Below, in pieces: positions 1 through 40,070 of a stretch of DNA of 40,070 bases. A program made the translations under genes and the position numbers. The stretch lies in NCBI RefSeq assembly GCF_001552375.1, contig NZ_BCRB01000032.1, positions 1 through 40,070 on the forward strand. Direction: 5' to 3'. The notes under the pieces were generated by a model. It was not told the DNA's origin. It worked only from the letters and a program-made list of their open reading frames with translations, and did not search any database. Positions within the stretch are counted from its first letter, which is position 1; every line of letters starts with the position of its first letter. The DNA is from Cellulomonas iranensis NBRC 101100 = JCM 18110. GTDB lineage: Bacteria; Actinomycetota; Actinomycetes; Actinomycetales; Cellulomonadaceae.

Positions 1-253
1 ACACGGTCGCGTCGCCGCGGCCCGCCCACCCGCCCGCGTCGGTCTCGAAGTCGTCGTCGAGCACGACGGCCGGCGACAGCGCGCGCGCCGGCGCGGCGCC
101 CGGGACGACCACCGCCGCGACCGCGGCGAGGGCGACCAGGGCCGCGGCGAGGACGACGGCGAGGGCGGTGCGGGCCCGCTCCGTGACGGCGAGCGACCGG
201 ACGGCGGGGCCCGGGTCGGCGGGGCTCGGGACGGCGGGGCCGGCGGACGGCAT
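1..253 (-). CDS. Secreted carbohydrate-active protein, N-terminal part (cut by window edge)
   Basis: Reading leftward from an ATG at 253, the 84 visible residues begin with a Pro/Ala/Gly-rich stretch. A Sec-type signal follows: an arginine (RAR), then a long Ala/Val/Leu core ending near an APARA cleavage-like site. The mature chain opens with VVLDDDFETDAGGWAGRGDA, which resembles the start of family 4/9/22-type carbohydrate-binding modules on actinobacterial xylanases and cellulases. The start is supported by a GAAGGAG ribosome site about 7 nt upstream. An upstream LacI-type palindrome (339-348) fits sugar-controlled expression. The catalytic part lies outside the window, so the enzyme class is inference. 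Confidence 0.6.
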   Translation of the reverse strand, partial: MPSAGPAVPSPADPGPAVRSLAVTERARTALAVVLAAALVALAAVAAVVVPGAAPARALSPAVVLDDDFETDAGGWAGRGDATV

Positions 254-277
254 GCGGACGCTCCTTCGCGCGCGGGA

Positions 278-297
278 GGGCCGCCGGGTGGCGGCCC
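278..297 (-). promoter_or_regulatory. Perfect 8-bp hairpin in the 5' UTR of the secreted protein gene
   Basis: An inverted repeat (GGGCCGCC, 4-nt loop, GGCGGCCC) ends about 10 nt before the GAAGGAG ribosome site of the gene starting at 253. In the transcript it would fold immediately upstream of the ribosome site. It could affect mRNA stability or translation; no function is shown by sequence alone. Confidence 0.45.
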
Positions 298-317
298 GCC
301 GCGACGCTAGGGCGGCA

Positions 318-359
318 CGACGGGCCGGGTCAGCCTGTGAAACGTTTCCCGGCCCGTCG
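318..359 (-). terminator. 12-bp stem hairpin after pntB (likely terminator)
   Basis: CGACGGGCCGGG at 318-329 is perfectly complementary to CCCGGCCCGTCG at 348-359, leaving an 18-nt loop. It begins 34 nt beyond the pntB stop, as expected for the end of the pntAB transcript. There is no U-tract, which is common for terminators in high-GC actinobacteria. The loop contains most of the GAAACGTTTC operator, so the two signals overlap physically. Confidence 0.6.
339..348. promoter_or_regulatory. LacI-family operator-like palindrome GAAACGTTTC
   Basis: A perfect 10-bp palindrome with a central CG, in the context GTGAAACGTTTCCCG, matches the general form of LacI/GalR-family operators. It lies 86 bp upstream of the ATG of the secreted carbohydrate-active gene, between that gene and the pntB stop. 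LacI-family repressors commonly control polysaccharide-degradation genes in cellulolytic actinobacteria. The regulator is not encoded in this window. Confidence 0.6.
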
Positions 360-392
360 CGACGGCGTACGCGTGCGCGTCCGCGCCGTGCG

Positions 393-1793
393 TCAGCCGA
401 CGGCGAGCGGCGCGACGATCTGCTCGACCTGGTCCTTCGCGTCGCCGAAGAGCATCGCGGTGTTCTCGCGGAAGAACAGCGGGTTCTGCACGCCCGCGTA
501 GCCCGTGGCCATCGACCGCTTGAACACGACGACCTGCTTGGCCTTCCACACCTCGAGCACCGGCATGCCCGCGATGGGCGACGACGGGTCGTCGAGCGCG
601 GCGGGGTTGACGGTGTCGTTCGCGCCGATCACGAGGACGACGTCGACGTCGCCGAAGTCGTCGTTGATCTCGTCCATCTCGAGCACGATGTCGTACGGCA
701 CCTTGGCCTCGGCCAGCAGCACGTTCATGTGCCCGGGCAGGCGGCCGGCGACGGGGTGGACGGCGAACCGCACGTCGGTGCCCTGCGCGCGCAGCTTGGC
801 GACGAGGTCGGCCACCGGGTACTGCGCCTTGGCGACGGCCATGCCGTACCCGGGGGCGATGACGACGCTGCGCGCCTCGCGCAGCATCTCGGCGACCTCG
901 CCGGCGCTGACCTCACGGTGCTCGCCGTAGTCCCGGTCCACCGCCGCCACGGTGCCGCCCTCGGCGCCGAAGCCGCCGAGGATGACGGACACGAACGACC
1001 GGTTCATGGCCGTGCACATGATGAAGGACAGGATCGCGCCCGAGGACCCGACGAGCGCACCGACGACGATCAGCAGGTCGTTGCTCAGCATGAAGCCCGC
1101 GGCCGCGGCCGCCCAGCCCGAGTACGAGTTGAGCATCGACACGACGACCGGCATGTCACCCCCGCCGATCGAGGCGACGAGGTGCCAGCCGAGCGCGAGC
1201 GCGACGACGGTCATGAGCACGAGCGGCAGCAGCGAGGGCGAGGCGAGGAACCACGCGAGGAGCCCCGCGGACGCGACGAGCGCACCGAGGTTGAGCGCGT
1301 TGCGACCCGGCAGCATGAGCGGTGCGCTCTTCATGCGCGCCGACAGCTTGAGGAACGCGACGACCGAGCCGGTGAACGTCACGGCGCCGATGAGCACGCC
1401 GAGGAACACCTCGACCAGGTGCAGCGCGTCGGGGGCCTCGGTGAGGTACGAGTTGTAGCCGACGAGCACGGCCGCGAGGCCGACGAACGAGTGCAGCACC
1501 GCGATCATCTCGGGCATCTGCGTCATCTCGACGCGGCGTGCCCGCGCGGTGCCGACGACCGCCCCGAGCGTCAGCGCCATCGCGATGAGCAGGAGCGTGA
1601 CGGCGACGGGCCGCTGCGAGCGGTCGGCCGCGAGCGCGACCGTGGCGAGCAGCGCGAGCCCCATGCCCGCCATGCCGTAGAGGTTGCCGCGCCGCGCGGT
1701 CTCCTGCTTGCTGAGCCCCGCGAGGGACAGCACGAACAGGATGGCGGCGATGAGGTAGACGGCCTGGGCCAGCGACGTGAGCACGACCGTCAC
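393..1793 (-). CDS. pntB: NAD(P) transhydrogenase subunit beta
   Basis: The product is the beta subunit of the proton-translocating transhydrogenase, an inner-membrane enzyme that reduces NADP+ with NADH using the proton gradient. The 466 residues match the usual length (about 460). The N-terminal half is a run of hydrophobic helices (for example [18 protein letters not shown] and the [20 protein letters not shown] region). The C-terminal third is the NADP(H)-binding domain III, with [30 protein letters not shown] and the ANDTVNPAA motif. The GTG at 1793 overlaps the pntA stop as GTGA. An AGGAGG lies only 1 nt before that GTG, so a second in-frame GTG at 1784 with 10-nt spacing is an alternative start. 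It is cotranscribed with pntA. Confidence 0.95.
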
Positions 1794-3346
1794 GCCTCCT
1801 TCCGGAACATGTGGATCATGCGGAACGCGACGAGGAACCCGCCGAAGATGTTGATCGCCGCGACCGTCGCCGCCACGAACGCGAGCGTGCTGACCACCCA
1901 CGACTCGTGCCCGATCTGCAGCAGCGCGCCGACCAGGATGATCCCGCTGATGGCGTTGGTCGTGGCCATGAGCGGCGTGTGCAGCGAGTGGCTGACGTTC
2001 GAGATGACGTAGTAGCCGACCACCACCGCGAGCGCGAAGACCGTCGCGTGGCTGAGGAACGACGCGGGGGCGGCCGTCAGCGCGACGGCCGTGAGCACCG
2101 CGCCGAGCCCCGCGAGCACGCCGTTGCGGCGCTGCCGGCGCTGCGCCGCGGCCTGCGCGGCGGCCTTCTTCGCCGCGAGCTCCTCGGGCGTCTCGACCGG
2201 GGCGGCCGGGGTGGCGGCCGGGGCGGCGGAGACCGCGACGGGCGGCGGCGGCCACGTGACGTCGCCGCCCGTGGTCACCGTCATGCCGCGCTGCACGGGG
2301 TCGTCGAGGTCGAGCACGAGCTCGCCGTCCTTGCCGGGCGTGAGCAGCGCGAGCAGGTGCACGACGTTCGTGCCGAACAGCTGCGACGTGTGCTGCGGCA
2401 TGCGGCTCGGCAGGTCGGTCCAGCCGAGCACGACCACGCCGTTGTCGGACACCACGCGCTCGCCCGGCACGGTGAGCTCGCAGTTGCCGCCGCCGGACGC
2501 CGCGAGGTCGACGATCACCGACCCGGGCGCCATCGCGGCGACCATCTCCTTGGTGATGGTGCGCGGCGCCTGCCCGCGGACCAGCGCCGTGGTGACGACG
2601 ACGTTGGCCCACGCGGTCTGCTCGGCGTACATCTGCGCCGTGAGGCGCTCCTGCTCGGCCGTGAGCTCGCGCGCGTAGCCGTCGGTCGAGACCTCCTGGC
2701 TCGCGCCCTCGGCCTGCACGAACGTCGCGCCCATCGACTCGATCTGCTCGCCGACCTCGGGTCGCACGTCGAACGCGCGGACCTGCGCGCCGAGGCTGCT
2801 CGCGGTGCCGAGGGCCGCGAGGCCCGCGACGCCCGCGCCGATGACGAACACGTTCGCGGGCGGGGTCTTGCCGGCGGCCGTGACCTGCCCGGTGAACATG
2901 CCGCCGAACTCCTCGGCGGCCTCGATGACCGCGCGGTACCCGGCGACGTTCGAGAGCGTCGAGAGCACGTCGAGGGCCTGCGCGCGCGAGATGCGCGGCA
3001 CGGCGTCGAGCGCGAGCGCCGTGACGCCGTGCGCGGCGAGCCGCGCGGGCAGGTCGGGGTCGGCGAACGGCGCCATGGTCGCGACGAGCGTCGCGCCCGC
3101 GCGCATGGCCCCGACGTCCGACGGCAGGTGGACCGCCGTGACGACGTCGCTGGCCAGGACCTCCTCGCGGTCCGCGACCCGCGCGCCGGCGGCCTCGTAC
3201 GCCTCGTCCGTGAACGTCGCGGCCGCGCCCGCGTCCCGCTCGACGACGACCTCGTAGCCCAGGTCGCGGAGCTTGGCGACGGTCCGGGGCGTCGCGGCGA
3301 CGAGCCGCTCCCCCGGGCGCTGCTCGCGCGGGACGCCGATCCTCAT
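1790..3346 (-). CDS. pntA: NAD(P) transhydrogenase subunit alpha (fused form)
   Basis: This is the alpha subunit of the transhydrogenase, 518 residues. The soluble NAD(H)-binding domain I comes first: MRIGVPRE start typical of the AlaDH/PNT family, and a dinucleotide fold with [15 protein letters not shown] near residue 165. A short Ala/Pro linker and about four C-terminal membrane helices (residues about 400-518) follow. Many actinobacteria and Rhodospirillum split alpha into PntAA and PntAB; here both parts are one chain, as in E. coli. A GAAGGAG ribosome site 7 nt before the ATG supports the start. pntB follows with a 4-bp overlap, implying translational coupling. Confidence 0.95.
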
Positions 3347-3373
3347 GCGTGCTCTCCTTCGACGGTGACCGGG

Positions 3374-3391
3374 GCGGGACGTGGGTCCCGC
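3374..3391 (-). promoter_or_regulatory. Inverted repeat in the pntA leader
   Basis: GCGGGAC and GTCCCGC form a perfect 7-bp inverted repeat with a 4-nt spacer, about 28 nt upstream of the pntA ATG. It could be a regulator site or an mRNA hairpin. The remaining 3392-3521 stretch shows no gene and no convincing -35/-10 pair. Confidence 0.35.
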
Positions 3392-3521
3392 TCACGCGCC
3401 CATCCTGGTCGGACGCGGCGCGGACGGGCTCGGACCTTTGGCCCGGAATGCGCTTTCTAGCTGCAGGCGCGGCCACCGAGGGCCCACGACCCGCCCCGTC
3501 GTCTCACCACCCGAGACATGG

Positions 3522-3558
3522 CCGGCGCCCGGGGTGCGCCCGGTCCCCCGGGCGCCGG
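3522..3558 (-). terminator. GC-rich terminator hairpin after mazG
   Basis: Arms of 12-13 bp (CGGCGCCCGGGG at 3523-3534 with CCCCGGGCGCCG at 3546-3557) enclose an 11-nt loop. The hairpin begins 10 nt downstream of the mazG stop. It lacks a U-tract. It fits as the end of the lipoprotein-mazG transcript. Confidence 0.6.
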
Positions 3559-3568
3559 TGCCGACGCG

Positions 3569-4333
3569 TCAGGCGGAGGCCTCGGCGGAACGCGCCGACG
3601 ACTCCCACGCGGCGGTCGCGCGCCGCAGCGCACCCTCGGCGTCCAGCCCGTCGCGGTGCGCGGCGGCGACGAGCGCGAGCAGCCGCTCCCCCAGCGCCCG
3701 GTCGTCGAGCGGCGGCACGTCGCGGGCGGTGGCGCCGTCCGGTGCCGCGGGCGGCAGCGGGGCGGCCGCGAGCAGGCCCGCACGGTCGGCGCGGGCCACG
3801 AGCTTCTCGGCGCGGGACAGCGCGCCGAGCGACGGCGGCACGCCGTCCAGCGCCGACGCGCGCGTCACCTTCTCCTCGCGCTTGAGCCGCTCGTACGCGT
3901 CGTGCACGGCCGCCACGTCGAGGCCCGCGTCCGGCAGGTCGGACCCGTCGGGCGCGAACACGTGCGGGTGCCGCCGGACCAGCTTGGCCGCGAGCCCGTC
4001 CGCGACGTCGGCGAGGTCGAACGGGTCGTCGGGGTGCTCGGCCGCGACGCGCGCGTGGAACAGCACCTGCTGCAGCACGTCGCCGAGCTCCTCGCGCAGC
4101 CCCGCACGGTCACCCGTCTCGACGGCCTCGACCAGCTCGTGCGCCTCGTCGACCACGAACTGCTGCAGCGTCGCGTGCGTCTGCGCCCCCACCCAGGGGC
4201 AGCCGCCCGGCGAGCGCAGGCGGTCCATGAGCGCGACGACGCGCTCGAGCGCCTCGACCTGCGCGGCGCTCGAGCGGGCCGAGCCGACGGACCGCACGGC
4301 GTCGCCCTCGGGCGGCGCCGCGTCGACGGTCAC
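3569..4333 (-). CDS. mazG: Nucleoside triphosphate pyrophosphohydrolase MazG
   Basis: MazG hydrolyses (d)NTPs to NMP plus pyrophosphate, acting as housecleaning and in stress nucleotide control. The 254-residue chain carries the all-alpha NTP-PPase signature: LRSPGGCPWVGAQTHATLQQF, then the metal-binding EAHELVEAVE and EELGDVLQQVLFHARVA helices, and a downstream RRHPHVFAP plus LKREEK block. The Glu/Asp pattern (ExxEL and EExxD) needed for Mg2+ is intact. The C-terminal half is more degenerate, as in other actinobacterial MazG proteins. The GTG start overlaps the upstream lipoprotein stop as GTGA (4330-4333). In many actinobacteria mazG sits next to mfd and eno; here eno is absent and pntAB follows. 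Confidence 0.93.
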   Translation of the reverse strand: MTVDAAPPEGDAVRSVGSARSSAAQVEALERVVALMDRLRSPGGCPWVGAQTHATLQQFVVDEAHELVEAVETGDRAGLREELGDVLQQVLFHARVAAEHPDDPFDLADVADGLAAKLVRRHPHVFAPDGSDLPDAGLDVAAVHDAYERLKREEKVTRASALDGVPPSLGALSRAEKLVARADRAGLLAAAPLPPAAPDGATARDVPPLDDRALGERLLALVAAAHRDGLDAEGALRRATAAWESSARSAEASA

Positions 4334-4932
4334 GGCGCGGGCGTCGGAGCCGGCGTGCTGCCGTCCTCCGGCACCGCGGCGGCGTCGCGGCCGCCCTCGG
4401 GCACGATCCACGACGGCGCGACCGGCGCCGTGACCCCGGTCTCGGGCGTGTAGTCGCCGAACCGGGGGTTCACCTCGACGTCGGCGGCCGAGATCTTCTC
4501 CTGGTACTCGAGCATCGCGTCCTGCGCGTCGGGCACGTCCCGCAGCCCGGTGACCGCGAGCGAGTACCGCGCGACGGCCAGGGCGCCCTCGCCGAACTCG
4601 GCGTCGGCCGCGGCCTCCGCACCGAGGGCCTGCTCGGTCACCGAGCGCAGCAGGTCCAGCGCCTGCTCGTCGCTCACCCCGACGCCCCGCTCGGCCGCGA
4701 CCTCGGTCGCGAACGGCTCGTTGATGAGCACGCCGAGCACGTCGTTGGTGCCCGCGCCCTGGAAGATCGGCTTGAGCTCCTCGTCCGCCCGCGCGAGCTC
4801 GGCGGTCGAGATCGTCCGCCCGTCCACGACCGCCGCGGCCCCGGGCTGCCCCGAGCACCCCGCGAGCAGCGCCACCGCCGCCACCGTGCCCGCCATCAGC
4901 CGTCCGCGTCCTCGCGTCCGTCGCACCGCCAC
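4330..4932 (-). CDS. SurA N-terminal-domain-like lipoprotein
   Basis: A 200-residue exported lipoprotein. An Arg-rich N-terminus (VRRTRGRGR) precedes a hydrophobic core and a lipobox LLAGC, so the mature Cys is lipid-modified. The segment AAAVVDGRTISTAELARADEEL is typical of the SurA/trigger-factor-like chaperone N-domain, where VDG..IS recurs. No PPIase domain follows. The tail is Pro/Ala/Thr-rich (TPAPTPAP). The GTG at 4932 has GGGAGG 5 nt upstream; a second GTG two codons later is possible. It lies between mfd and mazG and overlaps mazG by 4 bp. A role in envelope protein folding is inference. Confidence 0.8.
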   Translation of the reverse strand: MAVRRTRGRGRLMAGTVAAVALLAGCSGQPGAAAVVDGRTISTAELARADEELKPIFQGAGTNDVLGVLINEPFATEVAAERGVGVSDEQALDLLRSVTEQALGAEAAADAEFGEGALAVARYSLAVTGLRDVPDAQDAMLEYQEKISAADVEVNPRFGDYTPETGVTAPVAPSWIVPEGGRDAAAVPEDGSTPAPTPAP

Positions 4933-4970
4933 CAGGGCCTCCCGCTCACGTTCCGTGGGTGTCGCCCGAC

Positions 4971-4976
4971 ATCGTA
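4971..4976 (-). promoter_or_regulatory. -10 element (TACGAT) for the lipoprotein-mazG operon
   Basis: TACGAT on the minus strand fits the actinobacterial TANNNT -10 and would place transcription start near 4964, about 30 nt upstream of the GTG at 4932. No clear -35 is seen. Confidence 0.4.
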
Positions 4977-4985
4977 GGCCCGAAC

Positions 4986-5020
4986 GACGTGCGCGCCGCG
5001 CCGCGGGCGCGGCACGCACG

Positions 5021-5022
<2 letters not shown>
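4986..5022 (-). terminator. Long GC hairpin at the mfd stop (terminator)
   Basis: Two 8-bp arm segments (GACGTGCG and GCCGCGCC on the left; GGCGCGGC and CGCACGTC on the right) pair around a 3-nt loop with one opposed C/A mismatch. The structure starts inside the mfd stop codon. It separates mfd from the lipoprotein-mazG unit, which has its own -10. Confidence 0.6.
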
Positions 5023-8683
<3,661 letters not shown>

Positions 8684-8764
8684 CGGGGGTCCTTCGTGCG
8701 GGGTGGCGGGCGGCGACGGCAGCACGCGAGCCCCGGATCCGCGCGGGACCGGGGTTGCTGCACG

Positions 8765-8770
8765 ATTCTA
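8765..8770 (-). promoter_or_regulatory. -10 element (TAGAAT) for mfd
   Basis: TAGAAT on the minus strand would start transcription near 8758, giving a leader of about 75 nt before the mfd ATG. It lies just downstream of the hairpin that closes the EPS transcript, so mfd probably has its own promoter. Confidence 0.45.
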
Positions 8771-8789
8771 CGGACGCCCGCCGACACCG

Positions 8790-8823
8790 CCCCCGGGGCC
8801 GTGGGGGGCACGGGCCCCGGGGG
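8790..8823 (-). terminator. Hairpin closing the gmd-GT-nucleotidyltransferase operon
   Basis: CCCCCGGGGCCGTG at 8790-8803 pairs with CACGGGCCCCGGGGG at 8809-8823 (one extra G) around a 5-nt loop. It lies about 40 nt beyond the stop of the gene ending at 8862 and upstream of the mfd promoter. No U-tract is present. Confidence 0.6.
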
Positions 8824-8861
8824 CGAGCGCGGGCGGCCACGCCGCCCGTCAGGACCGCGGC

Positions 8862-9305
8862 TCACACCGCGGGTCGCTCCAGCTCCGCGAGCGCCGCCCG
8901 CAGGATCGTGCTCGACGTGTGGACCGTGTACGGGAAGTACACGACCTCGACGCCGACCCGCGCGAACCGCCGCTCGAGCTCCTCGCCCTTCGGCGTGCCG
9001 CGCCAGTCGTCGCCCTTGAAGAAGACGTCGAACCGCAGCTCGCGCCACGTGTCGAGCTTGTCGAGGAGCACCTCGTGGTGGACCTCGTCGACGTAGGAGA
9101 TGTGGGACACGATCTCGGCGCGCTCGACGAGCGGCACGACGGGCCGGCGCCCCTTGGTGATCTCGAGCACCTCGTCGGCCACGACGCCCGCGATCAGGTG
9201 GTCGCACCGCGCCTTGGCGTGCCGCAGCAGGTTGAGGTGCCCCACGTGGAAGAGGTCGAACGCCCCGGCCGCGTACCCGACGCGGGCGCCGTCGCCGCGG
9301 CTCAC
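8862..9305 (-). CDS. Glycerol-3-phosphate cytidylyltransferase-like nucleotidyltransferase
   Basis: A 147-residue Rossmann-type nucleotidyltransferase. GAFDLFHVGHLNLLRHAK carries the catalytic HxGH (H20-x-x-H23) of the cytidylyltransferase superfamily. The C-terminal YTVHTSSTILR resembles the ISTT-like motif of TagD/GCT, and the length fits TagD (about 130). Members make CDP-glycerol, CDP-choline/ethanolamine or related CDP-alcohols; some use ATP. The exact substrate cannot be read. The GTG overlaps the upstream glycosyltransferase stop as GTGA, placing it last in the gmd operon. A CDP-alcohol phosphotransferase (11754-12479) in the same locus suggests the two supply and use a CDP-alcohol, but that is inference. 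Confidence 0.8.
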   Translation of the reverse strand: MSRGDGARVGYAAGAFDLFHVGHLNLLRHAKARCDHLIAGVVADEVLEITKGRRPVVPLVERAEIVSHISYVDEVHHEVLLDKLDTWRELRFDVFFKGDDWRGTPKGEELERRFARVGVEVVYFPYTVHTSSTILRAALAELERPAV

Positions 9306-10597
9306 GCCGCGACCCCCGCGCCCGTGCGGGCCACCAGGCCGCGCAGCAGCCCGACGTAGCGCGCGCGTGCCGCGGGCTCGCCGTAGGTCTCCTCGCCGAG
9401 CCGGCGCGCCGCGGCGGCCAGCCGGTCGCGCAGCCCACGGTCGGCCCGGAGCCGCTCGACGGCGGCCAGCAGCGCGTCGGCGTCGCCCGGCGGCACGACG
9501 AGCGCGGCGTCCGCCGCGACGAGCTGGCGACCCGCGATCCCCTCGCGCTCGACCGCGGCGAGCACCGGGCGCCCGGCCGCGGTGTAGCTCGTGAGCTTGC
9601 TCGGCAGGCACATCTCGCGCACGCCCGGACGCTCGTGCAGCAGCAGCACGTCGGCCGCGGCCAGCACGAGCGGGTACCGCTCGGCGTCGACGGGGTCCAG
9701 GACGCGGACCGTCGGCAGGCCGGCCGCCGCCGCCACGAGCTCGTCGCGGCAGTTGCCCGACCCCACGAGCACCAGCTCGACCCCCGTCACGCCGCGCGCC
9801 GCCGCCAGCAGCGCGGCCTCGACGACGTGCTCGAGCCCCTGCTTGCGCCCCATGTTGCCCGTGTGGACGACACGGAACACCGACGGGTCCCAGCCGAGCC
9901 GCGCGCACGCCTCGTCACGGGTCGACGCGCTGGGACGCACGTGCGTGAAGTTGCCGACCTCGACGATCCGGTCGGCCGGCACGCCGGCGGCCGTGAGCGT
10001 CGCGCCGAACTGCGGCGTGATGACGCCGACCGCGGCGCACCGCCGCAGCAGCGCGACCTCGGCGCGGCCGATGAGCGACGCCGCGGCCCCGCCGGTCGAG
10101 CCGGACTCCTGCGCGCCGCGCCCGGTGAGGTCCTGCACGACGACGCCCACGGGCCGGCCGCGCGCCCCCGTGACCGCCGCGGCCAGCGCCGACATCGACG
10201 GCGTCACGGCCACGACGACGCCCGCGGCGCTGCGCCGCACGAGCGGCGTCGCGCGCCGCAGGAACGACGCCTCCATGCGCGCGCGTCCGCGCAGGTCCGC
10301 GGACGCGGGGACGTGGTGCCGGACGCGGTGCAGCGCCACCGCGCCGTCGCGCTCGTGCCAGGACCGCCCGCGGGCGTACCGCTCGTCCTCGACGCGCCAG
10401 GCCGGGTAGTGGGGCACTCCCGTGACGACGTCGACGACGGCACCCGCGTCGGCCCACGCGCGGGCCATCGCGGTCGTGTACGGCGCGATCCCCGTGGTCT
10501 CGGGCGCGTAGTTGATGCCGACGAGGCACACGCGGCCCAGGCCGGACGCCCCGACCTCGCGGCGGTCCGCCGCGACGTGGTCGACGGTGGTGGCCAC
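9302..10597 (-). CDS. GT4-family glycosyltransferase (WcaI-like)
   Basis: A 431-residue GT-B enzyme. The N-terminal CLVGINYAPETTGIAPYTTAMARAW block is characteristic of WcaI-type GT4 enzymes of colanic-acid-like clusters, and TGVPHYPAWR follows. The C-terminal half holds the nucleotide-sugar site (VVHTGNMGRKQGLEHVVEAA, LPSKLTSYTAAGRPVLAAV). It is presumed to be cytoplasmic and membrane-associated, adding a sugar to the lipid-linked repeat unit. GTG at 10597 is chosen because GGGAG lies 5 nt upstream and the gmd stop is 1 nt away. A GTG at 10609 would overlap gmd by 11 nt. The 3' end overlaps the nucleotidyltransferase by 4 bp. Sugar specificity is unknown. Confidence 0.88.
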   Translation of the reverse strand: MATTVDHVAADRREVGASGLGRVCLVGINYAPETTGIAPYTTAMARAWADAGAVVDVVTGVPHYPAWRVEDERYARGRSWHERDGAVALHRVRHHVPASADLRGRARMEASFLRRATPLVRRSAAGVVVAVTPSMSALAAAVTGARGRPVGVVVQDLTGRGAQESGSTGGAAASLIGRAEVALLRRCAAVGVITPQFGATLTAAGVPADRIVEVGNFTHVRPSASTRDEACARLGWDPSVFRVVHTGNMGRKQGLEHVVEAALLAAARGVTGVELVLVGSGNCRDELVAAAAGLPTVRVLDPVDAERYPLVLAAADVLLLHERPGVREMCLPSKLTSYTAAGRPVLAAVEREGIAGRQLVAADAALVVPPGDADALLAAVERLRADRGLRDRLAAAARRLGEETYGEPAARARYVGLLRGLVARTGAGVAA

Positions 10598-10598
10598 G

Positions 10599-11582
10599 TC
10601 AGCTCCCACCCAGCGCGCGGACCTCGGCCTCGGTCATGATCGCCGCGAGCTCGGGCGTGTGGACCTTCGCCGTCCAGCCCAGCTCGTCGGCCGCCTTGGA
10701 GGCGTCGCCGATCAGCGCGTCCACCTCCGTGGGCCGCAGGTAGCGCGGGTCGAACTCGACGTGGTCCTGCCAGTCCAGGCCGACGTGCTCGAAGCAGTGA
10801 CCGAGGAAGTCGCGCACGGTCGAGGCGACGCCGGTCGCGAGCACGTAGTCCGAGGGCGCGTCGGCCTGCAGCATGCGCCACATGCCCTCGACGTACTCCT
10901 TCGCGTAGCCCCAGTCACGCACGGCGTCGAGGTTGCCGAGGTAGAGCGTGTCCTGCTTGCCGGCGGCGATCCGCGCGGCCGCCGCCGCGATCTTGCGGGT
11001 CACGAACGTCTCGCCGCGCCGCGGCGACTCGTGGTTGAACAGGATCCCGTTGACCGCGTACATGCCGTAGGCCTCGCGGTAGTTGCGGGTCATCCAGTAC
11101 GAGTAGACCTTCGCGGCGCCGTAGGGCGAGCGCGGCCAGAACGGCGTGAGCTCGTTCTGCGGCGGCGGCGTCGCACCGAACATCTCCGAGCTCGACGCCT
11201 GGTAGAAGCGCGTCTGCACACCCGTCGCCCGGATCGCCTCGAGCAGGCGCGTCGAGCCCATGCCCGTCGTCTGGCCCGTGAACTCGGGCTCGTCGAAGCT
11301 GACGCGCACGTGCGACTGCGCCGCGAGGTTGTAGACCTCGTCCGGGTGGACCTTCTCGAGCAGGGTCGCGAGCCGCGTGCCGTCCGTGAGGTCCGCGTAG
11401 TGCAGGAACAGGCGGGCGCTGGGGTCGTGCGGGTCCTGGTACAGGTGGTCGATCCGCTCGGTGTTGAACGTCGAGGCGCGGCGCACCAGCCCGTGCACCT
11501 CGTAGCCCTTCTCGAGCAGCAGCTCCGCCAGGTACGAGCCGTCCTGGCCCGTGATGCCCGTGATCAGCGCCTTCTTGGCCAT
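10599..11582 (-). CDS. gmd: GDP-mannose 4,6-dehydratase
   Basis: This enzyme converts GDP-D-mannose to GDP-4-keto-6-deoxy-D-mannose, the first step to GDP-L-fucose. It is a 327-residue extended SDR. NADP-binding [19 protein letters not shown] is at the N-terminus, then [14 protein letters not shown], the catalytic region ASSSEMFG, and YGAAK with the Tyr/Lys pair. [16 protein letters not shown] is diagnostic for Gmd. The start at 11582 has GGAGG 9 nt upstream; an in-frame ATG at 11627 (342 aa) preceded by AAGGGA is an alternative. Fcl, the next enzyme, is encoded at 25174-26139, so the pathway is split across the locus. No mannose-1-phosphate guanylyltransferase or phosphomannomutase is in the window. 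Confidence 0.95.
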
Positions 11583-11616
11583 GGATCCAGCCCTCCCCGT
11601 TCGCGACGTTTGGGTC

Positions 11617-11622
11617 AAAGTA
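11617..11622 (-). promoter_or_regulatory. Possible -10 (TACTTT) for gmd
   Basis: TACTTT on the minus strand lies 35 nt upstream of the gmd ATG at 11582 and would give a short leader. If the alternative start at 11627 were used, this element would lie inside the coding region. Confidence 0.3.
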
Positions 11623-11631
11623 GCCATGTTT

Positions 11632-11667
11632 GTCCCTTTCGCGGGACCTTGTGGTGGAAAATCACCC
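11632..11667. promoter_or_regulatory. Divergent promoter region with GTCCC hairpin and TCACCCG box
   Basis: GTCCC-N6-GGGAC (11632-11647) is a short inverted repeat. AAAATCACCCG follows, with TCACCC at 11662-11667. The box lies 32 bp upstream of a TACGTT -10 (11700-11705) for the plus-strand CDP-alcohol phosphotransferase gene. The same box occurs in the other divergent promoter regions of the EPS locus. It is a candidate activator site; no regulator is identified. Confidence 0.45.
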
Positions 11668-11699
11668 GTCCGCCGCGGCACGGGCGACCCCCGCGTCGG

Positions 11700-11705
11700 T
11701 ACGTT
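11700..11705 (+). promoter_or_regulatory. -10 element (TACGTT) for the CDP-alcohol phosphotransferase-wzx unit
   Basis: TACGTT lies 48 nt upstream of the ATG at 11754. The -35 position shows no consensus, which fits an activator-dependent promoter. Confidence 0.35.
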
Positions 11706-11753
11706 CGACGGGTGCGCCCGCGCCGGCGCACCACGACGGCAGGGAGGACCCCC

Positions 11754-12479
11754 ATGGAGGTGTCGGTGGTGCGCCGCCTCGCGACCGCGCAGAAGTCCGC
11801 ACGGGGCGTGTCCCTCTACTCGCGGCACGTCAACCGCCCGTGGGGTCGTCTGCTCGCGGCCGCGGCCGTCCACCTGGGGCTGTCCGCCCAGACCGTGACC
11901 TACCTCTCCGCCGCCGTGACCGCGACGGCAGCGCTGCTGCTCGCGCTCGTGCCGCCGTCGGTGGCGCTCGGCGCGGGCGTCGCCGTGCTGCTCGCGCTCG
12001 GCTTCGCGCTCGACTCGGCCGACGGGCAGGTCGCCCGGCTCACGGGCACCGGGTCGCTCGCCGGCGAGTGGACCGACCACGTCGTCGACGCCGGGAAGAT
12101 GGTGCTCGTGCACGCCGCGGTGCTCGTCGGCTGGGCCCGCTGGGACGTCGTCGACGGCGCGTGGCTGCTCGTGCCGCTCGCGGCGCAGCTCGTCGCGACC
12201 GTCGGGTTCGCCGGCGGCACGCTCGCCGAGCTGCTGGCCCGCAGCGCCCCGGACGGCGACGACGGGCCCACGGCCCCCCGCCCGCCGTCCACGGCGCGCG
12301 CGCTCGCCCTGCTCCCCGCCGACTACGGCGTGCTGTGCTGGACGTTCGCGCTGTGGGGCGCGGGCACGGCGTTCCGCTGGGCGTACGCGACGGTCGTGCT
12401 GCTCACGGCCCTCGTGGTCGTCGCGCTGCTGCGCCGCTGGTTCGCGGGCCTGCGTCGGCTCGCCGGGGCCCGCCCGTGA
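11754..12479 (+). CDS. CDP-alcohol phosphatidyltransferase-family membrane protein
   Basis: A 241-residue polytopic membrane enzyme. The CDP-alcohol phosphotransferase signature D-x2-D-G-x2-A-R-x8-G-x3-D-x3-D is complete in [18 protein letters not shown] and EWTDHVVD (about residues 86-111). The family moves a phospho-alcohol from a CDP-linked donor to a lipid or polyol acceptor at the membrane. AGGGAGG 6 nt before the ATG supports the start. The gene overlaps the flippase gene by GTGA, so the two are translationally coupled. This context suggests a role in glycan decoration or lipid supply rather than general phospholipid synthesis, but donor and acceptor are unknown. Confidence 0.85.
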
Positions 12480-13783
12480 CGGAGGCCGCGGGAGCGCGCG
12501 CACGGCTCGGCGGGGTCGCGGCGGTCGCCGACCAGGGCCTGTCGAGCCTCGGCAGCATCGCGCTGCTCGTGCTGGTCGCGCGCCGCTCCCCCGCCGAGTC
12601 CTTCGCCGTCTTCTCGCTCGCGTACGTGGTCTTCACCGTGCTCCTGGGCCTCGTGGCCGCGTACGTCGGCCAGCCGCTCGTGCTCGTGCGCGACCCGGTC
12701 GCGCGGCGCCAGGCCGCGGGCGACGCGCTCGCCGCCACCGCCGCCGTCGCGCTCGCGCTCGGCGCCGCCGCCGTCGCGGCGGGGCTCGCCGTCGGGGGCG
12801 GCACCGCGCACACGTTCGCCGCGCTCGGCGCGGTGCTCGTCGTGCTGCTCACGGTCGAGGTCGCGCGGTACGCGTTCGCGGCCGCGCGCGAGCCGCACCT
12901 CGCGCTCGCGGTCGACGCCACCAAGGTCGCCGTGCTCGTCGCCGTGCTCGCGCTCGTGCCCACCCCGACGCCCGCCGCCGCGGTGCTCGCCTGGGGCGCG
13001 GCGTACGTCCCCGCGCTGGTCGTCGCGCTCGCCCTGCTCGCGCGCCGCGTCGCCCGGCCCCGGCGCCCGTTCGCGGCCCTGGTCGCGCGCGACCACCTGG
13101 GACGACGCTTCGCGACCGAGTTCGCCGTCGGCAACGGCTCGAGCCAGCTGACCGTCCTGGGGCTCGGCACGTTCGGCACCCCCGCGGCCGTCGGCGCCCT
13201 GCGGGGCGCGTCGACCGTGTTCGGGCCGCTCAACGTGCTGCTCACCGCGTCGACGTCGTTCGGGCCGCCCTACGTCGGGCGGCTGGTCGGCGCCCGCGCC
13301 CGGGTCCGGGCGGCGGCACGGCTCGGCGGCGCGCTCGCGGTAGTCGCCGGGCTGTGGGGCCTGACGGTGCAGCTGCTGCCCGCGTCCGTGGGCCGGCAGG
13401 TGCTGGGCGACACGTGGCAGCACGCGCACGCGCTGTTCCCGGCGACCACCGCGCAGTACGTCGCGATGGCCCTCGGCTCGGCCGGCATCCTCGCGCTGCG
13501 CGTCGTCGCACCGCGCGCGACGCTCGCGATCCAGGTCGTGTTCTCGGCCACGACCGTCGTGCTCGTCGTCGCCGGCTACCTCGTCGGCGGCGTGCTCGGC
13601 GCGGCCTGGGGCCTCGCGCTCGGCTCGGCGCTCAAGGCCGTCGCGCTGTGGGTGCGCGCCGCACGGCTGCGGGGCTCGGCCCTGCCGGACGACCTCGCCG
13701 CGCCCACCGACCGCGACGGCACGGCGCCGCGCGCAGCGACCGTCGGCGCGGCCTCGTCGGCGTCCGACCAGCGCCGCATCTGA
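12476..13783 (+). CDS. Polysaccharide flippase, Wzx/MATE-like
   Basis: A 435-residue, very hydrophobic polytopic protein with roughly 12 predicted helices (for example [48 protein letters not shown]). Short Arg-rich loops fit the MOP/Wzx fold that moves undecaprenyl-linked repeat units across the membrane. Sequence identity to named Wzx cannot be judged by eye, so the call rests on topology and place. The GTG overlaps the preceding stop as GTGA. The C-terminal tail (after about residue 400) is polar, low-complexity and Ala/Asp/Arg-rich. Its last 208 bp are antisense to the 3' end of the polymerase gene. Confidence 0.78.
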
Positions 13784-15276
13784 CGGTCCCAGAGCACCAG
13801 CACCAGGCCGCACGCCGCGAGGATCGCGAGCCGCCCCATGGCCTGCAGCAGCGACCCCCGCAGCAGGATGAACGCGTACCCGGCGACCACGGGCACGACG
13901 ACGAGGACCGGGTCGCTCACACGCGCGCGCCGGAGCGCCACGAGGTAGCGGCGGTCCGCGCGCGCCGCGGCGAGGCCCAGCGCCGCCGACCCGAGGACGA
14001 CCGCGACCCAGCCGCCGTCGACCCACAGCTCCGCCCACCACGGCGACGACAGGTTGGTGTTGACCGTGCCCATCCACTCGCCCACCAGGACCCCGGTGTC
14101 CTGCGCCTTGCCGGGCCAGACCTGCCGCGGCACGAAGAACAGCACGGCGCCGAGCAGCTGCCGCCCACCCGTGTGACCCTCGCCGACCTGCGTGTACGTC
14201 ACGGTGTTGGCGACCATGACCATCTGGTCGAAGTCCTTCATCGCCATGGTCGTGAGCACCGACTGCGACTCCAGGGGCCGGTACCCCGCCTCGTCGTAGC
14301 GGAACCGGTCGGCGTAGGGGAAGACGACGACCGCCGCGACCAGGCCGCCGACCAGGACGGTCCGGTACCAGCCGCGCCGCGCACCGACCAGCACGAACAC
14401 GGTCGACAGCAGCACGGTGAGCGCCCAGTAGCGCGGGTTCGAGACGGGGTTGTTGACGACGACGTTCGCGCCGAGCAGCGCGAGCCAGGTGCCCACGAGC
14501 ACGACGGACCGACGAGCCGGCCGCACCGTCAGCAGCACCCGCGTCAGCGCCAGGAGCATCACGAGCACCGGCATCGTGCCGCCGCCCCGCAGCAGCGCAG
14601 ACCCCACCTGCGAGCCCGCGTCGGCCAGGCCCGCCGCGCCGATGCTCTCGCTGATCGCCTGCCGCGACGAGAAGAAGGTCGCGGGCCCGCCGAGCCGGAC
14701 CACGAGCACCACGCTCACGAGCAGCGCGACCGCCGAGCCCGCGACGAGCAGGCGGTAGGGCCGCAGGTCCGACGGCGGTCCGGTCACGGCGCGGCCGCGG
14801 GGGGACGACGGCGCGGCCGGCGCCACGCGCGCCGCGACCGCGCCGTCCGCGTCCGTCGAGCCGCGTGCACCGGACGCGGCCGGGCGACGACGTGCCACGA
14901 CGAGCTCCGCGACGTCGAAGGCGACGCACCCGACCAGCACGAGCAGGATCGCGGTCGTCAGGTGGTCGCGCGTGCCGACGAACAGCGTGGGGAACTGCCC
15001 GATGACCAGCTGCGCGAGCGGCGCGATCCCCATCGCGGTGTACACGAACAGCCAGAACGCCCCCTGCAGCGGGCGCGTGAGCCCGCGCAGCAGCACGAAC
15101 GCCAGACGCGTGCCGGCGTACGCCGTGAGGAGCAGCTGCAGGACGAACGCGAGGTCGCGCTCGCCGGTGCCGCGCTGCAGCCCGACGACGACGGGGAGCA
15201 TGCCGCCCAGCACGACCACCAGCGGGGCCGCCCACCACTGCCGCAGGTCGCCCGCCTGCGACGAGCCCGCGCTCAC
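13576..15276 (-). CDS. Polysaccharide polymerase, Wzy/O-antigen-ligase-like membrane protein
   Basis: A 566-residue polytopic protein with about 11-12 hydrophobic segments ([68 protein letters not shown]). A large periplasmic-type loop near residues 325-400 contains YADRFRYDEAGYRP and QVGEGHTGGRQL. This layout fits oligosaccharide repeat-unit polymerases. The GTG at 15276 is preceded by a weak GGGTGAGAG ribosome site. The C-terminal tail after about residue 500 is Ala/Ser/Arg-rich and overlaps the convergent flippase gene by 208 bp. Assignment as Wzy rests on topology, loop and cluster position. Confidence 0.75.
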   Translation of the reverse strand: MSAGSSQAGDLRQWWAAPLVVVLGGMLPVVVGLQRGTGERDLAFVLQLLLTAYAGTRLAFVLLRGLTRPLQGAFWLFVYTAMGIAPLAQLVIGQFPTLFVGTRDHLTTAILLVLVGCVAFDVAELVVARRRPAASGARGSTDADGAVAARVAPAAPSSPRGRAVTGPPSDLRPYRLLVAGSAVALLVSVVLVVRLGGPATFFSSRQAISESIGAAGLADAGSQVGSALLRGGGTMPVLVMLLALTRVLLTVRPARRSVVLVGTWLALLGANVVVNNPVSNPRYWALTVLLSTVFVLVGARRGWYRTVLVGGLVAAVVVFPYADRFRYDEAGYRPLESQSVLTTMAMKDFDQMVMVANTVTYTQVGEGHTGGRQLLGAVLFFVPRQVWPGKAQDTGVLVGEWMGTVNTNLSSPWWAELWVDGGWVAVVLGSAALGLAAARADRRYLVALRRARVSDPVLVVVPVVAGYAFILLRGSLLQAMGRLAILAACGLVLVLWDRQMRRWSDADEAAPTVAARGAVPSRSVGAARSSGRAEPRSRAARTHSATALSAEPSARPQAAPSTPPTR

Positions 15277-15282
15277 GGTCTC

Positions 15283-15327
15283 TCACCCGCCGAGGCGCTC
15301 CCGGCGCCGCTCGGCGAGCGGTAGCGT
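15283..15327 (+). promoter_or_regulatory. TCACCCG box and TAGCGT -10 for the GT4 gene
   Basis: TCACCC at 15283-15288 is 33 bp upstream of TAGCGT (15322-15327), which lies 59 nt before the GTG at 15387. The spacing repeats that seen at 11662 and 24553. On the other strand, however, the same bases are part of the ribosome site of the polymerase gene, so this copy is the weakest. Confidence 0.3.
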
Positions 15328-15386
15328 GACGCGCGGCCGGCGCGACCCCGTGCTCGGCACCCCCCTCGAGCAGGAGCGACGCCGAC

Positions 15387-16568
15387 GTGCCGACCGCCAG
15401 GACGACCGACCCCGCCGCGACCGTCGAGGGGCTGCGGGTGCTCCACGTCGTCACGCTGCACACGCCGGAGAACGCGTTCGGCGGCCCCACGCGCGTGGCG
15501 CTCAACCTCGCGCGCGGCCTCAACGCGCGCGGCGGCCGTGCGCGGCTGGTCGCGCTCGCCGACGGCTTCGACGACCTCCCGGACGCGGTCGAGGACGTGC
15601 CGGCGCGGCTCTACCGGCGCCGGCGCCTCGCGCCCGCCCTGGAGGTCAGCGGCATCACGTCGATCGCGCTGGGCGCGGACCTGCCGCGCCTGGTGCGGCG
15701 GGCCGACGTGGTGCACGTGCACCTCATGCGCGACCTCGTGACGCTGCCCGCCGCCGCGGTGGCGCTCGCCGCGGGCGCACCGCTCGTCGTGCAGACGCAC
15801 GGCATGGTGGACCCGAGCAGCAAGCCGCTCGCGCGGTTCTTCGACGCGCTCGTCGTGCGCCGCGTGCTCCGCCGCGCGGACGTCCTGCTGCACCTCACGG
15901 ACGAGGAGCGCGACGACGTCCGCGCGACCGCGCGCACCGCGCTGCCGCACGCACGACGCCTGGTCAACGGGGTCGAGCTGCAGCCCCGCCGGCCGCTGCC
16001 GCAGGCCCCGCGCGTGCTGTACCTGGCCCGGCTGCAGGACCGCAAGCGTCCCGAGGACTTCGTGCGCTGCATGCCGGCCGTGCTGGCGCAGCACCCCGGC
16101 GCGCGGTTCGTGCTCGCCGGCTCGGACTCCGGGGCGCTGGCACGCACGCTCGCGGTCGCCGACGAGCTGGGCGTGCGCGACTCCCTCGACGTGCTGGGCG
16201 GCCTGCCGCACGACGAGGCGCTCGCCGAGCTCGCGCGCGCGAGCGTCTACGTCCTGCCGTCCGTCGGCGAGACGTTCCCGGTCTCGGTCCTCGAGGCCAT
16301 GGCGTGCGGCGTGCCGGCGGTCGTCACGTCGTCGAACGGCCTCGCGCCGGACGTCGCCGAGGCGGGCGCGGGCGCCGTGGGCGACGACGTCCCGACGCTC
16401 GCCGCGGCCGTCGCGCGGCTCCTCGACGCCGACGCGAACGACGCGGCGTCCCGCGCGGCGCACGCGCTGGTGGCGGCGCGCTACTCGATCGACGCGGTGG
16501 TCGACGAGCTGGCGCACGCCTACGCCGACGCGCGCGCGGCTCATCCCGCGCGCCGCGCGACGGCCTGA
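15387..16568 (+). CDS. GT4-family glycosyltransferase
   Basis: A 393-residue GT-B retaining glycosyltransferase. The N-terminal domain has LRVLHVVTLHTPENAFGGP followed by TRVALNLARGL, with VVHVHLMRDL and VVQTHGMVDPSSKPLARFF further on. The C-terminal domain shows VLYLARLQDRKRPEDFV and the GT4 signature VYVLPSVGETFPVSVLEAMACGVP with the E-x7-E pattern. It should transfer a sugar from a nucleotide donor to the growing lipid-linked unit in the cytoplasm. GTG start; AGGAG lies 11 nt upstream, slightly long. The 3' end overlaps the convergent GT2 gene by 28 bp (16541-16568). Donor and linkage are unknown. Confidence 0.9.
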   Translation: MPTARTTDPAATVEGLRVLHVVTLHTPENAFGGPTRVALNLARGLNARGGRARLVALADGFDDLPDAVEDVPARLYRRRRLAPALEVSGITSIALGADLPRLVRRADVVHVHLMRDLVTLPAAAVALAAGAPLVVQTHGMVDPSSKPLARFFDALVVRRVLRRADVLLHLTDEERDDVRATARTALPHARRLVNGVELQPRRPLPQAPRVLYLARLQDRKRPEDFVRCMPAVLAQHPGARFVLAGSDSGALARTLAVADELGVRDSLDVLGGLPHDEALAELARASVYVLPSVGETFPVSVLEAMACGVPAVVTSSNGLAPDVAEAGAGAVGDDVPTLAAAVARLLDADANDAASRAAHALVAARYSIDAVVDELAHAYADARAAHPARRATA

Positions 16569-17398
16569 TCGGCCCGCTCGAGCTCGCGGACCTTCACGCC
16601 GATCTGCCAGTAGTACGTCGCGAGCGCGACGGCGTAGTCGAAGCCGGCGCGGCCGTCGAGGAACCCGCGGCGCGCGACGAACGCGTACACGAAGAACGCG
16701 AGCGGCTTGAACGGCACGCGGTCGAACAGCGCGCCCTTGGCGGTGCGGCGCGCGGCCACGTCCGCGCGCAGGGCGGCGTGACGGCGCAGGTACGCCTCCC
16801 AGTCGGAGTAGCGGTTGTGCCGGTCGAACCAGCTCGCGACCGGGTCGCGGTCGTCGTGCACGACGCGGTGCCGCAGAGCGCCGACCGTGCCCGTGGTCTC
16901 GGGCTGGTAGTGACCCTCGACCTCCCGGATGCCGGGCGCGTCGAGGTCGCCGACCTCGGGGAACGCGCACCGCCGCCGGTCGAGCAGCGAGCGCTTCGTG
17001 ACGCGGTGGCCGTGCCGCAGGTACCGCCCCGCGAACCGGTACAGCAGGGCGACGTCGTACGCGCCGTGCTCGTCGACGCGCCCGGACCGCACGAGCGCCG
17101 CGATCTCGTCGACCAGCGCGGGTGACGGGAACTCGTCGGCGTCGAGGAGCAGCACCCAGTCGTGCCGCACGCCCGCGTGCTCGAGCGACCACTGCTTCTT
17201 CTTGGGGTAGCCGCCGTCCCACGTGAACGGCACGACGCGCGCGCCGTGCTCGACCGCGATCTCGGCCGTGCGGTCCGTGCTGCCGGAGTCCACGACGACC
17301 ACGTCGTCGAAGCGCTCGAGCCGGCGCAGGCTGTTGCCGAGCGTCGCCTCCTCGTTGCGCGTCAGCACGATCACGCTCACCGGGACGTCCCCGCTCAT
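16541..17398 (-). CDS. GT2-family glycosyltransferase (WaaE/KdtX-like)
   Basis: A 285-residue GT-A enzyme. SVIVLTRNEEATLGNSLRRL and VVVVDSGSTDRTAEIA at the N-terminus and LLLDADEFPS with the metal-binding DxD are typical GT2 motifs. The YPKKKQWSLEHA block and the later HYQPETTGTVGALRHRVVHDDRD segment match the WaaE/KdtX-like subfamily used in LPS core and EPS synthesis. The C-terminus (FKPLAFFVYAFVARRGFLDGRAGF) is amphipathic and probably membrane-associated. ATG at 17398 is preferred; an in-frame GTG lies three codons earlier at 17407. It diverges from the Wzc gene across a 175-bp regulatory gap. Confidence 0.88.
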   Translation of the reverse strand: MSGDVPVSVIVLTRNEEATLGNSLRRLERFDDVVVVDSGSTDRTAEIAVEHGARVVPFTWDGGYPKKKQWSLEHAGVRHDWVLLLDADEFPSPALVDEIAALVRSGRVDEHGAYDVALLYRFAGRYLRHGHRVTKRSLLDRRRCAFPEVGDLDAPGIREVEGHYQPETTGTVGALRHRVVHDDRDPVASWFDRHNRYSDWEAYLRRHAALRADVAARRTAKGALFDRVPFKPLAFFVYAFVARRGFLDGRAGFDYAVALATYYWQIGVKVRELERADQAVARRAG

Positions 17399-17442
17399 GC
17401 CCACCACCCGCCTCTCGTCGCGCGCCCATCGTGCCCGACGCG

Positions 17443-17537
17443 GACCCCCATACGGCGCAAAGCGGACAGAATCACCCGCTCGCCGGGGCCCTGCGGAGCG
17501 ACATCACCCGGACGCCGCGGGAGGCCGCCTGTACAGT
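17443..17537 (+). promoter_or_regulatory. Wzc promoter region with two TCACCCG boxes and TACAGT -10
   Basis: TCACCC occurs at 17472-17477 (after AGAA) and 17504-17509 (after ACA), followed by a TACAGT -10 at 17532-17537, 36 nt before the GTG at 17574. The gaps from box to -10 are 54 and 22 bp. GACCC lies 24 bp before the first box, echoing GTCCC 24-25 bp before the boxes at 11662 and 24553. No -35 consensus is seen. Confidence 0.45.
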
Positions 17538-17573
17538 CAAAACCTCCGAAACCCGACGAGAACGGACACCCTC

Positions 17574-19187
17574 GTGGAGATCGCACGCTTCGTCCAGCTG
17601 CTGCGCGCGCGGTGGCTCGCCGTCCTCGCGTGCGTCGCGCTGGGCACCGGCGCCGGGCTCGCCCTGCCGCTGACCATGACCCCCGTGTACGAGGCCCGCG
17701 CGCAGACGTTCATCACGCTCGCTGACGCGTCCGCGCCCGACGCGTCGCTCTTCGCGTCGTCGCAGTTCACCATGAGCCGGCTCAAGTCCTACACGATGCT
17801 CGTCGGGAGCCCGGGGGTGCTGGGGCCCGTCATCGCCGACCTGGGGCTCGGCACGGACGTCGCGACGCTGCGGGACGCCGTCACGGCGAGCAACCCCAGC
17901 GGCTCGTTCATCATCTCGGTGACCGCGCAGTCCGGGGACCCGGCGACGGCCGCCGCGATCGCGAACGCCGTGTCCGAGCGTCTGGGCACCGCGATCGAGG
18001 ACCTCGAGGCGTCGTCCGCGGGTGCGCAGGTCTCGGCGCAGGTGGTGCGGGAGGCCGAGCCGCCCGCCTCGCCGACGTCGCCGCGGCGCAAGCTCGCGCT
18101 CGCGCTGGGGCTGCTGGCCGGGCTCGCCGTCGGGCTCGGGCTCGCGGCGGCGCGCCAGCAGCTCGACCGTTCCGTGCGCACCGCCGAGCACCTCAAGCAG
18201 GTCACGGGCGCCGGCGTCCTGACCGAGGTGCCCCTCGACCCGTCGATCGCGGGCGTGACGCGCTCGCTGTCCGTCACGGAGTCGTTCCGCACGCTGCGCG
18301 CGAGCCTGCGCTTCGTCGACGTCGACCACCCGCCCCGCGTCATCGCGGTCTCGTCGGCGGTGGTCGCCGAGGGCAAGACCTCGACGGCGGTGAACCTCGC
18401 CGCGTCGCTCGCCGCGAGCGGCAGCACGGTGTGCCTGGTCGACGCCGACCTGCGCCGGCCGGGGGTGTCGCAGCACATCGGCATCCTCGACTCCGTGGGG
18501 CTCTCCGACACCCTCATCGGGGAGTACCCGCTGGACGACGTGCTGGTCGACTGGGAGGACGGCGTCACGGTGCTGCCCGCCGGCACGCTGCCGCCCGACC
18601 CCGCGGCGCTGCTCGGCTCGCAGGCGATGACGGCGACGGTCGCCGCGCTGCACGAGCGCTTCGACTTCGTCATCCTCGACACGCCGCCCCTCACGCCCGT
18701 CGTCGACGGCGCGGTGCTCGGCGCCCTCGCCGACGGCACGATCCTGGTGGTGCGGCACGGCAGCACCGACGCCGCGGCCGTCGCGCGTGCCGCCGAGACG
18801 CTCGACGACGCCGGCGCGCGGCTGCTGGGCACGGTCCTCAACCGCGTGCCGCGCACGCGGCGGCGCCGCGCCGAGTACTCGTACGTGCCGCGCACACGGA
18901 CGGGCCCCGGCCCCGCACGGCACGCGGACGGCGCACGCGCGGACGACGCGGCCGAGGGCGCTGCGGCCGAGGGTGCTGCGGCCGGGGCGCCGGACGGTGC
19001 CGCGGCGAGCTCGCCGGACGACGCGACCCGCTCGCTCGCGCCCGACGACGTGGCCCCCTCGCCCGCGCCGGACGACGCCGAGCAGGAGCACGCCGCGCAG
19101 GAGCACACTGAGCAGGAGCACACCCCGCGGGCCGCGACGACGCAGCACCGCACCCCGCGCGCCGCGGCCGGCGCCGCCCGGCCGTGA
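17574..19187 (+). CDS. Polysaccharide co-polymerase / BY-kinase (Wzc-like)
   Basis: A 537-residue fusion of a Wzz-type chain-length regulator and a cytoplasmic tyrosine autokinase that controls polymer length and export. Membrane helix 1 is at about 12-31, an extracytoplasmic domain follows, and helix 2 is at about 171-192. The kinase carries Walker A SSAVVAEGKTST (about 260), Walker A' VCLVDADLRRPG and Walker B FDFVILDTPP (about 365). BY-kinases usually end in a Tyr-rich cluster; here only EYSY (about 436) precedes a tail of about 100 residues, almost Tyr-free and rich in Ala/Asp/Glu/His. That tail is built partly from 15-bp repeats. The ribosome site is weak. The Wzb-like phosphatase overlaps by GTGA. 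Confidence 0.92.
   Translation: MEIARFVQLLRARWLAVLACVALGTGAGLALPLTMTPVYEARAQTFITLADASAPDASLFASSQFTMSRLKSYTMLVGSPGVLGPVIADLGLGTDVATLRDAVTASNPSGSFIISVTAQSGDPATAAAIANAVSERLGTAIEDLEASSAGAQVSAQVVREAEPPASPTSPRRKLALALGLLAGLAVGLGLAAARQQLDRSVRTAEHLKQVTGAGVLTEVPLDPSIAGVTRSLSVTESFRTLRASLRFVDVDHPPRVIAVSSAVVAEGKTSTAVNLAASLAASGSTVCLVDADLRRPGVSQHIGILDSVGLSDTLIGEYPLDDVLVDWEDGVTVLPAGTLPPDPAALLGSQAMTATVAALHERFDFVILDTPPLTPVVDGAVLGALADGTILVVRHGSTDAAAVARAAETLDDAGARLLGTVLNRVPRTRRRRAEYSYVPRTRTGPGPARHADGARADDAAEGAAAEGAAAGAPDGAAASSPDDATRSLAPDDVAPSPAPDDAEQEHAAQEHTEQEHTPRAATTQHRTPRAAAGAARP
18948..19121 (+). repeat. 15-bp tandem repeats in the Wzc tail
   Basis: Two sets of in-frame 15-bp units lie in the 3' part of the kinase gene. 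At about 18948-18980 the unit encodes AAEGA. At 19080, 19095 and 19110 near-identical 12-bp cores (GAGCAGGAGCAC-like) recur, encoding EQEHA, AQEHT and EQEHT. Such repeats can change copy number by slippage, altering tail length without a frameshift. Confidence 0.6.
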
Positions 19188-19834
19188 CGCGCACCGCGGG
19201 TCCCCTGCGCGTCCTGGTGGTCTGCCGCGCCAACGTGTGCCGCTCGCCCCTCGCGCGCGCGGTGCTCCGGACGTCCCTCGGGGACGGCGTCGACGTGGTC
19301 GCCGCGGGCACGCACGCACCCGTCGGCAGCCCCGCGTGCTCCCTGGTCCGCGCGCGCGTCGAGGCCGAGGCCTGGCTCCCTCCCACCACGGGGGCGCACG
19401 CGGTGACCGTGGCCGACCTGCGGTCGGCGGACCTCGTCCTGGGGGCCGACCGCACCGTGTGCGCCGACGTCATCGCGCTGCTGCCCGCCGCGCGCCCGCG
19501 CGTGTTCACGCTGCGCGAGGCCGGCCCTGTGGCCCGCATCGCGCTGGGGTCGGCCCGCGACGCGGCACGGCCCGCGGGGGCCCGTGAGCTCGTGGGTCGC
19601 ATGCCCGCGGCACGCGCGATCGCCTGGCACGCGGACGCCGCCGCCGCGACGGGCCGGCGACGGCGCGGCGCGGGGCCGGTGCCACCCGAGGGCGCGCGCT
19701 GGGACGTCGCCGACGGGCACCTCGACGACCTCGCGGCCCACGAGCGCACGATCGACGCCGTCGTCGCGGCGTGCCACGACCTGGTGGACGTCCTGGCCCA
19801 CGTGCTCGACGAGGAGCGCGCGGCACGGAGCTGA
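19184..19834 (+). CDS. Low-molecular-weight protein tyrosine phosphatase (Wzb-like)
   Basis: A 216-residue phosphatase. VVCRANVCRSP gives the P-loop C14-x5-R20-S21 of LMW-PTPs, which remove phosphate from Wzc-type kinases. The GTG overlaps the kinase stop by 4 bp, so kinase and phosphatase are coupled. The chain is longer than the usual 150-165 residues, with an Ala/Arg-rich insert before the C-terminal helix. The general-acid loop, normally DP(Y/F), appears as WDVADGH at about 173-179, lacking the Pro. Activity is likely but altered kinetics or specificity are possible. A bidirectional hairpin follows the stop. Confidence 0.85.
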   Translation: MTRTAGPLRVLVVCRANVCRSPLARAVLRTSLGDGVDVVAAGTHAPVGSPACSLVRARVEAEAWLPPTTGAHAVTVADLRSADLVLGADRTVCADVIALLPAARPRVFTLREAGPVARIALGSARDAARPAGARELVGRMPAARAIAWHADAAAATGRRRRGAGPVPPEGARWDVADGHLDDLAAHERTIDAVVAACHDLVDVLAHVLDEERAARS

Positions 19835-19875
19835 CGTCGGAGCCGGAGGATCCCGCGGCCACCCCGCGGCACGAC

Positions 19876-19920
19876 GACGCCCGGCGGGCGGGACCGTCGC
19901 GGCCCCGCCCACCGGGCGTC
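19876..19920. terminator. Bidirectional terminator hairpin
   Basis: GACGCCCGG and GGGCGGG on the left pair with CCCGCCC and CCGGGCGTC on the right, giving 16 bp interrupted by one opposed C/A pair, with an 11-nt loop. It lies between the convergent phosphatase (stop 19834) and lipoprotein (stop 19928) genes and can serve both transcripts. Confidence 0.7.
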
Positions 19921-19927
19921 GCGTGCG

Positions 19928-20404
19928 TCAGCGGCCGGCCTGGTCGACGTACGTCGACAGGTCGGGGCACAGGTGCTCGACCGCGTCCGGCCACTGCGCC
20001 GCGTCCGGGTCGTCGCGCAGCGCCTCGACGAGCACGTCGGCGTCGACCGCCGCGAGGTAGCGCATGCGGGCGCACGCCTCGACGCCCGCCTCGAGCACGG
20101 CCGCCGGGTCGACGCCGTCGGGCACGCGCCCCTCGAGGTACGCGTCCGCCTGGTCGTCGTCGGGCGCGGGCGGCTCGACGGACGTGAGGTCGGGCGGCGG
20201 GGCCGACGGGTCCACCGACGGTGCGGCGGCCGGTCCCGTGGGCGACGCCGAGGGCGCGGCCGACGCCGACGCGCCGTCCGCCGCGTCCCCGGCACCCCCG
20301 GCACCGGGTGCGGGCGTGGCCGCGGTGCACCCGGCGAGCAGACCGCCCGCGAGCGCGAGGACCGCCACCGGTGCGCCGAGCGCGCGGCGCGTCCGGGCGC
20401 TCAC
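19928..20404 (-). CDS. Small secreted lipoprotein, DUF732-like
   Basis: A 158-residue exported lipoprotein: positive N-terminus (MSARTRRALG), hydrophobic core and lipobox LLAGC. A long low-complexity Ala/Pro/Ser/Asp linker follows. A C-terminal helical domain of about 80 residues has two Cys (VEACARMRYLAAVDADVL and EHLCPDL) spaced as in DUF732-like small exported actinobacterial proteins. The GTG overlaps the stop of the large propeller/LamG gene as GTGA, so the two are likely coexpressed and may act together at the cell surface. Function is unknown. Confidence 0.7.
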   Translation of the reverse strand: MSARTRRALGAPVAVLALAGGLLAGCTAATPAPGAGGAGDAADGASASAAPSASPTGPAAAPSVDPSAPPPDLTSVEPPAPDDDQADAYLEGRVPDGVDPAAVLEAGVEACARMRYLAAVDADVLVEALRDDPDAAQWPDAVEHLCPDLSTYVDQAGR

Positions 20405-23400
20405 GACGCCTCGAACGTGAGCGTGAGCTGCGGACGGTACGACGCCGTCGTGTGCTCGGAGGACCACAGCCACACGTTGTCCGTGCTCGTGGACGTCAGC
20501 GCGAGCGTCTGCGTCGCCCCGAGCCGGCCGTCGAACACGAGCGGGTCCAGCGGCGTCGTGTACACCGTGCTGGGCACCGACCCGCCGGGCCACGTCCCCA
20601 CGACGACGCCCGAGAGCGCCGGCCGCCCGGCGTACACGAGCGTGGCCTGCGACCACCCGGACTCCGCCCACTGCCAGGTGTACGGGTCGACGGACCCCGC
20701 GCTCGCCGCCGTGGTCGTCCGGACCCGCAGCGCGGCGCCCGTCAGGCGCAGCCCGGCGGGTGCCGGCGGCAGGTCGAACTTGAGGTAGGTCGCCTGGAAC
20801 GGCGTCCCGCCGCGCGCGCTGAGCTGGTTGAAGGTGCCCTGCGGCGTCGTGGGCGCGCTCTGGTTGACCCACGTGTCCTCGGTGGGCGCGAGCACCACCG
20901 TCACGGGGTCCGTCGACGGTGCGACGGTGGCCGTGGCCGGGTCCGACGGCGGGCCCGTGTTGCCGGCGGCGTCGCGCGCGACGACGCGGTACGTGTACGA
21001 CCCGATCGCGAGCCCGGTGTCGGTCCACGTCGTCGCGGTGACCTGGGCGACGCGCGTCGCCTCCGACGGGACGAACCCCGGGTCGGTCGAGCGGTGCACG
21101 TCGTACCCGGTGACCCCGCGGTCGTCGGTCGCCGCCGTCCAGGACAGCTGCACGGTCGTGCCCGTGACGCCCGCCGTCAGGGCCGTGGGCGCCGAGGGCG
21201 CCGCGGTGTCCGGGCCCGTCACCGTCACCGTGACCGGTGCGCTCGCGGCGCCGACGTTGCCGGCGGCGTCCCGGGCGAGCACGCGGTAGGTGTAGGTGCC
21301 CGGCGCGAGCGCGGCGTCGGCGTACCCGGGTGCCGCGACGTCGCCCAGGTGCGTCTCGGCCGAGGGCGTGAACGCCGGGTCGCTCGAGCGGTGCACCTCG
21401 TACGCCACGACGCCGACGTCGTCGGTCGCCGCGGACCACGTGAGGGCCGCGTCGCTCTCGCCGGCGGTCGCCGCCAGGTCGCCCGGCGTCGAGGGCGCCG
21501 TGAGGTCGGGCGGCGGCGTGCCGGTGCCGAGCGCGTGGTGCTGCGCGACCTGCGCGGCCGTGAGCACGGCGGGGTACACCGCGACCTCGTCGACCGAGCC
21601 CACCAGGTACGGCGAGCTCGACCCCCATGTCGGGTCTCCGCCGACCTTCCAGTACCCGGTGTAGGCCTGCGCGGCGCCCTGCGGGTTGGTGCCCACGAGC
21701 GCGCCGTCGACGTACAGGCGCATGCCGTCGGCAGGCGACTGCGTCGCGACCACGTGGTGCCACGCGCCGTCGTTGTACGGCGCGGGCGTCGTGATGGTGT
21801 TCGCCGACCCCGTCCAGACGCCGAAGACCAGACGTCCGTCGTCCTGCAGGTACACGTGCCGGTCGTAGTTGCCCGACAGCCCCGTGCGGTTGTCGCCGAA
21901 CCCGATGAGCTTGCCGCCGCGGTTCGTGGTGCTGCTGAACCACAGCTCGAGGGAGTACGTCGACGGGTTCGTCGTGCTGAGGTCGCTCACGACGTTGCCG
22001 CCGCCGTTGCGGAACCGCACGCCGCGGCCGTCGGTGCCCACCACGGGGCTGTCCGCGCCGAGCGTGACCGCGCCCTGGTAGCTGCCCGTCGCGCCGTACG
22101 GCCCGGAGTCGGCGGCGGTGGTGCCGCCGGTCTCGCCGAGCCGCCAGAACAGGTCGGGGCCGAGCGCGTGCACGGCCTGGCCGTACGCGTCGGGGGGCGG
22201 GGTCTGCCCGGGCAGCGTGCGCCCGGACGCGGTGTAGTGCGCCTGGACCTGCGCCGCGGTCAGCGCGGTCGGGTACACCGCCGTCTCGTCGACGTCCCCG
22301 CCGAAGTACCGCGACGACGGCTGCGACGGCCACCCGTCGAGGTTGTCGCCGCCGACCCGCCAGCTCCCCTTGTAGGACTGCGCCGTCGTGGTCCCGTTGC
22401 GGCCCACGGGCACGCCGTCGACGTACATCGTCATGCCGGCGGCGCCCTGCGTGGCGACGACGTGGTGCCACTCGCCGTCGTTGTAGGAGCGCGGGCTCGT
22501 GACCGTCTGCGTCGAGCCGGTGTACACGCCGAACACGAGCTTGCCCGCGTCGGTCATGTAGACGTGCCGGTCGTAGCTGCCGGACGTGCGCAGCGCGGCG
22601 GGCGACATCCGGTTGGACTGCCCGTTCCCGAAGCCCACGATCTTGCCGCCCTGCGTGGACGTGGTCCGGAACCAGGTCTCGACCGAGTACGTCGACGGGC
22701 CCTGCTCGATCCAGTCGCTGTGCGCGGTGCGCCCGTCGCCGAAGCCCATCGCCCAGCCGCCGTCGCCGACGGGGCTCGTCGTCGAGCGGAACGCGGGCGT
22801 GCCGGTGAGCACGCCGTTGCGGCCCTGCCCGGCGGAGTCCCACGCGACGCCGCCCGAGCCCTCCTCGTAGCGCCAGTACAGGGACGGCTGGTCCGCGAGG
22901 ACCGCCGCCGGGTAGGCGACGTCGGACGAGCGGGCTGCGACCGACGCCGCGCCGGACAGCGCGCTCACGTTCGTGCCGTCGGTCGCGCGGACCCGGTAGG
23001 AGTACGTCTGGCCGGGGGTCACCGACGTGTCGACGAACGAGCCCTGGGGGCGCGTCCAGAAGGACGAGGCGACCCGCACGGTCGCGATCGGCGTCGCGCC
23101 GCCGTTGCGGAAGACCTCGTAGGCGAGCTCGGAGTCGTCCGGGTCGACGACGCTGCGCCAGCGCACGTGCACGGCGCCGGTGGTGGTGGACTCGACGGTC
23201 ACGGTGGGGACCGGCGGGGCGCCCGTGTCGACCTGCCCGAACCGCGTGAGGCCCTGCTGCGCGCTGCCGTTGGTCGTCGTGAACTCGCCGCCCACCCACA
23301 GGTACTGCTGGGAGCCCGCGGTGGCGACGGCCAGCGCGCGCGGCCCGATGCTCTCGCCGATGCCGTCGTTCGTGTCGGGGTACCAGCCGGCGAGCTGCGC

Positions 23401-24459
23401 GTCGTCCACGCGCTGCGCCGTCAGGTGGGTCCGCTTGCCCTCGGTGAACCAGCCCATCGACTCGCAGTCGTGCGCGTGGTGGCCCGCGTACAGCAGGCCG
23501 TCGTGCTCGAGCACGGCCTGCGTCGCCCCGAGGCACGTGTCGCGCCACACCTGGTCGAGCGAGCCGTAGGCGAGCGCGAGGCGGCCGTCGAACACGCCGC
23601 CGCCCGTGCCCTCGTTGCCGACGTAGAAGCCCGCCTGGCCGGCGTCGACCGCCTTGGTGACGGACGTGTCCGGGATGAACCCGCGCGGGTAGGTGCGCGT
23701 CACCGCGCCCGTGCCCGCGTCGACGGCGGCCAGCGAGTGGGAGTTGGCGCCCCCGACCGTGAAGAAGTCGCCGCCGAGCATGACCGTGCCGCCGTCGGGC
23801 GAGACCGCGATCGCGCGACCGACCGCGTCGGCGTCGGCCCGCCACGGCAGGAGCGCACCGGTCCGGGCGTCGAGCGCCGCGAAGTAGTCGCGCCGCTCGC
23901 CGCCGACGGTGCGGAAGTCGCCGCCGACGTACAGCACGTCGGGCGTGGCGGCCAGCGCGCGGACCGTCGCGGAGACCGACGGCGCGGTGAACGTCGACCG
24001 GACCGTGCAGGTCGCGACGTCGACGGCCGCGATCTTGTTCGCGTAGGTCGAGTCGACGCGTCCGAACAGGCCGCCCACGTAGAGCGTCGCGCCGTCGGGC
24101 GAGGTCGCGAGGGCACGGACCGTGATGCCGCTGCCGACGCTCAGCTGGGGGCGGCACGACGTGGGCTGGCCCGTCGTCGTGTCGAGCGCCACGAGCCCGG
24201 TCACCGGGATCGCGGAGCCGGACCCGCCGGACGGCGGGCGCAGCTGCGAGAACGTGCCGCCGGCGAACACCTTGTCGCCGGCGGCCGCGAGCGACCACAC
24301 CACGCCGTTGGTCTGCCACGTGGGCAGGCTGTCGGCGCTGAAGGCGACCCCGGGCGTGAGCGCCTGCGCGGGCGCCGCCCCCACGGGTGCGGCGACGAGC
24401 GCCGCCGCACCGAGCACCACCGTCGCCACGGCGGCGACGATCTTCGACTTCCTGACCAC
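20401..24459 (-). CDS. Large secreted propeller/LamG/FN3/CBM96-like surface protein
   Basis: A 1352-residue exported protein with a Sec signal (MVRKSKIVAAV, cleavage near APAQA). Residues about 40-410 are a beta-propeller-like series (VFAGGTFSQL, LYVGGLFGRV, LYVGGDFRTV, MLGGDFFTV, LWVGGEFTT). FN3 is at about 418-505. Two LamG domains at about 510-741 and 753-973 each carry YNDG-WHHVVATQ and a YVDG element. Two FN3 domains follow at about 986-1171, then a C-terminal CBM96/DNRLRE-like domain (LAPTEDTWVNQSAP, TYLKFDLPP). No LPXTG anchor or catalytic motif is seen. It likely binds glycans, perhaps the EPS itself. GTG start with GAGGTGG close upstream. Divergent from the acyltransferase gene. Confidence 0.85.
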   Translation of the reverse strand: MVRKSKIVAAVATVVLGAAALVAAPVGAAPAQALTPGVAFSADSLPTWQTNGVVWSLAAAGDKVFAGGTFSQLRPPSGGSGSAIPVTGLVALDTTTGQPTSCRPQLSVGSGITVRALATSPDGATLYVGGLFGRVDSTYANKIAAVDVATCTVRSTFTAPSVSATVRALAATPDVLYVGGDFRTVGGERRDYFAALDARTGALLPWRADADAVGRAIAVSPDGGTVMLGGDFFTVGGANSHSLAAVDAGTGAVTRTYPRGFIPDTSVTKAVDAGQAGFYVGNEGTGGGVFDGRLALAYGSLDQVWRDTCLGATQAVLEHDGLLYAGHHAHDCESMGWFTEGKRTHLTAQRVDDAQLAGWYPDTNDGIGESIGPRALAVATAGSQQYLWVGGEFTTTNGSAQQGLTRFGQVDTGAPPVPTVTVESTTTGAVHVRWRSVVDPDDSELAYEVFRNGGATPIATVRVASSFWTRPQGSFVDTSVTPGQTYSYRVRATDGTNVSALSGAASVAARSSDVAYPAAVLADQPSLYWRYEEGSGGVAWDSAGQGRNGVLTGTPAFRSTTSPVGDGGWAMGFGDGRTAHSDWIEQGPSTYSVETWFRTTSTQGGKIVGFGNGQSNRMSPAALRTSGSYDRHVYMTDAGKLVFGVYTGSTQTVTSPRSYNDGEWHHVVATQGAAGMTMYVDGVPVGRNGTTTAQSYKGSWRVGGDNLDGWPSQPSSRYFGGDVDETAVYPTALTAAQVQAHYTASGRTLPGQTPPPDAYGQAVHALGPDLFWRLGETGGTTAADSGPYGATGSYQGAVTLGADSPVVGTDGRGVRFRNGGGNVVSDLSTTNPSTYSLELWFSSTTNRGGKLIGFGDNRTGLSGNYDRHVYLQDDGRLVFGVWTGSANTITTPAPYNDGAWHHVVATQSPADGMRLYVDGALVGTNPQGAAQAYTGYWKVGGDPTWGSSSPYLVGSVDEVAVYPAVLTAAQVAQHHALGTGTPPPDLTAPSTPGDLAATAGESDAALTWSAATDDVGVVAYEVHRSSDPAFTPSAETHLGDVAAPGYADAALAPGTYTYRVLARDAAGNVGAASAPVTVTVTGPDTAAPSAPTALTAGVTGTTVQLSWTAATDDRGVTGYDVHRSTDPGFVPSEATRVAQVTATTWTDTGLAIGSYTYRVVARDAAGNTGPPSDPATATVAPSTDPVTVVLAPTEDTWVNQSAPTTPQGTFNQLSARGGTPFQATYLKFDLPPAPAGLRLTGAALRVRTTTAASAGSVDPYTWQWAESGWSQATLVYAGRPALSGVVVGTWPGGSVPSTVYTTPLDPLVFDGRLGATQTLALTSTSTDNVWLWSSEHTTASYRPQLTLTFEAS
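20940..21500 (-). repeat. Tandem FN3 repeat within the LamG protein gene
   Basis: Two adjacent FN3 modules share ATDD-GV--Y-VHRS-DP-F-PS-AT and TYRV-ARDAAGN, indicating a recent in-frame duplication. The two LamG modules at about 21540-22930 are more diverged copies. Confidence 0.65.
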
Positions 24460-24552
24460 GGGCCACCTCGCAACGAACGCGCCATCCCGGTCCGGCCGGG
24501 CGTGGCGACTCTAAGACGCGTATGTCCCGTTTTGCCCTCTCCTGGGGGCTTT

Positions 24553-24597
24553 TCACCCGGATGACCACCCGCGGGGAGCAGCACGCGCCGCTACCGT
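24553..24597 (+). promoter_or_regulatory. TCACCCG box and leaderless-type -10 for the acyltransferase
   Basis: TCACCC at 24553-24558, after GCTTT, is 33 bp upstream of TACCGT (24592-24597). The ATG at 24604 follows 6 nt later, so the transcript would be leaderless; no ribosome site is present. GTCCC lies 24 bp before the box, as at 11632. No -35 consensus is seen. Confidence 0.5.
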
Positions 24598-24603
24598 GGG
24601 CCG

Positions 24604-25155
24604 ATGCCGATCGCACCGCCACCGGCCCGCCGCCACCTGGCCGGGTTCCGCGGCACGGGGTACGACAAGGGTCGCCCGGCCGCCGTGCAGGCGCTGTGGC
24701 TCGCCGTCTCCGGGCTCGTGGTCGTGCGGTGGTGGTGCCCGGCGTCGCTGCGGGCCGCTCTGCTGCGCGCGTTCGGCGCGCGCATCGGCACCGGCACGGT
24801 GATCCGCCACCGGGTCCGCGTGCACTGGCCCTGGAAGCTCACGGTCGGCGACGACACCTGGATCGGCGAGGGCGCCTGGATCCTCAACCTGGAGCCCGTG
24901 ACGATCGGCTCCGACGTCTGCATCTCGCAGGACGTGCTGCTGTGCACCGGGAGCCACGACGCCCGGTCGGCCACGTTCGAGTACGACAACGCGCCCGTCG
25001 TCGTGCAGGACGGCGCCTGGGTCGCCGCGCGCGCGACGGTGCTGCGGGGCGTGACGATCGGCGCCGACGCGGTCGTCGGCGCGACGGCGCTCGTGACGAC
25101 GGACGTGCCGCCCGGGGCGCGCGTGCTGGCGCCGCGGGGGCACGTGGTGCCCTGA
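24604..25155 (+). CDS. Left-handed beta-helix O-acetyltransferase, WcaF-like
   Basis: A 183-residue hexapeptide-repeat acyltransferase. An N-terminal hydrophobic part (ALWLAVSGLVVVRWW) is followed by isoleucine-patch turns (IGTGTVIRHRVRV, TVGDDTWIGEGAWI, PVTIGSDVCISQDVLLCTGSHD, VVQDGAWVAARATVLRGVTIGADAVVGATALV). GSHD supplies the catalytic His of the WcaF/NodL/LacA group. It probably acetylates a sugar of the repeat unit using acetyl-CoA. The start is set by the TACCGT -10 6 nt upstream, implying a leaderless mRNA. Its neighbours are the LamG gene (divergent) and fcl (convergent). Confidence 0.88.
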   Translation: MPIAPPPARRHLAGFRGTGYDKGRPAAVQALWLAVSGLVVVRWWCPASLRAALLRAFGARIGTGTVIRHRVRVHWPWKLTVGDDTWIGEGAWILNLEPVTIGSDVCISQDVLLCTGSHDARSATFEYDNAPVVVQDGAWVAARATVLRGVTIGADAVVGATALVTTDVPPGARVLAPRGHVVP

Positions 25156-25173
25156 GGCGGCACCCGAGACACG

Positions 25174-26139
25174 TCAGACGCGGACGGCCCCGGCCTGCTC
25201 GCGGTACCACGCGACGGTGCTCTCGACGCCCTCGGCGAGGCCGATGCGCGCACGCCAGCCCGTCGCGTGCAGCCGACCCACGTCGAGCACCTTGCGCGGC
25301 GTGCCGTCGGGCTTCGAGTCGTCCCACCGGGTCTCGCCGGTGAAGCCCGTGCTGCTCGCGACCAGGCCGGCGAGCTCGCGGATCGTCACGTCGGTCCCCG
25401 TGCCGACGTTCACGTGCAGGTCGTCGTCGTAGTGCTCGAGCAGGTGCAGGACGGCGTCCGCGAGGTCGTCGACGTGCAGCATCTCCCGGCGCGGTTCGCC
25501 CGTCCCCCAGTTGGTGACCGTCGGCGCCCCCGTGCGCGCGGCCTCGTCGTACCGGCGCACGAGCGCGGGCAGCACGTGCGAGCCCGTCGGCGAGAAGTTG
25601 TCGCCCGGGCCGTACAGGTTCGACGGCATGGCGCTGATCCACGGCAGGCCGTACTGCCGACGCACGGCCTGCACGTGCAGGATCCCCGTGATCTTCGCGA
25701 TGGCGTACGCGTCGTTGGTGCGCTCGAGGGGCCCCGTGAGCAGCGCCTCCTCGGGGATCGGCTGCGGCGCGAGCCGCGGGTAGATGCACGACGACCCGAG
25801 CAGCAGCAGCCGCTCGACGCCCGCGCGCCGCGCGGCGTCGAGCACGTTCACCTGGATGCGCACGTTGTCGGACAGGAAGTCGACCGGCTGCTGCGCGTTG
25901 GCCCAGATGCCGCCGACGCGCGCGGCCGCGAGCACCACGTGCCGCGGGCGCGTCGCGTCGACGAACTCCTCGACGCGCGCGGCGTCGCGCAGGTCGAGCT
26001 GGCCGGAGGGCAGACCGACGAGGTCGGTGAAGCCGGCCGCGCGCAGCCGACGCCAGACGGCGGACCCGACGAGGCCGCGGTGACCCGCGACCCACACCCG
26101 GTCGTCACGGTCGAGCGGTCCGGGGGTGAAGGTCGTCAT
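25174..26139 (-). CDS. fcl: GDP-L-fucose synthase
   Basis: A 321-residue SDR that epimerises and reduces GDP-4-keto-6-deoxymannose to GDP-L-fucose with NADPH. VWVAGHRGLVGSAVWRRL binds the cofactor. LAAARVGGIWAN, SSCIYPRLAPQPIPE and YAIAKI (Tyr/Lys catalytic pair) are diagnostic for Fcl/WcaG, as is MPSNLYGPGDNF. The length matches E. coli Fcl (321). The ATG has AGGAG 4 nt upstream. It lies 16 bp downstream of the initiating sugar transferase gene and so shares its promoter, while gmd is in another unit about 14 kb away. Confidence 0.95.
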   Translation of the reverse strand: MTTFTPGPLDRDDRVWVAGHRGLVGSAVWRRLRAAGFTDLVGLPSGQLDLRDAARVEEFVDATRPRHVVLAAARVGGIWANAQQPVDFLSDNVRIQVNVLDAARRAGVERLLLLGSSCIYPRLAPQPIPEEALLTGPLERTNDAYAIAKITGILHVQAVRRQYGLPWISAMPSNLYGPGDNFSPTGSHVLPALVRRYDEAARTGAPTVTNWGTGEPRREMLHVDDLADAVLHLLEHYDDDLHVNVGTGTDVTIRELAGLVASSTGFTGETRWDDSKPDGTPRKVLDVGRLHATGWRARIGLAEGVESTVAWYREQAGAVRV

Positions 26140-26155
26140 GGTGCTCCTGTCGGTG

Positions 26156-27682
26156 TCAGTACGCGCCGGCGCCCGTGAGCACGGCACGCGCGGTCTTCCA
26201 GATGATCAGCATGTCCATCGCGACGGACCAGTTGTCGACGTACCGCAGGTCGAGCCGCACGGACTCCTCCCACGACAGGTCGGAGCGCCCGCTGACCTGC
26301 CACAGCCCCGTGAGGCCGGGCTTGACGTGCAGACGGCGCTGCACCTCGTCGGGGTACACCGCGACCTCCTCGAGCAGCGGCGGACGCGGCCCCACGACCG
26401 CCATCTCGCCGCGCACGATGTTGAGCAGCTGGGGCAGCTCGTCGATCGAGAACCGGCGCAGCACGCGCCCCACCGGGGTCACGCGCGGGTCGTCGGCCAT
26501 CTTGAACAGCACGCCGTCGCGGTGGCCCGACGCGAGCAGCGCGGCGCGCCGCTCGTCGGCGTCGCGGTACATCGTGCGCAGCTTGTACATCGTGAACGTC
26601 GTGCCGTCGCGGCCCACACGGGTCTGACGGTAGACCGCCCCGCCGGGCGACGTCAGCGCGACCGCGGCCGCGGCGACGAGCAGCACGGGCGACAGCACGA
26701 CGAGCGCGGCACCGGCCATCGTGGCGTCCATGGCCTGCTTGAGCAGCAGCCGCCCGCGGGGCGCACCGACCTCGACCTCGAGCAGCGAGAGCCCGACGGC
26801 CGGGCGGACCGTGAGCCGCGGGCCCGCGACCTCGACGAGGTCGGGCACGACCACGAGCCGCGCACCGGCGCGCGACAGCGCCCAGGACAGCCGCCGCAGC
26901 GCCTCGCCCGAGAGGCACGAGCCCGTCACGAGCACCACCTCGGCGCCGCGGTCCGCGACGACCTGGACCACGTCCGCGACCGCGCCGAGCACCGGCACCC
27001 CGGCGACCTGGTGCGCGAGGTCGACCGACGGCAGGCACACGCCGTCGATGCGGTACCCGTGGTGCGGCGCGCGCGAGAGGTCGCGCACGAGCCTGCCGGC
27101 CGCGAACGGGTCGCCGACGACCACGGTGCGCTGCATCGCGTGGCCGAGCGCGCGGCGGCGCCGCAGCCGGCGCTGCGCGACGAGGCGCACGCACCACGTG
27201 AGCGCGAGCGCGACCGGCACGCCGACGAGCACGTAGCTGCGGGGCACGTCGAGCCGGAACACGTACCCGAGCAGGATGAGCGCGACGACGAACGCGAGGG
27301 CGGCGCGCAGCGCGACCTGGAACTCGCCGGGCCCGTCGCCGGTCTGCCGGCGGCCGTACCCGCCGCCGAACGCGACCAGGAGGACGAACGCCGCCGCGGC
27401 GACGCCGGCGACGACGAGCGACTCCAGCAGCCCGGAGTGCACGCGGTACACGACGGCGGTCGTCGTACCGACGACGGTCGCGTCGCCGCCCGCGACGGCG
27501 AGGGCGTGGCGCACGCGCACGGCGCGCCAGCCGTCGGCCTGCGCGAGGGGGTCGGAGTTGAGGACGGTGCGCCGCCGGACGAAGGGCTCGGAGGACGCCC
27601 ACGACCGACGGGGCTCGAGAGCCCGTCCGCGCCGGTCGTCCCCCTGGTCGCCCCAGACCCGTTCGCCCGCCGTCAGTGTCAT
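26156..27682 (-). CDS. Polyprenyl-phosphate sugar phosphotransferase (WbaP/WcaJ-like)
   Basis: The initiating enzyme: it moves a sugar-1-phosphate, usually glucose or galactose, to undecaprenyl phosphate. The 508 residues contain several N-terminal helices (about 65-165), a CoA-binding-like Rossmann segment (RTVVVGDPFAAGRLV) and the bacterial sugar transferase domain at about 315-508. That domain shows KQAMDATMAGAALVVLSPVL, GPVY-type GGAVYRQTRVGRDG, MYKLRTMY, DELPQLLNIVRGEMAVVGPRP, KPGLTGLWQVSGRSDLSWEE and RLDLRYVDNWS. The ATG has GGGGGAG 2 nt upstream. It heads the wbaP-like-fcl unit and is preceded by a cluster of TCACCC/GGGTGA boxes. Donor sugar unknown. Confidence 0.93.
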   Translation of the reverse strand: MTLTAGERVWGDQGDDRRGRALEPRRSWASSEPFVRRRTVLNSDPLAQADGWRAVRVRHALAVAGGDATVVGTTTAVVYRVHSGLLESLVVAGVAAAAFVLLVAFGGGYGRRQTGDGPGEFQVALRAALAFVVALILLGYVFRLDVPRSYVLVGVPVALALTWCVRLVAQRRLRRRRALGHAMQRTVVVGDPFAAGRLVRDLSRAPHHGYRIDGVCLPSVDLAHQVAGVPVLGAVADVVQVVADRGAEVVLVTGSCLSGEALRRLSWALSRAGARLVVVPDLVEVAGPRLTVRPAVGLSLLEVEVGAPRGRLLLKQAMDATMAGAALVVLSPVLLVAAAAVALTSPGGAVYRQTRVGRDGTTFTMYKLRTMYRDADERRAALLASGHRDGVLFKMADDPRVTPVGRVLRRFSIDELPQLLNIVRGEMAVVGPRPPLLEEVAVYPDEVQRRLHVKPGLTGLWQVSGRSDLSWEESVRLDLRYVDNWSVAMDMLIIWKTARAVLTGAGAY

Positions 27683-27715
27683 GGCTCCCCCGTGGTCCGC
27701 TAGCGTGATGACGAG

Positions 27716-27811
27716 AGGCTAATCGCCCCTTTCGGGGTGATTGGGGGTTAACGTCCGATTTCACCCTCTTCGGGCGGTGATGTCACCCTTGTGCGGGTGT
27801 GCATCGGGTGA
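27716..27811 (-). promoter_or_regulatory. Promoter region of the initiating transferase with six TCACCC-type boxes
   Basis: Half-sites lie at 27735-27740 (GGGTGA), 27761-27766 (TCACCC), 27775-27780 (CGGTGA), 27783-27788 (TCACCC), 27795-27800 (GGGTGT) and 27806-27811 (GGGTGA). A hairpin ATCGCCCC/GGGGTGAT lies at 27722-27741. A TAGCCT -10 candidate on the minus strand is at 27716-27721. It is both the 3' flank of pth and the promoter of the EPS unit, so part of the pairing may serve termination. Confidence 0.45.
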
Positions 27812-27829
27812 CCGGCAGGCGAACGACCG

Positions 27830-28447
27830 TCAGACCTTCGTGTGGAACCGCAGCTGCGCCGCCTCGAGGCCCTCGAGCACGACCGCCTCGACGGCGTCGG
27901 CCGCGCGGTCCACGAGCCACGGCAGGTCCTTCTTCTCGGGGCCGGAGAAGTCCTTGAGCACGAAGTCCGCCGGGTCCTGCCGGCCCGGAGGGCGCCCGAC
28001 GCCCACCCGCACGCGCACGTAGTCCTTCGAGCCGAGCGCCTTGGACGTGTCGCGCAGGCCGTTGTGGCCGCCCTCACCGCCGCCGCGCTTGAGGCGGACG
28101 TCCGCGAACGGGATGTCGAGCTCGTCGTGCACCATGACGACCCGCTCGACCGGCACGTCGTGGTAGCGCGCGAGCGCCGCCACGGGACCGCCCGACACGT
28201 TCATGTACGTCGTGGGCTTGGCGAGGACGACGCGCGGGCCGGGCGCACCGCCCGGCAGGGTGCCGAGGCGCACGTCGGCCGACACGGCCTGCGGGCGCCG
28301 GCCCAGCAGGCCGCCGCGCGAGGAGAACGAGGCCCCCGTGCGGCGCGCGAGCTCGTCGAGCACCATCTGGCCCACGTTGTGCCGGTTGCCCGCGTACTGC
28401 GCGCCGGGGTTGCCGAGGCCGACGACGAGCCAGGGTCCGTCGCTCAC
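27830..28447 (-). CDS. pth: Peptidyl-tRNA hydrolase
   Basis: It recycles tRNA by cleaving peptidyl-tRNA released from stalled ribosomes. The 205 residues open with [21 protein letters not shown], holding Asn13 and the catalytic His23. [42 protein letters not shown] and the catalytic Asp follow; all key residues are present. The GTG at 28447 has GGAGGA 9 nt upstream. It is the last gene of the glmU-prs-rplY-pth block and is separated from rplY by a perfect palindrome. Confidence 0.96.
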
Positions 28448-28486
28448 GGTGGGGTCCTCCAGGGGTGCCGGTGGTGGGGGTACGAC

Positions 28487-28518
28487 GACGCCCGGCACCG
28501 TGCACGGTGCCGGGCGTC
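28487..28518. terminator. Perfect 32-bp palindrome between rplY and pth
   Basis: The 16-bp arms (GACGCCCGGCACCGTG and its exact complement) meet with no spacer, 18 nt after the rplY stop. It is terminator-like, but the next gene on the same strand is only 40 nt further on and no separate promoter is obvious. It may be an attenuating hairpin or an RNA processing/stability element. Confidence 0.55.
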
Positions 28519-28535
28519 GCGGGGAGCTGCGGTGC

Positions 28536-29153
28536 TCAGGCCTCGCTGGCGGACGCGGCCGACTGCTCGGCGGCGAGCTCGGCGGCGGCCTCCTCGGCGG
28601 CCACGTCGGCGGCCGACGCCTGCGGCACGGTGACCGTGACGACGACGATCTCGGCGTCGGTGACGAGCGTCGTGCCCGTCGGCAGCGTGACCTCGCCGGC
28701 CGTGACGGCCGAGCCACCCTCGAGGCCCTCGATCGAGACCTCGACGTGCTGCGGCAGGTGGGTGGCCTCGGCCTCGAGCGACAGGTTCTGCGTCTCGACG
28801 ACGTGGATCGTGCCGGGCGCCGACTCGCCGACGATCGTGACGGGCACGTCGACGGCGACCTTCTCGCCCTTCTTCACGATGAGCAGGTCGACGTGCTCGA
28901 TGACCTGGCGCACGACGTCGCGCTGGACGTCCTTGACGATCGCGAGGGTCTCCTTGCCGTCGAGCTCGATCGAGTACAGCGCGTTCGAGTTCTTGAGCGA
29001 GAGCATCGTCTCGTGGCCCGGCAGCGTCACGTGCAGCGGCTTGGTGCCGTGCCCGTAGAGCACCGCGGGGATCTGGTGCGCACGGCGGATGCGGCGCGCC
29101 GCGCCCTTGCCGAACTCGGTACGGGCGGTGGCGACGAGCTTGATCTCGGACAC
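28536..29153 (-). CDS. rplY: 50S ribosomal protein L25 (general stress protein CTC form)
   Basis: A 205-residue two-domain L25/CTC protein that binds 5S rRNA. The N-terminal L25 domain reads [32 protein letters not shown], and the TL5/CTC beta domain follows ([14 protein letters not shown] to VPTGTT-like [12 protein letters not shown]). The C-terminus is an acidic Ala/Glu tail. The GTG start has GAGGAG 5 nt upstream. It lies between the SIMPL gene and pth and is preceded by an unusually long leader with its own -10 (29404-29409). Confidence 0.95.
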
Positions 29154-29512
29154 TGCTGCTCCTCAGGCGTTCCGGTGGCGCCGCGGAGTGCCGCGGGCGC
29201 GGGGTCTGGCAGTCGGTGGACCCGCAGGAGCGGGGCTCCTCGGGTGGTCGGGCACGGGGCCCGGTGGCCTCGACGCGGGGCGCAGGACGGGGACCTGGAC
29301 GCACACGGAGGCGACCACCCAGTCGATCACGGAGCCGGGGGCCGTTCCGGAGATGGTGCTTCCGGGTCGACCGTCCGTCGTCCCTCGCCGAGGCAACCGG
29401 ACGATCCTAGCGGACGCGGGCCGGGACCTCGAACCCCGCCGAGGCGGTCGCGGACGTGCGCCCCGTCACCCGAGCGGTGCCGTCAGGTGCCCTCAGGGGC
29501 CGCCACGTGCCG
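29154..29512 (-). other. 359-bp gene-free stretch: rplY leader and SIMPL gene 3' flank
   Basis: It holds a TAGGAT -10 at 29404-29409 (minus), a candidate leaderless TTG reading frame (29163-29396, 77 codons, hydrophobic centre VIDWVVASVCVQVPVL) and five 10-bp repeats at 29476-29525. No RNA gene or known ribosomal leader motif is recognised. The tRNA T-loop-like bases near 29430 lack any acceptor stem. Confidence 0.5.
29404..29409 (-). promoter_or_regulatory. -10 element (TAGGAT) for rplY
   Basis: TAGGAT on the minus strand, with TTCGAG about 18 bp upstream as a weak -35, predicts a start near 29397 and a leader of about 245 nt before the rplY GTG. Confidence 0.45.
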
Positions 29513-29525
29513 TCAGGTGCCGTCG
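29476..29525. repeat. Five degenerate 10-bp tandem repeats
   Basis: The units are GGTGCCGTCA, GGTGCCCTCA, GGGGCCGCCA, CGTGCCGTCA and GGTGCCGTCG. The stop codon of the SIMPL gene (29513-29515) lies inside the fourth unit. Confidence 0.7.
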
Positions 29526-30163
29526 CCCCAGTCCCAGCGCACGGTGACCGTGGCGCGCACGGACTGCTCGCCGGGGTCCACCGGGAGCGCGAACGCGTCG
29601 GCGCCGAGCGCGCGCGCGAACCGCGGCACCTCTCCCCCGGCCGGGTCGCCCTCGTGCACCCAGCGCACGTCCCCCAGCGGCCGGCCGGCGAGGGCCGCGA
29701 GGTGCGTCGCCTTCTCGTGCGCGTCCTGCCACGCGGCCTCGCGCGCGAGGGCGTGCGCGGGAGCCGGGTCGGCCACCACGAGCCGCAGGCCCCCCAGGCG
29801 CACCGCCGGTCCGCCCGCGGCCAGCGCCGCACCCACGACGTCGCCCGCGGTCGCGGTGTCGCGCAGCGTCACGACGACCCCCATCCGTGCCACGACCCGC
29901 AGGTCGCCGTCCGGACCGTCCTGCTCGGTCCAGGTCGCGACGTCGCCCGTCCGCACCGCGCGGTCGTCGACGCCCGCGGCACGCAGCGCGGCGCGGACGG
30001 CCGCGAGCGCGGTCGTCGCGTCGCGCAGCGCGACCGCCACGTCCCGGTCGCGGACCTCGGTCGCGAGGTCCGCGAGGACCACGTCCGGCACGGCGTCGGC
30101 CGCGCCGGACCCGCGCACGGTCACGCCGCCGGGGGCGTCGGTGCCGTGCGCGGGGCCCGTCAT
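29513..30163 (-). CDS. SIMPL-domain (DUF541) protein
   Basis: A 216-residue protein with the SIMPL/DUF541 pattern: VTVRGSGAADAVPD at the N-terminus, DVAVALRDATTALAAVRAALRAAGVDDRAVRT with the following ATWTEQDGP, and a C-terminal VRATVTVRWDWGD strand. Many SIMPL proteins are periplasmic; this one has no signal peptide and is probably cytoplasmic. It starts 1 nt after the prs stop (ATG at 30163; GGGAA 9 nt upstream), so it is cotranscribed with glmU-prs. In mycobacteria a lipoprotein gene (lpqT) occupies a similar place. Function is unknown. The stop lies inside a 10-bp tandem repeat. Confidence 0.8.
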   Translation of the reverse strand: MTGPAHGTDAPGGVTVRGSGAADAVPDVVLADLATEVRDRDVAVALRDATTALAAVRAALRAAGVDDRAVRTGDVATWTEQDGPDGDLRVVARMGVVVTLRDTATAGDVVGAALAAGGPAVRLGGLRLVVADPAPAHALAREAAWQDAHEKATHLAALAGRPLGDVRWVHEGDPAGGEVPRFARALGADAFALPVDPGEQSVRATVTVRWDWGDGT

Positions 30164-30164
30164 G

Positions 30165-31148
30165 TCAGGCGTTCCCGTCGAACAGCGACGTCACCGAGCC
30201 GTCGTCGAAGACCTCGCGGATCGCGCGCGCCAGCAGCGGCGCGATCGACAGCACCGTGAGCTGCGGGAAGCGGCGCTCCTCGGCGACCGGCAGCGTGTCG
30301 GTGATGATCACCTCGCGCGCGCCGCACTCCTGCAGCCGCTCGACCGCCGGGTCGGACAGCACGCCGTGCGTCGCGGCCACGATGACGTCCTTCGCACCGG
30401 CCTCGAGGACCACGCGCACGGCGCCCGCGATGGTGCCCGCGGTGTCGATGAGGTCGTCGACGATCACGCAGCTCTTGCCCTCGACGTCGCCGACCACGCG
30501 GTTGGCGACGGCCTTGTTGGGGCTGCGGATGTCGCGCGTCTTGTGCACGAACGCGAGCGGTCCCCCGCCGAGCTTGGCGGCCCACTGCTCGGCGACGCGG
30601 ATGCGCCCGGCGTCGGGCGACACGACCGTGACGTTCGAGGTGTCGACGCGCGTGCGCACGTACTCCACGAGGATCGGCTGCGCCCACAGGTGGTCGACCG
30701 GCCCGTCGAAGAAGCCCTGCGTCTGCGCGGCGTGCAGGTCGACGCTCATGATCCGGTCGGCGCCCGCGGTCTTGAACAGGTCGCTGACCAGGCGCGCCGA
30801 GATCGGCTCGCGCCCGCGGTGCTTCTTGTCCTGCCGCGCGTACGGGTAGAACGGCGCGATCACGGTGATCGTCTTGGCCGACGCACGCTTCATCGCGTCG
30901 ATCATGAGCAGCTGCTCCATGAGCCACTGGTTGATCGGCGAGCAGTGCGACTGCAGCACGAACGCGTCGGCGCCACGCACCGACTCCCCGAACCGCACGT
31001 AGATCTCGCCGTTCGCGAAGTCGTACGCGTCGGTCGGGAGCAGCTCGATGCCGAGGTGGTCGGCCACGTCCTTCGCGAGCTCCGGGTGCGCGCGCCCCGA
31101 CGCCAGGACCAGGCGCTTCTCCCCGTCGTGGCTGATGATGCCGGTCAT
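30165..31148 (-). CDS. prs: Ribose-phosphate pyrophosphokinase (PRPP synthase)
   Basis: It makes 5-phosphoribosyl-1-pyrophosphate from ribose-5-phosphate and ATP for nucleotide, His and Trp synthesis. It has 327 residues, class I length. [24 protein letters not shown], the ATP loop [41 protein letters not shown] and the PRPP-binding [12 protein letters not shown] are all intact. The ATG overlaps the glmU stop as ATGA. The pairing glmU-prs is conserved in actinobacteria and links UDP-GlcNAc and PRPP supply. Confidence 0.97.
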
Positions 31149-32812
31149 CGCGTCCCGTCCTCGTTCGTCGTGCCGCCCGCCGGTGCGTCGGTCGGGTCGT
31201 CCAGCTGCGCCGGCTGCCCGGGCAGGTGCGGGGGCGGCGTCACGGGGATCGCCGCGGTCGCCGCGCGCTCGCGCTCGGCGCGCGCCTGGGGCGACAGGCC
31301 CGCGACGTCGCGCGTGCCGCGCGCCTTCGCGGCCGCCTCGGCGGCGGCGGTGCCGGCGCGCGAGCGCTGCACCCAGCCCTCGATGTTGCGCTGCGAGCCC
31401 GCGCTCACCGCGAGCGCCCCCGGGGGCACGTCGCGCCGGACGACCGTGCCGGCGCCCGTGTACGCGCCGTCGCCCACGACCACGGGGGCGACGAACATGT
31501 TGTCCGAGCCGGTGCGGGCGTGCGAGCCGATCACCGTGCGGTGCTTGTTGACGCCGTCGTAGTTGACGGTCACCGACGCGGCGCCGATGTTCGAGTGCTC
31601 GCCGATCGTCGCGTCGCCCACGTACGACAGGTGCGGGATCTTCGAGCCCGTGCCGATCTGCGTGTTCTTGGTCTCGACGAACGTGCCGATCTTGCCGTCG
31701 GCGCCGAGCTCGGTGCCCGGCCGCAGGTAGGCGAACGGGCCGACCGTCGCGCCCTCGCCGACGACCGACAGCGAGCCGTGCGTGCGCACGACGGTCGCAC
31801 CGGCGCGCACCTCGACGTCCGTGAGCGTCGTGTCGGGGCCGATCGTGGCGCCCTCGCCGATGCTCGTCGCGCCGTGCAGCTGCACGTTGGGCAGCAGCGT
31901 GACGTCCCGCGCGAGGTCGACGTCGACGTCGACCCACGTGGTCGCCGGGTCGACGACCGTGACGCCCGCACGCATCCAGTCCTCGAGGAGGCGGCGGTTG
32001 AGCTCGGCCCGCAGCACCGCGAGCTGCACGCGGTCGTTGACGCCCTCGACGCTCAGCCGGTCGTCGGTCCGCAGCGCGCGCACGCGCCCGCCGTCGCCGC
32101 GCGCGATCGCGAGCACGTCGGTCAGGTACACCTCGCCCTGCGCGTTGTCGCGGCCCAGCCGCGCGAGCGCGCTGCGCAGCACGGCCGCGTCGAACACGTA
32201 GACCGACGTGTTGATCTCGGCGACCGCGCGCTGCTCGTCGGTCGCGTCCTTCTCCTCGACGATCCCGAGCACGTCGCCCGTGCCCGGCTCGCGCAGGATC
32301 CGGCCGTAGCCCGTCGGGTCCGGCACCTCGGTCGTCAGGACCGTGACCGCGTTGCCGTCGGCCGCGTGCGCCGCGAGCATCTGCTCGAGCGTGCCCGCGT
32401 CCAGCAGCGGCACGTCGCCCGCGACGACGACGACCGCGCCGTCGAGCACCGAGCCCGCCGCGGCACCGCCCACGTCGTGCCCCGCGGCGACGACGTCGGC
32501 GGTCGCGGCCTGCGCGGCCGCGTCGAGCGCGGTCATCGCGACCTGCACCGCACGACCCGTGCCCGGCACGTCGTCCTGGTCGACGAGCAGCGCGTCCGCG
32601 TCGACCTCGAGCACGTGCGCCGCGACCCGCTCGCGCTCGTGCCGCACGACCACGGCGACGCGGCCCGGCTCGAGCGCGCGCGCGGCGGCGAGCGCGTGCC
32701 CGACCATGCTGCGACCGCCCAGCTCGTGCAGGACCTTGGGGGTCGCGGACCGCATGCGGGTTCCTTCACCCGCAGCGAGGACGACGACGGCGGCTGGGCG
32801 GGGGACGGTCAC
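31145..32812 (-). CDS. glmU: Bifunctional UDP-GlcNAc pyrophosphorylase / GlcN-1-P acetyltransferase
   Basis: It makes UDP-GlcNAc for peptidoglycan and glycans. The 555 residues comprise an N-terminal uridylyltransferase ([30 protein letters not shown], about 1-245) and a left-handed beta-helix acetyltransferase (about 260-470). The latter includes [22 protein letters not shown], the catalytic-His region [11 protein letters not shown] and the SDNMFVAPV segment. It is longer than E. coli GlmU (456) because of a polar C-terminal tail (after about 485) seen in actinobacteria. GTG at 32812 with GAGGAG about 9 nt upstream. A TAGAGT -10 lies at 32870-32875. Confidence 0.96.
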
Positions 32813-32869
32813 CAGGGGTGCTCCTCGCGGGTCTGCCCGGTGGACGGGCACTTGGTCTGCCGTGGAGCG

Positions 32870-32875
32870 ACTCTA
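32870..32875 (-). promoter_or_regulatory. -10 element (TAGAGT) for the glmU-prs-SIMPL operon
   Basis: TAGAGT on the minus strand predicts a start near 32863 and a leader of about 50 nt. No -35 consensus is clear. Confidence 0.4.
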
Positions 32876-32961
32876 CCGCCGCCGCGGTGCGCGACCCGAC
32901 CGTTCGCGACGCGTGGCAGAGTGACGCCCGCCCCGTGCCGCCGCCGCCTGCGAGGACCCGC

Positions 32962-34215
32962 GTGCCGTCCCTCACGTTCACCGCCACCCGCCGCTCCGCC
33001 TACGCGGGGTACGTCGTGCAGGCGGTCGTCAACAACCTGGCGCCCCTGCTGTTCGTCGTGTTCCACACCGCGTTCGACGTGCCGGTCGCGCAGCTGGGGG
33101 CGCTCGCGGCGCTGAACTTCGGCGTGCAGCTCGCCACCGACCTCGTCGCGATGCGGGTGGTCGACCGGATCGGGTACCGCCGTCCGCTGGTGCTCGCGCA
33201 CGTGCTCGCGGCGGCGGGCCTCGTGCTGCTCGCGGTGCTGCCGGCGGCGCTGCCGTCGCCGTTCCTCGGGCTGTGCGTCGCCGTCGTCGTGTACGGCGTC
33301 GGCGGCGGGCTGCTGGAGGTGCTGGTGTCGCCCGTCGTCGAGCACCTGCCGTCGCCGCAGGGGTCGAAGGCCGCGGGCATGGCGCTGCTGCACTCGTTCT
33401 ACTGCTGGGGTCAGCTCGCGGTCGTGGTGGGCACCACGGTGCTGCTCGCCGCGCTGGGCACGGACCGGTGGGCGCTGCTGCCCGTGCTGTGGGCGCTCGT
33501 GCCGCTCGCGAACCTCGTGGTGCTGCTGCGCGTGCCGATGCCGGCCACGGTCCCCGACGAGCACCGCACGCCCGTGCGCCGCCTGCTCGGGACGCCGCTG
33601 TTCCTCGCGGCGCTCGTGCTCATGACGACGGGCGGCGCGGCCGAGCTGACGATCGCGCAGTGGTCGTCGTTCTTCGCCGAGCAGGGCACGGGCGTGCCCA
33701 AGGAGGTCGGCGACCTGCTGGGGCCGGGCCTGTTCGCGCTGCTGATGGGCCTGGGGCGGTTCGCGTACGGGATGTGGGGCCACGGCGTGCCGCTGCGCCC
33801 GCTGCTCGCCGCCTCGGGTGCGGGCGCCGCCGTCTGCTACGTCGTCGCGGCGACCGCGACCGTGCCGGTCGTCAGCCTGGTCGCGTGCGCGCTGTGCGGC
33901 CTCGCGGTCGCGCTGCTGTGGCCCGGCACGTTCTCGCTGACGTCCGCGCGGTTCCCGCTCGGCGGTGCCGCGATGTTCGCGCTGCTCGCGCTCGCGGGCG
34001 ACGCGGGCGGCACGCTCGGGCCGCTGGGCGCGGGCGTGCTCGCGGGCCTGACCGACGGACCGCTGGACGGGCTCGCGGCGGCCCTGCCGCCCGACTCCGG
34101 CAGCGGGCTGCGCGCGGGTCTGCTGCTCATGGCCGTCGTGCCCGCGGCGTTCGCCGTCACCGTGCTGGTGTCGGGCCGCGCCGCCGCGGGCGACCGGCAG
34201 GGTCAGCCGGCCTGA
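32962..34215 (+). CDS. MFS transporter
   Basis: A 417-residue polytopic protein with about 12 helices in two halves (YVVQAVVNNLAPLLFVVFH, LVLAHVLAAAGLVLLAVLP, FLAALVLMTTGGAAELTIAQWSSFF, FSLTSARFPLGGAAMFALLAL). MRVVDRIGYRRPLVLAH matches the MFS loop 2-3 signature. The LTIAQWSSFFAEQ and HSFYCWGQ segments resemble sugar/fucose-permease-like MFS members (FucP/Bypass family), but the substrate is uncertain. GTG start with GAGGA 6 nt upstream. The 3' end overlaps the convergent ABC permease gene by 13 bp. Confidence 0.85.
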   Translation: MPSLTFTATRRSAYAGYVVQAVVNNLAPLLFVVFHTAFDVPVAQLGALAALNFGVQLATDLVAMRVVDRIGYRRPLVLAHVLAAAGLVLLAVLPAALPSPFLGLCVAVVVYGVGGGLLEVLVSPVVEHLPSPQGSKAAGMALLHSFYCWGQLAVVVGTTVLLAALGTDRWALLPVLWALVPLANLVVLLRVPMPATVPDEHRTPVRRLLGTPLFLAALVLMTTGGAAELTIAQWSSFFAEQGTGVPKEVGDLLGPGLFALLMGLGRFAYGMWGHGVPLRPLLAASGAGAAVCYVVAATATVPVVSLVACALCGLAVALLWPGTFSLTSARFPLGGAAMFALLALAGDAGGTLGPLGAGVLAGLTDGPLDGLAAALPPDSGSGLRAGLLLMAVVPAAFAVTVLVSGRAAAGDRQGQPA

Positions 34216-34883
34216 CGCGCGCCCGCGGACACGCGCGCGGTGCGCCGCCGGTCGAGCCGCCACGACGCGAGCGCCGAGAGCACGAGCGCCGTCGCGCCGC
34301 CCAGGACCGCGAGGCCGACGACGAGCCCGGGGTGCCGCTCGGCCGGCTCGACGAGCCCACCCAGGTCGACCTCGCCCGACGCCCCCAGCGCGGCGCCGCC
34401 GGCCGACAGGAGCATGATCGGGACGTAGCCCAGCAGCCGCCCGCGCGTGTAGCCGACCGCGTAGTACACGGGCAGCTGGATCCCGACGAGCAGCGCGTAC
34501 GTGACGAACCCCGCCGTGGCGACGAGCCCGAGCTCGCCGGCCGTGACGACCGCGTCCCCGGTGGTCGACCACGCGACCGCGAGGACCGTGGCCGCCACCG
34601 TCGCGACCAGGTACGTCAGCAGCGACAGCACGTAGCGCGCGAGCACGAGGGTGCCGCGCTGCACGGGCAGCGACGCGTGCAGCGTGCCGAGGTCGTTCTT
34701 GTCCTCGACCGCGAACGGGTACGCCGCGACGACCGCGGCGAACACGGCGCCCGCCATGAGGCCGACCGCCGGCGGGCCGATGACCACCAGCACGCCCATC
34801 GCGCCCAGCACCATGAGCAGCTGGCGCGTGTAGGGGCGCACCGTCATGACGTCGAGCCGCAGCGCGGCGGCCGCGGCGCTCAC
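34203..34883 (-). CDS. ABC-2-type transporter permease
   Basis: A 226-residue membrane protein with about six helices (QLLMVLGAMGVLVVIGPPAVGLMAGAV, VLSLLTYLVATVAATVLAV, LLGYVPIMLLSAGGAALG, LVVGLAVLGGATALVLSAL). The EDKNDLGTLHASLPVQRGTLVLARY segment is typical of small ABC-2 permeases found with GntR-YtrA regulators. The GTG overlaps the ATPase stop as GTGA. It is the third gene of the GntR-ATPase-permease operon and probably exports a toxic compound, peptide or cell-wall-active agent. Substrate is not readable. Confidence 0.85.
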   Translation of the reverse strand: MSAAAAALRLDVMTVRPYTRQLLMVLGAMGVLVVIGPPAVGLMAGAVFAAVVAAYPFAVEDKNDLGTLHASLPVQRGTLVLARYVLSLLTYLVATVAATVLAVAWSTTGDAVVTAGELGLVATAGFVTYALLVGIQLPVYYAVGYTRGRLLGYVPIMLLSAGGAALGASGEVDLGGLVEPAERHPGLVVGLAVLGGATALVLSALASWRLDRRRTARVSAGARQAG

Positions 34884-35836
34884 GACCAGCCCCGCGAGGC
34901 GAGCAGGCCGCGGCGGCGGGCGGGTGCGGGCGGGTCGGGGTCGACGGGCGGCGGCGTGCCGCCGAGGTGCACGACGATCTGGTCGAGCGTGGGCCGCTCG
35001 ACCAGCACGCCCGGGCCGAGCAGCGGCACGTCGTCGGTCGCGACGAGGGCCTCGACCCCCACGGGCGTGTGGCGCGCGCCGTGCAGCGGCACGATCCCGT
35101 CGGCCGGGAGCTCGTCGTCGTCGCCGCGGACCAGGCAGTACGCGTCGAGCACGTCGTCACGCGTGCCGCTGCGCACGACGCGCCCGCCGCTCAGCACCGT
35201 GAGGTGGTCGGCGATCCGCTCGAGGTCGGCCGTGATGTGCGTCGAGAACAGCACGCTGCGCGCGTCGTCGACGAGGTAGTCGCCGAGGATGCCGACGAGC
35301 TCGTCGCGCGCGACGGGGTCGAGGCCGCTGGTCGGCTCGTCCAGCAGCAGCAGACGCGCGTCGTGCGACAGCGCGACGGCGATCTGCAGCTTCATCGTCA
35401 TGCCGCGCGACAGCTCCTTGACGCGCGCGCGGCGGTCGAGCCGGAACGTGCGCAGCAGCGTCGCGAACCGGTCGTCGTCCCAGCGCGCGTAGAACGGGCG
35501 CAGCGCCGTCGCGACGTCGTCGAGGCGCCAGTCCTCGACGAGCGCGGGGCGGTCGAGCACGATGCCGATCTCCTGGCGCAGCGCGACGGGCGCGGGCAGC
35601 GCGTGCCCCAGCACCTCGACCGTGCCGGCGGACGCGGTCCACATGCCCAGCAGCGTGCGGATGAGGGTGGTCTTGCCGGCGCCGTTGGGGCCGACGAGGC
35701 CCATGACGTAGCCGGTGGGGAGCGCGAGGTCGACGTCGCGCAGCGCGAAGCCGCCGAGGTCGACGGTGACGCCGCGCAGCGCGAGCGCGAGCGGCGCGGC
35801 ACCGGCGGGGGCCGGGGTCGCCGCGGGGCCGGTCAC
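34880..35836 (-). CDS. ABC transporter ATP-binding protein
   Basis: A 318-residue ATPase with Walker A GPNGAGKTT, Q-loop region, signature LSRGM in KELSRGMTMKLQIAVALSHD, Walker B LLLLDEPTSGLDP and the H-loop STHI. A C-terminal extension of about 100 residues ends in a Pro/Asp/Arg-rich tail. The GTG at 35836 overlaps the GntR stop by 4 bp and no ribosome site is visible, implying coupling. It energises the permease encoded next. Confidence 0.93.
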   Translation of the reverse strand: MTGPAATPAPAGAAPLALALRGVTVDLGGFALRDVDLALPTGYVMGLVGPNGAGKTTLIRTLLGMWTASAGTVEVLGHALPAPVALRQEIGIVLDRPALVEDWRLDDVATALRPFYARWDDDRFATLLRTFRLDRRARVKELSRGMTMKLQIAVALSHDARLLLLDEPTSGLDPVARDELVGILGDYLVDDARSVLFSTHITADLERIADHLTVLSGGRVVRSGTRDDVLDAYCLVRGDDDELPADGIVPLHGARHTPVGVEALVATDDVPLLGPGVLVERPTLDQIVVHLGGTPPPVDPDPPAPARRRGLLASRGWS

Positions 35837-36276
35837 CGGTGGGCCGCCGTCCGTGCGGCACCGGCGGGTCGCCCGGTCCCGGCGGGCGGGCCCGCGGCGT
35901 CGGTGTCGCCCGCGAGCAGCGCGTCGAGCATCTCGACGAGGTCGTCGCGGCCGAGCCGCGCGAGCCGCGCGGCGTCGATCGCGGTGGCCAGGCCGTCCTC
36001 GACGCGTCGCAGCAGCTGCTCGCGCACGAGGTCGGAGTCGACGGGGAGCACGAACGCGCCCTTGCCGGGCACGTTGGTGATGAACCCCTCGGCGGCGAGC
36101 TCGGCGTACGCCCGCGTGGTCGTGATGACCGAGATCCGCAGGTCCCGCGCGAGGCCGCGCACCGAGGGCAGCGCGGCGCCGTCCTCGAGCTCGCCGCGCA
36201 GGATCGCGGCCTTGACCTGCTGCGCGACCTGCTCGTACAGGGGCACGTCCGCGTTGTTCGAGACGACGATCCGCAC
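35833..36276 (-). CDS. GntR-family regulator, YtrA subfamily
   Basis: A 147-residue repressor. The winged helix at about 10-75 (VPLYEQVAQQVKAAILRGELEDGAALPSVRGLARDL, ITTTRAYAELAAEGFI, PGKGAFV) is followed by the short C-terminal dimerisation helix typical of YtrA-type GntR proteins. These usually repress their own ABC operon and respond to cell-envelope stress or antibiotics. The GTG at 36276 has the strong site AGGAGGTGG. An imperfect palindrome at 36289-36315 overlaps the -10, which fits autorepression. Confidence 0.93.
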   Translation of the reverse strand: MRIVVSNNADVPLYEQVAQQVKAAILRGELEDGAALPSVRGLARDLRISVITTTRAYAELAAEGFITNVPGKGAFVLPVDSDLVREQLLRRVEDGLATAIDAARLARLGRDDLVEMLDALLAGDTDAAGPPAGTGRPAGAARTAAHR

Positions 36277-36288
36277 GCCACCACCTCC

Positions 36289-36332
36289 TACTGTGTATAG
36301 ACACTATGAACAGTAGAGCGCCGGTGCGTCAA
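36289..36332 (-). promoter_or_regulatory. GntR operon promoter and YtrA-type operator
   Basis: TACTGTGTATAG (36289-36300) and CTATGAACAGTA (36304-36315) form 12-bp arms with two mismatches around a 3-nt centre. On the minus strand TTGACG (36327-36332) and CATAGT (36303-36308), 18 bp apart, give a good promoter. The operator covers the -10 and ends at the ribosome site. This AT-rich patch stands out in the GC-rich window. Confidence 0.7.
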
Positions 36333-36368
36333 GCCGCACGGTCCCGGCCGACGGCCCCCGCCGCGCGC

Positions 36369-36393
36369 TAGCGTCGTCGTCGTGCGCTCCTGA
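36369..36393 (+). promoter_or_regulatory. -10 element and three-codon leader frame before the methyltransferase
   Basis: TAGCGT (36369-36374) is followed 7 nt later by GTG CGC TCC TGA (36382-36393), spaced like a leaderless start. The methyltransferase GTG is 57 nt further on and has its own AGGAG. Confidence 0.3.
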
Positions 36394-36449
36394 CGACCCG
36401 CCCGCCCCGCCGCCCGCCGCGGCGACCGTCGTCGACCCCAGGAGCACCC

Positions 36450-37280
36450 GTGACCACCCCTGCCCGCCCCACCCCCTTCTGCGCCTACACCGCCCCCGCG
36501 CTGTGGGACGACCCCCACGTCTCGGCGCAGATGCTCGCCGCGCACCTCGACCCGCTGTCCCCGCTCGCGTCGCGCCCGCACGCGTTCGTCGACCGGTCCG
36601 CCGCCTGGCTCGTCCCCGCGCTGGGCCTCTCGCCCGGCGACCGGCTGCTCGACCTCGGCTGCGGGCCGGGGCTGTACGCCGAGCGCGTCGCCCGTGCCGG
36701 CGTGCGCGTGCTCGGCGTCGACGTCGCGTCCCGGTCGCTCGCGCACGCGCGCGCCGTCGCCCGCCGCGACGACCTGCCCGTCGAGCTCCGGCACGGCAGC
36801 TACCTCGACCCCGGGACCGACCTGGGCGACGGCCACGACGCAGCGATCCTGGTCTTCGAGGACTACAGCGTGCTGAGCCCCGACCAGCGCGCCACCCTCC
36901 TCGCGCGCGTCCACGGCGCGCTGCGGCCCGGCGGTCGGCTGCTGCTCGACGTCACGAGCGCGGCCCGCTTCGCGACCGTGCGCGAGGGCAGCACCACCGC
37001 GCCCGGGCTCATGGGCGGCTTCTGGTCCGCCGAGCCCTACGACGGGACGCACGAGACGTTCACGTACCCCGGGCTGCGGCTCGTGCTCGACCGGTACACG
37101 ATCCGCACCGCACGCACGACGCGCGTGTTCTGGAACTGGATGCAGTGCCTCACGCCGCACGAGGTCGGCGACGAGCTGCGGGCCGCCGGCTTCGTCGCGC
37201 ACGACGTGCTGGGCGACGTCGCGGGCGCGCCCCACGACCCGACGTCCCCCACGTTCGCCGTGCTCGCGCGGCGCGCCTGA
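36450..37280 (+). CDS. Class I SAM-dependent methyltransferase
   Basis: A 276-residue enzyme with motif I RLLDLGCGPGLYAERVARAG and VLGVDVASRSLAHAR (acidic residue binding the SAM ribose), then VELRHGSY and the LRPGGRLLLDV strand. The N-terminal WDDPHVSAQMLAAHLDP block and the later ETFTYPGLRLVLDRYTI are substrate-recognition parts I do not recognise. GTG start with AGGAG 5 nt upstream. It is divergent from the GntR operon across a 173-bp gap and convergent with the reductase gene. Substrate unknown. Confidence 0.9.
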   Translation: MTTPARPTPFCAYTAPALWDDPHVSAQMLAAHLDPLSPLASRPHAFVDRSAAWLVPALGLSPGDRLLDLGCGPGLYAERVARAGVRVLGVDVASRSLAHARAVARRDDLPVELRHGSYLDPGTDLGDGHDAAILVFEDYSVLSPDQRATLLARVHGALRPGGRLLLDVTSAARFATVREGSTTAPGLMGGFWSAEPYDGTHETFTYPGLRLVLDRYTIRTARTTRVFWNWMQCLTPHEVGDELRAAGFVAHDVLGDVAGAPHDPTSPTFAVLARRA

Positions 37281-37308
37281 CGGCTCTCCTCGCGGTGCGG
37301 CCGTGGCG

Positions 37309-37932
37309 TCAGCCCCGGCGGCGCCACGCCCGCACCGCCCGCCCCACGAGCGGCACCAGCGGCAGCGCGAGCCACGCCGCGAGCACCGCACGCGTCGCCG
37401 CGCCGCCCGGGTCGAACGGTCCGGGCAGCACCGCGGTCGGCGTGATCGCGAGCATCGGCAGCGTGCGCGCGAGCGCCAGCACCTCGTCGTCCGGCATCGC
37501 GGCCACGTCGCCGAGCGTCGAGCGGCCCGCCACGCCCATCGACGCCGCGACCACGCGCATCGCGCGCACGCGCGCGTCGTCGTCGACCACCTCGACCGCG
37601 CGCCCCGCGAACGCCGCACCCGGCAGCGTGACCTCGACCTCGGGGTGCGCGACGGCGTTCCGGTACCACTGCGCCGCGTGCCCGTACCCGGCCACGACGA
37701 CCACGGCGCCGTCGACCACCGCGTAGCACAGCGGCACCTCCCGACGCTCCCCGCTCACGCGGCCACGCGTCGCCAGCAGCAGGATCGACCCCGCCAGCGG
37801 CGTCGCGAGCAGCACACCACCGCCCCGGCGCAGGAGGGGCGCCGCGACGCGTCGGTTCACCACCAGGAAGCCGCGGCGCAGCGGCTCCGCGAGGCGTGCG
37901 AGGACGGGGCCGTACGGCAACGGGTCGCTCAT
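37309..37932 (-). CDS. F420H2-dependent quinone/nitroreductase-family protein (DUF385)
   Basis: A 207-residue split-barrel protein. [46 protein letters not shown] matches the deazaflavin-dependent nitroreductase (Ddn/DUF385) pattern RxSGxxRxxPL, a G-containing strand and the WYxNxxAxPxV block. The family uses F420 or binds it, and some members reduce quinones. A TAGCGT -10 at 37939-37944 lies 6 nt before the ATG, so the mRNA should be leaderless. A hydrophobic Ala/Leu C-terminus may associate with the membrane. Confidence 0.83.
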   Translation of the reverse strand: MSDPLPYGPVLARLAEPLRRGFLVVNRRVAAPLLRRGGGVLLATPLAGSILLLATRGRVSGERREVPLCYAVVDGAVVVVAGYGHAAQWYRNAVAHPEVEVTLPGAAFAGRAVEVVDDDARVRAMRVVAASMGVAGRSTLGDVAAMPDDEVLALARTLPMLAITPTAVLPGPFDPGGAATRAVLAAWLALPLVPLVGRAVRAWRRRG

Positions 37933-37938
37933 GCGTCC

Positions 37939-37944
37939 ACGCTA
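37939..37944 (-). promoter_or_regulatory. -10 element (TAGCGT) for a leaderless reductase mRNA
   Basis: TAGCGT on the minus strand is 6 nt from the ATG at 37932, a spacing that leaves no room for a ribosome site. Confidence 0.5.
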
Positions 37945-37995
37945 GGGAGGCGGGACCGGCCGTGGCAGGGGACGGAGGTCACCCGCCGCACCGGG

Positions 37996-38067
37996 CTCCG
38001 CCCCCAGGATTCGAACCTGGACCGCAAGGCTCCAAAGGCCTGCGTGCTGCCGTTACACCAGGGCGGA
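37996..38067 (-). tRNA. tRNA-Gln (anticodon TTG)
   Basis: A 72-nt tRNA on the minus strand. The acceptor TCCGCCC/GGGCGGA pairs fully with the U1-A72 end typical of tRNA-Gln. The D stem is GTGT/GCAC, the anticodon loop is CTTTGGA with TTG at 38033-38035, the variable loop is GCGGT, and the T arm is CCAGG-TTCGAAT-CCTGG. The first pair of the anticodon stem (27-43) reads C/U, a mismatch. CCA is not encoded. The discriminator is G. Confidence 0.93.
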
Positions 38068-38175
38068 CCGGCGGCCCAGTCTGCCAGGCGCGGTCGCCCC
38101 GGTGCGCCGGACCGGACGCGACCGCGGCGCACGGACGTCCCCCCGCGCAGGCGCGCGGCACGGCACACTGGCCCG

Positions 38176-38811
38176 ATGGCCTCCGACTCGAAGCGGGCGA
38201 CACGCGCGCGCATGACCGGGACCCAGCGCCGCGCGCAGCTGCTCGACGTGTCGCGGCGGCTCTTCGCCGAGAAGGGGTTCGACAACACGAGCGTCGAGGA
38301 GATCGCGGCCCGCGCCGAGGTCTCCAAGCCCGTCGTGTACGAGCACTTCGGCGGCAAGGAGGGCATCTACGCGGTCGTCGTCGACCGCGAGATCCAGACG
38401 CTCACCGGCGCGCTCACGGACGCGCTCGAGGAGGGCGGCCACCCCAAGGTCATGGTCGAGCGCACCGCGCTCGCGCTGCTGACGTACATCGAGGAGTCCG
38501 AGGACGGGTTCCGGATCCTCGTGCGCGACTCGCCCGTCGCGCAGGCCACCGGCACGTTCTCGTCGCTCATCGGCGACGTCGCGTCGCAGGTCGAGCACCT
38601 GCTCGCGGCGCAGTTCAAGAAGCAGGCGCTCGACCCGCGCACCGCACCGATGTACGCGCAGATGCTCGTCGGCATGGTCGCGCTCACCGGGCAGTGGTGG
38701 CTCGACGCCCGCAGCCCCAAGAAGGCCGAGGTCGCGGCGCACCTGGTCAACCTCGCGTGGAACGGCCTCGAGGGCCTCGAGCGCCGCCCCGCGCTGACGC
38801 GCCAGCCCTGA
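38176..38811 (+). CDS. TetR/AcrR-family transcriptional regulator
   Basis: A 211-residue regulator. The helix-turn-helix is RRAQLLDVSRRLFAEKGFDNTSVEEIAARAEVSKPVVYEHFGGKEGIYAVVVDRE (split here, about residues 17-70), and an alpha-helical ligand domain follows. Its N-terminal MTGTQRRAQL start region and its place beside tRNA-Gln resemble the conserved TetR gene near glmU/mfd in actinobacteria (Rv1019 in M. tuberculosis). CACACT lies 6 nt before the ATG, suggesting a leaderless start. Target genes are unknown. Confidence 0.92.
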   Translation: MASDSKRATRARMTGTQRRAQLLDVSRRLFAEKGFDNTSVEEIAARAEVSKPVVYEHFGGKEGIYAVVVDREIQTLTGALTDALEEGGHPKVMVERTALALLTYIEESEDGFRILVRDSPVAQATGTFSSLIGDVASQVEHLLAAQFKKQALDPRTAPMYAQMLVGMVALTGQWWLDARSPKKAEVAAHLVNLAWNGLEGLERRPALTRQP

Positions 38812-38858
38812 CGCGACCGCCCCGGCGCGGCACGCGACGCAGGTCTCTCGACGACGAC

Positions 38859-38864
38859 TAATCT
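38859..38864 (+). promoter_or_regulatory. -10 element (TAATCT) for a leaderless marR mRNA
   Basis: TAATCT ends 7 nt before the ATG at 38872; no ribosome site is present. Confidence 0.5.
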
Positions 38865-38871
38865 TCCGACC

Positions 38872-39390
38872 ATGGCCGAGCCGCACGACGACGGGACCCC
38901 GCGCGACGAGGTCGACCGCATCGTGCTCGCGTGGCAGCACGAGCGGCCGGACCTCGACGTGCGGCCCCTCACCGTGCTGTCGCGCGTCAGCCGCCTCGCG
39001 CGGCACCTCGACCTCGCGCGGCGCGGCGCGTTCGCGCGGCACGGCCTCGAGACGTGGGAGTTCGACGTGCTCGCCGCACTGCGGCGCGCCGGTGCGCCCT
39101 ACCGCCTGTCGCCGGGGGCGCTGCTCACGCAGACGCTCGTCACGAGCGGCACCATGACCAACCGGATCGACCGGCTCGTGCAGCACGGGCTGGTCGAGCG
39201 CCAGCCGTCGCCCGACGACCGGCGCGGCGTGCTCGTGCAGCTCACGCCCGCCGGGCTGCGGCGCGTCGACGAGGCGTTCGCCGACCTGCTCGACGTCGAG
39301 CGCGGCCTCATCGGCGACCTGCCCGAGGCGGACCGCGAGCGGCTCGCGTCGCTGCTGCGCGACGTCCTCACGCTCTTCGACGCGTCGTGA
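38872..39390 (+). CDS. MarR-family transcriptional regulator
   Basis: A 172-residue winged-helix regulator. LETWEFDVLAALRRAGAPYRLSPGALL and TLVTSGTMTNRIDRLVQHGLVERQPSPDDRRGVLVQLTPAGLRRVD are the MarR recognition helix and wing, with the conserved D-x-R-G in the wing. The flanking helices form the dimer. It lies 70 bp upstream of an MFS transporter gene in the same direction and may control it. The start is set by the -10 at 38859-38864. Confidence 0.93.
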   Translation: MAEPHDDGTPRDEVDRIVLAWQHERPDLDVRPLTVLSRVSRLARHLDLARRGAFARHGLETWEFDVLAALRRAGAPYRLSPGALLTQTLVTSGTMTNRIDRLVQHGLVERQPSPDDRRGVLVQLTPAGLRRVDEAFADLLDVERGLIGDLPEADRERLASLLRDVLTLFDAS

Positions 39391-39460
39391 CGGCGCAGGG
39401 CCGCCGCCCGCGCGTCACGACCCGCCCCGCCACGAGCACGCCCGTCGCGGCGCCGCGACC

Positions 39461-40070
39461 GTGAGCGCCCGCGCCCGCGCGGGCGGTGCGCTGCTCGGGG
39501 CGCTGCTGCTCGTCGCCCTGACGCTGCGCGGACCGCTCGTGGCGCCCGCCCCCGTGATCGACCAGGTCGCCGGGACGCTCGGCCTCACGTCGTCGGCCGC
39601 GGGGCTGCTCACGGGGCTCGGCGTGCTGTGCTTCGCGACGCTCACGCCGCTCGCCGCGCTCGCGCTCGGGCGCGCGGGCACGACCCGGATGCTCGCGCTC
39701 GCGCTGCTCGCGATCCTCGGCGGCACGCTGCTGCGCTCGTTCGGCGGCGTGCCCGGCGCGTTCGTGGGGACCGTCGTCGTCGGCGCGGCGATCACCGTGG
39801 GGAACGTCGGGGTGCCCGTGGTCGTCGCGCGCGACTTCCCGACCCACGTGCCGCGCGTCATGGGCCTGTACTCGGCCGTCATGAACGCGGGCGCGTGGCT
39901 CACGACGCTCGGCACGGCACCCCTCGCCGGGCTCGTCGGGTGGCGCTGGGCGCTCACGGCGTGGGGCCTGCTGGCGCTGCTCGCGCTCGTCGTGTGGCTG
40001 CGCGTGGCGGGCGACGGCCCGTGGCGCGCGACCGGCCGGGCCGCGACACGGGCGGCCGCCGTGGCCGCCG
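39461..40070 (+). CDS. MFS transporter, CynX/NimT-like (3' end outside window)
   Basis: From a GTG at 39461 the frame stays open to the window end (203 codons). ALLLVALTLRGPLVAPAPVIDQVAGTLGLTSSAAGLLTGLGVLCFATLTPLAAL matches the N-terminus of CynX/NimT-type MFS proteins (in two stretches: the RGPLVAPAPV turn, then SSAAGLLTGLGVLCF). IGNVGVPVVVARDFP-like NVGVPVVVARDFPTHV and GLYSAVMNAGAWLTT follow. About six helices are visible. No ribosome site is seen upstream. It probably forms a unit with the MarR gene. Confidence 0.85.
   Translation, partial: MSARARAGGALLGALLLVALTLRGPLVAPAPVIDQVAGTLGLTSSAAGLLTGLGVLCFATLTPLAALALGRAGTTRMLALALLAILGGTLLRSFGGVPGAFVGTVVVGAAITVGNVGVPVVVARDFPTHVPRVMGLYSAVMNAGAWLTTLGTAPLAGLVGWRWALTAWGLLALLALVVWLRVAGDGPWRATGRAATRAAAVAA

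Follow-up and report, generated by a model that had tools for sequence, protein, structure and literature searches.

Direct-repeat activator sites with steps of 21–22 bp are known for regulators of the LytTR and AraC types, and a fixed box spacing, a position at about −45 to −57 and a missing −35 element are the usual marks of activator-dependent promoters. For Streptomyces, the published BldM Group I site is TCACcCgnncGgGTGA, with the half-site TCACCCG (PMC4125116), and the published PHO consensus is GTTCACC (PMC4415409). The part of the open-access literature that was searched yielded nothing on a TCACCC box in exopolysaccharide (EPS) promoters. Such boxes had been predicted in an EPS locus of Cellulomonas iranensis NBRC 101100, within a stretch of 40,070 nucleotides (contig NZ_BCRB01000032.1) that we call the window. 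Copies of TCACCC were indeed present on the forward strand at 11662, 15283, 17472, 17504 and 24553, and the cluster at 27735–27811 resolved into copies at 27735 (−), 27761 (+), 27783 (+) and 27806 (−). With the −10 coordinates rechecked, the predicted distances of 32, 33, 54, 22 and 33 bp from box end correspond to 38, 39, 60, 28 and 39 bp when counted between the initial T of TCACCC and that of TANNNT. The boxes (A to E, after the gaps between genes that hold them), −10 elements and genes are as follows; all −10 elements are loose TANNNT matches predicted from sequence.

11660..11668, + strand: box A (AATCACCCG), flanked by gmd (−) and the CDP-alcohol phosphatidyltransferase-like gene (+)
11700..11705, + strand: putative −10 TACGTT of gene 11754–12479, by spacing
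11617..11622, − strand: putative −10 TACTTT of gmd 10599–11582, by spacing
15283..15289, + strand: box B (TCACCCG), doubtful, 39 bp to TAGCGT at 15322–15327
17470..17478, + strand: box C1 (AATCACCCG), upstream of the Wzz/AAA gene at 17574, 60 bp to TACAGT
17502..17510, + strand: box C2 (CATCACCCG), 28 bp to TACAGT at 17532–17537, a spacing absent from fresh loci
24551..24559, + strand: box D (TTTCACCCG), between the acyltransferase gene (+) and the secreted LamG gene (−)
24592..24597, + strand: putative −10 TACCGT of hexapeptide acyltransferase-like gene 24604–25155, by spacing
24508..24513, − strand: putative −10 TAGAGT of secreted LamG/CBM96 gene 20401–24459, by spacing
27749..27766, − strand: box E proximal, predicted operator GGGTGAAATCGGACGTTA, 45 bp to TAGCCT
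27783..27788, − strand: box E distal (GGGTGA on −), 22 bp upstream of the proximal box, 67 bp to TAGCCT
27716..27721, − strand: putative −10 TAGCCT of sugar transferase gene 26156–27682, by spacing
10599..11582, − strand: gmd, GDP-mannose 4,6-dehydratase, EPS sugar precursor (Pfam PF16363)
11754..12479, + strand: CDP-alcohol phosphatidyltransferase-like membrane protein (Pfam PF01066, E 8e-6)
17574..19187, + strand: Wzz + AAA chain-length/tyrosine-kinase-like protein (Pfam)
20401..24459, − strand: secreted 1352-aa LamG/Fn3/CBM96 protein (Pfam)
24604..25155, + strand: hexapeptide-repeat acyltransferase-like protein (Pfam PF00132)
26156..27682, − strand: initiating sugar transferase, Bac_transf (Pfam PF02397)

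Over the window as a whole the word occurs at chance frequency, as had been anticipated (18 TCACCC against 20.4 in shuffles; 11 TCACCCG against 10.1), and TCACCCG ranks only about 167th among 7-mers in the noncoding DNA of the genome; the notion of an over-represented word of the whole window, or of a top noncoding word of the genome, was dropped on these counts. The five EPS gaps (738 bp) nevertheless hold 9 of the 18 copies, where 1.07 would be expected from 19 stretches of the same genome picked regardless of the motif (49 TCACCC in 33.9 kb of noncoding DNA; P about 2e-6, or 0.002 with gap E removed). Enrichment over background, chosen beforehand as the test on which the prediction could fall, also extended to 19 other genomes of the genus. 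TCACCCG was the most enriched 7-mer of EPS-locus noncoding DNA over control stretches (39 versus 14), TCACCCGG (15 versus 1) and TTCACCCG (16 versus 2) were the two most enriched 8-mers, and TCACCC came fifth among 6-mers. This comparison excluded the two loci of the genome itself (L089 and L109), skipped noncoding runs of fewer than 30 or more than 1,200 bases, and, like the counts for the genome's noncoding DNA and the fresh loci, used gene calls from a home-made codon model; some loci were close relatives (L077/L078 and L115/L116), and two loci of the first set (L072 and L076) contained no noncoding TCACCC.

Placement of the boxes followed two rules: a forward box starts 38–40 bp upstream of TANNNT, and a reversed box (GGGTGA) lies 44–46 bp upstream of it. 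In fresh EPS loci (14 loci, 9 of them from genomes of the first set; part of one, L120, namely a box but not its −10, was already known when the predictions were made), 15 of 77 TANNNT had a forward box (background 0.26) and 11 a reversed one (0.55). The corresponding figures were 7 (0.68) and 8 (0.43) among 172 TANNNT of the first EPS set, and 3 (0.14) and 3 (0) among 7 in the window, while 152 TANNNT in control stretches of the same genomes had neither. Over 258 TANNNT, each counted once, the peaks were sharp, with 3, 16 and 6 at 38, 39 and 40 bp forward, and 4, 9 and 8 at 44, 45 and 46 bp reversed. The reversed rule was found in pooled data, in a screen that counted some TANNNT repeatedly, and later held at LamG and sugar-transferase promoters, which are related by descent. 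Taken alone, the forward rule applied to 22 of the 296 genes in the EPS loci, spread over 10 protein families (offsets 37–41), and for 119 of 160 noncoding EPS boxes a spaced TANNNT was missing. A second copy stood 21–22 bp away in 14 pairs among the 160 boxes, usually in the same orientation; 27761 and 27783 form such a tandem pair in gap E, and the 60-bp distance of box C1 is that of the distal position in tandem pairs. The single promoter taken from another genus of the family (L411, inspected over the 350 bp before the estimated start) also has the box.

Measured against these rules, parts of the original prediction need revision. Gap E is flanked by two minus-strand genes and so is not divergent. 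Phasing survives as the 38–40 bp spacing, which recurs in fresh loci, but the spacing of 27–29 bp, with 5 cases in the first set (window included) and 0 among 46 boxes of the fresh set, was dropped, gap B is doubtful and the wzz gap C is non-standard. The upstream G(T/A)CCC was found at the three copies for which it had been described, but GTCC or TGTCC kept no single offset in related loci. Box A lies 38 bp from TACGTT (+) and, read in reverse, 45 bp from TACTTT (−), and box D 39 bp from TACCGT (+) and 45 bp from TAGAGT (−); each is thus spaced for both of its genes. Over all loci, 4 of 160 boxes served both directions, a number that the marginals (about 3) already account for. Box B, with C at −1 where T or A is usual, doubles, as had been noticed, as the ribosome site of gene 13576–15276 (−). 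Boxes A, D and E are well placed, with 17472/17504 and 15283 weaker candidates. An RNA element was considered and set aside, as there was no Rfam match at gathering scores between 11000 and 28500.

Conservation upstream of orthologous EPS genes was likewise found. The sugar transferase was matched in 79 of 81 genomes of the genus, and in the best 30 of those 79 the reversed rule was kept at every promoter (30/30), including all 18 from genomes outside the EPS-stretch sets. The footprint reads GGGTGAAAT-CGG(A/G)CA with a −10 of TAGCCT, with T at −2 in 30/30 boxes and A at −3 in 25/30. CGGACA, which is TGTCCG reversed, recurs within it. LamG orthologues were matched in 56 genomes, and the best 30, of which 15 had already been used in earlier sets, gave a spaced box at 23/30 promoters (13 forward and 10 reversed), with A at −3 in 15 of the 23; promoters from genomes new to the sets fitted in 10 of 15 cases. 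Of the 7/30 loci with no spaced box, six have a match beginning near residue 355, so their true start may lie outside the stretch inspected. Promoters of Wzz genes held boxes in 12/30 cases, 0 at forward spacing. It is extremely improbable that all this reflects a common word of a GC-rich genome combined with ribosome sites (GGGTGA) and loose −10 matches: whole-window counts at expectation, the low 7-mer rank and the ribosome site at 15283 are what such coincidence would give, but it does not account for the enrichment over control noncoding DNA, the sharp spacing in fresh loci or the 30/30 sugar-transferase promoters. Chance is disfavoured for boxes A, D and E, and is the likely explanation of box B.

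A conserved −35 hexamer was absent across the 30 sugar-transferase promoters, in agreement with the original prediction of promoters that have no recognisable −35; together with a box near −45 to −57, this is as expected for an activator, and the fixed spacing without a conserved −35 is that of an activator-dependent promoter. One trans-acting regulator probably uses the boxes as operators shared by several separately transcribed EPS genes, most likely as an activator. That the regulator instead represses, or acts both ways, is a minority possibility: spacing and conservation, on which our reading is based, do not give the sign of the effect, yet the position, the spacing fixed within 1–2 bp and the lack of a −35 hexamer speak against it. 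The prediction of an activator site at EPS promoters is thus supported, with activation itself the part that we infer.

PHO boxes, through which PhoP would turn EPS genes on or off by phosphate supply, are an unlikely identity for these sites. They share TTCACC with the published consensus, two such repeats lie 11 bp apart in 25 of 30 pstS loci of the genus (TTCACC twice in 23, one TTCATC in 2), and the sugar-transferase promoter of two genomes from another family carries TCACCC in rows, with many copies about 11 bp apart. However, TCACC showed no excess at ±11 around 160 EPS boxes, the PHO profile scored z −0.9 over 95 EPS boxes with A/T in front, and pstS half-sites have G at −2 in 48/48 and never A at −3, unlike the sugar-transferase boxes (T at −2, mostly A at −3) and the LamG boxes (mostly A at −3); EPS boxes do not generally have G at −2.

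Very unlikely, too, are half-sites of BldM, a NarL-type protein, acting as a homodimer or with another partner. EPS boxes match its Group I half-site, and a NarL-type protein with an unusual receiver, which may be the BldM orthologue, stands beside a gene with a guaB-like start (L187). Against the 16-bp palindrome TCACcCgnncGgGTGA, CGGGTGA at offset 9 averages 2.04 of 7 matches over 24 spaced boxes, like other offsets, the conserved flanks (A−3, T−1) lie on the opposite side from the BldM right half, and the palindrome would need one common centre, whereas the modal spacings place it 31.5 bp (forward) and 47.5 bp (reversed) from the −10.

The 11-bp and 21–22-bp periodicity made an OmpR/PhoB-like protein, bound head to tail, our first guess at the regulator. 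No correctly spaced box was found at 15 OmpR-type genes or at genes in 28 NarL-type loci of the genome itself. Protein clusters common to at least two EPS loci, judged by N-terminal sequence and with single-locus proteins of at least 360 residues left off the list, offered no regulator except a CheY-like protein in two loci. A LytTR regulon was rejected, with LytTR proteins in 11/36 genomes of the genus, absent from 25/36 and none in the box-rich G016, G020, G032, G022, G019 and G003.

Across the whole genome, the 15-base footprint core had 12 matches at up to 2 mismatches against 1 in the control. Box E is one of two places with 1 mismatch and the only match with TANNNT at 44–46 bp; one other, inside a predicted gene, has it at 43. 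The exact 15-mer occurred in at least 118 stretches across genome contigs, with 4 Cellulomonas among the 80 matches listed and the others scattered. A search for a regulon beyond the EPS locus gave TANNNT at 38–40 bp for 2 of 157 noncoding TCACCC in 742 kb of the genome, part of it chosen for WWTCACCCG sites, and stretches away from the locus (225 TANNNT) held 1 forward and 3 reversed spaced boxes, those 3 in motif-chosen stretches. The perfect palindrome CGGGTG-WW-CACCCG had 86 sites at up to 2 mismatches against 39 in the control, those listed starting at 1 mismatch; as a full operator it was rejected, its second arm not being conserved.

We propose that a core A-N-TTCACCC(G), readable in either orientation, would precede a −10 TANNNT that has no −35, starting about 51 bp (forward) or 57 bp (reversed) before the putative start site, often with a second copy 21–22 bp (two turns; 22–23 reversed) further upstream. 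The regulator would bind there, presumably as an oligomer, and substitute for the missing −35. In gap A as in gap D, one box is well placed for both genes, so that one complex bound there could act on both. The second arm expected of a symmetric dimer was not conserved. More tentatively, one orientation-independent operator may turn on both divergent EPS transcripts: an asymmetric box lying about 39.5 bp from each −10 in gaps A and D, flipped between orthologous promoters in evolution with its place kept, would be read from either side by a hitherto undescribed regulator of EPS loci in the Cellulomonadaceae, which would replace the −35 for both genes. These proposals offer a testable cis-regulatory code for Cellulomonas polysaccharide loci, and the predicted operator, present in 30/30 promoters, is a ready bait for the regulator, in the form GGGTGAAATCGGACA; orientation flips at constant position would restrict an activator's possible modes of action in an unusual way.

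Set beside known systems, the EPS boxes resemble actinobacterial PHO boxes and their PhoP repeats in the core TTCACC, helical periodicity and location upstream of promoters, but lack the 11-bp consensus tandem, have A-N-TTCACCC instead of GTTCACC and occur in either orientation. With the Streptomyces BldM Group I and BldM–WhiI Group II sites they share the half-site TCACCCG, whereas their second half is not conserved and their conserved flank lies on the other side. Like LytTR- and AraC-type sites, they can occur in pairs whose members lie about two helical turns from each other and usually share one orientation.

The TCACCC boxes listed in the original prediction are all present in the window, and its distances from box to TANNNT are correct when all are measured from one box end. 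Window-wide there is no excess of TCACCC (18 copies vs 20.4 in shuffles), and TCACCCG is at chance (11 vs 10.1). The five EPS gaps (A–E, 738 bp) hold nine of the 18 copies, with 1.07 expected (P about 2e-6) from the noncoding density (49 in 33.9 kb) of 19 stretches of the own genome (3.97 Mb; the window is its contig 32), chosen blind to the motif. Leaving out gap E, the other four hold five copies (P 0.002), and the remaining noncoding window DNA holds five in 2231 bp; the excess is local to the EPS gaps. A further TCACCCG at 37979 is directly adjoined by a tRNA-Gln gene (anticodon ttg, 37994–38067, minus strand). The genes of the locus are:

EPS locus: gmd, CDP-alcohol transferase, glycosyltransferases, Wzz/AAA, low-molecular-weight phosphatase
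EPS locus, further genes: secreted LamG/CBM96 protein, hexapeptide acyltransferase, epimerase, initiating sugar transferase
Flanks: mfd on one side (Pfam), pth on the other (N-terminal sequence)

The expected enrichment in related EPS loci was recovered when 20-kb regions surrounding the Wzz homologue were taken from 19 other Cellulomonas genomes and compared with control stretches of the same genomes. In noncoding DNA, TCACCCG was the top 7-mer, with 39 copies in 26.3 kb of EPS sequence and 14 in 36.5 kb of control sequence (log10 P −10.5), the top two 8-mers were TCACCCGG (15 vs 1) and TTCACCCG (16 vs 2), and TCACCC ranked fifth among 6-mers, after two self-complementary words (double-counted here) and two others. 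Two of the 19 EPS loci, L072 and L076, held no noncoding TCACCC. Within the own genome's noncoding DNA, ACGCTAG, ACGGTAG and AGCCTAG were strongly noncoding-specific, probably marking TAGNNT −10 elements.

Spacing, counted from the first T of the box to the first T of a loose TANNNT, was predicted from the first EPS set before a second set of 14 loci was fetched, nine of them second EPS loci of first-set genomes. Among 46 noncoding boxes in these fresh loci, 13 had a TANNNT at 38–40 bp (0.5 expected), as did none of 20 boxes in control stretches, and four formed a second peak at 60 bp; a 27–29 bp spacing, seen five times in the first set, did not recur in the fresh loci. Anchored on the −10 with no box assumed, the sharpest position-specific words were TCACCC, with its shorter forms, at 39 and the reversed box GGGTGA at 45. 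Unique counts over 258 TANNNT were 3/16/6 at 38/39/40 and 7/2/3 at 60–62 for the forward box, and 4/9/8 at 44/45/46 and 2/4/3 at 66–68 for the reversed box. Genes obeying the forward rule span 10 protein families.

TANNNT elements with correctly spaced boxes (background in brackets)
First EPS set: 172 TANNNT; 7 forward (0.68), 8 reversed (0.43)
Fresh EPS set: 77 TANNNT; 15 forward (0.26), 11 reversed (0.55)
Window: 7 TANNNT; 3 forward (0.14), 3 reversed (0)
Second Wzz locus of own genome: 3 TANNNT; 0 forward, 0 reversed
Control stretches: 152 TANNNT; 0 forward, 0 reversed
Other own-genome stretches: 225 TANNNT; 1 forward, 3 reversed
Other families: 68 TANNNT; 1 forward, 0 reversed

Read by these rules, the window gaps are as follows:

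Gap A, box 11662: well spaced for both divergent directions
Gap B, box 15283: 39 bp, which fits the rule; C at −1, overlap with a ribosome site
Gap C, boxes 17472 and 17504: 60 bp, the distal position of tandem pairs, and 28 bp, non-standard
Gap D, box 24553: well spaced for both divergent directions
Gap E, boxes 27761/27783: tandem pair before the sugar transferase gene, 45 and 67 bp

A common spacing in the divergent EPS gaps is supported for gaps A and D; gap E is not divergent, gap C is partly non-standard, and the gap B box is doubtful because it has a C at −1 and overlaps the ribosome site that had already been pointed out.

The sugar transferase was matched in 79 of 81 Cellulomonas genomes, and all of the best 30 promoters carried GGGTGA at 45 or 46 bp, including 18/18 from genomes outside the EPS-stretch sets. 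Their alignment gives a footprint, GGGTGAAAT-CGG(A/G)CA-n-AA at −57 to −40, and a −10 of TA-TAGCCT-CC; between the two, conservation is limited to isolated positions (A at −32 and −23), with no conserved TTGACA-like hexamer across the 30, in keeping with the predicted lack of a recognisable −35. The putative window operator (27749–27766, minus strand) is one of two own-genome places with one mismatch to the footprint core, and the only one among 12 core matches with correct spacing. In one group of genomes (G002, G005, G030, G063 and G075) the sugar transferase promoter carries another inverted repeat, around GTACTGATC(A/G)GTAC, between operator and −10, possibly a further operator.

LamG genes were matched in 56 of the 81 genomes, and 23 of the best 30 promoters have a box at 38–39 forward or 45–46 reversed (10/15 in genomes outside earlier sets). 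In six of the seven loci without a spaced box the match starts near residue 355, so the real start may lie beyond the region looked at. The orthologues split into 13 forward and 10 reversed boxes whose position is unchanged despite the flip, with a core of A-(C/G)-T-T-C-A-C-C-C-G when aligned on the strong arm; 19 carry another box roughly two helical turns further upstream, 17 of them (by eye) in the same orientation. Wzz-gene promoters across the genus loci had boxes in 12/30, none of the 30 at forward proximal spacing and two with a reversed box at 44 bp.

The fixed position, use of either orientation, helical repeats and missing −35 make a predicted activator operator the best reading of these sequences. 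The single box in each of gaps A and D has a −10 about 39.5 bp away on either side, and one bound complex could therefore serve both divergent genes. Boxes spaced for both directions number 4/160, two of them in the window. Forward and reversed spacing occurring independently would produce that many, so such two-way use is possible and its frequency gives no sign of selection.

The search covered 248 genomes of the order. The footprint recurred at 46 bp in a further Cellulomonas genome (L418) and at 44 bp in the sole promoter retrieved from a different genus of this family (L411). Among 24 loci of other families, 22 lacked a reversed box at 45 bp; the remaining two, from one family, had identical box sequence and no footprint. 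Two genomes of one other family carry rows of TCACCC, many 10–12 bp apart: six upstream of the sugar transferase gene in L429, and ten in the sugar transferase promoter of L433 (1122–1217), the latter row finishing close to two TTCACC copies spaced by 11 bp. These rows hint at a multi-site array for a regulator of OmpR/PhoP type in that family.

As to the putative activator itself, no DNA-binding regulator was seen among protein clusters common to at least two EPS loci. A LytTR regulator was rejected, being absent from 25/36 genomes. OmpR-type matches listed in 11 genomes all lay outside EPS loci by position, the nearest listed about 17 kb off (by eye), and no correctly spaced box was seen at any of the 15 OmpR-type genes of the own genome or at genes in its 28 NarL-type loci. 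Two own-genome NarL-type regulators, L187 (contig 2, beside a guaB-like gene) and L191 (contig 79), have unusual or missing receiver parts; we take them to resemble Streptomyces BldM and WhiI.

PhoP is an unlikely binder on comparison with the genus's own PHO boxes: classical repeats 11 bp apart lie upstream of pstS in 25/30 Cellulomonas loci (L130–L159), whereas EPS boxes have no 11-bp partner and their flanks differ. The own genome's phoP-like and pstS genes adjoin. Its contig 2 (L002, 8003–8018) holds a perfect 16-bp palindrome, TCACCCGTGCGGGTGA, between glycosyltransferase-like and small membrane-protein genes and near a guaA-like gene (N-terminal sequence); it is built like the BldM Group I site published for Streptomyces (PMC4125116). 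The EPS boxes lack the palindrome of Streptomyces BldM sites, and BldM is an unlikely binder, although the BldM half-site, TCACCCG, is identical to the EPS box.
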